A DNA stretch of 64,000 bases, taken from positions 434,001 to 498,000 of the forward strand of contig JAIVFJ010000004.1 of assembly GCA_025765615.1 (NCBI GenBank). Direction: 5' to 3'. The notes beneath the pieces were generated by a model, which saw only the letters and a list, made by a program, of their open reading frames with translations, did not search any database and was not told the DNA's origin. The DNA comes from Zopfochytrium polystomum. Taxonomy: Eukaryota; Chytridiomycota; Chytridiomycetes; Chytridiales; Chytridiaceae. Shown piece by piece: positions 1 through 64,000 of this stretch (its first letter is position 1; each line of letters opens with the position of its first letter). The position numbers were made by a program, and so were the translations under genes.

Positions 1-640
1 CCGCTACCGCACCCACCGACCGACCGCCCGCCCGCCCGGGCGACTGGAACTAACTGCCCCGAGCGAAAAACGTGCCGCTTCCCACGACTACTTGAGCCGT
101 GTATATTTATTGCTGGGGCACAAAGAAGGACTCGCGCGACATGGCCGACCCGCCCGGCTGCGAGCAACGCGGGCTACGGCGCATTGGATCGGCGGGGTAC
201 CCGGGGAACCCGGGGAACCCCGAGGAGCGCCCGGCGCGGCGGCTGCGAGCAGTGCGCCGGCGCGGCGGCGGCGGCGGTGCAAGGCTGGGGTGGGAACGTA
301 CGCGGCGCGGCAGGCGTTACTACAGCAACCTGTACTCGACCCCCGGCGTGCGTCCGCTCGACGTGCAGCGGCTGCAAGGCCCCGTCGCGTCGGCCAGCTC
401 GTCGGGTACCAGCAGCAGCAGCAGGCGCAGGCGGCCACGTCGTCCAATCGTCACTGCGATGCAGCAGTCGCAGGCTGCGCAGCGGTGTACGGCGCCGCGC
501 CGGATTACAGCGCGGCATAAGAGTACGTACTGCGCGTACAGGTTTGGCGGCGGGGCTGGGTACCGAATTCAGGACGGAGGGGGGGGGTAGAACCCTGGGA
601 GGGCTGTGGACTGCCTTTGCTGCGCGTTGATGTAAAGCAC
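1..640. other. GC-rich stretch, no firm gene
   Basis: Overlapping open frames on both strands reflect high GC. One plus-strand frame ends near 520 in a Gln/Ala-rich stretch (QQQQQAQAA) and a YGAAPDYSAA-like end, which could be the 3' end of a gene entering from the left. I see no start, domain or splice site that supports it, so it is left unassigned. Confidence 0.3.
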
Positions 641-1305
641 ACGTGGTGAGTCCAAAGGTTGATGGCCCTTGTACTCGAACACACGCTTCGCCACCCACTG
701 TGGGGTGGCCGGGGGGATGCGCCAGCTGGCGTCCTCGTTTTCCGTTGCCCTTCCTGCACCGAGAATCCCGCGCCCTGCAATACGCACCAGTGGAAGACTT
801 TGCACGCGAGCATCCCCGAGAGTAAAGGGAGGGAACCGCTGTTGGCCAAGGTCTCGGTTCATTTCTTCCTACTCGCGTGCTTCACCATGTTTTTTGTGTG
901 CCACCTTCCCTAATTTTTTTTCAGCAATCATGTTTTTTGGATTCCTCCGTCTCATTCACCAGAGTTTCTTTTCCTGCGCAATAGGTGGGAAGGAAGGGCT
1001 CAGCCGTTGGGCAGATCCCGTCCGTGCTATGTTGTTCCCTCTGCCGTTTATGGTAGGCATTGATTGATAGATGCTTACTTGCTCGGCGGTTGCTGGTTCC
1101 CAGCCAGCAGCCAGGTGGGCCGTTCGTTCGAAAACTTACCACACCGCAACGGGCTCTTACTACCTAAAGAGGAAGGCGCTTCCGGAACTCATCAGCATGT
1201 CTGCTGTAATAAGGGCGCCGCACACTGGGCAATTGATCACTCCAACTCCGGGGCGCCGCGGCTGAACAGACACGACAGAGATATTTTTCTTCCCTAGGAC
1301 GGGCA

Positions 1306-1357
1306 GGCTGAGCCTCTCACCGTCATCCACGGCTGCTTCGACCAGTGGGGGTATAAA
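1306..1357 (+). promoter_or_regulatory. Promoter of the 1.5-kb secreted gene: GGCTGAGCC element plus TATA-like box
   Basis: GGCTGAGCC lies at 1306-1314, 215 nt upstream of the ATG at 1529, and a TATA-like GTATAAAG lies near 1350. The same element, in either orientation, precedes most other secreted-protein genes of the window. Confidence 0.5.
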
Positions 1358-1528
1358 GCCCCATCACCCCACCCGCCCACGCCGTCCTCCTCCAGTATTG
1401 CCACCAAAACCCAACGTCACACTCTTCCCTTCCTCCAAGCAACAGCAGCCCACTTCCCATCCAAGCCTTCCTCCCCTGCCCACATTCAAGTTCACGACTG
1501 CAAGCAAACAACAGCCAAAAGAATACCC

Positions 1529-1903
1529 ATGCGCTTCTCCGCCGCCACCGTCCTCGCGCTCGTCCTCGTCCTCCTCGCCATTGCTTTCGTCGACGCCGCC
1601 CCGCTGCTGACGCACCAACGTCGCGGAATCATTTCGAAGAGCAAGTCAATCGCCGGCCACGTCGCCGGCGCCAGCAGGACGGCCGCTGGCGCTAGCAGGA
1701 TGGCGGCCGGTCGTGCTGCGGACTTTGTCAAGGGCGGTGTTTCAAAGGGTGAGGGGAGGCTTTTGATGACTTTCTTTTTGGCCGGCTCTTGCGGTGGGGT
1801 GAAGGGGGGGGAACTTAGGACCAGGGGGGCGGAGGCGATTGCGTTGTGCTCTTTCCTTCTAACCCATTACGACCCTTTCTTTAAAGCCAAGCGAATCCTG
1901 TGA
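1529..1903 (+). CDS. Small secreted basic protein (signal peptide, dibasic site, Ala/Ser/Lys helix)
   Basis: The ATG at 1529 opens a clear signal peptide (residues 1-24, MRFSAATVLA... ending VDAAP) followed at once by LLTHQRRG, a dibasic RR where a Kex2-type protease could cut. The next 40 residues are Ser/Ala/Gly/Lys-rich (ASRTAAGASRMAAG). The layout matches the neighbouring basic family: signal, short propeptide, RRG, basic helix. After KGGVSKG at about 1748 the reading looks non-coding and a GTGAGG donor is present, so the true protein may be spliced, but I found no convincing acceptor. The annotated end is simply the first in-frame stop. Function unknown; secretion is inferred from the signal peptide. 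Confidence 0.6.
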   Translation: MRFSAATVLALVLVLLAIAFVDAAPLLTHQRRGIISKSKSIAGHVAGASRTAAGASRMAAGRAADFVKGGVSKGEGRLLMTFFLAGSCGGVKGGELRTRGAEAIALCSFLLTHYDPFFKAKRIL

Positions 1904-2596
1904 ATGAGTGAACGGGTTTGAAGTATGCGTGTGTAAAATATATTTCGTAATCTTGGCAGCACTTTTTCAGGGCAGTCCTTTTTTTTTTTTTTTTTTTTGA
2001 GTTTCGGGCTCGTCTGTTTCAGGCGATGTTACCCATTTGAAGTTCTTACTGCGATGCACCGTCCCAGGTGCAGTACCTCCAAAGCAAAAAACGTCATTTT
2101 GCGAGGGGGATGCAGACCAGTAAGCATCACAGGGGGGAGGGGGTGGGGGCATTGGTCAGCCCTCTGGCCAGGTCGTCGGAGACCAGCAAGGAGCCGCAGA
2201 CTTTCGTCCACCTCTATCTGCCTGTCTGTCGCCGGCGATGCGAGCAGCACGGCGCAGGCTGAAGGGTTTGCAGGGGTCAGGTATAATAAACGGGCCGTGC
2301 AAACGAGAGGAGAATGGCTGGCACGTCCACTTCTCGATGTATGAAGTAGATATTCAAATCGAATGCAGCAAGGAATTTAAGAATAATCCGAAGATGCACA
2401 CTTAACGTGCATAAAACCAATGAAATATGGGCAAGGAACTAAAATGCAGCAGCGCAAATCTGGTATTAACGAAGTCTCTGCCGAGGCGCTTGCGCATGCT
2501 GGACCATTGACTTCGTGCACGTTTCGCTCCTTCCACAAATGACCGCCGGCATCCGCAGTGCTGCACTTTGGAGAAGCAGAGGGTTCACAAATTTCC

Positions 2597-2628
<32 letters not shown>

Positions 2629-2844
2629 GACAAGATTATCAGGGTTCCACTGAGCCTGCATGTTGTGAGCGTGTGAAGTCGGTGGAAAGCTGGTTTGGTG
2701 GAGTGCCGCATGAGCAGCAGCGGTTTGCAAATGGCTCGCATTTTCCCTCCGTCGAAAACGGGAAGCTTTTTTTACAGCCTCTGCTCGATCCGTGCAAACG
2801 ATGGAGGAAAATAGGTCCCAAATACGTTGCTGCCACCCAGAGTT

Positions 2845-2880
<36 letters not shown>

Positions 2881-3521
2881 TTTATCTTCCCTCAGTGCAG
2901 CGAGGTCATGGGGCCGTGATGAGTCGACGGCGCGCTTCGCCCAAACCAAAATGTCCAACTCTGCAGACCGACACCCATTCTGCACAAATCGTAATTACAA
3001 TCAATCATGAGCATTCCACAGGTGGTGGGAGAATTGCGGAAGGAATAAATAGAGAAGGGGAATGGCGGAAAGGCTGAAAACAAAAAGTAATTTCAATGAC
3101 CCGCCCCCGCCCTTCGGCGAAGTACTATCGCCACAAAACTTTTATGCAGAAAGCATAATGGTGGCCGCCAGCCTGCCGAAAAAGGATAATCTTCGCGTCC
3201 CTTTGCGTGCGGCTGTCTCAAATCCGTTAGGAAATATCTGTGCTCAGCCCAGGCCGTCGCCGCGCGCAATTGCGGGCTGGTTCGAAAGTTGGGGAAGCAC
3301 GGAAACTTGTGTAAGTTGGTTTGGTAGAGAAAGAGAGAGAGAGAGAGAGTGTGTGTGTGTGTGTGAGACGAAAGATCATGGGCGCCCTATATAAATCAGC
3401 CTGCTCGTCGCCCTTCTCCCATCACTTCCAACAAACAGATTCCAGATCAGCTCCATTTGAACAATCCCAACTTGATCCAACCGGCTACTCGCCTCCACAA
3501 CCTCGCTCTCCGTACTTCACC
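1904..3521. other. Intergenic, AT-rich with long homopolymer runs
   Basis: No convincing gene. It holds T20 at 1979-1998, A29 at 2597-2625 and T33 at 2847-2879. The last two form an inverted poly(A)/poly(T) pair 221 bp apart. A GCTCAGCCC element lies at 3242-3250, a GA tract followed by a GT tract at about 3330-3365, and a TATATAAAT box near 3387, all upstream of the next secreted gene. Confidence 0.6.
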
Positions 3522-3913
3522 ATGCGCTTCTCGGTCTTTGCCATCTTCGCCGCCTTCTGCATCCTCTTCGCCCTGACCGTCGCGTCCGTCGAAGCCGCAC
3601 CAGTCCAAGCCGGCGCCCTCGAGCGACGCGGCATGCGAGAATGGTACGGCAAGGCAAAGGCGGGGTGGAGCAAGCTCAAGGCCAAGTTTGGCGGTGAGTT
3701 TTTTTGAGTGAACCCACCCTTCCCTTCTTCCGCGTCCCTATCTACTCTTTGTCGTAGCGCTCTGCCCCGTGCACCCAAAACTGAAATCAGCCCACTCTAC
3801 CTCACACTGACCGAACACGACCTGCAGGCAGGAATCGCGGCGCACCGCCCGCAGCTGGCCCGGCAGAGGGCGGCTACGCCGAGGGAGGCGCCGACGGCGG
3901 TTACGCCCAGTAA
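3522..3913 (+). CDS. Small secreted protein with Gly/Tyr-rich tail (two exons)
   Basis: Exons 3522-3693 and 3828-3913 join in phase (donor GTGAGT, acceptor CTGCAG) to give 85 residues. Residues 1-25 are a signal peptide (MRFSVFAIFAAF... VEAAP). A dibasic LERRG follows, then a basic amphipathic stretch (MREWYGKAKAGWSKLKAKFGG), then a Gly/Ala-rich tail with two GGYA-type units ending GGYAQ. The TATATAAAT box near 3387 and the GCTCAGCCC element at 3242-3250 fit the shared promoter layout. It resembles the 1.5-kb gene and the larger basic proteins in signal and RRG site but is far shorter. A peptide released after RR is likely but unproven. Confidence 0.75.
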
Positions 3914-4422
3914 CCAGACGTGTACCAGCCACTGTATTGTTGGGCGCGGGCGCGTGTACCTGTACCCATTATGTTTCATTTTTTTTCGATCGACTTTTTT
4001 TTTTTCGACTTCGCTGCGACCAATCTTTTCTCCATTTCATTTGCAACGATCACTGTTGTCAGAATACACTGTTTGCTTTCTTCTTTTCTTGATTTTGCCT
4101 GGCCCCTCCGCATGCAACCAGAGAGATACGAAAGGTACGTACAAGACAGCAGCGACCCGACCTCTTCCCACTTGCCCAAAGATGTTGGGAGCGAGACGCA
4201 GACAGTAGTAAGCAATAGAGGACCGGAAGACTGGCTCTGGTTGGCGACGGCAAAACTCATGGTCAGTTCATTATAAGTTGTTTCTTTCATTGCATTCGTG
4301 TGAAGAGGAAAAAAAGGGCGGCAGTGTGCCCCTCTTTAAGAAAACTACGAAAAAAGTGGAACTACCCGAGACATTCCAACTGTCAAATGGTCAACTACAG
4401 ACTCCCTTCCCCCTTTGCCAAG

Positions 4423-6064
4423 CTAAAACCCAAAACTATTCATAATATTCAGTAGGTCTGACGCCAGGCTGCCGTCAATCTTGCTTTCGCCCTCCTGAGA
4501 TTCGCTCGCGTCTGCAATTCCAAAGTTTGATGATTCGGGACTCTGCTCCGTCCGATCGTTTAACTTCGAAACTTTTGGGCTGCTCTGCTCTGGCAGCGGC
4601 AGGGCGGCTGGTTCCTCAGCCGAATTTGATACTGCAGGAGATGTGTTTATCCGCGGAGGAGGCGGGACCGCGGCTATTATCTGGGGTTGCGGCTCCAGTT
4701 TCGGCTGCTCCCCTGATTTTGTAGGCACCGGGTGCGTGTCACTCTCGTCATGAGGAACGCGAATTGCTTCCGTGGGTTTGGTTATAAGCGCTGATGATGC
4801 TTCTGTTAGTGCTGCTTGTGACGGGTTGGGCTCTGCTGCACCCGTCAGCCTGCTTCGAGGGGGAGTTACGTGGCTGTGGTCGGCTGTTGCGATTTGCGCT
4901 TTCGTCTCAGCTGTCCTAGGTTCGCTTGGGCTGGCTGAATTGACCACAGGGGGTACAGACGATCGAAGCTGCGGAAGCGGGCGAGACAGGGCTTGGAGCG
5001 TTTCAGCGCCAAACTTCTGCTGAAGCAGCATCGCTGCGTGCTAAAAAAAAACGAAAGGCGGCAAATAACGAGAGAGTCATCATGAAATCGCGAAAGAAGA
5101 AGAAATTGATGGAGAGGTAGCCGCACCTGCACAGCACCTGACTTCTTCCTGAGCTCCGCCAAGCCCTCCTCAAAAACTCGAGTAAACTCTGGCGGCGGCG
5201 CCTGCACGTCCGGCGCCGCGGCCTTGGCCGCCGTCGTAGCGACTACACCCACCGGCGCCGCCGCCGCCGAACTCTTCGGCTTGGGCTTCTCATCCGCGGG
5301 CACCCGCCTCCTGAGCTCCGTGACCTCTCGCTCAAGCTCGGCGCACCGCCTCGTCAGCTCGCGGATACATTCCAGGCTCTCGCGCTCCGCGGCCTGCGTC
5401 TGCCGATGCAGCGTCTCGTATAGCTCTGCAGAGCGCATGGGGGGTGGGAGGGACGAGTGGCAGCCGGTTGAAAAAAACGGTGGTGCGGGTGGTTAGAACA
5501 ACCCCCTGGGGTTGATAAAAACCAAACAGACAATACGCAACCTTTCCACGACCCCTCCTCCTCGCACCGCGCGCACCCCCGCCCCGCGTCGCCGCCCCAA
5601 AACCCCTTGCTGCTCGCCCCACCGCCGCCGGCGCCAGCCCCGCTGCTGTTTTCGTCGTCGCCGCCGCCACCGCCGCGCCGCCGCGCACCGCTCCGGTCCC
5701 CCGCCGCCCCGGCCTCCGCCGCCACAGCCGCAGCGCCGAGTGGCTCCCGCGCCGCACCACTCGGTTGCTGCTGCTGATGCTGATGCTGCATGTCGAGCTG
5801 CTTTTCGACGGGGTCCGGGCGGTGCGCGGGCGGAGTCGGCAAGGCGGCAGCGGGGCGGCGCGGGGCGAGGCCCGGCGCGAGGATGCTTGACGGGGCCGCA
5901 TGCGGTGCTGGGGCCGGAGAGTGGGGCAGGCGGTTGGCGGCGGGTGCCGATGCGGTGGCGCCGGCCGCTGGAGGAGGCGGGAGCGGGGTGGGGGCGTCGC
6001 TGTAGTTGACGGGCTTCCGGCGCGGGCTGCCGGAGGAGGCGGACGATGGTGTCGCGGGCCGCAT
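4423..6064 (-). CDS. Uncharacterised proline-rich coiled-coil protein (three exons)
   Basis: Minus-strand exons 6064-5542, 5425-5127 and 5040-4423 join in consistent phases to give 479 residues. Exon 1 is low complexity, rich in Ala/Pro/Gly, with a His/Gln run near DMQHQHQQQQ. Exon 2 holds a charged helix (ETLHRQTQAAERES... ELEREVTELRRR) with heptad-like spacing, probably a short coiled coil. Exon 3 is Ser/Pro/Glu-rich and ends in a hydrophobic LLNIMNSFGF tail. I chose the ATG at 6064 (MRPATPSS) because upstream sequence runs through a (TTTC)n microsatellite. An ATG at 6202 would add 46 Lys-rich residues. No catalytic domain is recognisable. Confidence 0.6.
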
Positions 6065-6139
6065 CTGGCCGCTGTGTTTTGGGTGGTGCTTGGGATTGTC
6101 CGGAGACAGCGCGGCGAAACGCGAAGATTTCTTCCTTTT

Positions 6140-6175
6140 CTTTTTTTCTTTCTTTCTTTCTTTCTTTCTTTCGCC
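6140..6175. repeat. (TTTC)n microsatellite
   Basis: Roughly nine tandem TTTC units (GAAA on the minus strand), just 5' of the preferred start of the coiled-coil gene. Confidence 0.85.
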
Positions 6176-6377
6176 CTGATCTTTTTGGTGTTCGTTCTCC
6201 ATTAGCGTTGGGCTCTACTTGCCGCAAGCTTTTTCCTTTGGTCTGCCGAGCAAGGTCGATTGAGGGCTCTGAAAGCTGCCGCCAGCAAAGCGATGAAAGA
6301 CGATGCACTCTGTTTTTGCGGATGTGTGCATAAGTCGGTGCAGTTTTATCAACCAACTTTCCTTATTCCAGTGCACA

Positions 6378-6725
6378 CTACAAACATTGGCCTGAAAGAA
6401 AAACAGTGTACCCAATCTTCGCTCCTGCCATGATTCCTGCAGTTTCTTTGCTCGACCTCAACCGCTCCTTTCCCCCGCTCATCACCACCCCGACTTTTTT
6501 TTGACGGCCCACTTTCAACTTGCGCAGCGAGGAAAGCTTTAATCTGGCTTCAGCGCGCTCATATTGAACGGGCTTCCTCAGCTCCTGGATCTGCCTCCAA
6601 GTCGAACTCTCGGGTATCTCGACTTTTGTAGGGGTAATCTTTCTGCGGCCGCCTTGCGGGCAGCGCCGGATGAGGGGTGCGCCACTGTGGTTGGTGGAGG
6701 CTACTGGCAAAGCTTGAACCGCCAT
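6378..6725 (-). pseudogene. Decayed copy of the PQGGRRK peptide gene
   Basis: The minus frame VQALPVASTNHSGAPLIRR then CPQGGRRK aligns with VQASPTVSIAHSGAVLTRR then SPQGGRRK of the intact gene at 7533-7808. The signal-peptide region is lost: reading upstream in frame meets a TAA and no hydrophobic segment. After the shared motif the two diverge, here into a Lys-rich tail. I read it as a truncated duplicate, though an undetected upstream exon cannot be excluded. Confidence 0.5.
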
Positions 6726-7532
6726 GGAAGAGGTGCCGAATGGCTGAGAACTACTATGAAGGCAAAGGTATTACAATTCATGGCTCAAGACGAAGCTTTG
6801 AGACCCCGGCGAGCTGCTCCCCGAAGCCCGAACAGTTCCGCGTCCCATGTGTGTGTGTCGGCCAAGCAAGATTGGCTGCCCGACTCCCCCCGCAACCCCT
6901 TTCATTTGGACTGCGCGGCTTGGCCACAACTGCTGAAAGGAAGCGAAGAGCAATGATGAGTTAATGCAATCCCAGTTTCGTTTGGTTTACTGCCAGTGCA
7001 TTTTTGTTCGTGGTTCTTACTCTATTTGAAACATTAGTTGTTCTTTGCATTGATATTCTATGCATTCCACGGTCCATTCGAAATCGAACCTCCCCTGGTC
7101 GGAGATGTCCATGTACGAATCATCCCACAACGAGTTGTTGGGAACTGCTGCCGAGGATCCCTTCCGAAGCTTTATTCGCAGTCTTGGCGCTCTCCTTTAA
7201 TCACTTTCTTCATGAGGTGCGGCAGAGCTGAGCACCGTTGATAATGGGGCGGTGTAGCGTGTGTGGAATGCGTTTAAGGCGTGGAATCGGCAATCGCCCA
7301 TGAAACTTGTGTGGCGAGCTCACTTGCTAAACACCTTTATGAACTGCATTTATTCCAATTGGAACGCGCACCATTGCATTTTGCCGGGAGTGAAAGAAGA
7401 ACAATATGCTGGGCTGCCAGAGCCGTTGCCACCCCTCTGACACTCGACACTCCTCTGTGCTAGCCCGTGTATCCAGCAGGTTTTTTTCTTTCGCGATGTT
7501 ATGCTTTCAGCATGGACTTCAAGTGTGTACAT

Positions 7533-7808
7533 CTAGGCAAGCCGCACCTTGGTAACAGGCCGCTTGACGGTGACGGAGAGGGCGTCAGGCCCATCAGGCC
7601 TGCTCAGTCCCCGGATGACCCGGATCGCGATCGTATTTTCGCCAAGTATTGAGCCCGAACCGGAGCCAACCTTTCTGCGGCCGCCTTGGGGGCTCCTTCG
7701 GGTAAGCACAGCGCCGCTGTGGGCGATGGAGACTGTGGGCGAAGCTTGAACCACGATGGAGGCTGCGGCGAAGAGCAGGCAAAGGAGCGACGCGAGGGAG
7801 ACGCGCAT
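7533..7808 (-). CDS. Secreted peptide precursor with LTRR-SPQGGRRK site
   Basis: This is a single-exon 91-residue protein. Residues 1-23 are a signal peptide (MRVSLASLLCLLFAAASIVVQAS). A short propeptide follows, ending LTRR, then SPQGGRRK and a 45-residue mature part rich in Gly, Ser, Val and Arg (ending VTKVRLA). Two dibasic sites (RR) within 12 residues suggest Kex2-type processing and possible release of SPQGG or of the C-terminal part. It belongs to neither the acidic nor the helical basic family but shares their signal-propeptide-RR plan. The GCTCAGCC element is not evident upstream. Function unknown. Confidence 0.65.
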   Translation of the reverse strand: MRVSLASLLCLLFAAASIVVQASPTVSIAHSGAVLTRRSPQGGRRKVGSGSGSILGENTIAIRVIRGLSRPDGPDALSVTVKRPVTKVRLA

Positions 7809-8269
7809 TTCTTGATTTTTGTGCGTGTGCATTGCACGTGTGTGTGTGTGTGTGAATGTTAAGGTGGTGTTTGATTGCGAAAGTCCGACCATAGCGAGGA
7901 GGAGATACATTTCGCATTGACGGGTTGAGGACAAGGGTTTAATTACATTTTCTATGGAACAATCATTGGAAACGTCGCAATACACGGCATTCCAGATTGG
8001 ACATAAGCAAAAGAGCAGCTTGCCCGCCGCTGTTGGGAGCACCAACCGGCGAAGGCATCGGTGGCTTGGCTAATACTGACTGGATTTAATTAGAAATCGG
8101 GCATATGTGAGTTTCAACTGTTTCGCTTGGAGTACAATAATACAAGATTTCTTGAATTTATTCTTTTAGCGTTCATGTATTACATACAGAAAAGCTGATC
8201 GGACGCAAACCGGAAAGAAAGACACAAGAGCCAACACGAGGGAGTAAAACCAACCGGCCACAATTGCGT

Positions 8270-9173
8270 TCACGTGCCCTCGGTAGCCTCTTCACCTTGG
8301 ACCGCGTCATCGTACATTTCTTCTCTGTCGACAGCGTCTTCACCATTAGCGTCCTCCTCCAACGCATCCTCGTCGTCAACTACGTCTTCGCCGTCAATGG
8401 CTTCCTCTTCGCCAAATGCGTTGTCTTCCTGAAAGGCCTCCGCTTCGAGTTCTTCCTCGTCTTGCAACTCCTCCTCGTCGACTGCCCCACCGTAGTCGAA
8501 CCCGGATATGCCCGATGCCGCGTCCTCATCAAATGACGCGTCGCCATCCGCGCCTTCATTCGTGTCCACTAACCCGGCTGGTCCGACGGCAGATGAGTAG
8601 GGACCAAAGCATGATGTATAGGAGGTTAATTAGGACAGTTTTCCCGTCGGCGTAGTGGGTGAGCACCCCATGCCAAGAAGCTCACGGAGAAGCACCAAGC
8701 AAGGGAGGGAGAGGAGGATGAGGGTAAGGAAGGGGGTGGGGGAGGGGGATTGGAACTTACTGCCATAATATCTTCCATTAACAATGAAGCCGCCGCCATG
8801 TCCTGCGGGACCACAGCACGGTCTGATATCAAGCTTTCCGCCGACAGCCCCAAGTGAGCCACCAGATTGGCCTACTTCACGGCCACGATAGCTTACGGCT
8901 GTTGTTGCTTTTACTTTTTGGGAAAGAGGGGAAGGGAAAGAGGGTTGGCGGATTTGAGTTGGGGAGCCGAGAACATTCCAAGCGAATAGGCTTTGACTTT
9001 TGTTGCAGATAGTATTTCCTACATCGGGCGGTCGGCCTCCCGGCCTCGTTGGTGCCGTCACCGTCTGCGGCCGTGGCGGCGAGAGCGATGTGCGCGGCTG
9101 GGACGACCGGAGCCGCGGAGGCGGTGGACGCCCCGACGGCGAGGGCGGCGAAGATGAGCGTGACGGGGTGCAT
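8270..9173 (-). CDS. Acidic secreted protein 1 (signal peptide, Gly-rich YYG segment, Asp/Glu tail; three exons)
   Basis: Minus-strand exons 9173-9023, 8898-8761 and 8577-8270 sum to 597 nt (198 residues) and both introns are phase 1. Exon 1 is a signal peptide (MHPVTLIFAALAVGASTASAAP) plus propeptide. Exon 2 is Gly-rich (GGSLGAVGGKLDIRPCC) and ends NGRYYG. Exon 3 starts after the conserved LVDT and is almost wholly acidic (DEEELQDEEELEAEAFQED). The intron positions and the LDIRP, YYG and LVDT landmarks are shared with the genes at 11.9 and 13.7 kb. Exon 2 of this copy has two Cys, absent from the others, and its processing site is a single Arg (PTAR). Family unknown to me; extracellular by its signal. 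Confidence 0.75.
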
Positions 9174-9326
9174 CTCTGTTCTGTTTTACGTTCCTTTTCT
9201 TGCACGGACCAGTTGGCGGAGCCGGTGAACATGCTTATGATAAGCTGAATTTAGTATGCGGATTCCGCTAATTTTTTTGTGTCTGTGTGCGCCGCTTCTT
9301 TCACTTCCCACCTCGGTCTCGTGGCC

Positions 9327-9346
9327 TTTAAATGTCGGCTCAGCCG
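9327..9346 (-). promoter_or_regulatory. Promoter element of acidic gene 1: GGCTCAGCCG next to TTTAAA
   Basis: GGCTCAGCCG at 9337-9346 lies 5' (minus strand) of a TTTAAA box near 9327-9332, about 165 nt upstream of the ATG at 9173. Confidence 0.45.
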
Positions 9347-9683
9347 CAGCACATTGCTTTGCGGAGCGCCAGCGGCTGATTGCAGCTTCAAGTGCGGAGC
9401 TTGTCTGTTTAGTAGTTCGATATTTAGTACTCGAGCTGACTAAAGGTCTTTGTACGGCGTATTCGAGCACCAGCCGAGTGTTACTCCAACACTGTCTGTT
9501 ATGTGGTGTTGACTTTCGTCTATAACGCTCCGATCAAGTTCCCACGGTTTGAGACTTTCAATGCTACTTTTTTCCCCATTTCGGGATTCAATCTATTGTT
9601 CAAAGGGAAAAAGTACGCTTAAACGGAAATGCTAACGACAGATGGAAGGAGTGAGAGGGGAAACAACAAAAGCAGGGCTCACT

Positions 9684-10375
9684 CGTCGTCCTCGATCGCC
9701 TCGTCCTCTCGACAGCATCTTCGTGCATCTCTGCTTCATTGACGGCGTCGTCCTCTTCAAGGGCCGCCCTCATCACGAGCTTCCTCCTCGTCAAGAAAGT
9801 CCTCCTCGTCAAGAAAGTCCTCCTCGTCAAGAACTTCTTCCTCCTCCACAGCCTCGTCGTCTTCGAGAGCCTCCTCTTCGTTCACAGCTTCCTCCTCGTC
9901 AAACGTGTCTTTATCGTCTGAGGATTTCCTCCTCGTCAAGAACCTCCTCGTTATCGAGAGCGCCCAGGGATTTGTCCCTGCCGAAGGCCTCATCTTCGTC
10001 GACCGCCCCTTCGTCATCGAATTCCGAAACGTCGGGCGCGGCTTCTTCGCCGAACGATTCGTCACTGTAAGCAACCTAGCTGGCGTCCACGAGTTGGGCT
10101 GGTTCGGGATGGATTGTGGTGTGTGGAAAGCGCGAGAGAGCCAGTGACCTCGCCCCATTGCGCCCCTTCATCCTCTCCCAACCTTTCCCCCCAACCAAAA
10201 CAGAAACCAGGGCGGTATGGGAACAGGACTTTATACCAACGCCCGTAGTACTTTCCGACTATCGTGACACCGACCCCCAAGGCTGTGGGACCGCGAGACG
10301 GTCGTCCGTCCAAGTTACGGAAGCTTCCACCGCCGCTGCCTCTGCTGAAGCTTCCACGTCGTGCGAGCCGTGCGT
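9684..10375 (-). pseudogene. Acidic family pseudogene (nonsense codon, frameshift, no signal exon)
   Basis: The exon 2 homologue at about 10375-10230 reads SFRNLDGRPSRGPTALG and ends GKYYG. The exon 3 homologue starts LVDAS but the next codon is TAG where the 11.9-kb paralogue has GAG. Further on, the acidic frame breaks between 9757 and 9830, the last part (EEDDAVNEAEMHEDAVE) being in another frame. No signal-peptide exon is found upstream; the expected place is AT-rich (ATT repeats at 10515-10555). It is closely related to the 11.9-kb gene and is a decayed duplicate of it. Confidence 0.7.
9783..9840 (-). repeat. Three tandem 18-bp units in the acidic-tail pseudogene
   Basis: The unit AAGAAAGTCCTCCTCGTC occurs about three times in tandem, the last diverging; on the coding strand it reads as repeated DEEDFL blocks. 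The other acidic tails also look repeat-built, so tail length may change by slippage. Confidence 0.75.
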
Positions 10376-10647
10376 GTCCGGACGGGCTGAAACAAAACAT
10401 CTGGGCCATTTTCCTGCAACAGTGGGTTGTTTGGCCGTGCCACAAAACAGAAACTGTGGTTGCTCTGATATCTTCCTCGGCTAAATGCGAGATGTTTTTT
10501 GTTTTATTTGGTTGATTTTTATTATTATTATTATTTTTATTTTTTTGTTTTATTTTGTAATTTGTTTTGGAATCTTCATTTGTTCGAACGTGCAAGAGCA
10601 CAAATTTCTAGGAGAAACGCAAAACCAAGGGAGGAAAGAAAATCCTT

Positions 10648-10985
10648 TCGATTCACTCCTCGTCCTTCTTTGCGTCCTCGCACATCCCCGAATCAGCGGC
10701 GCCATCCTTCCTTCTTTAGGGCTTCCTCCCTGCCAACCCGCATTTTTAATGCCTCCTCCTCATTGGCGACTTCGTCGTTGTCAACGAACTCCCCTTCGAC
10801 TATTGAGTCCTCTTCGCCGAGCGCCTCTCCTTCCTCAAACGCTTTCCTCCTGTCGAGGCCGTCAAAAGGGCTTCCGTCTGATCGACTGCCCCTTCGCCGT
10901 CCACTGAGTTGGGAGGGGCAATGGATGGTGGTGTCGGGTCGTCAAAGCCGCAAATTTGTGGTGGAGCGAACATACGCGAGAGCAG
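10648..10985 (-). pseudogene. Acidic family pseudogene fragment (tail region)
   Basis: The segment beginning TTCGATTCACTC resembles the 3' end of the 13.7-kb gene, including its TGA, and then follows a broken acidic tail. Its distal flank (GAGTTGGG... GGTGTCGGGT) matches the intron 2 side of that gene. Several frame breaks prevent translation. Confidence 0.55.
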
Positions 10986-11204
10986 GATGTCGATTGAAGA
11001 GACGGAAAAAGAAAGGAACGGAAAAACTTGAAATCCTTAGATTTTACCTCGAAGTTGTGCTGTGCTGATTTTTTTTTTGTAAGTTTCAATAATTTTACAT
11101 CGGAAAGTCGGCTTTGGAGAACAAAAAACATTCGAAGGATAAATCACTTGCCGCAAGGAAGTGATGGAAACGAACTGAAGTGCAAAACTAAGAGAGGGGG
11201 TAAG

Positions 11205-11700
11205 GAGGTTCCTCCTCATCAACCGCCGCTAGCCTCGTCGGTGTCCACGAGCTGGGTCAATTGTTTGGGTGAGAAGCCAGAATAGAAAAAACGGGTGTTA
11301 TATAGGGCAGCGACTTTGTCTTCGACGTCAATGGCTTCCTCGTTGCCAAAAACCTCGCCCTCCTCTAGGGCCTCCACTTCGTCTAAAGTCAAGTATTTCC
11401 TCGCCTCGCTCCTCCTCCTCGTCGACGCTCCACCGAGTGGACGGAGATGCCCGATGCCGCGTCATTAATCGAACGACACGTCGCCATCCGCGCCTTCATT
11501 TGTGTCCAGTAACTCGGCTGGTCAGGCAGATGAGAAGGATGTACAAAGGCATGATGTATTGGAGGTTAAAGACAGATTTTCCGACGGCGTGGTTGGCGGA
11601 GCACCCCACACAAAGGAGCAAACCGAGAACCACCAGGGAAGGGAGGGGGATGAGAATGAGTGGGAGCCGAAACAGCCGGAGACGGTCTGGTTTGATATTT
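11205..11700 (-). pseudogene. Acidic family pseudogene fragment (mosaic)
   Basis: Positions 11320-11520 match the tail exon of acidic gene 1 (8390-8580) with indels and substitutions. Positions 11520-11690 match its intron 2 and flank (the GCATGATGTAT... GGAGGTTAA block). Positions 11215-11265 carry the GTCCACGAGCTGGG junction typical of exon 3 starts. Reading frames are broken. Confidence 0.55.
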
Positions 11701-11923
11701 CCAAAGGTCCTTGAAATGGCTTATTCGTGCACCAGCTGAGTATTTCCCCGGCACAGTCTGCTGGTTTTCAGGCGGTACGGTCAATTTCGTGCTATTTGAG
11801 ACCTCGAATGATGCTATTGTCCCCCCTTTCGGGATTTAATGTATTGTACAAAGGGAAAGGTACGCTCACACTGAACTGCTAACGAGAGATAGAAAGAGTG
11901 AGAGGGGAAACGAAACACCCTGT

Positions 11924-12861
11924 TCACTCGACGTCCTCGACCGCCGCGTTCTCTTCGACGGTGTCTTCGTAAATCTCTTCTCCATCGACGGCATCGTCCT
12001 CTTCAAGGGCTTCGTCTTCATCAAGAGCTTCCTCCTCGTCAAGAACTTCTTCCTCCTCAATAGCCTCGTCGTCCAGCGCCTCCTGTCCGTCCGCAGCTTC
12101 CTCCTCGTCAAAGGTATCTTCCTCGCCGAGGATTTCCTCCTCAAGAACCTCCTCATCATCGAGAGCGTCCAGGGCCTCGTCTTCGCCAATGGCCTCATCT
12201 GCGTCGACCGCCCCTTCGTCGTCGAATTCCGAAACGTCGGACGCGGCTTCTTCGCCGAACGATTCGTCGCCATAAGCAATCTCGCTGGTGTCCACGAGTT
12301 GGGCTGGTTCGGGAAGGATTGTGGTGTGAGGAAAGTGCGAGAGAACCGGTGACCTCGCTCCATTGCGCCGCCTCATCCTCTACTCACCCTTCCTCCCCAC
12401 ACCGACCCGCGCACAAGAGCAAATATAAAAACCAAAACAGAAAGCAGAGGGCGTGAGAACAGGACTTTTTACTTACGTCCGTAGTACTTTCCGCCTATCG
12501 TGACACCGCCTCCAAGGCCTGTGGGACCACGAGACGGTCGTACGTCCAAGTTACGGAAGCTTCCACCGCCGCCTCCGCCTCTGCTGAGGCTTCTTTTGGC
12601 ACCTTTAGTTTCGGAAGAGGCGGTGGGTGGGAAAGATTGTTCGTTTTGTTCGTGTTGGGGTAAAGGGAGTTAGCTGTGTGATAGAGAGGGGGGTGCGGGG
12701 ACAGTGCAAGAAGGGACATCACGTCTGTCCAAGAGAACAAGTTGGATGTGGTCGTCGTCAGGGTTAGCGGCAAGGTCTGACGAGGCCTGCATGACGGGGG
12801 CCGCCGCGACGAGGGACGACGCAGCGGCGAGGACGGCGAGGAGGAGCGCAACGGGGTGCAT
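11924..12861 (-). CDS. Acidic secreted protein 2 (three exons)
   Basis: Minus-strand exons 12861-12723, about 12602-12477 and 12303-11924 sum to 645 nt (214 residues). Exon 1: signal peptide MHPVALLLAVLAAASSLVAAAP, then a propeptide ending LLDRR. Exon 2: KRSLSRGGGGGSFRNLDVRP, then a Gly-rich run to GGKYYG. Exon 3: PQLVDTSEIAYGDESF followed by a tail of Asp/Glu blocks (DEEEALDEDEALEEDD). The exon 2 to 3 donor is GTAAGT. The exon 2 acceptor (AAAG) is the weakest call. A GGCTCAGCC element lies at 12972-12980. The mature protein would be a block polyampholyte: basic/Gly-rich head, polyacidic tail. Confidence 0.75.
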
Positions 12862-12971
12862 CGCTTGCTACTTCTGTCTTTTTGATGAATGCAGTGAATC
12901 GAAATGCTTTTCCGTGACGCAGCAACGGTGGAATTGTGTCTCGCGCTGTCTTCCAGTCCCCAATGCAAGCG

Positions 12972-12980
12972 GGCTCAGCC
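12972..12980 (-). promoter_or_regulatory. GGCTCAGCC element upstream of acidic gene 2
   Basis: An exact nine-base copy, 111 nt upstream of the start codon. No clear TATA box is seen between them. Confidence 0.4.
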
Positions 12981-13715
12981 GCGTGGGCCACACGGCAAAT
13001 GTCCCGACCATAGCCGGTTGTCCCGGCCGTATGTGTCCGGACGGCTGAGACATCTTCCGCAGCTTGCTAGGTGCGCACGGCGGCGTCAGCTAACTCGGTG
13101 CGCACGGCCACCTGGAGCCGGCGGTCGTGCCAGCCGACTCCTCTCTCCCCCACTGATTCTCCACAACTCTCGCAGTGAGCTCATTCTTGGAGGCGCGAGG
13201 ACGGATTTCAACTATGTGGAAGGGGGGCGCAAGAAAACAGACAAGTTCGAACTCTGGGCCGGGCGGCAATGTGAACGGAGGTGGCGGAGCACGGGCGAAG
13301 CACAGGCGAAGCACAGGTGTACGGACAGCGGTGAAGTATAGTTGAAGCTGACTTGTTTATACCTTGATTGGGTTCAGGTTGATTGGAAAATGGGCATGAT
13401 CTTTGCTGTCTCTTCTCTGTCCCTCGGGAGGCTATTCACACAACAAGTAGCCGCAGGCCACGGCAGCCAGCGAGATGCCAAAATCGTAAGCGGATGCCAA
13501 AATCGGTAAGCGGCGTCCAGCCAGCGGGATGGCCGGACGGATCGATAACACGAGAATGCCAAGTTTTGTTGCTTTTTTTTGAAATTTATTATATTCGTCA
13601 AGAACGGTTCTGTACATCAGATAGAGATGAACTAAAAAAAGTACGCGAGAGAAAAACCGAGGAATGGAAAAAAAGCGAACTGCACAGCCAACAGAGGAGG
13701 GAGAACTGCTTCGAT

Positions 13716-14609
13716 TCACTCGTCGTCTTCCGTCGCTTCTTCATCCTCCGCTGCGTCCTCGTACATCTCGTCCTCGTCAAGTGCACTCTCCTCGTCAACG
13801 ACGTCTTCCTCCTCAAGTACTTCCTCTTCTTCGACTTCGTCGCTGTCGATGAATTCTTCCTCGTCGAATGCGTCCCCCTCGCCGAGCGCCTCTTCTCCGT
13901 CAAGCGCCTCCTCCTCGTCGAAGCCGTCAAGGGCTTCCTCCTCATCAACCGCCGATTCGTCGTCGAAATGGGCTACGCCGACGGCTTCCTCCTCGTCGAA
14001 AGAATTGTACGCAGCTTCGTCGGTGTCCACGAGCTGGGCTAGTTAAGGTTGGTTGGTTGCGGGCGGCAGGAAGAGAGGGATGGATTAGGGGGTGGGGCGG
14101 TGTCGGGTAGTCGTTGCCGAAACGATTGACGTCAAAAGAACGCGAGATGAGGTGCAGAGGGCTGCACAAGAATCGGACGGGAAAAAAAAAAAATAAAATG
14201 AAAGATCCTTACGGCCGTAGTATTTTCCGTTTATTGAGAAGCCGCTACCGCCGAGGCCGAATGCGTTGTTGACGGGTTTGATGTCCAGTTTGGGGCGAGA
14301 ACTGCCGGAGGCGCGCGCCCCTCCGCCTCCTCCTCCGCCCGCTCCGCGGCGGCGTTCGCCTGCAGTTTGGGTATTTTTTTGAGATGGAGGGGAGAAAGGA
14401 GAAGGGAGGCCGATCAGAATACTTGCTCATCACATTCACTTCTCGGAGGAGGGAAGGGGGCGGGCTGCATTACGTCTGGTCAAGTGGACTGGCTCGGACT
14501 GGTCGACGCCAGCGTTTGCGGCAAGGTTAGAAGCCGGCAGCGCTGGTGCGGCGGCGACGAGGGACGACGCAGCGGCAAAGACGGCGAGGAGGAGCGTGGT
14601 GAGGTGCAT
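13716..14609 (-). CDS. Acidic secreted protein 3 (three exons)
   Basis: Minus-strand exons 14609-14474, 14359-14213 and 14038-13716 sum to 606 nt (201 residues), with the same phase-1 intron positions as its paralogues. Signal peptide MHLTTLLLAVFAAASSLVAAAP; processing site HLTRRERRR; Gly-rich exon 2 (GAGGGGGGARASG) with PKLDIKPVNN and GKYYG; exon 3 starts PQLVDTDEAAYNSF then becomes an acidic tail with EEEEVLEEEDVVDEE blocks. A TATA-like GGTATTTATACC (minus) lies at 14682-14693 and GGCTSAGC elements at 14805-14813 and 14908-14916. It is the cleanest member for defining the family. Confidence 0.78.
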
Positions 14610-14681
14610 CACTTTTTTGCTTCGTTGCTGATATTGTTGTCCCTTTGAGTGTGAGATGCAAGGGGAATTAGCTGTGTGAAG

Positions 14682-14916
14682 GGTATAAATACCAGTGGAT
14701 TTGTGTCTTGTGCTCTCTGTCTCCCGCCCCATCTCGCCCACGATCAATTCCGAACAAACACACTGCCCGCTTGACAGGAGACGACTGCCTCGTCGACGGG
14801 CGGCGGGCTGAGCAACGTTACAATGCCGACGGCAACCTCCTTCCTTTTGCGGAAGTCATGCGAAGTGAAGTTTCTCTGGATTGCTTTGTGTCAATCCCGG
14901 CTCCTGCGCTCAGCCC
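14682..14916 (-). promoter_or_regulatory. Promoter of acidic gene 3: TATA-like box and two GGCTSAGC elements
   Basis: Plus-strand GGTATAAATACC at 14682-14693, GGGCTGAGC near 14805-14813 and GCTCAGCCC at 14908-14916. The last could instead belong to a plus-strand unit. Confidence 0.45.
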
Positions 14917-15582
14917 CCTGGACGGATTTCAACTCGCCAGAACTGAGTTGCTTTAACCTTGTGCGCATCCGCGACGCAAAGTTGTTGTTGCGGTCTCCGA
15001 CAGCGCCAAGTTTATTTTCAGGCCTCCACCAGTCCCGCAATGCAATTTGGAGTTATTTATTTGCGGCAAGATCTCGCGCAAAATGTGAAATCGCCCAAGC
15101 AAGGCACTCCAATCGAATATAGTTTTCTTATACAGCAAAAAAACCCTGAGGCAATCCAAGCATAATACCCACCAGGCGAATCGGTGCAGACGCTCTAACG
15201 GAACGGGGTGTGCAAATTCCAAGAAGGGAGAAGAGGAAAGAGTGGGAGTAAGTCACCGCTCACAGTCCCTTCGGTCACCCATGCAAATCGAACACTTGAC
15301 ACTTTGAAATCGAACTCGTGCTGGCGGCGGCGGCGGCGGCGGCGGGCGGCGGGCCGGGAGCAGCCGGAACCAGCGGCGAAGTATCTCGTGTCGCCCCCCC
15401 CCGCCGGCCCGGGCGGACCGTCCGAAGTTCATGCAAAACGCACAACAGATCGTTCATTCGGCAGGGGTGCGTGTGGCACCGGCCGCTGCATGAATGATGA
15501 ACGGTTGAAACGAAGAAGTTTTTTCTTTTTTCTCCTTTTCCAGCTAAAAACAAAGGGCTGCGCCCATCATCGCCCGGTGTGT

Positions 15583-15740
15583 GCTCAGCCGCATCTTCAC
15601 ACACAATGGCACTCCTTCATTCCATATTTGCACACACACACCATGCTTGGCAGGAGAAGCGGGGCTGCGCCAGCGGACTTGCACACTGAAAAAACGAAAG
15701 AACAAGAAAAAAGGGCATCGAGCAAGCGCATTTAAATGCA
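15583..15740 (+). promoter_or_regulatory. Promoter of the 22-mer repeat gene: GCTCAGCCG plus TTTAAA
   Basis: GCTCAGCCG at 15583-15591 (259 nt upstream of the ATG) and a GCATTTAAATGC palindrome near 15728-15739. Confidence 0.45.
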
Positions 15741-15849
15741 GCATGAGTTCCCACCGAGAGCGACACAATCGAAGCAACCCATCCCATCGTATTTTTCTTT
15801 TTCCCAAAAAGAACTATCACTCCAGACCACCTGCTCCACTTCACCAACA

Positions 15850-16377
15850 ATGCACGTCTCGCTCTCCCCACTACTATGCCTCCTCATCGCCGCCGCCTCC
15901 TGCGCCGTCCACGCCGCCCCCGTCGCCGCACCACCGTCTTCCGATGCGCTCGCCCGCCGCGGCCTCCTCGACTCACTCGGCAACGACCTGAAAAAGGTCG
16001 AGAACTTCGCCGGCAAGGAGCTCCGCACTGCCGAGAGGAAGCTGCCCGCCGCCGTGGGTGAAGTCAAGAGCCTGGCCAGCAAAGGGCTCCGCGCTGTCGA
16101 GAACAAGGCGCCCGGCGCCGCCCGCGCCGTCAAGAACTTTGCGGGCAGGGAGCTGCGAAACGTCGAGAAGAAGATCCCCCAGGCCGCCGGCGATATCAAG
16201 AACTTGGCGGGCAAGGGACTGCGCGCCGTCGAAAGGAAGGTGCCCGGGGCCGCAGGCGAGATCAAGAACCTGGCTGCAAAGGGCCTCCGCGCCGTCGAAA
16301 GGAAGGCGCCTGCGGCCGCCGGCGAGGTCAAGAACCTTGTGGCAAAGGCCGGCAATGCCATCAAGAAGAAGGTTTGA
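15850..16377 (+). CDS. Secreted basic protein with six 22-residue amphipathic repeats
   Basis: Single exon, 175 residues. Signal peptide MHVSLSPLLCLLIAAASCAVHAAP, propeptide, then LARRGLLDS (dibasic cleavage site). The mature part is six tandem units of 22 residues of the type VKNLAGKGLRAVERKAPGAAGE, each with a Pro at the same place; the last is truncated. Pro-punctuated 22-mers are the layout of exchangeable apolipoproteins, and the pattern predicts amphipathic helices that could bind lipid or chitin-rich surfaces; no homology is claimed. Strongly basic (Lys/Arg). Paralogous in signal and RRGLLDS motif to the genes at 18.7, 21.6 and 23.3 kb. Confidence 0.8.
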   Translation: MHVSLSPLLCLLIAAASCAVHAAPVAAPPSSDALARRGLLDSLGNDLKKVENFAGKELRTAERKLPAAVGEVKSLASKGLRAVENKAPGAARAVKNFAGRELRNVEKKIPQAAGDIKNLAGKGLRAVERKVPGAAGEIKNLAAKGLRAVERKAPAAAGEVKNLVAKAGNAIKKKV

Positions 16378-17219
16378 GCGGGGACCGGGGATTGGTGGGG
16401 TGGCCGATGGGAAAGCTGGAATTCACGTTGTTCTTTTCGGCAATCTTCTCTTTCTTGTTGCCTTTTGTCTTTGAAAGTCTTTACTTTGTTAGGGTTGTAA
16501 AACTGTCGTGCACTTCAAATAAACATGGATTAATGTAAAGAAGATTTTGCAACGACGTCTTGTTGGCTTGCGTTGTGTGAGTAATGAGCGTTTAATAATT
16601 TCCGGTCCGATTGCAGTGACAATTTCATCAACATTTTGAATCTTTACAGCCCGAAATTTGAACAGGAACAAACAGTGTGTGCTCCTCCGAAGGAGACAAG
16701 AAAAGTCCGACGCTCCGAAAGGGCTTCGTCGCCGCCGAAGGCGGCGCTGGATCCCAAGAGAGCGCGTAAGTTAAACCAGCCACTGAGTTGTCAGCGAGCG
16801 ACACAGAACCAGCGACAGACACGCCAATAACAAAAAAAAAAGTCTCTCCCGTGCTTGTTTGTTATGAATCGTCTGACTGATAAATCTTCTGACTGACACC
16901 AGCAAAGTACGCGATCAAAACAATAGAGTCTACCCATTATGCTTTTCATTGTCACGTCGAAAGCCTCGCAAACTCGTCAAACATTTCGAATGCCCCAACT
17001 TCAAAGTTTGGGGTGGTTGGGGCAGCGCAAAGTCGTCGTCCGTGTCACCTCCGTGGCGCTCACGCAAGCATTTCCGTGCTCTCCTGTTCAGGCTAGGCTG
17101 CGGGACGGCCGAACGCGGTATGGGGATTTTTTTTTGATAGTTTACTGAAATCGGAAAGGAGGGACAACAGAAACAGGAGACCCTGTTGTCACTGCTGTTA
17201 TCGTTGTGGTTGTTGTCGT
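16378..17219. other. Intergenic, no gene seen
   Basis: Mixed composition with a short A-run near 16833 and no supported frame. Unlike the intact family members it carries no GCTCAGCC element, consistent with the broken state of the gene that follows. Confidence 0.5.
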
Positions 17220-17711
17220 GTGCACAGCGCCGTCAAGGGAGCCGCAGCCAAGGCCGAGGGCGCTGCGAAGAAGGCCGGAGGCAAGTCCGAGGGCGCCGTC
17301 AAGGGAGCCGCGGGCAAGGTCAAGGGAGCTGCGACCAAGGCAGAGGGCGCTGCGAAGAAAGCTGACCTGAAGTCCGAGGGCGCCAGGGAGTTGCGTCTAA
17401 GGCAGCAGGAGCTGCTGCTGCAAAGAAGGCCGGAGGCAAGGCCGAGGCTGCCGTCAATGGAGTTGCAAGCAAAGCCAAAGGCGCAAGCGCCGTCAAGGGA
17501 GCCGAAGCCAAGGCCGAGCGCTGCAAATGAGGCCGGAGGCAAGGCCGATGCAGTCAAAGGCGCCGCAGCCAAAGCGGGTCGAGCAGCGAAGGCAGCCGGC
17601 GGTGCACCCAAGGGAGCCGCGGGCAGAGCCACGGGCAAGGCCGTTGGCGCAGTCAAGGAAGCCGTAGCCAAGGCAGGTGAAGTAGCAAAAGCGGCTGGCG
17701 GTGCAGCCTGA
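17220..17711 (+). pseudogene. Decayed basic Lys/Ala/Gly-repeat protein
   Basis: The frame is LEA-like (AVKGAAAKAEGAAKKAGGKSEG, AVKGAAGKVKGAATKAEGA). From about 17390 to 17520 the repeat continues only in the +1 frame (SKAAGAAAAKKAGGKAEAAV), then returns to the first (ANEAGGKADAVKGAAAKAG), implying two compensating indels. There is no signal peptide and no ATG: the frame opens at a GTG right after a CACAG that could be an old acceptor. I read it as a 5'-truncated, frame-shifted relative of the basic family. Confidence 0.55.
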
Positions 17712-18363
17712 TTCCGCGTCGATACGGGCGTCGAGTGCTCGCTCTTTCGTTCTTTCACTGGGTTATCTCTACATTTTGGTTTCCTCGAGTTCCACGCACT
17801 TCTCCCCTCCTGCTCGGTTTTTTTTCTTTTTTTTAATTTTTCTTGTGACAAGATTTTTTTTGGGGAGGGTTAAATAAAACTGTGTACAGGAGTTTATCTT
17901 TTAGTTCCATTGTTTCCTTGACGCATTTGCCATGTTGCTTTGACTCGTCTTTCGAACGAGCAAAATCAATACAATAATAATCTCCTCCAAAATGGAAAGA
18001 AGGGCAAAGAATTGAGAATTTGAGAAAACCAGTTGTCGCTCGGCTGAGCTGGCAATTTCTCCTAGTCGCGAAGGGCTGGCTATAGCAAAACCCATAATAA
18101 TATTATACACCACGAAGTTGCCTGCGATTCGCTTCTGAAAGGTAAAGCGCGATGGCGTTTTGTACCTTCTTTTGTTTGGCGTATGCGTTTTCTCCTTCCC
18201 TCTTTCGTCATGTTTCGTGGCTGAGGCTTTTCGTTGGCTGTTCCGGGCCTGTCCGGCCGTCCAGACACAAAGTCTCCCTTTTTGGGTATTATGCTCCGCC
18301 CACTCTGTGTTTGTAAGGGGAATGTGCAAGTAGGTCAATCCGAGGTGCCACGGAGGCAGAGAC

Positions 18364-18395
<32 letters not shown>

Positions 18396-18471
18396 GGAGA
18401 CAGGCTGAGACACTCAGCGCGAGGGACAGACTGCCCGGCCCACAGACAGAACACGGCCGCGAGCAAACAGT

Positions 18472-18505
18472 GCTCAGCCCGCCTGCTCTTCGCCCCTAAA
18501 TACGC
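18472..18505 (+). promoter_or_regulatory. Promoter of the 11-mer repeat gene: GCTCAGCCCG plus CTAAATAC
   Basis: GCTCAGCCCG at 18472-18481 and an AT-rich CTAAATAC box near 18496-18503, about 190 and 170 nt upstream of the ATG at 18669. Confidence 0.5.
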
Positions 18506-18668
18506 TCTCTCGCCGCCGGGCACTGTCGCACATCAAGTCTACCCCCATTCCCGCACTCGCCCGGAATCCTTTCTTTCTTCCTCCCATCCGCCTTCACCCC
18601 CCGCTCCCAGCCCCGCCCACTTCCAACCACACACCTTCATACCAACCCTTAACAACCCCCCGCCAACC

Positions 18669-19907
18669 ATGCGCCTGCCCCTCCCATCCCTCTGCTGCCT
18701 TCTCCTCGCCACCGCCGCTGCCTCCTCGGCCGCCGCCTCCACCTCCACCAACACCGACGCTGCCCTCGCCCGCCGCGACGTCCTCGACTCGATCGAAAAC
18801 AAGGTCGAAACAGGGCATCACCGGCGCCGCCGACCGCGCCGTCTCGGGCGTCACCAAGGCCGCCGACGGCGTCCGCAAGACCGAGAGCAGGGTCCAGAAC
18901 GCAGAGCAGAAGCTCGAGCGCGCCGAGAAAAAGGTCGAGCGCGCCGCCTCCGGCGTCAAGAACGGCGTCGAGGGCGCCGTCAAGGGTGCCGAGCGCAAGG
19001 CCGAGGGCGCTGTGAAGGACGCCGCGGGCAAGGCCGAGAGTGCAGTCAAGGGCGCAGCTGGCACCGTCAAGAGTGCCGAGCGCAAGGCCGAGAGTGCAGT
19101 CAAGGGTGCCGCGGGCAAGGCTGACGCAGCCGTCCAGGGCGCAGAGCGCAAGGTCAAGACCGCCGCGAAGGGTGCCGAGGAGAAGGTCAAGACCGCCGCG
19201 AAGGGTGCTGAGCAGAGGGCCACCACAGCCCTCAAGGGCGCAGAGCGAAAGGTCAAGACCGCCGTGGGGGGTGCTGAACAGAAGGTCAAGACCGCCGCGA
19301 AGGGTGCTGAGCAGAGGGCCACCACAGCCGCCAAGGGCGCAGAGCGCAAGGTCAAGACCGCCGTTGGGGGTGCTGAGCAGAAGGTCAAGACCGCCGCGAA
19401 GGGTGCTGAGGAGAAGGCCACCGCAGCCCTCAAGGGCGCAGAGCGCAAGGTAAAGACCGCCGCGAAGGGTGCCGAGGAGAAGGTCAAGACCGCCGCGAAG
19501 GGTGCTGAGCAGAGGGCCACCACAGCCGCCAAGGGCGCAGAGCGAAAGGTCAAGACCGCCGTGGGGGGTGCTGAGCAGAAGGTCAAGACCGCCGCGAAGG
19601 GTGCTGAGCAGAGGGCCACCACAGCCGCCAAGGGCGCAGAGCGCAAGGTCAAGACCGTCCGTGGGGGGTGCCTGAGCAGAAGGTCAAGACCGCCGCGAAG
19701 GGTGCTGATCAGAAGGCCACCACAGCCGTCAAGGGCGCAGAGCGCAAGGTCGAGAACGCCGCGAAGGGTGCTGGGCAGAAGGTCACCGGAGCCGTTAAGG
19801 GCGCAGAGCGCAAGGTGGAAAGGACCGTCAGCACCGTGAAGCAGGCCGGCGGGCAAGTCGCCGGTGGTGTCAGGGCCGCCGGAGCCACCCTCAAGGGCAA
19901 GAAGTGA
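18669..19907 (+). CDS. Secreted basic protein with about twenty 11-residue repeats (frame breaks present)
   Basis: Signal peptide MRLPLPSLCCLLLATAAASSAAAS, propeptide, LARRDVLDSIENKVE, then long arrays of 11-mers of the type KTAAKGAEQKV / TTALKGAERKV encoded by 33-nt DNA repeats, ending TVKQAGGQVAGGVRAAG and KGKK. This 11-residue periodicity is the one used by synuclein and LEA group 3 helices (analogy, not homology). The frame breaks near 18811 (an extra A: GTCGAAACAGGG against the paralogue's ATCGACGCGGGC) and near 19655-19675 (two extra bases compared with neighbouring repeats), together restoring frame. The gene is therefore either lightly broken or mis-assembled. The conserved signal, promoter element and perfect C-terminus argue that it is or was recently functional. 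Confidence 0.65.
18950..19830 (+). repeat. Tandem 33-bp DNA repeat array
   Basis: Units such as AAGGTCAAGACCGCCGCGAA, GGGTGCTGAGCAG and GGCCACCACAGCC alternate in two- to three-unit higher-order blocks with very few differences between copies, implying recent unit expansion or gene conversion. They encode the 11-residue helical repeats. Confidence 0.85.
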
Positions 19908-20629
19908 TTCTGGTGTCGCTTGCGTGGCTCGATCTTCCCCTGTTGGTCACCCGCTTCTTTTAAGTTCCCATCGCTTGACTCCTTGCTCACTCACTCGCTT
20001 GTTTCCTATTTCCAATTGTCGATGCATAATGCCTTTTTTTCACCTTCCTTTTTTCTATCAAGCAAAATACACGAAAGTTACCTGCGATTCGCTTCGGAGA
20101 GATAAAAATTACATACATCCTTATCGTCGTCAGCCTTCCAGAAGGCTGAATACGTTGAAAGCGGACGTCGCAGACCAGTCGCAGACCACACATTAATGCG
20201 TGTTTCAAAGTAAAGTTGTCCTTCCCTCGACCTCCAGATGGAGACACGCGGCCAATTTTTCCCGCTTTCCAATTCTGGGTATCGAATCTACTCTCGCCTG
20301 CTGTCACTATCAGTTCACGGTTTTGTATGCCGCTCCAAGCCATGCTGTGATACGGCAGCAACTGAAGCAGCAGCTCCACAATATGGCTTCTTTTCGTTCA
20401 ACTCTTGGCGTGCTTGCATTGACCCAAACAAGCAATTTCTGAGTTTTCGGATATATTTAAAATAGGTACTGCCTGGCGCGTGCTGTAGTACAAAGCGGGA
20501 ATCTACGCGGCTAAACAAAACAGCAGATCTTTTGCAGTTGATTACTCCTGGGTAGCCACAAATATTTTGGCTCGTAGTAATCGCTACATCGATGCGCTAT
20601 GGCAATCAGGACGGATCGAGCGAAAAGAA

Positions 20630-20965
20630 AGTCGAGCACTGTGTTGGGGAGTCAGAAGACAGCGTGGGTCCGCCGAGCATAAGGTTGAGGTGCTGGGAAG
20701 GGCGTCAAGCACGGTGCCGGGACGCGGCCAAGAGCGTCAAACGTAAGTCGAAAGCTGCCGCCCGCGAGGCACGCCACGGCAAGAATTGCGCCGAGAAGGA
20801 CTCTTTGCCAATGGCGCAGCGCTCGGCGAGAGGACCGGAAAGAAAGCCGCCCACAAGACGAAGGAGGCTGTACGGGCGCTGCTGCGCACAAGGCTGAGGC
20901 TGCCGGCCAAAGGCAAAGGACGAGGTCGTCGGAACCGCGAAAGGCGCTGAACGCACGGACGCATA
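20630..20965 (+). pseudogene. Decayed fragment of the 21.6-kb basic protein gene
   Basis: The DNA follows the order of blocks in the 21.6-kb gene (GGGCGTCAAGCACGG, GTCAAACGTAAGTCGAAAGC, GAGGCACGCCACG, GCGCACAAGGCTGAGGC, GACGAGGTCGTCGGA, AAAGGCGCTGAACGC), which corresponds to 22100-22390 there. Many indels destroy the frame and there is no signal exon. It lies about 1 kb upstream of its intact relative, consistent with a local duplication. Confidence 0.6.
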
Positions 20966-21173
20966 GAGTCGTTCTGACTGCAGTGTGCACTGCGCAAGGC
21001 TGATTGAGAGCGCGCCCGGTGAAGGAGGGCGAAGCGCTCTCCGGGTATGAGAGCACGCGGTTAAAGTCGCTGCAGGTTCCGTCAAGGCGGGGCAGCCAAG
21101 TGGGCGAGTGGATAAAGAGCGGAAAGTTTCGGAAGCTTCTCTGCGTCCGCCTGCCAGTCTTTGGCAGTGTGGC

Positions 21174-21276
<103 letters not shown>

Positions 21277-21381
21277 CGACTGACCGTAATGGCGGTGTGT
21301 CCCCCTGAGTGTGTCTGTGTGTCTGCAGGAGTTCGCCCTTTTTTGCTTCCGACGATGGGTCCGCTGCCGCCAGCCGCCGCA

Positions 21382-21413
21382 GCTCAGCCCCCTTGACCAC
21401 TTTCATAAATACT
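21382..21413 (+). promoter_or_regulatory. Promoter of the 21.6-kb gene: GCTCAGCCC plus CATAAATAC
   Basis: GCTCAGCCC at 21382-21390, 14 bp before a CATAAATAC TATA-like box, 203 nt upstream of the ATG. Confidence 0.5.
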
Positions 21414-21592
21414 CTCGACCGCGCATTCCATACCACCTTACCCTCCCTAGGTCGTGCGTACCCAGCCCTCTCTGCTTTCCCCTCTCTCCTCTCACCCTCT
21501 CACTGCTACCACCACACCCGCAACACCCACCCACACACTCCCACACCCACACACAGAGCAACGAAGCCCACCCCAAACAACACCCCCCCGCC

Positions 21593-22549
21593 ATGCACCT
21601 CCCCCTCCCGACCGTCTGCTACATCCTCCTCGCCAGCGCCGTCGCCGCCTCGGCCGCACCCACCGCAGCCAACCCCGCCATCGCGGTCGCCCGCCGCGGT
21701 CTCCTCGACTCGATCGAAAACAAGATCGACGCGGGCATCACCGGCACCGCCAGCCTCGCCGTCTCGGGCATCGGCAAGGCCGCCGACGGCGTCCGCAAGG
21801 CCGAAAATAAGGTCGAGGGCGCTGCAAGTACTGTCAAGAACGGCGTCGAAGGAGCTGCCAGGGGTGTCAAGAACGGCGTCGTCGGCGCCGAGCGCAAAGT
21901 CGAGCGTACAGCGAGCGGCGTCAAAAACCGAGTAGAGGGCGCCGCCGAGGGTGTCAAGAACGGCTTCGAAGGAGCTGCCAGGGATGTCAAGAAGCGCGTC
22001 GAGGGCGCCGCCCACGGCGTCAAGAAAGGCGTCGTCGGCGCCGAGCACAAAGTCGAGCGCGCGGCTGGCGCCGTCAAGAACGACGTAGTGAGCGCCGCCA
22101 AGGGCGTCAAGCACGGCGTCGAGGGAGCCGCGCGTGACGTCAAGACCGGCGTCAAGCGCAAGGCCGAAGCCGCCGCTGGCGAGGCGCGCCAAGTCAAGAA
22201 CAAGGTCGAGGGCAAAGTGAAGGGCGCCGAGCGCACGGTCGAGAACGCCGGAAAGGAAGCCGCGCACAAGGCGAAGCAGGTCACGACGGGCGCCGCGCAC
22301 AAGGTCCAGGCCGCCAAGCACAAGGCGAAGCAAGATCTCCACCAGGCAAAGGACAAGGTCGTCGGAGTCGCCAAGGGCGCAGAGCGCAAGGCCGAGGGCG
22401 CAGTGAAGGGTGCTGGGCAGAAAGTCACCGGCGCCGTCAGGAACGCAGAGCGCAGGGTCGAGCGAACCGCCAGCACCGCCAAGCAGGCGGGGTCTCAGAT
22501 TGCTGGCGGTTTCAAAGGCGCCGCACGCACCATTGAGGGCAAGAAGTAA
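21593..22549 (+). CDS. Secreted basic helical protein, long form (318 residues)
   Basis: Single exon. Signal peptide MHLPLPTVCYILLASAVAASAAP, short propeptide, then VARRGLLDSIENKIDAG, the conserved start of the mature protein. The body is degenerate 11-mer helical units rich in Lys, Ala, Val, Gly and Glu (KNGVEGAARGV, ERKVERTASGV), then a Lys/His/Ala stretch (AAHKAKQVTTGAAHKVQAAK), and a family-typical C-terminus (STAKQAGSQIAGGFKGA, ending GKK). Spaced Glu/Lys pairs predict long amphipathic helices. This is the best intact template for the broken 18.7-kb and 20.6-kb relatives. Confidence 0.82.
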   Translation: MHLPLPTVCYILLASAVAASAAPTAANPAIAVARRGLLDSIENKIDAGITGTASLAVSGIGKAADGVRKAENKVEGAASTVKNGVEGAARGVKNGVVGAERKVERTASGVKNRVEGAAEGVKNGFEGAARDVKKRVEGAAHGVKKGVVGAEHKVERAAGAVKNDVVSAAKGVKHGVEGAARDVKTGVKRKAEAAAGEARQVKNKVEGKVKGAERTVENAGKEAAHKAKQVTTGAAHKVQAAKHKAKQDLHQAKDKVVGVAKGAERKAEGAVKGAGQKVTGAVRNAERRVERTASTAKQAGSQIAGGFKGAARTIEGKK

Positions 22550-23009
22550 TTCGTGGTGGATAGACTTTCAGTCCTCGTCCGTCCGCTGTCGGCTACCTGG
22601 CATCCTGCTTTCTTCAGTCCTACGCACTTTCCCTCACTCTCAGGTTCTTTCCTTCGATAGTTGTCATTTTTTTCTTTTTCTTTTGTTTTGTGTTCTGTTA
22701 TGACTTTCTCTTGTTGCCGGTGAGCCGCCATCCAATCAAGCACAGTACGTACGTACACAAAGTTGCCTGAGAACCGTAAGAGTTGCATACATATAATTAG
22801 ACGCTATTGCCCAACAGGTGGTGCTGTGCCTCTGCCTCAATATATTTTCTCGTTTTTTTCTTTTTTATTTCTTCTGGTGAAAAACTGTCGACATGTCAGA
22901 CCGCTTTCTTTCTGTCTGGATCCGGTGGCATCCGGCGTTGGCTTCAGACACAAACACAAACACTGTATCAGAGTTAACGGTGAAGGCTGCAGCTAGAACA
23001 AGCACAGAT

Positions 23010-23027
23010 GGACAGACAGGCAGGCGC

Positions 23028-23058
<31 letters not shown>

Positions 23059-23070
23059 GGCAGGCACAGA
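23010..23070. repeat. (GACA)n microsatellite
   Basis: About 13 GACA/GGCA units immediately upstream of the 23.3-kb promoter element. Confidence 0.8.
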
Positions 23071-23101
23071 CATAGGCAGCGGCGGTCAGACAATCGCGCG
23101 T

Positions 23102-23140
23102 GCTCAGCCCGTTATCCCTTTTCTTGGCGCCTTTATAATC
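23102..23140 (+). promoter_or_regulatory. Promoter of the 23.3-kb gene: GCTCAGCCCG plus TTTATAA
   Basis: GCTCAGCCCG at 23102-23111 and CTTTATAATC at 23131-23140, 20 bp apart, 110-150 nt upstream of the ATG at 23252. This is the tidiest copy of the shared promoter layout. Confidence 0.55.
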
Positions 23141-23251
23141 TCGGCCGGACCGTTCCAGCCCTCCCGTTCTCTCTCCCCTTCTATTCCTCTCTCACAACTC
23201 ATCACCCACACCACCACACACTCACACCCCCGCCCCCCTGAAACCCCTACA

Positions 23252-23791
23252 ATGCGCTTCTCCCTCCTATCCCTCGGCTGTCTCCTCCTCGCCGCCGCCG
23301 CCGCCTCGGCCGCCCCCACCACCTCCGCTGCCGCCGCCGCCCAGCTCGCCCGCCGCGGCCTGCTCGACATGGCGGAAAACAAGATCGACTCCAGCATCAC
23401 CAACGGCGCGAACCGCGTCGTCTCGCACATCAACAACGCCGCGAACGACGTCCGCGCCGCCGAAAACAAGTTCGAGCGCGCCAAGAACGCCGTCAAGAAC
23501 TTGCCGCAAGCTGCCGCCGCCAAGGTCGAGGGCGCCGGACGGCGACTCAGGGGCAAGGCCATCCACGTCGCCGACCAGGCGCGACACATCAAGAACGTGG
23601 TGAAGCACGACGGCCACGCGGCCAAGGACAGGGCCGAGCGCGCCGTCGTGGGCGCCGCCCTGCGTCCGGTGCACAAGGTCCAGAATGCTGTGAGGGGCAT
23701 CGAGAATACCGCTACCACTATCAAGCAGGCGGGCTCCGAGATCGCGGGCGGTTTCAGGGGCGCCGAAAGCGTCATCAAAGGCAACAATTGA
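23252..23791 (+). CDS. Secreted basic helical protein, short form (179 residues)
   Basis: Single exon. Signal peptide MRFSLLSLGCLLLAAAAASAAP, propeptide, then LARRGLLDMAENKIDSSI as in the 21.6-kb protein. The middle is rich in Asn/Ala/Lys helices (NNAANDVRAAENKFERAKNA) with little strict repetition. The C-terminus (ENTATTIKQAGSEIAGGFRG, then AESVIKGNN) matches the TxKQAG(S/G)xxAGG signature closing the 18.7- and 21.6-kb proteins. A partial duplicate follows at 24.3 kb. Confidence 0.8.
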   Translation: MRFSLLSLGCLLLAAAAASAAPTTSAAAAAQLARRGLLDMAENKIDSSITNGANRVVSHINNAANDVRAAENKFERAKNAVKNLPQAAAAKVEGAGRRLRGKAIHVADQARHIKNVVKHDGHAAKDRAERAVVGAALRPVHKVQNAVRGIENTATTIKQAGSEIAGGFRGAESVIKGNN

Positions 23792-24275
23792 TCCCGCATC
23801 GCGTCGCGTCGCGTCGCTTCGCTTCGCTTGCGTGCGGTGCTCGATCTTTCGTCTGGTTCCTGCGGTGGGCTCCCGCATTCTTGTTTTCTTCCCTTTTGTT
23901 TTGCGACCCTGTTTTTTTTTTTTTTTGGTTCCTTTGTTCGCTCTTCTCTGCATGCTTGTTGTCAGTGGGTGCTGTAAACAAACTAAATACATACACAATG
24001 CTGATTGAATTTCCTAAGAAAGTCAATCGATTAGCCCCTGCCGCTGAACGGCGCGTATCTCTTTTCGAGAGATGATTCGCACGATTCTCTTGAGGGCACT
24101 CCCGGCGTTTTTTTTCGGGGATTCTGCCGATTTCACTGTTGTGACGAGGGTCGTTCATAGGGATGGGCATCCAAGTGGCCCCCAATGACGGTAACGAGGG
24201 AGTTCTTGTGAGTTGTTCCTTGACACAATCATTATCGGATTCTCACTCAAATAAACACGGCGGAGAGAAAATCGC

Positions 24276-24408
24276 CATGGGTCCGATTCACAAGGTCGAG
24301 CACTCCGTGAAGGGCATCGAGAATACCGCTGACACCGTCAAACAGGCCGGCTCCGAGGTCGTGGGCGGTTTCAAAGGCGCCGAAAGCGTCATCAAGGGCA
24401 ACAATTGA
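24276..24408 (+). pseudogene. 3'-end duplicate of the 23.3-kb gene
   Basis: An open stretch of 43 residues (MGPIHKVEHSVKGIENTADT, then VKQAGSEVVGGFKGAESVI, KGNN) matches the C-terminus of the 23.3-kb protein. The copy includes the stop and 3' flank: CTGTAAACAAACTAAATACA recurs after both genes (about 23970 and 24580). No signal peptide or promoter element precedes it, so it is a truncated tandem duplicate, though an ATG is retained. Confidence 0.7.
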
Positions 24409-24959
24409 TCCCGCGTCGTGGAATGACCGCTTGGCGCGTGGGGCCTCGATCTTTTTCGTCTGGGTTCATGCGGTGAAGCCCAAATCTTACAATATTTCAT
24501 CCTTCTTTGTTTTGGGTCCCTTTTTTTTTGTTTCCATTTCTGTTCTTCTTCTGCATCCATTTACTGTTGTTACTGGGTACTGTAAACAAACTAAATACAT
24601 ACACGATGATGATTTGAGTTTCTCGTCTATGAGATACAAAGAAATGGGATACGTTCCTTGACACCATCATCATTGGATTAAAAATGAATCAAATGAATAC
24701 ATTGCACCACGGCAAAAAAAAAAAAAAGTGTAGCGTTTCCCAACGTCCACAAATTGCCAGGTCTGTCAAACGCGTTTTTGGGAGTCCTGACTGGGCGACG
24801 CGGCGAATAAAGATATCGAAAGTAGAGTTCTCATCTCGGAATCCTATTTCCCAAACCCTTTCCGAGAAGGGTCTCGCACTGCATCTCAGAAATGCTGGGC
24901 GAGCGGAGAGGCGAGGCACAGTTATAATTTTTGGATCGCAACTCAGCCTTTTCTTTCGG

Positions 24960-25961
24960 ATGATGATCCCGTCCCACATCGCCATCAACATCACTGCCCA
25001 CCTCGACGCTCGCGATCAGTACCACCTCGCAACCCTCTTCCGCCTACAATCTGTCGCAGCCTACGCCTACCGCTCCCTCGTCTCCAGGCCGTTTGTGAAA
25101 GCCAGCAAACACGGCGACGTCGAGCTCCTGGACCGACTCGAGCGCGATCGGCGCCTATTCCCGTATCCCCACCCTAAATTCGAGAACTTCGCCGTCGCGG
25201 TTGCCTGCAGATTCAGACATGTCCACGTTCTCGAGTGGTGGAAGAACGCTGGCGGCGTCAACTGGAGCGAGGTGAACTCGGGGATGTTCGACCCGCTCGC
25301 CAGTCCCAGCGGCAGCGGGGCCATTGCGGTGCTCGAGTGGTGGCGACGGAGCGGGCTCCCAATGAAGTGCACGACCACCAGCCTGGACGAAGCGAGCAGG
25401 AAGGGACAGGTTTCGGTTCTGCAGTGGTGGCGGGAAAGCGGCGTCGACCTGCCTGCGGGCGCACGTTGCTTGGACGCAGCCAGCCAGGGCAGGCACATTG
25501 CCGTCTTGCAATGGTGGAAAGAGAGCGGACTCCCTCTGACGTACACTGTTCGCGCACTCAATATCGCGATCTCTTGGGGGCGATTTGACGTCTTGCAGTG
25601 GTGGAGGGACAGCGGGCTGGAGCTAAAGTATTCAGAATCAGTTATATGGGACGCTAGCAGGCCAGTCTTACTCTGGCTCAAACAGAACGATGTCGAGTTG
25701 ATCGGGTACGAGCGGTGCTTGGTGCGCGCAAGCTCGTGCGGCGACGTTGAGACTCTCGAGTTCTGGCGGAATCTTAATCAGCCGCTGCAGTACTCTGAAA
25801 GGCCTATCGATGCAGCAATTCGGTCGGGCAACGTCGCGGCGCTGCAGTGGTGGAAGGGCAATTTGGAGCTCAAGTACACGAGGTCATATGTGGACCGGCT
25901 CGGAAGAAAGTCTGCGGCTAAGAGGTGGTTTGAGGACAATGGGCTTCTACAGAGCGAATAA
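24960..25961 (+). CDS. LEWW/LQWW ankyrin-like repeat protein
   Basis: Single exon, about 333 residues from MMIPSHIAINITAHLDARDQ. The N-terminal 45 residues look like a short F-box-like helical region (HLATLFRLQSVAAYAYRSLV). Then come about ten degenerate units of 28-33 residues with the core VLEWWKNAG or VLQWWRESGLPLTY, preceded by an A/S-rich turn (ALNIAISWGRFD). These are ankyrin-type helix-turn-helix repeats with an invariant WW pair, likely a protein-protein scaffold. I preferred the ATG at 24960 over upstream extensions, which have no family resemblance. A homologue lies at 61.5-62.6 kb on the other strand. Confidence 0.8.
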   Translation: MMIPSHIAINITAHLDARDQYHLATLFRLQSVAAYAYRSLVSRPFVKASKHGDVELLDRLERDRRLFPYPHPKFENFAVAVACRFRHVHVLEWWKNAGGVNWSEVNSGMFDPLASPSGSGAIAVLEWWRRSGLPMKCTTTSLDEASRKGQVSVLQWWRESGVDLPAGARCLDAASQGRHIAVLQWWKESGLPLTYTVRALNIAISWGRFDVLQWWRDSGLELKYSESVIWDASRPVLLWLKQNDVELIGYERCLVRASSCGDVETLEFWRNLNQPLQYSERPIDAAIRSGNVAALQWWKGNLELKYTRSYVDRLGRKSAAKRWFEDNGLLQSE

Positions 25962-27959
25962 AACATGCCAGTGATGTGAGTAAAAGCGCCGAGGGAACAA
26001 CGGTGTGGAGATTGATGCGAAGACCGCTTGACTCGTCAGATGTCAGCTGAGACATTCAAACTCTGATGCTCGCCTTGAATGGACGGCAGGCCGTTTTCAT
26101 ATTTGCGATCTCACAACCGACGTGTCATCATGCGTTGCGCTGGATTGAACAAAAGTGTAGTGTAACAAAGAGATCCATGGAACTTTCTTTGGTATGCGCA
26201 TTCCTCGCAAGGTTTACTCAAGGTTGTCTGTCATCTCTAATCAGCCTCGTCGACTAAGCGATCATTCATGATCTTCGAACGAATCTTATGGCTCTTACGC
26301 CATCTCGTTTCGTCAATCAAACCGACTTGTGCCCAAGTTAGTACGTGAATTCAACTGAATAAAGGAAGCAAAAAAGCTCGGGTAGTGGTCGACGTAGGTG
26401 GAAAAAATATTTGGTGGTAGGGAAATCCCCTTCCACTGCAGATGGGGTCATGGAGCGAATGTTTAACTATCGGAACCTTATCGAGAAGGCGACGACGGCT
26501 CTCTCCCACCTCTGAGTTGCCATAGGACGACAATGTATTGTATAACCAATGTGGGGGTCATGGCAAGAGCGTCGCGGGTTTGCTAATTGAATACTGGAGA
26601 CGCAGGCTTTTCCTCTTTTAGCGCGCCGCCGACCGCCTGCCTCCAACCGCGAGAGATGGTAGCACCAGTGAGGAGATGATGTGGACGAAGTCTCAAACAC
26701 TGTTGTGATGATCTCATAATGTCGTCTTAGTAAGCTACGTGAAGGTTGCTCACCACCGCAACCTCGTTGACCGGTTGTGTGGCGGGTGGCACCAGCAAAA
26801 ATTTTGCTCCGCGAAAATTGTCTCGTCTTCGCATCTCTGCTCGCGATAGAAAAACATCAGTGTCGACAGCTGACAACAAGTGTGGATTGAGTAATCGTTT
26901 CGTTACGCACCTGAAATCCAGCGACGACCACATCCTCCCAGTTCATGATCCGTATTTCTAGGCACCATCGCAAACGCGTCGTTCCAGGTCTGCAAAGTTG
27001 TGATGCCGCTAAAACCGGACGACGACACCCCGACTCCTCCCCGGACACAGCAAATACGGCGGAGCCTAAAGCGAAGAGCACGTAGTCACCTTGTTCGCCG
27101 CCCGCAAGTCCACTGCTCCCTCGTGCGCCGACGACCGCGCCTTGCTGACTCGACGCGTGCATCCCACTGAAACGTGTTATTACCCGGTCGCGCACGGAGC
27201 GAGCCGCGCGTCGCGGAGCGAGTCTTCCGACGCCGTGACTTTCAGACAAGCCATCCTTCATGGCCTTAAGGCTCTGCCTGTTGTCTGACCGTCTTTGTGC
27301 AAGTAGCGGATGCATTCTCGGCGTGAGCGGGCCCCAAAGTCGCCCAGCGTAAGCCGACCGTTTCGTTTGGATCAGGCCCGTCATGTAGCGTCAGGAACAC
27401 GCCAGGGGCCTTGTCCACCCATTGAATGAACAGGAAGCTAGCGGACGGGTTCCTGCTCCCAGTCGGCACTGCTGAATGCGCCGCTCGCTCCCACGGAAAG
27501 GCTGAGCCCGGGCTGAGCGCAAGGACCGCGCAAGAACTGCGGTGAAGGGCTGGCTCCGGACGGAGTCGGGGTTCACATGCAACCTGCACGAACTGGTCGA
27601 GAAAATCTTGGTGTGAGGTTATGGAAGCTGGCTGAGCACGTCGGAAGCTTGCGGACCGAGGCGGCGAACACAATCAAGGTATCCGCACATTTCCTTTTGT
27701 GGGAGGCGGGCTGAGTGCAAGGAAGAAGAACAGGTAGAAAAAAGGCAAAATCGTGGGAAATGTGTCTCGTGTCTTCCGACTCCCGCAGAAATTGGAGGAC
27801 AAGAACGTGCTTCGCCCTCAACGGATTGAAGTGCGAAGGGGAACGGAAATGGTATAAAAGTTGCGGCGTGTACTGCAATCCCACCCACTACCATCTCACT
27901 TACCCACATACAAGTACACACACACACACACACAAACCCCTCGCTCACTACAAACGACA
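25962..27959. other. Two-kilobase intergenic region
   Basis: I find no supported gene. Several frames open on the minus strand (26.9-27.4 kb) but lack domains, a signal peptide or splice logic. Its right part holds GGCTGAG elements near 27500, 27511, 27630 (GGCTGAGCAC) and 27709, and a GGTATAAAAG box at 27851-27860, forming the promoter of the 28.0-kb gene. Confidence 0.5.
27500..27860 (+). promoter_or_regulatory. Promoter of the 28.0-kb gene: four inverted GGCTGAG copies and a TATA box
   Basis: GGCTGAG at 27500-27506, 27511-27517, 27630-27636 and 27709-27715, all in the inverted orientation relative to the other plus-strand genes, then TATAAAAG at 27853-27860. Confidence 0.5.
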
Positions 27960-28334
27960 ATGCACTCCGTCTTCCTCGCCCGCTTCACCGCTTGCCTCAT
28001 CCTCGTCCTCGCCATCGCGAGTCCTTTCACGGCCGCTGCACCGCTCGGTCGCCGCAGCTTCTTGAGCAACATGGAAGGCAAGCTCACTGGCGCAGCGGGT
28101 GCCGTCAAGAACTTTGCGACCAAGGAGTTCAACGGCGCAAAAGGCCTAGTTCAGGGCATCGAGCGCAAGGTTGGCCAGATGGGCGGCGCACGCGCCATCG
28201 AGCGCAAGGTCGCGGGCGTTGCGGGACAGGTCAAGGACTTTGCGTCGAAGGAGTTTGGCGGCGCAAAGAAGCTGGCTGGGCAGGCTTTCAGCGGCGTCAA
28301 GAAGGCGGTCGGCGCCGTCAAGCGGAAGCTGTGA
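27960..28334 (+). CDS. Secreted basic helical protein (124 residues)
   Basis: Single exon. Signal peptide MHSVFLARFTACLILVLAIA to about residue 27, then PLGRRSFLSNMEGKLTGAAG, the dibasic site and helix start typical of the cluster. Two approximately 45-residue units follow, each with AVKNFATKEFNGAKGL- or VKDFASKEFGGAKKL-type sequence and an AIERKV or GIERKV linker; the protein ends VKKAVGAVKRKL. Highly basic. It is the last member of the cluster, separated from the others by the LEWW gene and about 2 kb of non-coding DNA. Confidence 0.78.
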   Translation: MHSVFLARFTACLILVLAIASPFTAAAPLGRRSFLSNMEGKLTGAAGAVKNFATKEFNGAKGLVQGIERKVGQMGGARAIERKVAGVAGQVKDFASKEFGGAKKLAGQAFSGVKKAVGAVKRKL

Positions 28335-28704
28335 ATGAAGTTGGTGGAGGAGGAGTGAATGGCGCGTTTCACTCGTGTTGTGGTACGTGCGCCTGGTGTA
28401 TCTATTTGTTTGCAAGGGACGGGTCCTGTTGTTACTGTTTTGGGCGTCGCTGCTTTTTCCTTATCTTTGTGTTTGCTGTGCTTGTTGAGTAATAACAAGT
28501 CCGGGAGGACTCTTACCTCGCCCGAAATCCAAATGATGAAGTGAAGCGATTTGCATATTTAATGAAGGTAAAGTACATACATTAGCGGGTGTCACGTGCG
28601 TTGTCACTTGTTGTGTGTTGTTTGTGTGATTCCTTGTGTGGCGTCGTCGACTCCACGCCGTTCTTTCGTTATTCAATATCCGTGGCAACGACGGCACCGC
28701 CACA

Positions 28705-31700
28705 ATGTCACACACCTCCCCGACGCCGCCGCCGTCGTCCTCGTCGGCCTCATCGTCCCCGCTGGCAAATCCTCCCATCTCTTCGTCCGATGGCGGCACC
28801 GGCGGCGGCTGCGCCCCGTCGTTGCCAGCGGTGCGAAAGATTGCGTCGTCTCTGGCGCCCGCCTGCGACGCTTGCAGCCGCAAGGTTGGTCTCCTGCGTG
28901 GCGACGTGCGCTACGTGTTTACCCACCCTCCACTTCCTTTTGCAGAAAATACGATGCGACGGCGCGCAACCGTCTTGCTCCAACTGCAAGCGATCGGGCA
29001 TTGCTTGCACCCACACCCGCGTTCCAAGGAAGCGCGGGCCAAAGCCGGGCAACGTCAGCACGCTGGAATCCCGATTGCGCCAGATGGAAATGGCCATCGA
29101 AGAGGCACGATCGAAGTCCTCGCACTTGCTGGCTCGGTCCTCTCTCGATTCAGCAACGAAATTCGCCTTGCACGATGAGCCCCGGCAGCTCCCCGAGCTG
29201 GATGCCAGAGTCGGATCACGGCGACAACCCCTTGGCCGTCGTGGGCGAAGCAGATCAGTCGATGGACCTGTGGCGGTATATGAACAAGGATCTTCCTTCT
29301 TCCACCGCCCGGCCACCGCCATCTCAAGTCACCGTCAAATTTGAAGACCTCGTCGAATATTCTCAGGCTCTCCACTCAAAGCTGACTGAGGATACGTCCT
29401 TGTCCGAGCTCATCAGTGCCGCGGCCAAAGATGGACCCATTACTCCACGGCGCCTTTCAATATCTAGATCCTCAGGAACTCCATCTGCACAGGCAGACTG
29501 TGGACTTTCGTCCGCTCCAGATAACCCACTTGCTCATCTTATGGAAGCGTCCATGCGAGTTGCTTTCGTCGACGTGACGTGGGAGTATCCCCACAGCTGG
29601 CGTTCCAGTTGGGGTTGAGGATAATCCCCCTACCGCGCTATCTCCGAATGAACAGCAGCCGCCCACTCTGCCTGCTCCAAAGTCAGCCATCTCTTCGACG
29701 CTGCCTCCGCCGCCATCTGTTCGCATCACGCGCGCCCTCGTTGAAGAAATCGTCGAAGCTTACAGGATTTACGCGCAGTGTAACATGGGCATAGTTCGAC
29801 TCGACTCGTTCACAAAAGAGCTCGACCGGATACCTCGCCTGTTGGTGTACGCCCTATGCTCAGTGGGAGCGCGCTACTCGGAGACCGAAGAGAGAAGGAA
29901 GGAGTGGACCCGGCAATGGCGAAAACACCAGCAAAACTCCACAGAAGGGGAGTGGTCACTGACAAGAGTCCGCGCGGCTGGCCTGCTGACGAATCTGAGT
30001 GATGTCTTTTACATGAAAGCGCGAGAGCTTGTTGGCGAGTTTTTGAATGAGCCGAAACTTGAAATTGTGAGCGCTTTAATTCACCTCGGCGTACATGCAG
30101 CTGGTAAGAGGAGATTTCGCATCACTTACATTGTTTTCTGACTTCCTTGCAGAAAGCGGGCGTGGCTCGGCTGCGTGGATGTATAGTGGGATGGCAACTC
30201 GTATGGCTCTCGAGCTACGCCTCAACGAAGAGGTTCCTGAAGAATCAATGTCGATAGGTGAGCGAGAGTTGCGACGACGACTGTGGTGGGCTTGCTTTGC
30301 CATGGATCGTGTCGGAGGTGCGCTTTCCGAACATGCGATGGTAATTAAGGAGGAGGGTAAGTTGAACTTGCGGTTTATCGTCTCCCTTTGTCTCAGTTTC
30401 TTTCTAAACGCTGTTGCAGAATGTCTGTGCTATCTCCCCAGTCTTAATGAGGAGTTGGATGGGTCCTTTATCAACCTACGTGAAGCGGCGGAATCCTCGA
30501 AACTGGCCCTTAACCCCGCCAGCAACTCTACGGAGAGATTTATGGTCTCGGTGATGTCATCCTCGAGCGATTCCTTTCCATCTTTACCCCCTCTGTCCGT
30601 CCTCAGTTTGGAACCGCTCATGTTGAAGCTCTTTGGCCGCGTTATTCAGTTCAGTCACCAGCACTCTCGATTTTTGCAGAGGCAGTCCAGAAGCGGGAGT
30701 AGCTCTTTTGATACAGAGCAAGCCGCCCAATTCGAATATCGATTGGCTTCAATTGATGCATCGCTAAGGACTTTTTCGCTGTCGCAGCAATCATGGATTC
30801 AACCGAGTAGTGCGGAAACTATTGTCACTAGTTCGAAAATGGTCGACCTACTCTCCTGGAACGTCTCGTATTACCACTTAACCTTTCATGCGAGCCTTAT
30901 CATGCTTCACCGGCCGAAGCTAATGGCTTCCTTTCGCGAAGCGCAGCAAGCTTCTCAGGTGTCTCCTGTTGGCGTATCCTTCGGTAGTTCGCAGTCTGTG
31001 AACCCTTTTGCTGCGGTGCTTCAAACGAATTCTGCGACTGTTTGCTCGACCGCCGCTGCAGCCTCCACCGCTTTGCTTCGAGGAATTTTGAAGACCAATC
31101 CTCGTTTGCGCTTCATGGCAGCATTTTGTGCTTACGGTGTCATCCAATCGGCCTGGATTCACATCATCATCAGCCAGTTGACTGCCGCAGCCCTTCAGAG
31201 GGATGCAGCAGACCCGACTCTCGACAAAACGGAAGCGCTGGCGCGGCTAGGGGCCGCCGAGGCTGCGGTTGCTGCAAGGTTTGAGGACGTAAAAGTCCAT
31301 CTTGCGGCGTTGGATGGAATGGCGGAAGACTTTTTCCTGATGGAACGGGCACGAGAGGTGATCAAGGGGGTGCTCAGGGTTGCGCAAACGACTGCCAAAA
31401 GGGTCATTGAGAAAGCCAGAGCAAGAAGGCTTCAGCCGAATGGCCTCGGCACGGCCAGCGTGTACGAAAATTCCCTTTCGGAAAGGACTGGCCGAAACAA
31501 CCCGTCTGTCTCGCAAACTTCATCCTCGGCTCGTGTGATCCGGGAGCCTTCGGCCGCTCGACGAGCAAGAGCCGCTTCCAACACTGCTTCTGGAGACGCA
31601 CATCGTCAATTCGTTGCCAAGCCAAAACCGACCGCCGACAAACCGCCCACGTCGATTGCCCCAACGACGCCACCCCTGAAGCTGGAGCAATCGTCTCTGG

Positions 31701-32047
31701 GATTCTTTTCGAGCCACCAGGCTTTCGCATTCACTGCTCCACCAGACTCCGTTTCAACATCCGCTGTCCCCGAATTCACACTCACACCGAGTGGATACAG
31801 CGGCGGCGCCTCCTCCAAAGAACCCACACCCGAGGGATCGACCTCGACACCGCAAGAAGATCCGCACACCAGCAGCCACACTTCGCACTTGGAGCCGACG
31901 GACAGCAACCACAGACCGTCTCCCGACGTGGACATGTTCTCCGCAATGTCCGCCGCGCTGGACATGGAACTTGCTTGGGGCCTCGAGTTTGGCATGAGCG
32001 GACTCGGCGAAGGGATCGCTGTCCTTGGCAACGTCGGTGCGTCGTCA

Positions 32048-32079
<32 letters not shown>

Positions 32080-32542
32080 TTCATTTACGCCGGCGGCTCC
32101 TTCTTCGTTGTCCTCGCAGCCGTCAAACGAACAGGGAGAGGAGATTTCCCTGTCCGAGTGGCTGGCCGCCGACTTTGAAGAACCGAACGCAGAAACCTCG
32201 GCGGCGGCGGCGTCCGCAGGCCTCGCGGCGCTGCTCGGCATCGGATCTGCGCCCGGCTCCGCAAATTCGTCGTCCCCGTCCGCGCAACAGCGGTTCGGGA
32301 TGTTTGGCGGCGCGGCACAGGACGCAGAGCTGTTTTTTTCGCTGAGGGACGCCGGTGCCGCGCGCGGGTGGGGCGGTGCCTTTGCCGCGGACGAAAGGAC
32401 TGGCGAAAGTGGCGAGAGTACCGCGGTGCCGGCTGCGGCTACAGAGGACACGGTGATGGGGGAGCCGAATCGGGCTCACGCGAACGGCGAGCCCGAGCCG
32501 TCGTGGATCGAGGCGTTTTTGAAGACTCACGCGTTGCAGTGA
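28705..32542 (+). CDS. Zn2Cys6 fungal transcription factor (six exons)
   Basis: Exons 28705-28884, 28946-29136, 29189-29558, 29620-30103, 30153-30356 and 30420-32542 total 1183 residues with phases closing. The intron after CDACSRK splits the zinc cluster; joined it reads ACDACSRKKIRCDG, then PSCSNCKRSGIACTH, with all six Cys. A linker and short coiled coil (LESRLRQMEMAIEEA) follow. The middle region has the fungal_trans signature (ALIHLGVHAAESGRGSAAWM, YSGMATRMALELRLN, RRLWWACFAMDR). The C-terminal third is Ser/Pro/Ala-rich with a Ser run encoded by (TCG)n. Introns 2 and 3 are less certain. It lies just downstream of the secreted cluster; regulation of that cluster is possible but untested. 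Confidence 0.85.
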
Positions 32543-33071
32543 CGAGAGAAGGTGTTCGATCTTGGGGTCGAGTTGATGTAGGTCTTGGATTGTTGACGGC
32601 TCACTTCCAAATGGGTCTCCTGGCGTCATTTTTTACTTTCTCTTTTTTCCACGTCTCGCTTTGTTTTGAGTTACGCACACTGCCTTGTATGATGATTCAG
32701 CATTACTGTAGCTTTCGTTTCAACCATAGCTTCTTTTTCTCGGCGCATTGTGAAGCGTCGTCGTCTTTACTGCTTTTCGATGGAGTCGAGTGAAGTGCAT
32801 TGGCACAACTAAATATTTGAGTCTTTCCATTGCGATCTCTTTTATTTTTCCTTGAGCTGGGCCTTGGCAGCATTGATGCATCTCCCTTACGCTTTGCACA
32901 TACAAGGCCTGTGGTTTCACGACCACCTCATCTGGAAACGTTCACCCAATCAGGACATTTTTGAATGTTCCTTTCAATAGTGACGAAAAGTGGCGATTGC
33001 GGTCGATGCAAACAAATTATATGACAAAAGAAAGAGAGAAACAAAGAAACCAGCCCCAGCGCGTTCGACCA
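32543..33071. other. Convergent intergenic region
   Basis: 529 bp between the 3' ends of the transcription factor and the TIR gene; no gene seen. Confidence 0.6.
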
Positions 33072-34595
33072 TCAGTACCCAAACCCGTTCATCGTCACCG
33101 CGCGCGGATCCACAAAGTCAAAGAACGCCTTCGTCCCTGGCCCGTTCGTGTGCCCGCGCAAAATCAGGCCCGGCATCCGCGCATGGTACCCAAAATTCCC
33201 CGCCGCCGACCATGCGCCCACCCCGTCCCCTTCCGCGTCCAACGGCCGCACGCCCCCAGCCACCCCAAACGCCTCCGCGAACGCCGCCACCGCCGGCCCA
33301 AAATCTGCCGTGCCGCCGCCGCCGAGTCCGAGCGTCCCTGCGACGGGCGGCGGACCCGGTGGCGGAATGAACCGCACCGACGCGGCGCACAGCGACAGGC
33401 GCTGCGGGGTTCCGGCGCTGGTGTAGGACTGTGGCTTGAAGAGGAAGACGATGTAGTGCGGGGTTTGCGGGGCGATGTGCTGGGCGATGGTGGCGGCGAA
33501 GATGCGGTGCATGGTCGGGCCGAGGAAGTAGCTGCTCGTCTTGTAAAAGTTGAACCTGTTTGTTGGCGAGTTAGGGTTTCGTTCGACGAATGGCCGGACC
33601 TTCCCACGTGCATGCGCGAACTTTCACAATTCCTCACCCAAAGTAGTAGCAGTTAAAGTTCTTCACTTCCGTTGCGATTGGAAGCGCGTATCCTTTGTCG
33701 CGCAAGCCAATGTCGATCTTTCTGCTCTCTATTGGGGCTATGGCGTTGACTTCTTCGGGTGAAGCGCCCCATGCAAGGCTGAAGCGTACAAACGGAGAGG
33801 GTGGTTGCCGGGAAGCGTTGAGTCAGATTTGATTGTCGCGTGGGTTTGTTTCGCTTGCCTGCTGCAAAGGTAGCTACCAAGCGATAAGCCGATCGAGTTG
33901 TTGGTAGCCAGTGGGGGCGATTCGGCCTGGCCCATGGCGTTGAGGATTTGCTTTAGCAAGCGCAGCGCGACGGCACGTAGCCTCGACGGATGCGACAAAT
34001 CCTCCGTCTCCACTCTTGTGTCTGGGGGTCGGTGTTAATCGGGGGTGTAAACGGATCAGTTGTTGCATGGACCTGAACAACACGGTGTGCATACACAGCA
34101 ATGTCGCGGTCATGAACGCAGCTTCGGTGCCCTCGATATCTGCGTTGGACCCGCTTCGAACGGGAACGATCGGCTTGCGTAGGTCGAACGCAAACTTGAG
34201 CTCCTGCATTGCATTCCTGGAGTGGTTTTGGGCATCGTGCCTTGCTCAGCACGTGCAGTCTCCCAAACTGCATCCGCACCTGCCGGAGAGCGGCCAAGCG
34301 AAGAGCTCTCTAGGAAGGAAAAATTCACTCACGCGCTCTTGATGTACGATGGCGTGATGCAGGGAACGATCACCCGTGACGACTTTACTGCGTTGGCCAT
34401 GGCGGCGACGGTGGAGCCGGCCATGAAGTCGCGGTCGATCCACACACGCAGGTTTCCCTCGGTACGGAGGATCTCGCACATGGCGAGGACCCAGGCGGCG
34501 TCGGCCCAGCAGTAGGAGATCATGACGTCCCACGACGATGCGGCTGTGGTGGCGTGGGGCTCCGTGCCGTCCATGACGCCGCCCTGCACTCCCAT
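33072..34595 (-). CDS. TIR-domain protein (four exons)
   Basis: Minus-strand exons 34595-34333, 34216-33878, 33778-33638 and 33555-33072 total 408 residues with exact phases. Residues 20-130 are a TIR domain: WDVMISYCWAD at the first strand, RVWIDRDFMAGS as the second box, SRVIVPCITPSYIKSANAMQ, then ELKFAFDLRKPIVPVR. The Glu of QEL sits where TIR NADases carry their catalytic Glu. The C-terminal part (SPEEVNAIAPIESRKIDIGL, NFNCYYFGFNFYKTSSYFLG, then a Gly/Pro-rich tail) is of no family I recognise. Exon 2 after LLCMHTVLF may hide an extra 51-nt in-frame intron. A signalling or NAD-cleaving role is inferred from the fold only. Confidence 0.72.
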
Positions 34596-34633
34596 CGTGG
34601 TCGTTATTTTCTCGTCGAAGACAGACACACGAA
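34596..34633. promoter_or_regulatory. 38-bp divergent start region
   Basis: The start codons of the TIR gene (minus, 34595) and the reductase-like gene (plus, 34634) are only 38 bp apart, so promoter elements or 5' UTRs must overlap the opposite gene's coding region. Confidence 0.6.
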
Positions 34634-35734
34634 ATGGGTGCCGCCGCTTCCAGGTCCGCCGTGTGGTCCACCATCGCATTCGACGTCGCCCTCAATGCCG
34701 TCGGCTTCGCGTACTCGGCTTACTACCAGACGGAGCACTACTTCGACATGGTCGGCACGTCGTCGTTCATCAACTGCTCGGTAGTCTCTGTTCCTTTACC
34801 GCCCCCCCATTCCCCCACTCGTCTCACGAGCCTTTGCGCGGTTGAAATGCCACCCGCTCCTGCACACAGGTCTTTGCGCTTGTCGGCACCCTCCTCCGCA
34901 ACCCAGGCGTCGCGCTCCACAGCCGCCAGATCTTCCTCCTGGTCACGACGTCTCTCTGGGCCGGCCGTCTCTTCCAGTTCCTGACGACTCGCGTCAAGCG
35001 GCTCGGCGGCGACGGCCGGTTCGACGCCATCAAGACCAAGCCCGCCCGCTTTGCGGTATACTGGATCATACAGTCCATCTGGATCGCCGCCGTCGGCCTT
35101 CCCACCTTTGAAGTGCTCTCCATGGAACCCGCCACCGTTGCACCTTGGATCGTATGGGACTCGCTTGGCGCCGCCGTGTGGGCTGTGGGCTTCGCGTTTG
35201 GTGTGTTTCGTGCATGATTATTGGGATCGGGGTTGCCATTTGTGTGTTGACGTCACCCACCGCCACTTTCATATTCACCAGAGACGGCTGCCGACGTGCA
35301 AAAGTCGGCCTGGCAGAATAAGCTCGGTGCCGCCCGGAAGGACAAGTTTATCTCGCACGGCGTCTGGTCTTTGTGCCGGTACCCGAACTACTTTGGAGGT
35401 ACGGTACACGAGGCGTTTTTTAGAGTGTGTTTCTTTCGCCTTACCAACTCTCCGCTCTCTCTCGTCTCTCCACCCACGCCCAGAAATCACACTCTGGATG
35501 GGCTCGTACATGGTCGCCGCCAACGCCGTTCCAAACTCGTATGCCGTCAAGTACCTCTTCGCCATCTCGCCTCTGCTCACGACGCTCCTGCTGACACGCG
35601 TGTCGGGCATTCCCATCCAAGAGAAGCAGGCGAAGAAGCGATTCGCCGGGAACGAAGAGTACGCGCGCTACGTCGCCACCACCAGCACTATTGTCCCGTG
35701 GTTCAAAATTAAGCCAAGGGACAAGACGGCGTGA
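34634..35734 (+). CDS. DUF1295 / steroid 5-alpha-reductase-like membrane enzyme (four exons)
   Basis: Exons 34634-34780, 34870-35200, 35282-35398 and 35484-35734 give 281 residues. The protein has several hydrophobic helices (AFDVALNAVGFAYSAYY, FALVGTLLRN, WIIQSIWIAAVGLPTF, LFAISPLLTTLLL). The diagnostic C-terminal motif HGVWSLCRYPNYFGEITLW matches the NADPH-binding end of the steroid 5-alpha-reductase/ICMT-like superfamily, as in DUF1295 proteins. A short charged tail follows (FAGNEEYARYVATTSTIVPW). Likely an ER-membrane NADPH-dependent reductase; the substrate cannot be told from sequence. Confidence 0.85.
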
Positions 35735-36143
35735 AGTTGCGATTGTTTGCATGGGTGGTTTTTGTTCTCAGTGGTTGACTCTCGTAATTTTGTTTTTGGG
35801 GCGTGAGGGAGAGGAGGGAAGAGGGAAAATGAGGGGCTCGGTCAGTCTAGGACGGATGACGATGCGACGAGGTTTCTCCTGCCGTTTGCATGGTGGTCTG
35901 GTTGGTCTACTCTTGTGGTCGACACGTTGCGCGCGCGCTCCAGCCTGTTTCCGCAGACTTGTTGCTGATTTGTAGTATGAATTGATCTGGCCTCCTTCGT
36001 AGTAACTGTTATATGACTTGGGGAGAGCGCGGGGCTGTTGATGGGGAAGGTCGGACTCTCCTGACTTGGTCGAATCGTACCCTGTCAGCGTCCACAGCAA
36101 GTTTCTTCTTGGGGCGGGCAATCTCGCCTCCGACCAGCTGGCA

Positions 36144-39100
36144 ATGGATAAAACTCTCCCAGCACCGTCCAGAGGAGGCAATCCATATTTGACACCCGCC
36201 GCCGCCGCCGAACGCACTTTCGCCCCAGCGCCCAATGCTTCCAGCAGCAGTCGAGCCGGTGCTCCGCAGATCCCCACCCCCAAGGCTGCTACTACTGCGC
36301 CTCCACTCCGGCCCATACCCCTCCCGCCCCGACCGACTCCGTCTCCAGCACATCACCTGAAAAGCCATCGCGCCCCACGCCCGCCGGAGGCTAGAACGCC
36401 GCCGGTCCTCCCGCAGTACCGGGGCAATGGCGTTGCGTTCGGATCGAGCTCGTGGGATCGCCCGCCGACGCATGTATCGCCGACTCGGATTCTGAAAAAC
36501 CCTGCGGCCGCCCAACCTCCAAACACGGCGACGACGCAGCTGCGACCCAGCGGTGGCACGACGCCCTCGGGTGATAGAGATAAGCAAACAACGACGAATG
36601 GCCTTGAGGCGCGCCAAAACCAAACAAGTGGATCAAGGCCGATCACGGCGGCGACTGCGCCAAAGCCGGCCTCTGTTTCGAACGGTAACCCGGCCCGAAT
36701 CCCTTCCCCGGCCACTCGACCTCCGACAACGCCTACACCAAAACCGACAGCACCGCAAGTGGTGAGGCAGAATCCAAAAACTCCCCAGCAGACGGAGCAT
36801 ACCGGTGCTCCACCCGAACGAAAGCTGAGGTCGAATCATCCCGTTCCGATCTCAGACGCGACGGCGAACCTTCACCCCAAAGGCACTGAACTGGAGGATG
36901 GCGAAGGAAAGCAGGACTTCTGGATCCCAATGACCGAGAAGGAGTGCCAGCAGTATTCTATAAAGCTTGGAGCTGTGTACAATGCCTTCAGCCAAGCCGT
37001 GAATCCAGAAGTGGGGCTTCTCGCGGGATACCGAGTGCCTGACGACGGAGGACCGCCTGTTCCTTACCTTGTGGAAGAAATTGCAAAAGCCAAAGACGAG
37101 AGCGTTTTGCAGTTACTGATGACCAAAGTGGAAGAAGCGCTGGAATCCGCGAAAGGAAAGAAGGTCAGCTCATCCTTTTCACAGCAATTCCAAGCTTAGT
37201 TTATTCCAGACCCAATATTCGTCTGAATTGCCGCGAGGTTACAAATGGTTCAAGTTTCTTGTAAGTCGCTTTCTCACCTTACTATCATGTAACTTCTTTG
37301 CGACTAGTTTCGGCCGAGCTACACCAAAACTGGGAATCCGGAAGAAGTACATGGCAAAGGCCGTCACCTGTGAGTCACCACCAGTGTTTTTGGTGACGTT
37401 GACAGTATGCTTTTTTTCTTCAATAGGAACATAAAAAATACTTTGTACCGCTATGATCCCTACCTCTTGGGCCATCCTGCCGGAAAGTCCGTCAAATTCC
37501 GCTCCTTCAATGAGTTTAAGCCGCACCTCGTGTGGTTGCTCTATGCGAATTACCGATGCAAGAGAAATGAGCCCCAGTCCGAGGAGGAATGGGACGCCAG
37601 AAACTTGGTCAACTGCATCTGCGACTACTGTGGCGGCTACATTGCTCGCGTTGTGCGAGAAGTCTACTGGCCCCTCACTCGACCAATGCAGTACTTTATC
37701 GACGCAAAAAAGTTTGACGTGATGGGCCCATCAGCGGTGTTTCGAGTCCGAGAGCGTGTTTGGGCGAGAGTGGTTTTGCAAGAAGACGGCACAATTTCGG
37801 CCGGCTTTTCTACCTTCAGCACCGCTTTTGTCAAGTGGGTGGGTCGCACCGGTGGATACTTCCCCTCGCAGGTTCTGGAAGGGGAGCTTGTGTCGATCTG
37901 GCCGTGCGAGATATTGAAACGGACCGTCGGCCCCGACGAGGAACTGAATGCAATCGCCGCTCGGATGCAGAGTGGTGCCGTCGGTGCCCAGAGGCGTCTT
38001 GCAATTACTTCGGGCGCTGCGGAACCAGTGCAAGCCAGCTCGAACACGGAGAGCCTTTCTAACGAGTCCGTCATATACACTGTTAGGCTTTTGGGCGTGC
38101 CCAAAGAATTGCACGACGGTGTGCTAGCACCTACAACTACTTTTCGATCAACTCAGTTGTTCCCGTACCTCTTGGAGAAGAGTGCAGCACAGTCTAAGTT
38201 GGTATTACCGCGTGGAATTCAGCCCGACAGCGCCATCCGTTTCAGGGAATGGCACAAAGCGGTTGGTTTGATACGATCTTAGAATCCGGTTTTTGACCAG
38301 CCACGTTTTTTGTTTGTTAGGGCCTCAAAGAAATCGGTGAATCAGCGAAACAATGGCGTGTGCCGGAGAAGTCTGATGCGGGAGATTACTTGCGCGCATT
38401 CGCCTTTGGCAACGAAGTTGTTCGTCTTGGAGACTTTGTCAGGCTCAAACCTGCCGGTGGTCGTCTTATTGAGCAAGCTTTCAGTATCACGAGAATCATT
38501 ATCGACAAGGAGAAAAAGAACCTTCGACTGCTCGGCGTTCGTTGGGAAGTGCAACCGGAGTTTGCAATTTCACTGAAGGACTACGGAACTCGAATCCCAT
38601 ATTGGAAACCGATGAACGACGTGAGCGGGAGGCATGGGGACGTTGTTGAGAAGCCTTTGAAGGAAATCGCAGGTCGGTGGTATCCTGTGAACAGCAATGC
38701 GACACTGGTTCACAATATCAAGGCTGGAACGTACTGGTATGGCTGGGAGGCGTTGGAAAACCGTCAAGTCAACATGGAAGTTCAACTTGAGGGAAAGCCC
38801 ATCGACCTCGCTTCGTTCGACGACTCGGACGTTATTAAGAACAACAAGGCCGCGGCGCTCCTCATGTCTTCCCGCCGCTCCCGGCTAATGATCCAAGGCA
38901 CGACGGAGGTCCCCGCCCCGGCGGCTGCCGCTGACAAAAAGATACCCAGTGAAACTCCCAGCACGAAGAAAAGACATGCATCGAGGTTGGTTGGTATTTT
39001 TTGAATTACACTTTGGCGATGCTGATAAGAGCTAGCGCCGAGCACCCTGCATCGGTGCCTAAGAAAGCAAAACCCGATCCAGACCCAAAGTTCAAAAGGC

Positions 39101-40722
39101 CTATGTAAGCTTCATCAATTTTCGCACTATCAAGTCACTCATTCGTACGTAGAAGCGCATCAAGCTCAAGAAAACACAGTCTTGAGAGTCATGAAGAGTT
39201 GCGCCGAAGTGAACGACTCGTTGTCCTTGCGTCATTAAGGTGTGGACACCCCATCTTGCTAATCCCTCGTGCTAAAGATCCTTCAGCGAAGAGGCGGAAG
39301 CGAAGAAACGGCGCTTAGCGGAGAGTCCGACATTCGAACCAGCACAGCCCACAAAGAAGGCACCGCGACCGTCCTTTTCCTCAGTGCCTCAACCAACCTC
39401 GACCGGAATCCGTGCGGATCCTGCCAGTCTGAGGGCTCCTCAGTCTTCATCTCCGAAATTGCGCACAAACCCCGCACCGCATCCCACCGCCCCGCGGGCT
39501 GCAGAAATTTTGCCGCAAACTGGCACGGCACCGGCAAGGAGTCCGGACGGTCAAAATCATGATCAGCGATCGGTTGCGAAGCCATTTGTCCCGCGAGCGC
39601 CAAGTCCAGACATCCATTTTGATATTATGCCGCCTGCACAAGTGGTTCTGCCAGAAAGACCGGCGACGGTTGCACCAACAGTAGTTCCAGCAGCGACAGT
39701 TGCACCAATTGTAGTTCCAACCGTAACGTCGTCGCACGCAGCTCTTCGGCCAATTCCTGCCCGTAAAACTTCAAGGGGCATCGGATTAAGCACCGACTTT
39801 AAACCGCCCAGATATCCCGCCTATGGAGAAATGATCGTTGCCACAGCCCCGACGACCAGTTCGGTGTTGAGCAATCAGGCAGCAGCGGCTAACCCTCCTC
39901 CCGCGGGCGCTTCAGTGACACAGTCACTCGTCTGCGGGCTCGAGGGATGCGAGAGAACATACCGCACTCTGGCGGACCTCACGCGGCACCAGAAAACGAA
40001 GGTGAAAACCTGCGAGTTTCCCGGGTGCGGCTATAGGGCGCATCGCACTGAAACCATGAACCGGCATAAGACCTCGACCCACGGAGGTAACAAAAGGAGG
40101 TCTCAAGGAGGTGTGTGTCAGATTCCTTCCTTTTATATTTTTCTTTTGCTTTGATTTGAGGGGGGCTAACGCTTTGTGTCCAGGAGACGATCTTCGCTCG
40201 GACACGCAGTCACTCTTTTCCTCTCTTCCAACAAGCAAGCGGTCCAGCGTGAGCTCCGTTGTGCCGCGAGAGCCAGAAGAAAGCTCCAATCCGCCGGCGC
40301 TGCCCAAGCCGCCGCCACCCCCAGCCGCAGCCACAGCCGCAGCTCCAGCTCCGCCGGCGTCTTCTCGGATCGAGGAAGTCTTGGCGTTGCTCGCCAGACT
40401 CGCGCCGCCACTGCCGCCGCCTCTGCGCACGCTCCAGGTCGGCGCCGGCGCTCCCGCCGTCACGGCCGGCGGCGTCGACGCATGGCGCGTCATTCCCCTC
40501 GGTTGCGGCGCGGCGGCGGCGAACGCGGCGACGGCGATGGCTGACGGCGGTGGTGGGAACGGTGGCGGAGAACGGAGCGATGGCGGCGGTGGCGGGAGAC
40601 GAGCGCTGCCGGGCGGCGCTGCGGCGGGCGGCGGTCATGCCGCCGCGCGTGGTTCTCGAGGGCGACCGCGGTACAGGCAGGCGGCGGAGGAAAGGAGGTT
40701 GAAGAAGGTGACGGCGGCTTAA
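36144..40722 (+). CDS. Clr2-like chromatin-silencing protein with C2H2 zinc fingers (nine exons)
   Basis: Exons 36144-37163, 37210-37260, 37308-37369, 37427-38261, 38321-38985, 39036-39104, 39153-39239, 39287-40110 and 40184-40722 sum to 4152 nt (1383 residues) with every phase closing. The first 340 residues are Pro/Thr-rich. Then LPRGYKWFKF, YDPYLLGHPAGKSVKFRS, FNEFKPHLVWLL and CICDYC form a Clr2_transil-like module. FGNEVVRLGDFVRLK and following is the BAH-like Clr2 domain. Two C2H2 fingers follow (CGLEGCERTYRTLADLTRH; CEFPGCGYRAHRTETMNRH). The Ala/Gly-rich end carries RGRPRYR, an AT-hook-like tag. In fission yeast Clr2 works in SHREC beside the separate zinc-finger protein Clr1; here both features are in one chain. 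Confidence 0.8.
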
Positions 40723-41283
40723 CGGCGGCGGCGGCGGCGGTGGAGGTTGCGTTGGGGAGAATGCGGAGCTTTTCCTCCACGAGCAAGTGAAATAAAACAC
40801 TAATTTTCACTGTAAATTGTGCGCCTGTGTGTGTGCGTCTGTGTTGTGCCCGTCTTTTAAGTACATGTATACAAATGTTAGCCCTTCTGGCAGTCGGTAA
40901 TTATTTAGCAGCGTGCAAGTCGAATGGAAAGCCCCAGCGCAGCTGACTCAGCCTGCACGGACAAACAAACAGCCGCGGTATTTATGCTCGCTCAGCAGTT
41001 CAATGCGAGGCAGGGGACACACTCTTTGTCTTCGGCGAAACTGTGCCCGCAAACCCTGTCCGAATGTCCGACACAGATCGGCTGTGCGGCTCGATCGTAC
41101 CACTATGAAATAGAAGAGTAAACATAATCAGTGAGCCAGAAACATCCCAAGAAACCAAGAAAAAAAAGAAAGCCAATGAATAAATATTTAGCCGAAAACC
41201 AGCCAAAAGACATCACAATAAAAAAAAAAACAATAAAAAAAAACAAAAAAAAACAAAAAACCGCCACTGCCTTCCAAATCCAC

Positions 41284-41501
41284 ATGGCATTATTGCCCAC
41301 CGGACCGTCGTCGCCGACGGCCAGCAACCCCCTGCTGCGAGCCGCCGGCACCGTCGTCGCCGTCGCCGCCGCCTCGTACTCGCTCTACGTCGCATTCACC
41401 GCGCTACGCTACACGGCCCTGCCCACAGAGTGGCTCTTTGGCAAGAAGCTCAAGAGGCGAGTCTTTTCCTTGGACTGTCGGTCGAGTCGGGGCGTACAGA
41501 G

Positions 41502-41538
<37 letters not shown>

Positions 41539-43416
41539 TGTGTGTGTGTGTGTGTGTAACGTCCCCGTGGAAACACGAGACATTCCCCCTCACCAACACT
41601 CCACGGGACGCCGAGCGTTAACCCTCCATCCTCCCCCAACACAACACTCAACAACGACAAAAAAATATGTAATCTAGGTACCCGGGAACGGCCCCCATTC
41701 TCGGCAGCATGGTGGCCATCATCCCACGGCTGGACACACTCCACGACGATTTTGCTGGTCAGTTTGGTTGACTCCTTGCTTCGCCGAGCGTCAGCCGCGC
41801 AGATACGACTTTTTTTTATCTGAACCGCCTTGCCTTTCATTCAACGCGCAAAAATCCAGACGCTCTGGAAGCGAACGACTTTGAGCCGATCGTCTTGTCG
41901 CCGTTCCTGAGGCCGCCCGGCTTGATGATCGACGACCCGGTCTTGATGGAGCACGTGTTCAAGACGCAGTTCGAGAAATACGAAAAGGTGAGTGGTTTGG
42001 GGGGCGATGGGGGGAGAAGCCCAGACCGCCAAAAAACCCTCGTCTTGACTGACTATCCCGAAGGGAAACGTTTTCAAAAGCAACTTTCACGACCTGCTCG
42101 CCAACGGCATTTTCAACTCTGACGGCGAGCAGTGGAAGACGCAGCGGAAGCTCGCCTCCAACATCTTTAACGTGAAGGTGCGTCGTCGTTTCCCCTGTCC
42201 GTTGACGCGCGCAATGAGTAGGGATGTTGCTGACTCGGGGCGTGCGTCGCTCTCGACAGAATTTTAGAGACTTTGTGGAGCACGCCTTTGCTGAAAAGAT
42301 GCAGGATCTCGTAGCTGTGCTGAACGACGCCGCCGACAAGGGCGAACTCGTCAACCTGAACGACCTCTTTCTTCGCTTCACGATGGACGGCTTTTGTAAA
42401 ATCGCCTTTGGGGTAAATGCATTGCTTTCTCTGCCGACTCGGCAATCGTCTGACCACACGACCCCCATACGCAGGTAGAAATCGGCTGCCTGACCGCCAA
42501 AGAGCGCCCCGCCTTTGCCGTCAGCTTCGACCGCTGCCAAATCACGCTCCAGCACCGCTTCGTCTTCCCCTTCCACCGCCTCTACGAACGCATCAGTCCC
42601 GCCGGCGCCCAGTTCCGCCGCGACCTCGCCGTCATCCGCGACTTTAGCCGCTCCATCATCGCCCGCCGCGCCCAGCAGGGTCCCGACGCACTCGCCGCCA
42701 TCAGCCAACACGACCTCCTCGGCTACCTCATCAAGGCCCGCGACGCCACCGCCACCACCACCACCCCCGACGACGACGACGCCCTCGCGACCTCCCTCAT
42801 CAACTTCCTCTTCGCCGGCCGCGACACCACGGGCCTCACCCTCACCTGGCTCTTCCTCCTCCTCTCCCGCCACCCGTCCGTCCTCGCCCGCCTCCAGGCC
42901 GAAATCGACGACGCCACCGCCGCCCTCGAACCCTCCGAGACCGTCTCGTACGACACCGTCCGCGCCGCCGTCCCCTACGCCACCGCCGTCATGCGCGAGA
43001 CACTCCGCCTCTACCCGCCCGTGCCCTTCAACACTAAGCAGGCCGTCGCGGACGACGTGCTCCCCGGCGGCATCCGCGTCCGCAAGGGGATGAGCTTGAA
43101 CTGGGGGCCGTACGCGCTGGGAAGGAACAAAAAGGTGTGGGGGGAGGACGCGAGGGAGTTTCGTCCTGAAAGGTGGCTCGAGATGCAGCACGTGCCGTCC
43201 GCGTACGCGTATAATGTGTTTAACGCGGGGCCGAGGGTGTGTTTGGGCAAGAACTTTGCCGAAATCGAGGTCGTGTTTGTCGTGGTCGAGTTGCTGAGGA
43301 GGTTCCGGTTTGGCGTCAAGGACGAAGGGAAGGGTGGGGGGAGGAAGACGTACACTATGTCGGCGACGCTGGCGATCGAGGGCGGGGAGCTGCTCTCGAC
43401 CGTGGAGAGGCGGTGA
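41284..43416 (+). CDS. Cytochrome P450, CYP86/CYP4-like (six exons)
   Basis: Exons 41284-41456, 41678-41757, 41860-41987, 42064-42177, 42260-42412 and 42475-43416 give 529 residues. An N-terminal membrane anchor (VVAVAAASYSLYVAFTALRY) is followed by YPGTAPILGS, the helix C region GEQWKTQRKLASNIF, the I-helix FLFAGRDTTGLTL, the K-helix ETLR, FRPERW and the heme loop FNAGPRVCLGKNFA with the ligand Cys. GIFNSDGEQWKTQRK is typical of fatty-acid omega-hydroxylase clans (CYP52/86/704), so a fatty acid or alkane substrate is likely. Intron 1 needs a GC donor (AG|GCGAGT) to keep frame and contains a GA/GT microsatellite. Confidence 0.88.
41507..41558. repeat. (GA)n(GT)n compound microsatellite in P450 intron 1
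   Basis: About 15 GA units directly followed by about 11 GT units. The 3.3-kb region carries the same GA-then-GT pairing. Confidence 0.85.
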
Positions 43417-43598
43417 TGTTTTTTTTTTCCTCCTGTTTTCGTTCGTGTGTCGTTGGTCTGTATGAGAGTTAGATTCTGAAGAGCTTTTGGGTGGTCGGTG
43501 TGTTGATTCAAATCGAATACAACAGGCCTCTTCGCAGTTGTAAAGAATAATCTTGCCTTTATTCAAGTGTCGGAGGAAGAAATCAAATCTGAGGGCCC

Positions 43599-45914
43599 TC
43601 AAAGCTGTGCCTCATCCGCATTGCGGATCAGGTCGAAGAAAAACCCAGAGGATGCCACCAGATCGACCGCGACCAAATTCTCGTCCACAGTGTGCATGCG
43701 CTGGGAAGCGCGGGACCGGGGCGGAGAAAAGCGGAAAATGTGTTCGCTCAATCTGTGATAAAACCGCGTATCTGGTTTTTTTTTTTTTTTTGTTATCTTG
43801 GTCAGTTTCGCCGGTTATGCTAGAGCGAGGCACAAACTTACCTGTGTTGAATGTTGGAGAAGACGGCGAAACAAACAGCGGCTCGTTCTCCCGCTTCAGG
43901 GCGTGCAGGACTGTTCCCGCCATGACCTTGTACGGCTTTCCGTCGACAGGAGTTTTGCGAGAAGGTTCCATCGGAGCAGATTCAGAGACAATACGAATCG
44001 TTCCCGTACGGATCCGTCTCTGGCGGCGCCGACACAAACTCTCGCTCTTCCCCGCTCGACATCTTTTGGGTAAGAGTCATGTTAAACGCCGCGGCAACGG
44101 ACTTTGTCAGCTGAAACAGCCGGTCTTCGGTTTTGGCAATGCTGGAATCTGCGGCAATGCGATAGTTTGCAGTGGCGGTCGCCAACTCGGGAAGAGCGTT
44201 GACCTAGTCGTGCGGAAAGAGAGTTAGTCGCGGAACGAGGCGAACATTTCTCAAAAGTGGACAATCGTTACCTTGATTCCGCCAGAGATAAGGTCAACGG
44301 CCTGCGTTGTGGACATGACAGCCTTATAGATGGGGTCTACCGCCAGCTTGTTTGCCAATTCCCGTTTTGCTTCGTCTTTCTCAGCCCCAACAGACCGGTC
44401 TACTCTCGATATGGTTTCTCGCAAATCGTTCGGCATCAGCGGCGCGTGAGCCGCCTCACACCGCAGCTGTTGCAACAACGGCGACTCGTTTTCGTCCGTG
44501 CCCAGGGACAGAGGAAATGGGTTTGCCTCGAGGTTGACAACCAGTAGCGAGAGAATCCCGATGCCAGTGTGCGCCGGCGGGACAGACGCGTGCCCACCAG
44601 GGGTCGATACTGAAAATCGGACGCTGACGGCTCCCTTCTCCGAAATCGCCAGATACGCAAAAGTCGTTCCAAACGCCTCTTCCAGACCGGTTCCTTCGTC
44701 CACGATCATCGCGATGCCGTTGACGCCATAGATGGACTCAAAGTATTCTGCCATAATCGCGGCACCTTGGATCCCAGAAATCTCTTCATCGAATCCAAAA
44801 GCTAACACGAGGGTCCGACGTGGTTGGAAACCGTTAATGACCAGATTTTCAGCTGCCTCCAGGCTATAAAGACGTCAAATCATCAAAAACTAATGGCTTG
44901 CGTACAATGCGGTACTCACATCGCGGCTAATTGGCCCTTGCAATCGGAGGTTCCGCGACCCCAAATTCGTCCATCTGCGATAATCCCGCTAGCGCCAACA
45001 GCATTCTATGAGAATGCGCATGGAAAACAAGCAACGACAGTCTTACTCAAATGGTGGATATGTCCAACGGTCGACGGTGTCAGAAGGAACAGGAACGGTA
45101 TCTTGATGAGCGGCCAACAAAAGAGGCTTGAGCGACGGGTCCGAGCCCTTCCATGTGTACACAAGGCTGTAGCGGTTGACAATGTCAAGCTCCAGCTTCG
45201 AGTGGCTGTTTGCTTCCTTTGTCAGCTTCCAGTGGCGTGACTTTCCACTCCCTTCCCACTCACAGTTGCGGCCACGTCGCTTTCAAGTAGGACCTGAGCT
45301 CGTACAGTCCCAGTCGGCGCGGATCATCCGGCAGTGGTTCCTCCACGGGCCGCGTCTTCATATCGTCGAACGAAACGGTCTGGATGCGGACCATTCCGCT
45401 GAGTTTTTGGGCCAATGCGTCCGTGAACGATGTGTTGGACCCGTCGTAGTAGGACGCGAACACTTGATCGAGAGCAGGATGGCTTGACGGAGCCAACGGG
45501 AGTTCTTGCGCGCACGAAGCTGCTAGGGCTAGAGCCGGGACGTCGTTGGTTCCCAGTGATAGGAACGGCAAGTCAGGCTGGGTTGCCCCGAAATTGGTCG
45601 CGGATGTAGAGAGCTCTTGCCCCGTAGATACGAGTTTGAGGAGTCCAGAGTCCCACAGAGATGACGCGCAGCGTCGAAGGCACGAGAGTGACGACCAGAA
45701 GCAGCAGCAGCAGAAGCTTGCCAATCACCATTGCCGGTGGCCGAGTTGTTGCCGCGCTATTGGCCGCTGAGGGCAGCGGATGGAGCGGCAACGACGAGCC
45801 GAGGAACGGCATGGACACTACAGCATGCGATGATGCATGGCGGCCAACGTCGCCGTCCCCTCTGTCCCCGCCGTCGTGGTCGTCCTCGCCGCCGCCGCCG
45901 CTACGCTCTTCCAT
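43599..45914 (-). CDS. M20 metallopeptidase, carboxypeptidase-S-like (seven exons, one frame break)
   Basis: Minus-strand exons 45914-45657, 45577-45264, 45205-45047, 44988-44920, 44863-44272, 44203-43842 and 43771-43599. An N-terminal anchor (MVIGKLLLLLLLVVTLV, with a possible 60-residue cytosolic tail before it) precedes the catalytic domain. The metal ligands are visible: AAHQDTVPV, GRGTSDCKGQ, GFDEEISG and RMHTVDE; NTDTRFYHRLSEHIFRFSP is the usual C-terminal signature. The family is yeast Cps1 / Gly-X carboxypeptidase, vacuolar. Exon 6 is one base too long: frame SAPPETDPYG must shift to GTIRIVSESAP near 43994-44000 (GGGAACG). All other junctions close, so this is either a recent mutation or an assembly indel. 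The alternative start at 45731 begins at the anchor. Confidence 0.8.
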
Positions 45915-46174
45915 CTTCTTGTTGGTTTGCGGCATCTCGGCTGTCTTCACGTTCGAGGGCTTGCGGTGGCAATGTTTTCAGTGCGAAAGGTTGTTGCAGC
46001 ATGTCGCGCGGGACCGCCAGAGCGACCACCCTCCACATGATTGAGGCAAAGAAAAAAGTGAAATAAATCAATTCCATTCTGTCGTAAGCAGATCGGCAAC
46101 ACGGCAATCCAAACGATCTGGACCCCACCCCTTCACCCTCCCTGGACTGACCTGGACTGACGGGCGCGAGACGG

Positions 46175-49100
46175 ATGACGATGGCGCCCGCTGTGGGCTG
46201 GACGCTGCCGCAGGTGTTAGACGATCTGCAATGGTGAGGATGCAGGTGTGCGAATGCGTGCGAATGCGTCCGAATCGTGCCGCGTATTTTATTTTCCCTG
46301 CCGGCCCCGCTCCTCCACTCACACCACCTGTTATTGGCAAATCTATCCCTCACCTTTTCTTTATACAACCCAGCCGCTTCATCATCAACGTACCCAAAGA
46401 CGAGCTTGCGACCGTCGAGCGCGTCTGCTTCCAAATAGAGCAAGCCCACTGGTTCTACGAAGACTTTATGCGCGAGGCATCCCCCTCGCTCCCGTCCTTT
46501 TCGCTGCGCCAGTTTTGCCATCGCATCTTCTCGCACTGCCCGATCTTGCGGCAGGGCCTTCGCGTGGAAAAGTCCGGAACATCTCAGCCGCTCGAGGACA
46601 TTGATTTTGACAAAGCCTTTGACACGTTCATCGAGTACAAAGTCCGGGTGCCCGTGTGCGGCGCGGTCATCCTCAATGAAAGCCTCACCAAGGCGCTGCT
46701 CGTGCGAGGGTGGAAGTCCTCGGCCGGCTGGGGCTTTCCAAAGGGAAAAATCAACAAGGAAGAGTCCGAGGCGGAATGCGCGGCGCGCGAGGTGCTTGAG
46801 GAAACGGGATTTGACATCACGGGAAAGATGCACGGCACGTTTATCGAGCGGACAATTCGCGAGCAGCGCATCCGGCTCTACATCGTTCCGGGCGTGCCCG
46901 AGTCCACGTCCTTTCTTACCCAGACGAGGAAAGAAATAGGCGATATTAAGTGGTTCAAGCTTGCAGACCTTCCCGGGTTTCAGCAGGAGTCCGAAGGCGC
47001 GCCACCTGCGATGGGTCCGAACGGCCTTCCCAAGACACGATTTTACATGGTTACGGCATTTGCTGGCGCGCTGCGTCGCTGGATAACTACGAACAAAAAG
47101 AGCGTTCGAAAGAAGCGACGGGACCAAGCCTTGACCGCTGGAGGCAGTTTGGGGCTTCCTTCAAACGTCGCCTCGCTCATGACAAGCGAGTTCGACAGAA
47201 GCTCGACGGATATGGACAGCGATACACCGGAGTCCCATGTCCCAAAGAGCGTTGTGCAGAACTACGCAACGGAAGTGTCAGCTCGGGGACCTGACTCCAC
47301 AGCCGGCTCAGTGGAAGAGTCGTTGACGCAATCTTTGAAGTCGTTCATGGGTATTCAGGCCGAAAGCCCCGTACCTGCGATTACCCGGTATGACCAGCTG
47401 CAACAAGCGCGGTCATCACCAATTTCATCTCAACCTCCTGCCCAGCAACATCAGCAGTCGGCTCAGTCCCAGTTCCAGCAGCAGCAACCTCAACAAATTT
47501 CGTCAAAGGGCTTGAACCAAAGACCTGCCACGACGACTGTGGATTCCTCTGTTGTAAATAATCAACAGTATGGCCAAGCCGTGGCAACTGCGACAAATTC
47601 TTTCTTTCAGCAGCAGCATCCGCAACAGCAGCACCAACAGCCTCAGCAGTCGCAGTCGCAGCCGTCCATCCAAAATGTTCCGTTTTTGGGAGGAATTGGT
47701 GCGTCCGACCAAAATCTATCAGCACCGCAACAAGGTCAGGTACCCGCAACTCCGCAGAATCAATACGGATTTAATCTACTCTCGCCACCAATGTCTGCCA
47801 GCGCTGCAATGGGCCAAAATCAAAACTTCACAACCCCCTTCCAGGGTATCATCTCTACTGCTGATGGACCCGCCGTCATCCAAATACTTCCTATTCACCA
47901 GGCGGGAGCGGTTGGAGGTGTTTCCGGTGTCGTCGGGTCGCCAAATCAGGCCCAGCAGACACAACAAGCACAACAAGGACAGCAAATGCTGACGATGCAG
48001 ATGATACAGCAGGCTCTCATGCAGAGTTCGTCGCCGCCGCCAGCCCCACAGGGACCACAGCTCTTGGCACAAGGACGACCTAGTGGTACGACGATGATGC
48101 CGAACGCGGCTCCAATGTCAGTTCAAATGCCAATGCAAATGCAAATGCAAGCACAGCAGTTCCCCCAAGCGCCCATTCCACAAATGAGCCAGCCAATAGG
48201 CCCGCCACAGCAGTTTGTTGGCCAGCCTATAGGGCAATTCATGACAATGCCTCAACAAGTGCAGCAGCAGGCACAGCCGGGAATGCCTCAGGTACCATTT
48301 CAGCCGATGCAGTTTCAAAACCAGCAACAGCAGGCAGCAATGGGGGGACAGCGGTTTTTCCCTCAGCGTCCACCCCCTTCCCAGCAGATGCCGCCTCAGA
48401 TGCAGCCACAAATGCAGCCTCAAATGCAACCGCAGATGCAGGCACCACCGATGCAACCACTAATGCCATTTTCTCAGCAAGTGCAGCAGCCAATGGGGGG
48501 GTTCCCAAATCAGAACAATTTGCCTTTTCGGCCACCGATGCAAACTGGACCCTCGAGTGTGTCGATGCAGTTCCAAGGTGCACCTCCACCGCAGCAGTTG
48601 CAACCACCGCACCAGGCGCCCCAGCAAGGCATGCAGGTTTACTATCCGCCCATTCTGCCTCAACAGCTTCAGCATCAGCAGCAGGTGCCGCCGCCACCGT
48701 TGCAATCGCAGCCCTCCTCGACCGTAGAGCCGTTGCGATGGAACGGTTCGCAAGTTGCGGGACCTGGAGCATCATCAACTGTTGATGGAGCTCAAAGCGC
48801 ACGCAGGGCTTCCTCCTCTGCACTTTCTACCGGATCGGCCCAGGCGCCCCAAAGCCAAACTCTTCGGCGGGCTTCAAATCAGCATTTGCACGCGAGCTTG
48901 CCTCCGAAGCCCCAGCCGATGGAACGGAAGCAAAGCCTAGAGTTGCAGCGACCTCCGTTGGCTCCCTCCACCTCCTCCTTCCCCGCTGCCAGCTCGGTTG
49001 CAGCGGCAGTTAATTCCACCGATGCACCTTCCAGTAATACTCTGTCTGCACCACAGCCAACTTTCCCGTTCCCGTCAATTCCATGGAAACCCCAGCCAGT

Positions 49101-50809
49101 ACCACAACAGAATCAGCAGCGAGTCGCCTCACTCCTAGAGATCCTCACCAAAGGCGCCAATGCCACATCTCCGCATCCTACTTTACCAATCGCTCGACTG
49201 CCGCCCCCACCCAGTAACCCGTTCAGACGCAGCGGCAGCACCAATAGCGGAATGGGGACGGGAGGCTCAATGGACGACAGCGCGGATAATTGTGAGACAA
49301 CGGATGCCACGAAGGCTGGCGTGGCCGGAGCTGCTCCTGTCGGCAGCGGTGCTCCAGCCCAAGCTGGTAGCTCTTCGTCACCCGTCACTCGGACACCGTC
49401 AGACCCTAATGTTCGCTCTGCCAGTTCCGAATCGCCTCGTGCGGGAAGTGAAGATCAGCGTAACGCGCTGCTGTCCATACTGCGCGGCGGTGGAGGGGCG
49501 GGCGGCGGAGGCGGCGGTGGCGGTCCGCTGACAAACATCCAACTCCCTCCGACCGGTACATTGTTCAGGCAGGCACTCCTAAGCTGGCTGATGATGGCCA
49601 GAAGGAAGCACTGCTGTCGATTTTGCAGGGCAGTCCAAGTAGTACCAGTTCCAGCCTCTTCGGTACCCTCGCTGGGAAGGGCCCTATCAGAGGTTCCCAA
49701 CGCCACCGGAACGGGTAGTATACAACCGGCCAACACAAGCCCGAAGACTGGTAGCGCGACACATCGTGACGCGTTACTCTCGATCTTGCAGGGTGGCGGC
49801 GGAGGCCCTATCAGCAGTGTTGCTGGCGGAAATCCAAACGGCCAAAGCACTACCAGTCCAGTGGGCGCTATTGTCACAGATATTTCAGCTCCGCCGGCTG
49901 CGACCAAGATTGGCAGCGTTGCGCAACGCGACGCGCTGTTGTCGATTCTGCAAGGAGGCGACAGCCCGTCCCAGCCGAAGGAAAGCTTTGCAAGCTCGTC
50001 CAACACTGTGAGTGCGACGGCCCCCACGAACTGGAGGCGAGCCGCGAGAGTCGCTTTTTTCCGCGCGGACCGGTGCGAGCAGTGAAGACTCTGCGGGCGC
50101 ACCTCCTCGCCGCGTCTCAGAGGCCGGCACCTCAGGCTCTGCGAGCAACCTTTTCGCCCAGACACCGGGGCTTGGATTCTCCCCTTCCGTTGCTGCTAGC
50201 GCCGCGAGCGTAGTCACTCCAGAAACTGCCAAGCCAAGGATTGGAAGTGGCGAGCAGCGCGATGCGCTGTTGACCATCCTGCAAGGAGGCGGTGGCGGCG
50301 GCGGTGGTGGCGGAAGGCAGCAGCCCCCTCACCCGGAAGGGTTTAACGGACTGATGGGTGGTGTTCCTGGCAGCGTCATGGCAGCGATGGATGCGATTCC
50401 ACGAAAGGAAGGCAGCTTCAGCAGCGTCCACAGCAGCGGCTCGATCGACAGCGGCGGAGGAGGAGGACGGGGGATGGCCTCGTTGTTGGGTGGCCTGAGC
50501 CGAGCTTCTCCCACGGGCGACCACGGACGCCTTGGATCGACTGAGCACAAGAATTCGCTTCTGGCGATTCTCGGGTTGGGTGGTGGCGGCGGTGGCGGCG
50601 ATGGTAGCCGGGCGGGCTCGCCGCTGGTTGGACCGACGTCGTCACCGGCGCCCCTTCTGACGGACTCGGCGAGAAAGCTGTCGACGGCGTCGTCCCAGAA
50701 CTCGATCGAGATGTCGGAGGCTATCAAAGCGGCGTTGGGCATGAAGCTGGGAGGAGGCGGCGGCGGCGGCGGCAGTGGATTCGGGAGCAGCGATCGGTCG
50801 TCGTCGTGA
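46175..50809 (+). CDS. DCP2: mRNA-decapping enzyme subunit DCP2
   Basis: Exon 1 (46175-46233) ends LPQVLDDLQ; exon 2 starts at 46374 and joins in phase to CRFIINVPKDELATVERVCF. Box A follows (QIEQAHWFYEDFMRE), then the Nudix domain with the full box GFPKGKINKEESEAECAARE, VLEETGFD (catalytic Glu pair) and Box B to FAGALRRWI. Dcp2 removes the 7-methylguanosine cap in the cytoplasm with Dcp1 and Edc3. The rest is a very long Gln/Pro-rich region with repeated leucine motifs of the type RDALLSILQGG, like the helical leucine-rich motifs that bind Edc3. Frame changes occur near 49560-49690 and 50008-50085; an intron (GTGAGT at 50008) or indels may explain them. Total length is about 1480 residues. 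Confidence 0.88.
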
Positions 50810-51518
50810 TGATGTGAATGAGTGACAACTGACAACGGCATGGGGTATTTTCTGCGCGCTCACCTTCCTTGATTCTTTGGGTTTTTCCTGTTTTCTTCTC
50901 CTTTCGTGTGTTTTTGCAGTCGTTTTTTTTTTATTTTCATGTTCCACAGACAGACAGACAGAGAAAGACAAACACCCTGTAATTGTCCGACGAACTATAA
51001 ATATTTGGAATCCCACGCACACTGAAGCCTTTCCATTCTCCTTCCTCAAGGAGTCAGGTTAGCCTTTTCCACCACGCCGCGAGACGAGACCGGCTGCGGC
51101 CGCCGCGTCTGAAATCGGCCGCACCTGGATCGTCCTGCTCACCCTGCTCCCGCCCATTTTCGATGTCCTGCGATCGCCAATGTCTGGCTTGTTCTCACAA
51201 AGGACGGATCGTTCTGCGTTTCCTCCTCATTCTCTTAAACCAAAAGGGTGGATCCGAGCTGGACGCTGTCAATCAACGAGCGGAACCAGTCTTTAATCAA
51301 CCCAAAATCTTACTGTACAGTGTTCCTCAGGTCCCCAACGCGTCCTCGTTTGACTTTCTGTGCGGAAAGGCGCTCTTGAACTTGAAGTTGCGTTTAACCG
51401 GATGGGGATTTTGTTGCGGTGGGAGTAGAGGATAAATTCAATAAAATCACTGCCCTGAACACCGCCCCCAGAAGTCACTGCATCCAAGCAGATCACCGTG
51501 AACATCCAAAGAATCAAA
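50810..51518. other. Intergenic region between DCP2 and dephospho-CoA kinase
   Basis: No supported gene. A hydrophobic frame (TWIVLLTLLPPIFDVL, about 51110-51160) has no start codon or homologue that I recognise. T-rich and (CAGA)n stretches follow the DCP2 stop. Confidence 0.5.
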
Positions 51519-52322
51519 ATGCGCATCATCGGCCTCACCGGCGGAATCGCCACCGGCAAATCCACCGTCTCTGAAACCCTCAAAGACCACGACATCGCCG
51601 TCGTCGACGCCGACCTCATCGCCCGCGATGTCATGGAGGACGGCCACCCGGCGCGGCGGCGACTCCTGAAAGCGCTCGGCCCGCGCATCACGTCGGAGAT
51701 CGTCAAAGCCGACACAAACGAGCTGGATCGCGGCGCCTTGGGAGCCCTCGTGTTCCGCGATCGCTCCATCAGGACCAAAGTGAACGAGGCGACCCATCCG
51801 TACATCAAGCTGGAGATGCTGCGACAGCTGCTGTGGGCGTTTATTTGCTTCCGTCGCGTCGTGGTTTTGGACACACCACTGCTGATCGAGGTCGGGATGG
51901 ACAAGTGGGTGCACTCCGTCTGCGTGGTCTATGTGTAGGTATTTTTTTTGTGTGTCCGGAGCGCTCTCCCGCTCCATCTCTCCCTCTTTCGTTACCAACC
52001 CCCCAACCCGCTCTACACTCCACACTTGTTCGCCAGCCCCGAAAGCATCCAGCGGCAGCGACTCATGGACCGCGACCACATCACGGCCGACAAAGCGCAG
52101 GAGAAGATCGACGCCCAGATACCGATCGAGCGGAAGCGGCAGCTCGCCAACCTCGTGATCGACAACACGGCGGGCATCCGGGATACGCGGCGAAAGGTGC
52201 AGGAGCTGCTGCCGAAGCTTAAATCGTCGTGGCTGTCCACCGCCATCGCTTGGTCGCTTCTGTCGGTGCCGGCTACTGCGCTCTACTCTCTGTTGACGGT
52301 TGTCAAGGTGTTGAAATTGTGA
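51519..52322 (+). CDS. CAB5: Dephospho-CoA kinase (two exons)
   Basis: Exons 51519-51934 and 52037-52322 give 233 residues. MRIIGLTGGIATGKSTVS is the P-loop; VVDADLIARDVMEDG and HPYIKLEMLRQLL are family motifs; VLDTPLLIEVGMDKW precedes the intron; RQRLMDRDHITADKAQEKI and VIDNTAGIRDT follow. The enzyme phosphorylates dephospho-CoA in the last step of coenzyme A synthesis. A C-terminal hydrophobic segment (LSTAIAWSLLSVPATALYSL) suggests membrane anchoring, seen in some eukaryotic forms. Start: ATG at 51519 directly before the P-loop, preferred over a GTG at 51498. Confidence 0.92.
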
Positions 52323-52721
52323 TTCAACGGCGCGAGTTTGATTTCGTGCTTTCCTTTGAGGCGTGGAGATATCGAGGGTGTGGTGTAGTGTGACTTCGCT
52401 TGTGTTCCCCCTCAGTTCCCTCCACCCAACCCTTCTCTCAGGACTTGAGCGTGTGCGTCATTGTGTTGAGTGGCTTCGTCAGCGGGCGGCGGCGCACCAA
52501 ATCCAATCCATTCCGCAGCTGTTGTATTATTTTCCTTTTGATTCCACGTCTCTGCAATGTAAACATGAAATGAATGAAGTGCCAGCAGCAGCGCGACGCG
52601 CGTCCGAATAGGCGCCTGTTTTGATTAATCAGCGGCCGTGGGGCCAACGCCAACGACGATCGCTGATGAATGCGACGGAAAAAAAGGGAAAATTTGAGAC
52701 TTATTGCAGAAAAAGCAGAAC

Positions 52722-55700
52722 ATGGCGGCCAGCGGGGTTGTCGGCGCCGGCCCTGCTTCGCTGCAGTCGCTCAAGGACTCTCTCCTCAGCACGGACCAGA
52801 ACGGCGAGGAGCGCGTCGAGGTTAACCAGCGGCATCTCATCGACAAGATCCTGGCGCGGTACTCGGCGGACAACACAATCTTCCGCGAGGTGAGTCGGCG
52901 CAGGTGGGGAACGAAGTGTCCGCGGCAGGTCCAGTGGCTGAGCAAATGCTGATCGCCGACCTTCCCACCTGACCCAACAACCGCCCGGCCCATGCAACGT
53001 TGCAGCTCCTTCAAAACTCGAACGATGCGGGTAACGTTTTTTCGCAAATTCAACTCGCTGTCGTTCCCTTTTACCAACTTCGCACGAAACGATCCGGCAA
53101 CAGGCGCATCGGCTGCAGAGATTCACTTCAAAACGGACCCATCCCTGCGGTCCCCGCCGTCCCTTCGAGATGCCTTCTTCAAGAAAGCGGTGGCCAACGT
53201 CAAGACAGTCGTGTACAAGAACAATGGAAGGCCGTTCGCCGGCGAGGACTGGGGTCGGCTCAAGAAGATCGCAGAAGGAAATCCGGACGAGCAGAAGGTG
53301 AGGACGAGATTCCAACTGCACCCCCCTCCACAGACTACTGAAACTGGATGGCAGATTGGATTCTTTGGTGTTGGCTTCTACTCTCTCTTCAGTATTTGCG
53401 AGGAGCCGTTCGTAACTAGTGGAAACGAGTGCATGGCGTTTTTCTGGAAAGGTAAGCGTTTGCGATTGTTTGTGCCATCGGCGATAACTGATCATGCGGG
53501 TCTCTTTCCACCCGAACTTAAGGCGACCAGCTTTTCACGAAAAAAGGACCCGTTGCACAAGAGTCAGTCTCCGAATGGACAACCTTCTATTTGAGCCTGA
53601 GAGATCCTATCGAATGTCCAAACATTACCGATTTTGGCCGTTTTCTCGCGACGTCCCTGACTTTCACTCGACACCTAAAGAAAATCGAGGTGGGATCTTA
53701 TTTGGACGACGTGGTTATAACCACCGTTACTTCTAGGTCTTCATTGATGACGACAGAGTTTTGCTCTTGGACAAGAAGTCGGTGGAGCCCCGACCACTGG
53801 AATTCCCGAAGCACCTTTACACCTTGACGTCACCCAACAGCATTTTTCACCTGAACTCAATCTCAATGTCAAAAGTCCAGCTGGATATCACTGTGAGGAC
53901 GAATTACGACAAAGATCGAGGGAAAAGCGGGCAGGACGCCGAGTTCAGCACCTTTATGCGGACGTGCTCCGCCAAGTGTGATGTTCGACTAAATCCGCAA
54001 ATGGCGCGGGAAATGGAACGAACAACGAAGAAGAAAGCACCCCCGACTACGGAGATTCACATTCAGTTTTCCAACTACGACGAGCTTGAAGGGTCGACTA
54101 CCAACAAGACTTCGAGCCCGATACTGGAGAATCTCGTGCCAACACCTAAAGAACAGGGTCGAGTTTTCATTGGCTTTGCCACTCACCAGTCGACCGGATG
54201 TTCCATGAACTTGGCGGGACACTTGATTCCAACCGTCGAAAGAGAATCTATTGACTTTGTTGATCGAACGCTGAACATTTACAACCAGGACTTACTATCT
54301 ATTGGCGGCCTGCTTGCCCGTATTGTTTTCGAGGACGAAATGAGCTCGATTGGCTCATTATATAAAGAACTAACTTTGGACGAGCAGTCAGAGCTGTGGC
54401 TTCAGAAGAAGGCTGCTCACGCGATGGCGGCATTTACGTTCCGGCCTTCAACGCCTTCGAATCTCGTTGGTCGCATACACAGCCTTTACTTTACAAAGCT
54501 ATGCAAGAATCCACTCTCAGTCCTGTCGACGAAGGGTGTACTCCCCGTTTCCTCCGTCAGGCTTCCTAATGAGAAGATGAAAGATTTCATCAAGGAAATC
54601 CCGGTGTTCCCCTCGGAGGTAATGACGAACTGCGTGGAGCTAGTGCGTGAACTGGATCGGAACGGCACAGTTCATCTAGTAGACCTCGGGGATCTTTTGG
54701 TGGAGCTTGAAAAGCGCGTTCTCTCAGCAGATGAAGTTAAAGCTCTCATCAAGTGGTGGATCGCATACAGGAAGGCAAATGCAGTGACGGGCACCGAGAT
54801 GAAGCACTTGTTTCAATTGCTCGTCATTACCGATCCAGCGAATTTGTCGTCTCCACCAAAGCCGGCGGCTGATTTCAAGTTTCACGTCAACAATAAGATC
54901 ATACCCCCGAACGTCCCCATTCCCGAAAATGCGCTGCCCATGGAAATCAGCAAAGCCTTTTCCAAAGAGGAGTTGGAAGAAGCGTTCAGGTATGGAATGA
55001 GGGATGTGCTGGCGCCGCTTACCTAACGTTTCCTCAGCTTTGTCCAGGAGCTCACCATCCCGGAATGGTTGAATTTCGTCACGGGTCTTACCGAGTTTCA
55101 GAACAGTCCAGCATTTGTGGAAAAAATTATGGGAGTCGTTAGCCGACAGTTTGGAAGTCTGCAGAAAAACGTGCAGGCTACGATTGTGCAGATTCTCTCA
55201 GGGAAAAACTGCATCGTTTCCCGCCAAGGACTCAAAAAGCCTGGCGAAAGCTACTTTAAGAACGTTACGCTTTTCGACGACCTTCCCATCGTCATGTTCG
55301 AAAAGGGCGTGAATGACCAGTTTTTGAAAGCGCTTGGCGTTCGGGACTATGTGGACTTACAGATTGTCTTTTCGAGATTGGCGGACTTGAAATGGGACTC
55401 AGATCACGTTCAACTGGTGGGTGCTATGACAATTATGCTTTGCTTCGGTGCAATGCTCACCTGTCTTTTTCAGATCAAGTACTTGACCTCCGTACAAGAC
55501 AAACTCACTCAAAATGAGCTTGAGCGCCTTCGCCTCACGTCGGTTTTCACAAAAGAAGAGCCTCAGCTTCCGTCTGGCGAATTGAAAAGAAAGAGATTCA
55601 AGGCTGCCGAATTGTATGCTCCAAGTGAAACTCTTCGAGCTCTAGGAGTTCCAATTCTCGACTGGCCAGGGAAAGTCAAGTGGCGTAATGGCTCTGACGA

Positions 55701-58667
55701 AGGTAAGCACCAACGATCACTCTTCAACAATGCCTCACCTACTTCAAGCCAAGTTCATGTTGCTGCTTGGACTGAAGACTGTGATCCCTTGGAGAGAGCT
55801 GGTCGAATCAGCTGCTCTCACTTCTCCCGAAATTCGCTCCAAATTCCTGGCATACTTCATAGACAATTGGAAAACATACGTCGCAACGGGATACACTGGT
55901 TCCGCTGTGTTAAGTCCATTCCTTCCTTCATCGAAAGACCCAACAATGCTATACAAACCTTCGCAGCTATTCGCCGATCCAACGTAGGAAGTGCTTATTC
56001 TTCAATGCTTGTCTCAATATTTTTGGTTCTTCGCTCTACCCCACAACTTAGGGCGGCTGTGATGGATTTCCCAGTTCTGCACGCCGAGTTGAAGCAACAC
56101 GCAGACAAGTTTGGTGTCAGAGAACATCCAACTGGTGCTCAATTGATCGCGGCGCTTCGGCAAAATCCACCGAATCTGGAGAATGCTAAATCAGTATTTG
56201 GATATCTTGCGGGACGGCAATCAGGTAACACCGATTACCGCCCCTCACGATTTAATTCTGAAACTCGCCGCGTTTTTGAACAACAGCATTCAGTTCATCT
56301 GACTGGGTGACTCTGCAAACCCTAAAGTTTATTCCGATTCCGGTTCCAAATGCAACCGCATCAGATGGAAAAGGACCCTTTGATCTTGTGCATCCTACAT
56401 CGGTCTACTTTGGATCGTCAAGCACTTCCATGTACAAGGACCTTTTCACCTACATTGACTTTGGCAACCCCAGTAATGCTTTTCTGCGGGCTTGCGGAGT
56501 GAAAGACGAGCCATCTCCGCTAGACTTGGCGGAACAGGTAGTGCGGGCCCCGCAAACGTTCATGGACCAGCTTGGATTCCAAAAGTATATGCAAGTGTTG
56601 CGAACGATAGCTGCAAACTATTATATGCTTTCAAAGACTCCGATAGCGCGAGAAATGCGGAATTCAGCATTTCTCATTGGCTTGAGGACAGAGCCAGAAC
56701 GGGGGAGCGGAGCGGATAAATCAGATGGACCCGAAACGGTGGACGGCGGCGATGGTGAGCGGTTCCGCTACGAGTTGGCGCCTGCACGTGATATCTGCCT
56801 CATCGATGATACTGTTTTGAACCAGTTGTTTTCTCCCCTTGGGTAATATTTTCTGTTTTTGGGGTATGAACTACAAGTTTCTAACATGTCCTTGGGCTGA
56901 CGCAGGGCACCAATGGAGTCTCTTCTAGAGGAAATGTATGGAGATCTTGGGTCACAATGGCTGTCCAAGCAAGTGACCGAAGTTACAGCGGCCAGAGGAC
57001 AACCCATTCGAACACAGAGAACGACCAAACTGCAGGCACTGATTCACGAGCGTGCACTTCTGTTGTTGTACGATGGTCAACAGATTCGTGGAAACAAGGA
57101 CATCGTTCGAGGCGCGGAGCAGACACTCAAAACACTGGAGGTGGTTGAGGTCCCGGAAATCATGATTGAGAGGACTTTCCGAAACGTCACCAAAAACCAA
57201 CCAACGACAAGTTGCATCAAAATGGACAAGAATTCACGCAAATATTATCTGTTTATTACCAGCCAGGAAGGAGAAGTGGATTACTTTGATGTTGCACAGT
57301 TAGTTCCCCATCATCATTTCTCATCGCAGGACTAATCTTTCAACGCTTTACGCAGAGCTCTAGGCAAAATCATCTTCGTTAAGAGTCGACTGAATGATTC
57401 GCTACTGCTGTCGACCTTGTTGTCAACTTCACTGCTGAATCTTAAACGAAAAGGTGTGTACCGCGAGTGCAAGTCGAAAGGTGGAAGAATGGCTGATTCA
57501 GTTGCGACAGGTTTTCCTGTGGACCGAATTTTAAATCTTCAAGAGGCCAAGTTGAAGGCAGCCGCCGCCCTGCTGGAAGCTGAAAGACAAGCGAAACTGA
57601 GCGAGGCACGAAGCGCAAACTCCGCCAAAACGAGCACGTCATCGTTGCCAACAGCCGCCGTCACTCCTGCTACTCCAGAGCGGTCCGTCGCAGCCAGTCC
57701 ACCCTTCAACGACACACCACCATCCGCTGTTGCGGCTGCAGCAAAACAAGTGACAGGAGCGCCTGGTGCGTGGCCAAACTCGCCAAGCCCCAAGCAACCG
57801 GGCAAAGAAGACGACATTTACGACACTGTCAACAAGTTCGTCAAACAGTCATGGCTTGGGGACTTCTTGGGCATAAAGGACGCAAAGCCGAAACCAGCCG
57901 AGCAAGCTCCTCTCGTTCCGTCATCATCCTCCTCCGTCGTAGCCAGACCTCCTCCTCCACGCTCCACCTCGACGAATGTGACCACCGGCACCACACCTGG
58001 AATCGGCGGGCCGCCCATTGAAAGCATCACACCAGCCTACACTTCGTCGCTCCGCAACCAGCTCACTCGATCGATAGCATCGGTCCGTAAAGCGCAGGAC
58101 AAGTCTTTCCGCGCCCAAATCCCGCAAGACGACGAACTCAGCGCCGACCCGGCGCTAATGGCCGCGAAGGCGCTCGCCGAGCAGCGGTACACGTGCGCGC
58201 CGCTCGCTGAGAGCGACCTCCTCTTCGCCGAGACGCTGGACGGCGGCATGCCGCTGTACGTGGACGGGCGAGCGCTCGAAGAGAGCCAGCAGACGGTCGC
58301 CGCGAACCGCAAGGGCCTGGCGGACTTTGCGGCCGTCCTCCGGCTGCTCGGCGCCGTGTTTGAGATCGAGCCGGCCGCGTTCAACGTCTACTGGGACAAG
58401 AAGGGCGGCACGGTCGCGTTCAACCGCGGCCGCACGCTGTTTTTCAACTTGAGGTTCTACCTGGGCTTGCACCACGATCCGCAGCGGCGATCGGGCGTCC
58501 CCGCCGCGGACTGCTTTTACTACTGGTTCATGGTCGCGTGCCACGAGCTCGCGCACAACTTTGTCGGCGAGCACAACAGCCAGCACGAGTTTTACTTTTC
58601 GTCGTTTGCCGAAAACTACTTGACCAGGCTGACGTCTGTCCTCAAGGCCAACGGGATTGAGCCTTGA
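52722..58667 (+). CDS. HATPase/DUF3684-like giant protein with C-terminal HELAH motif (14 exons)
   Basis: Fourteen exons (52722-52889, 53006-53030, 53104-53297, 53355-53451, 53523-53689, 53737-54989, 55038-55416, 55474-55702, 55749-55983, 56052-56224, 56287-56842, 56906-57298, 57356-57453, 57511-58667) close to 1707 residues. The N-terminus is a Hsp90/sacsin-type ATPase: IFRELLQNSNDAGASAAEIH, then VVYKNNGRPF and IGFFGVGFYSLFSICEEP. The long middle fits the fungal DUF3684-type architecture. A linker rich in Ala/Ser precedes a C-terminal domain with FYYWFMVACHELAHNFVGEH, NSQHEFYFSSFAENYL. HELAH is an HExxH zinc-peptidase-like motif. No function is established; a chaperone or remodelling ATPase is the family-level guess. 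Confidence 0.82.
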
Positions 58668-58850
58668 GAAACTTTTGGTGTGTTGCTTTTTTTTTTTCCC
58701 CCCCACCTTTCTATATGTCGTGTTTTTGTGTTTTGGTTTTTTCATTCTTTCTCATTCATGGACAAGGCATAGCGGGGAGGAGATCGGGCGTGGGAAAGGG
58801 GCGGTTCTTGTCATTCAACAATATAATAAAAGTACGACGAGTCGAGGTTT

Positions 58851-59827
58851 CTACTTTGGCAAGTCTGTCTTTGCCCGCTTCATCACGTTGCTCTGATACT
58901 GAAACGATTGCGACGATTCAATCGGGTCGTCGTCCACGGTTCCCGCGCCGCCCGGCCCCGCGCTGGCCCCGAAACCGATACCGGTCTGTGCCCCTGTTTT
59001 GGTTGTTGTCTGTTTGCGGTTCTAGAGGGCCGCTGTGGAGAGAGAACTATCAGGGACTCGCGGGAAACGAAAAGGGGGGAATAGAAGCAAGGCTACGGAG
59101 GTGAAAGAAAGGGCACCAACCCACCTAAAGCTGGCCGCCCTCTTCAATCCTCCGCCCGACGAGACCGTCGGTCCTGAAGACGACGCCGACTGCGGCGGCG
59201 GCGGCGGCGGGCGGACACTCGACGCGACGCCGGCCGCGGGCGTGGACGGACCCTTCTGCGTGCGCGGTGCCGCCGACCCGCGGCCCCGCCCGCCGCCGCC
59301 CTGCGCCTGCACCTTCGCCGCGTCGCTGCCGCCGTTCGTCACCGGCAGGCTCCGCGCCTGGAGCGGCGGAGCGCCCGCGGTGCTGCTGCTGCTTTTGCTG
59401 CCACTCCGCGTCAGCGGCGGCGGCGGCGGCAACGGCGCGTGGACGGGCGCGATCGCCTTTGTTCCGCGCGCAGGCGCCGCTCCTGCCGCCGCCGACGCTG
59501 TCGAGTTGGGCTGCGGTTTGGCGGCGGCGGCGGCGGCGTACGGCGTCGGCTTCCCGGTCGCGGCGGCGGCCGCGTTGGGAGCGCGACCCGTTTGCGGCGC
59601 CTGCGGCGGGGGGCGCGGGTCCGGGTCGGTTGAAGCTGCTGCCGCCGGTCGTGGGCGGCGGCGGGTACGGGGATCCGGGGCCCTGCGCGTTGGCGGGGGG
59701 TTTCGCGGCCGGGGGTGGCGGGGAGTTGACGGTGGACGGGGTTTTGTGCAGCGGCGACGCGGGTGGGACTGTCGCGCCCGTTGCTGCTGCGGCGGCGTTG
59801 CTTCGGCCGGGGTGGGCGGGGGCGGGG

Positions 59828-59861
<34 letters not shown>

Positions 59862-61084
59862 AAAGTAGTTTGTGGGGATCAGAGCGTATCCAATTTTGAT
59901 GTCAGGGGGTTTTTCATACACTGCTGGTGGAGCGTCGCTGATGGGTCCCCAGTCCAAATTGTCGAATTCTGTAAGTATATTTTAGTCGGGTCTTTTAGTC
60001 TCCGCAGCTGCCCGAGTCCGTCGGCTCCGCACCATCCATCTCGCCAACAGGAGGGTTCCTAGGCAACGCGTGGTTGCTGCTGCTCGCGGTGCGCGTCGCC
60101 GTGTACAGGTCGGACGAATTCAACGCTTGTGGCTTTGGAAGCAAAACGAAGCGGCGGTGAGCGACTCCGTGCCTCCCACTCCAAAGAAAAAAAAAATAGA
60201 CGGTTTCGGCCATCCATACCTTGGCGGGGGGCATTTTCATGACGGACCGGACGGCGTCCTTGTTGTACACGCAGTTTCCGAGTGCGTTCCCAAAGGTCTT
60301 CAAGGCGCGCTTCAGTCCATCCGTGACGGCTTCTTTCTTTGCCTTTTTCGCAAGGCGGAGGGGAGTTACTGGAGTTATGGCCTATCGAAATCCCGCAGAG
60401 TTTTTTCAAGCAACGGAACCTTTCCACGCACCTTCTCCAACGCCATTCCTTTGCCCCGTGCATTGTCGATGTAGCCGTACCCGATATCCTGGGGATGCGC
60501 ACCCGCTTTCAAATTGATGGCGTTCGACGGGGGATTGATTCCTTCTCAAAAACACGAACCTCATGCCATGTGCCATCTTTAAGAGTTACCCGAACGACGC
60601 AGGATACGCCGACGTTGACGGTTCCGGCGTCTCTGGAAACGTCCATCTAATTCGTTGGGGGTAAGAGGCGCGCGCGCGCGATCACCCCTCGTGCGCCCGC
60701 CCAACCAACACCAAACAGCGACGCCCGCGCGCTCACGTAATCGATGGTGGTTTCCACGATGGAGTGCGACCATCCCTCGAAGCCGAATATCTCGTGGGCG
60801 ATGGTGATGGCGCGATGGCCCTCCAGGTAGGTGAATTTTGCTAGGTTTTTAGGTCTGCAGTCAGTCTCCAGCGCGAGAGACCGAACACAGACCAAACACA
60901 CCGAAACTCAACTGCCTCCGGGGCCGGGACGCGACGCGAGGAGCTCTGGCGGGAGCGTCTTGCTGAGCTTGGAAGCGATCTCTGCGCGGTGGGCGGGGCT
61001 GAAGAGCCGGTGGCCAAAGGCGGGCGGCGGCGGCGGCTGCGGCGGGACGGATTCGTCGGCGCATGGGCAAGACAGAGACGGCAT
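58851..61084 (-). CDS. RAD52: RAD52 recombination protein (multi-exon)
   Basis: Minus-strand exons 61084-60913, 60854-60737, 60646-60560, 60488-60432, 60342-60220, about 60132-60045, one or more exons about 59968-59130, and 59021-58851. The conserved annealing domain is clear: [102 protein letters not shown]. It anneals single strands and loads Rad51 in the nucleus. The C-terminal part is Ala/Pro/Gly-rich and ends [18 protein letters not shown]. Exon 2 is one base short: the A5 run at about 60846-60850 must be A6 for NLKNLAKF. The low-complexity middle exons are uncertain and contain a (CA)n tract. Confidence 0.85.
59829..59858. repeat. (GT)n tract inside RAD52
   Basis: About 14 GT units (CA on the coding strand), followed by a CAG that can serve as an acceptor, so the tract probably lies at an intron end. 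Confidence 0.8.
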
Positions 61085-61453
61085 GGGCTTGAGAGAGTGG
61101 TATGTGTGTGTGTTTGTGTTTGTCTGTGTGTTGGGTGTTGTGTGTCACGTGCGAGTCGGACTTGTCAAAAGAGGCTGCGCCGCAGAACGCAACGGGAAAA
61201 CACACTCACCGCCCGTTTCTACTGAACACCGTCGAAAGCTTTGAATATCGGGATAGACTCCCATCAAACAAAAAAACATGTTATTGCCAAAAAGGAAGTA
61301 AGGAAGCATGAAGACTTGGTAGGTACAAGGCCCTAGTTACCACTCACACACAATGTTACGTCGATTGAAACACAAACACACACGCAACTCACACCAAAGT
61401 CCATCCTTCATTCATTCACTCTCTCTCTCTCATCTACTCTCTCTCTCTCTCTC
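61085..61453. other. Intergenic region with (CT)n
   Basis: No gene seen. (GT)n-like runs at 61102-61125 and two CT tracts at 61420-61455 adjoin the LEWW gene's stop codon. Confidence 0.6.
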
Positions 61454-62570
61454 TCACTCGGCAGAGTGGCGCTTCAAAGAGGCTGCTGCGAGCGCGGAAA
61501 GGTTCGCGTCGATCTCGCTCTCCCTCCACCACTCCAGAGACCTCGTGTGTCCCCACGTGCTCGCCCACCGCACCGCGCGATCCGAAAACTTGAGCTCGAG
61601 CCCGCTGTCCCTCCACCACTGCAGAACGGCCGTGTGCCCCTTCGCGCTCGCCTCATCCATGGCGTAGTGCGAGTACAGCATCTGCAGCCCGCTGCCCTTC
61701 CACCACTCCAGCACTTCCACGTGTCCCCAGCTGCTGGCGCCGTCGACCGCGCCGTGCGTGTACTCTGCTGCGAGCCCGCTGTTCTTCCACCACTCGAGCA
61801 CGTCCGTGTGTCCCTTGAAGCTCGCCTCGTTCATCGCCGCCTTGGTGTAGCGCAGCGGGAGCCCGCTGCTCCTCCACCACCGCAGCACCTCCACCTGGCC
61901 CGAGCAGCTCGCCGAGTCCATCGCCGCCTCCGAGTACCTCACCTCGAGCCCGCTGCCCGCCCACCACTCCAGCACCGCGACCTGGCCGGCCTTGGACGCC
62001 GAGTCCGCCGCCTTCTCCGAGTAGTGCATTGGTGCGCCCGCGTCCCTCCACCACTGCAGCACCGCCACCCGCCCGAGCCGGCTGGCCTCGTCGATTGCCA
62101 GCCGCGCAAAGTCCGAGGCGCTCCGCGACCGTCGCTGCTGCTTGTGCTTGGTGGCGTCCGAGTCCCAAATGTACGCCACGGGCAGCCTTCGCGCCTTGAG
62201 CCACTCCAGGACAAGGATGTTGCCCTCCATGATGGCGTTCCACGCCGCGTCCAGCCACCGCAGCTTGGGTATGTCCCGCTCCCGCCCGTGCGCCAGCCGA
62301 AAGTCGAGCTGCGCGACGTCGCCGCGGTGCGCGGCCTTGAGCAGCGATCCTGGCGACGAGTTGAGGGCGGCGGCTTGGATGCGCGGCAGTCGAAAGAGAG
62401 CGGCGAGGAGAAGGCGATCTCGCAGGGGCAGGAATGCGCAGACTGCGGAGGCGGCCGCCCACGGGAGGACGGCGCTGGCATTGGCGCTGAGAAGCTGCTC
62501 CTTGTCGCTTGCGTCGTCGATTCCGCCGCCGGAGCTGCTGGGTCCTGGTTTGTGTGGGTGGCGCGGCCAT
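61454..62570 (-). CDS. LEWW/LQWW ankyrin-like repeat protein 2 (start unclear)
   Basis: From the coding frame, FLPLRDRLLLAALFRLPRIQ matches the N-terminal helix region of the 25-kb protein; then LLKAAHRGDVAQLDFRL and about eight repeats (VLEWWAGSGLEVRYS, VLRWWRSSGLPLRY, VLEWWKNSGLAAEY, VLEWWKGSGLQMLY) follow, ending AAASLKRHSAE. The frame has no ATG before 62230, but clear coding sequence extends to about 62540, and an ATG at 62570 (MAAPPTQTRT) is in another frame. One missing or extra base between 62525 and 62565 would connect them. Ankyrin-type scaffolds of unknown partner. It lies 217 bp downstream of MTR4 on the same strand. Confidence 0.75.
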
Positions 62571-62787
62571 GATAACTGACAAGCCAGAATTTTCTTCCTT
62601 TTTTTTTTTTCTTTTTTTTTTTTTCTTTCTGGAACTTATCAAATCTCGAGGATGATCCCTCTCCCTCATCTTATTTTATTACGATCGTGCAATCACAGAT
62701 ACCTGGCGAAGGACGACGCGTTGTTAAACCGCATACACAAAAAGGAAAATTGGCAGATAAAGGGAAAGAGAAAGAGAGAGATGCCAC

Positions 62788-64000
62788 TTACAAACTGGCC
62801 GCAAAGACAATGTCACGTTTTATCTTATTGATGCCTACACAGACAGGGAAGCAAAAGTGGAAATTAGGCCGCGCATCGAATAGGGAATCCCAAAAAATTA
62901 TTCTAAAGATTTCGACAAACGCTAAAAAGCTAACCTTCCGAGAACTTGGTCTCCAACTCAGAGTTCCCGATGCACTTGGCCGCGTTCACCATTTCCCGCA
63001 GCAGCTCCTCGAGCATCCGGAACATGCGGATAATGCTGCCTTCGTACACGTCCGTCTTTTTGCAAATGTCGGCAAACTTTGCGCCCTTCGCCCACGCGTA
63101 AGTGATCGCCATCAACTCCATCCGGAACGACTGCACGTATTCGCCCTCGTCCACGGCCATCTTGCACTCGACCGCAATGCGCGCCACCTCTCGCGCCGCA
63201 TTTTGCATCGCCTTGTAAGGGATGCTGAGCTCCTCCGGCAGCGGCGCCGTGTTTTCTTCCTGCGGTTGATTTTTTGCCGTGAAACGGTAACCCGGGGGGA
63301 AATGGCGAGGGGGTGAGATTCATGTGCAAAAAAGCGAAATGCGAGCAGCGTGCCTAGGACCCGAACCTTTTCTCCGTGACAGAAGCAGCTCAGCACCGCG
63401 ACGCATTGCTCGACAGACAAATCGCCAAAAAAGCCATTCAGGAGCATCTCCGTCAGCAAAAGCTCATCGCCTGCGCTGATCTCGCACGCGACGCGGCCCT
63501 TCATTTCAATGACGTCGTTCACCGACGTGAATCCTAGTCTCCGCAGGACTCTCCGCCGATTCTTGAGATCGTCCAGCTGCAGAACGCTTTCGATATCTTT
63601 CATCCCTTTCTTCAACTGCTTCATCTTTTGGATCAGCTTGATCTTGGCGATGTAAGCGTTGTAGATTTCAGGAAGATCTGGCCGATTGCAGAGAGGGTTG
63701 CTACTGAGCTTCGATTCGAGAACTTCAATTTTCTGAGAGGAAACTTTTGATAAACACAAAGACATCCCTTTAACTGTTGTAGTAAACAAAGACTCACCCG
63801 AATCAACTTCTTAAAGCTCTCGTCCTTGATTCCCATGTCCTCGATCGGGTCCAGCCGTCCGATTCCGTCTGGGAATCGCTTTTCCACCTCCTTGAGTGTT
63901 TTCTTCATCTGGTTCCGTCCATCCGCCGACTTTAAATCCTTCGGAGGGAACACCCTTACCACACTCAGGCCATCCAAAGCCGATAGATCGCACGAAACAA
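62788..64000 (-). CDS. MTR4: Exosome-associated RNA helicase MTR4, C-terminal part (truncated by window edge)
   Basis: Minus-strand exons >64000-63797, 63732-63367, 63259-62935 and 62834-62788. The sequence runs RVFPPKDLKSADGRNQMKKT, FPDGIGRLDPIEDMGIKDES, then KIEVLESKLSSNPL, ELKGRVACEISAGDELL-type residues (EMKGRVACEISAGDELLLTE), and ends FSEGINKIKRDIVFAASL. This is the DSHCT end of the Ski2/Mtr4 family, with the Mtr4-type C-terminus rather than Ski2. Mtr4 unwinds RNA for the nuclear exosome within TRAMP. The helicase core lies beyond the right edge. Confidence 0.9.

Follow-up and report, generated by a model that had tools for sequence, protein, structure and literature searches.

A cluster of leader-bearing charged diblock proteins and amphipathic-helix proteins in the chytrid Zopfochytrium polystomum, a candidate extracellular matrix locus

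Results and discussion

Gene content of the cluster

The window, by which we mean the whole 64,000-nucleotide stretch of Z. polystomum DNA that was analysed, has a gene cluster at 1.3-28.3 kb in which six basic genes are intact and a seventh is frame-broken, accompanied by three intact genes of the acidic kind and by decayed copies (Table 1). All named genes of the cluster have signal-peptide-type leaders as called by our own hydrophobicity heuristic rather than by SignalP. The initial annotation had described interleaved leader-bearing proteins of opposite charge, and the gene anatomy bears this out with a correction to the acidic set, whose members are diblocks. The three intact acidic genes it counted were recovered as A1, A2, and A3, and its decayed copies of both kinds correspond to three basic remnants and two acidic copies. 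A dibasic site had been described as mostly shared, which agrees with an RR that follows the leader in all seven of B1-B7; in A1 and A2 it does so across the first splice, and A3 has none there. B4 has two frame changes, with the leader and the C-terminal end in one frame and the repeats in another. Seemingly unrelated open reading frames break up the cluster, for example at ~4.4-6.2 kb and 24.7-26.0 kb.

Table 1 Features of the cluster, in window coordinates; distances are from the ATG.
Feature	Position	Strand	Description
GCTCAGCC of B1	1306..1313	-	-223 from ATG
B1	1529..1903	+	leader-HQRR-cationic Ala-rich part; ORF 124 aa; possible splice 1749-1886
GCTCAGCC of B2	3242..3249	+	upstream, -280
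B2	3522..3913	+	leader-LERR-short cationic part; exon 2 = 3828-3913, by eye
A3 diblock gene	8270..9173	-	three exons by eye; no RR at first splice
GCTCAGCC of A3	9338..9345	+	upstream, -172
Decayed acidic gene	9679..10400	-	exon 2 and tail still recognisable, frames broken
Decayed acidic gene pieces	~10640..11480	-	
A2 diblock gene	11924..12861	-	exons 12861-12723, 12602-12477, 12303-11924, by eye
GCTCAGCC of A2	12973..12980	+	upstream, -119
A1 diblock gene	13716..14609	-	exons 14609-14474, 14359-14213, 14038-13716, by eye
GCTCAGCC of A1	14806..14813	-	upstream, -204; second copy 14908-14915 (-306)
GCTCAGCC of B3	15583..15590	+	upstream, -267
B3	15850..16377	+	leader-LARR-22-residue amphipathic repeats
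Basic repeat gene remnant	~17227..17714	+	no leader seen
GCTCAGCC of B4	18472..18479	+	upstream, -197
B4	18669..19907	+	leader-LARR, long 11-residue repeats; broken or misassembled
Decayed basic remnant	~20590..20960	+	
GCTCAGCC of B5	21382..21389	+	upstream, -211
B5	21593..22549	+	leader-VARR-long amphipathic helix protein, 318 aa
GCTCAGCC of B6	23102..23109	+	upstream, -150
B6	23252..23791	+	leader-LARR-amphipathic helix protein, 179 aa
B6-C-terminus-like fragment	~24283..24411	+	
GCTCAGCC of B7	27630..27637	-	upstream, -330; further copies 27500-27507, 27511-27518
B7	27960..28334	+	leader-LGRR-amphipathic helix protein, 124 aa

Acidic-tailed proteins carry a basic block

The proteins annotated as acidic for their Asp/Glu tails do have a polyacidic tail, but each also carries a basic block. 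They are diblocks in which exon 1 encodes the leader, exon 2 a basic Gly/Lys/Arg block, and exon 3 the residues LVD and the polyacidic tail; the exon structures of A1-A3 and of C88b, for which the automatic model was wrong, were read by eye, and the C15 and C208 models hinge on the choice of splice sites. In all 11 spliced models block 1 has a net charge of +3 to +17 and block 2 one of -42 to -87, giving each protein blocks of opposite charge that could pair. Charge segregation (kappa) lies above the shuffle mean in 11/11, just slightly so in A2 and C208d. The proteins are strongly negative overall (-38 to -80), their charges thus being unbalanced. The basic blocks are of RGG/Gly type in C88a-c, C20, and C308 and GK-rich in C208a-d, and both types resemble condensate-forming sequences. 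The charge-pairing idea of the initial annotation, which had placed the two charges in separate proteins, therefore survives in altered form, with the basic block already within each acidic-tailed protein.

Asp and Glu make up 27-63% of block 2 and are partly arranged as 18-bp, six-residue repeats, a composition that would also suit tails that bind cations (Ca2+ or a metal) or control mineral, with the basic block as a wall anchor. We consider this reading improbable, given that A2, the sole diblock protein run against Pfam, had no domain and that we know of no mineral in such fungi.

The three-exon plan, the LVD junction, and the tail are conserved across contigs. In the tail exons, dN was well below dS in two of five close pairs and in the computable paralogue comparisons, and dN/dS was uninformative or weak in the remaining three pairs. 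B1 has a paralogue outside the window (B0, L023:6345-6722; dS 0.245, dN 0.051), and B5/B6 showed no purifying selection over their first 70 codons (dS 0.253, dN 0.348). Taken as a whole, these ratios point, for part of the comparisons, to purifying selection on these families.

Basic proteins and amphipathic helices

The locus had been credited with five to seven basic helical genes. This stands for four intact genes, as amphipathicity was matched by 0 of 300 shuffles in B3, B5, and B6 and by 1/300 in B7, but B1 (23/300 as good) and B2 (76/300) are unconvincing against shuffles, which weakens them as helical proteins. Amphipathic helices are also encoded by a copy on another contig, C163. The hydrophobicity spectrum peaks at 98.5-100 degrees in B3, B5, B6, and C163 (75 residues), in agreement with an 11-residue period near 98.2 degrees, and their amphipathicity exceeds 300/300 shuffles; B7 peaks at 101.5 degrees with power not above all shuffles, and B1 and B2 lack the 11-residue period. 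Since a search of the genome with B5 recovered neither B1 nor B2, the basic set comprises more than one sequence family.

An 11-residue period and a similar composition are shared by B3, B5, B6, and C163 with apolipoprotein A-I, alpha-synuclein, and perilipin 4, of which synuclein and perilipin 4 are intracellular. The chytrid helices differ in being cationic and in having a leader and RR, and Pfam cutoffs give no family membership: the scan of six proteins returned sub-cutoff matches only, with B5 scoring 32.1 bits against Apolipoprotein PF01442 (cutoff 90) and 20.4 bits against ApoLp-III PF07464 (cutoff 36.3), and B3, B6, and B7 matching neither. Their 3-11 helix moments span 0.26-0.39, and the values for B3 (0.385) and B5 (0.305) fall in the same range as those in Table 1 of PMC5889406 (ApoA-I 0.39, synuclein 0.30, Plin4 0.257), though the conventions differ. 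By analogy, we infer that the helix proteins may work like apolipoprotein, synuclein, or perilipin helices while standing outside those families.

The main rival explanation, which we hold to be possible though doubtful, is that the cluster encodes antimicrobial or membrane-active cationic peptides made as leader, propiece, RR, and cationic part. The acidic C-terminal part of the diblocks would then be a propiece that, for as long as it is attached, neutralises the cationic part; the same is the case in plant thionin precursors, in which an acidic C-terminal part comes after the cationic one. The RR ahead of the cationic part in B1-B7 and the short cationic mature parts of B1 and B2 agree with this, and the duplication and decay of cluster genes would fit an arms race. 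However, with 138 and 283 residues the mature parts of B3 and B5 are long, and the basic mature parts scanned have no Cys. In addition, inspection by eye of the exon 2/3 border in A1-A3, C308, C88a, C88b, and C20 showed no dibasic pair and hence no obvious site to free the cationic part there, although the GK-rich C208 blocks contain many such pairs. The resemblance to thionin precursors, from which the lack of Cys and the other size order also set these proteins apart, is one of layout.

The leader and dibasic sites also recall Kex2-processed repeat proteins, for which PMC7329392 gives as criterion at least three tandem repeats of at least eight residues between KR, KK, RK, or RR. The repeats of B3 lie between KK/RK pairs and would qualify if these count; its mature part has no KR/RR. 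Most of our proteins differ from that class, so described, in having a single RR at the leader border; B1 and B6 each contain one dibasic pair within the mature part, and B2 and C163 (75 residues) contain none.

An upstream element common to both families

Of all 8-mers upstream of the two families, GCTCAGCC is the most widespread, lying within 400 bp upstream of 18 of 22 family genes (B 7/9, A 11/13). The window holds 16 copies against 3.5 in shuffles, and 15 of these fall within 1-28334, where 1.6 would be expected from the genome rate. Genome-wide there are 4647 sites of GCTCAGCC against 3254 for the reversed pattern, and 827 sites of GTGCTCAGCCC against 22; among the first 100 places listed for the longer form of the element, 62 have another within 130 bases. 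Among 14 element places examined, five lay in an LTR-like repeat (L053, L054, L056, L057, L064), two in coding-looking DNA (L059, L061), two upstream of other open reading frames (L058, L060), one (L055) in an intron of a gene that we take to encode ribosomal protein L29, and four were left without assignment (L062, L063, L065, L066). The number of genome sites, the arrays of the LTR-like repeat that contain it, and the occurrences in or near other genes show that the element is not confined to the two families. The shared promoter element previously proposed is thus present at most family genes, and a regulator of both families acting through GCTCAGCC is plausible; because the element also occurs in LTR-like repeat arrays and elsewhere, exclusive co-regulation is unsupported.

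Distribution in the genome and homology searches

Relatives of the cluster genes occupy several clusters of the 80-Mb genome. The helix family was found on C4 and C163 only and the acidic family on many contigs; searches with the helix family gave no match on the contigs bearing the other acidic clusters, and ~10 kb on either side of the C163 helix gene contained no acidic gene. Within this genome the two families were found together at this locus only, and their separate contigs elsewhere rule out that acidic and basic genes are regular neighbours. Such a distribution would be expected if two independent systems had met by chance, namely secreted lipid-coating helices for a surface or for lipid uptake and unrelated charged proteins. 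The same upstream element in both families, albeit not private to them, speaks against this, and we regard a chance meeting as unlikely.

Protein-database searches with B5 and spliced A2 found no homologue at E 1e-3 (7998 candidates sharing most words scored for B5, 6724 scored for A2); these word-based searches, with two family members as queries, are insensitive for low-complexity proteins. Chytrid proteins are present in the database, since a control open reading frame of the window matched 57 proteins, including ones from Blyttiomyces helicus and Cladochytrium tenue. A sequence search of the PDB with B5 and B3 returned nothing at E 0.1, and in the literature no such chytrid family or role was recognisable from titles and abstract openings. 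The missing homologues for B5 and A2, the many decayed copies, and B5/B6 without visible constraint might reflect a set of low-complexity secreted proteins that evolve fast and share no mechanism, shaped by drift or by varied interactions with other organisms. The conserved gene plan, junction, and tail, together with the paralogue tails in which dN is below dS, argue against this, and among the explanations weighed here it seems to us the least probable.

A candidate extracellular charged matrix

The reading that we find best, with a probability of roughly one in three, is a charged matrix that is secreted, associates with itself, and includes helices that bind interfaces. The diblock polyampholytes would lose their leader and, where a site exists, be cleaved at dibasic pairs, leaving a basic Gly/Lys/Arg-rich block followed by a polyacidic one. 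Between chains, basic blocks would bind acidic ones, so that the secreted protein would condense into a gel or coacervate, and the surplus negative charge could take up basic partners or cations. The cationic amphipathic-helix proteins would fold on lipid or apolar surfaces in the manner of apolipoproteins or perilipin 4, their charged face perhaps also binding acidic blocks. In this cluster, the helix proteins may serve to tether or coat the charged material at a membrane or other surface, for instance that of a cyst, a rhizoid, or a sporangium plug. More specifically, and more tentatively, the genes may encode a fungal extracellular condensate of single-chain block polyampholytes, built from three-exon modular genes that join a cationic RGG- or GK-type block to a polyacidic one, and switched on by one element along with secreted perilipin-4-like helices that tether it to membranes or oily surfaces.

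We know of no fungal counterpart to such an adhesive, coat, or plug system. Sandcastle worm cement, a two-component secreted glue, likewise uses low-complexity proteins of opposite charge, whereas here both charges lie in one chain and there is no sign of phosphoserine or DOPA; the likeness is one of properties. Nucleolin and fibrillarin are condensate proteins of the RGG- or GAR-type and acidic-tract kind, and the C88, C20, and C308 members similarly have an RGG/Gly block and a separate acidic tract. They differ from these in their signal-peptide-like leader, and A2, a non-RGG member, had no Pfam domain.

To our knowledge, the protein-level basis of zoospore and rhizoid adhesion and of the sporangium plug in chytrids is poorly known, and these genes are concrete candidates for such proteins. 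A fibrillar discharge plug is described for Rhizoclosmatium in an eLife atlas (PMC8887899). Were the products antimicrobial instead, they would constitute an undescribed chytrid peptide family. Coacervate materials could in addition take the modular one-chain diblock as a natural template.

Basic and acidic gene families across the genome

The searched genome comprises 80.16 Mb in 761 contigs, with the window at C4:434001-498000. Six intact basic genes (B1, B2, B3, B5, B6 and B7), all on the + strand, share one plan, in which a hydrophobic leader is followed by a short propiece, an RR pair and a cationic mature part. The repeat unit is 22 residues (66 bp) in B3 and 11 residues (33 bp) in B4; the B4 leader and C-terminus share one frame and its repeats occupy another, running stop-free there for ~280 residues, a pattern that reflects either recent frame loss or an assembly error. 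A paralogue of B1, termed B0, lies outside the window and begins ~3.7 kb beyond its left edge. Genome searches with B5, the C163 protein and B7 located this helix family on C4 and C163, with only marginal matches on C242 and C276.

The three intact acidic genes proposed in the initial annotation were recovered as A1-A3, each with three exons on the - strand. As spliced, exon 1 of the acidic family encodes the leader, exon 2 a basic block and exon 3 LVD plus the acidic tail. In C208a-d the exon 2 block is GK-rich; C88a-c, C20 and C308 have an RGG/Gly-rich one, and in A1-A3 it is Gly-rich with a terminal KYYG or RYYG. Searches recovered relatives on C308, C88 (a and b), C20, C15 and C137, and a leader scan added C88c, where no strongly acidic tail was seen in the portion examined. 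C59 holds a leader-only piece, C32 a tail, and C2, C5 and C512 weaker tail matches; the acidic-family searches gave further weak matches. Four or more clustered genes occur in two differing versions, C208 with C245 versus C125 with pieces on C538 and C694 (tail identities 84-97% for C208 against C125), and the C15 and C137 loci are near-identical, which suggests uncollapsed haplotypes or recent segmental duplication.

A dibasic site had been proposed as mostly shared by the two families; RR is present in the six intact basic genes and in A1 and A2, but A3 lacks the pair at its first splice. The pair also spans the first splice in C308, C88a, C88b (KR), C88c and C20. By eye, a candidate 3-base microexon, flanked by an AG acceptor and GTAAGT, lies ~55-160 bases ahead of exon 2 in C208a, c and d (stretch L044), and would restore an RR codon missing from the simple splice; these three have the pair only with the microexon, and C208b lacks it even then.

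Helix-family searches gave no matches on contigs bearing other acidic clusters, and no acidic gene was seen in the 20 kb around the C163 helix gene; thus, the families meet at one known locus in this genome.

Charge blocks and amphipathic helices

Charge was analysed in 11 diblock models (C88c, C15 and near-identical copies excluded). The exon 2 block carries +3 to +17 and the exon 3 tail -42 to -87, for totals of -38 to -80. Charge segregation (kappa) was 0.28-0.45 against shuffle means of 0.20-0.30, exceeding the shuffle mean in 11 of 11 models, though only slightly in A2 and C208d.

Hydrophobicity spectra of B3, B5, B6 and the C163 protein (75 residues) peak at 98.5, 99.0, 100.0 and 98.5 degrees, close to the 98.2 degrees expected when three turns take up 11 residues, and mean amphipathicity exceeded 300 of 300 shuffles in all four. 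B7 exceeded 299 of 300, with a peak at 101.5 degrees whose power was not above every shuffle; B1 exceeded 277 and B2 224. Five to seven basic helical genes had been described; helical amphipathicity is shown for four intact ones (B3, B5, B6 and B7), and the B1 and B2 spectra peak outside the helical band. Mean moments in 3-11 helix geometry were 0.385 (B3), 0.305 (B5), 0.293 (C163), 0.268 (B7), 0.261 (B6) and 0.246 (B1); Table 1 of PMC5889406 gives 0.39 for ApoA-I, 0.35 for Plin3, 0.30 for synuclein and 0.257 for Plin4, under different window conventions.

A shared upstream element

Within 400 bp upstream, on either strand, of 22 non-redundant genes of both families, the most widespread 8-mer was GCTCAGCC, present in 18 against ~0.5 expected: 7 of 9 basic genes (B4 included; absent from B0 and C163) and 11 of 13 acidic genes (absent from C208a and C208d). 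The binomial P values (1e-10, 7e-17) are too strong because tandem genes are not independent. Outside this count, it lies within 400 bp of C59, C137 and two of the four C125a-d genes. Fifteen of its 16 sites in the window fall in the first 28.3 kb. GCTNAGC is a palindrome, as might suit a dimeric factor, and a common regulator of both families is plausible. The promoter element claimed earlier is shared but not exclusive: the element also occurs near or inside other genes, and these sites, with arrays of TRCTCAGCCC preceding TATAAAAG in a multicopy LTR-like repeat (L053, L054, L056, L057, L064), rule out an element private to the two families. Copy L053 adjoins CCHC, gag-like coding DNA, raising the question of whether a retrotransposon uses a host element or the reverse.

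Selection and overall reading

All dS/dN alignments are uncertain owing to repeats. For C208/C125 tail exons, dS/dN was 0.441/0.078 (b), 0.419/0.014 (d) and 0.109/0.055 (c); the a pair has 0 synonymous and 3 non-synonymous changes and C15/C137 0 and 4, so that constraint is clear in two of five close pairs. The C208/C125 leader exons gave 0.047/0.010 (a), 0.024/0.009 (b) and 0.148/0.064 (c), with 0 synonymous and 2 non-synonymous changes in d. Paralogue tails gave 2.37/0.27 (A1/A2), 2.03/0.16 (C20/C88a) and 1.18/0.22 (C308/C88a), with dS saturated for A1/A3; three paralogue leader comparisons gave 0.49/0.25, 1.47/0.25 and 0.70/0.19. Among basic genes, B0/B1 gave 0.245/0.051, and B5/B6 0.253/0.348 over the first 70 codons and 0.85/0.38 over the last 40.

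On sequence data we tentatively rank first a secreted structural (material) role, with a probability of about 0.35: a short killing peptide would be a poorer match than a material for the long, repeat-based helices, the conservation of the tail and the charge blocks carried within the chain.

Neighbouring features

S1 encodes a small leader-LTRR-basic protein; GCTCAGCC is absent from its upstream 800 bp, and a Pfam scan gave no match. The VLEWWRxSGLxxxYS-type repeat proteins, multicopy within the window, appear ankyrin-like by eye. The PF12449-like ORF, with a second ORF directly 3', has relatives among chytrids and many metagenome proteins. Its named matches include Blyttiomyces helicus at 52% identity (query coverage 53%) and Cladochytrium tenue at 68% (coverage 31%), which makes a chytrid source likely.

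Positions of B4 and neighbouring features in the window
Feature	Position	Strand
Decayed S1 copy	6378-6725	-
S1	7533-7811	-
B4	18669-19907	+
VLEWWRxSGLxxxYS-type repeat protein	24684-25961	+
PF12449-like ORF	53737-55026	+
Second ORF	55027-56310	+
VLEWWRxSGLxxxYS-type repeat protein	61454-62635	-
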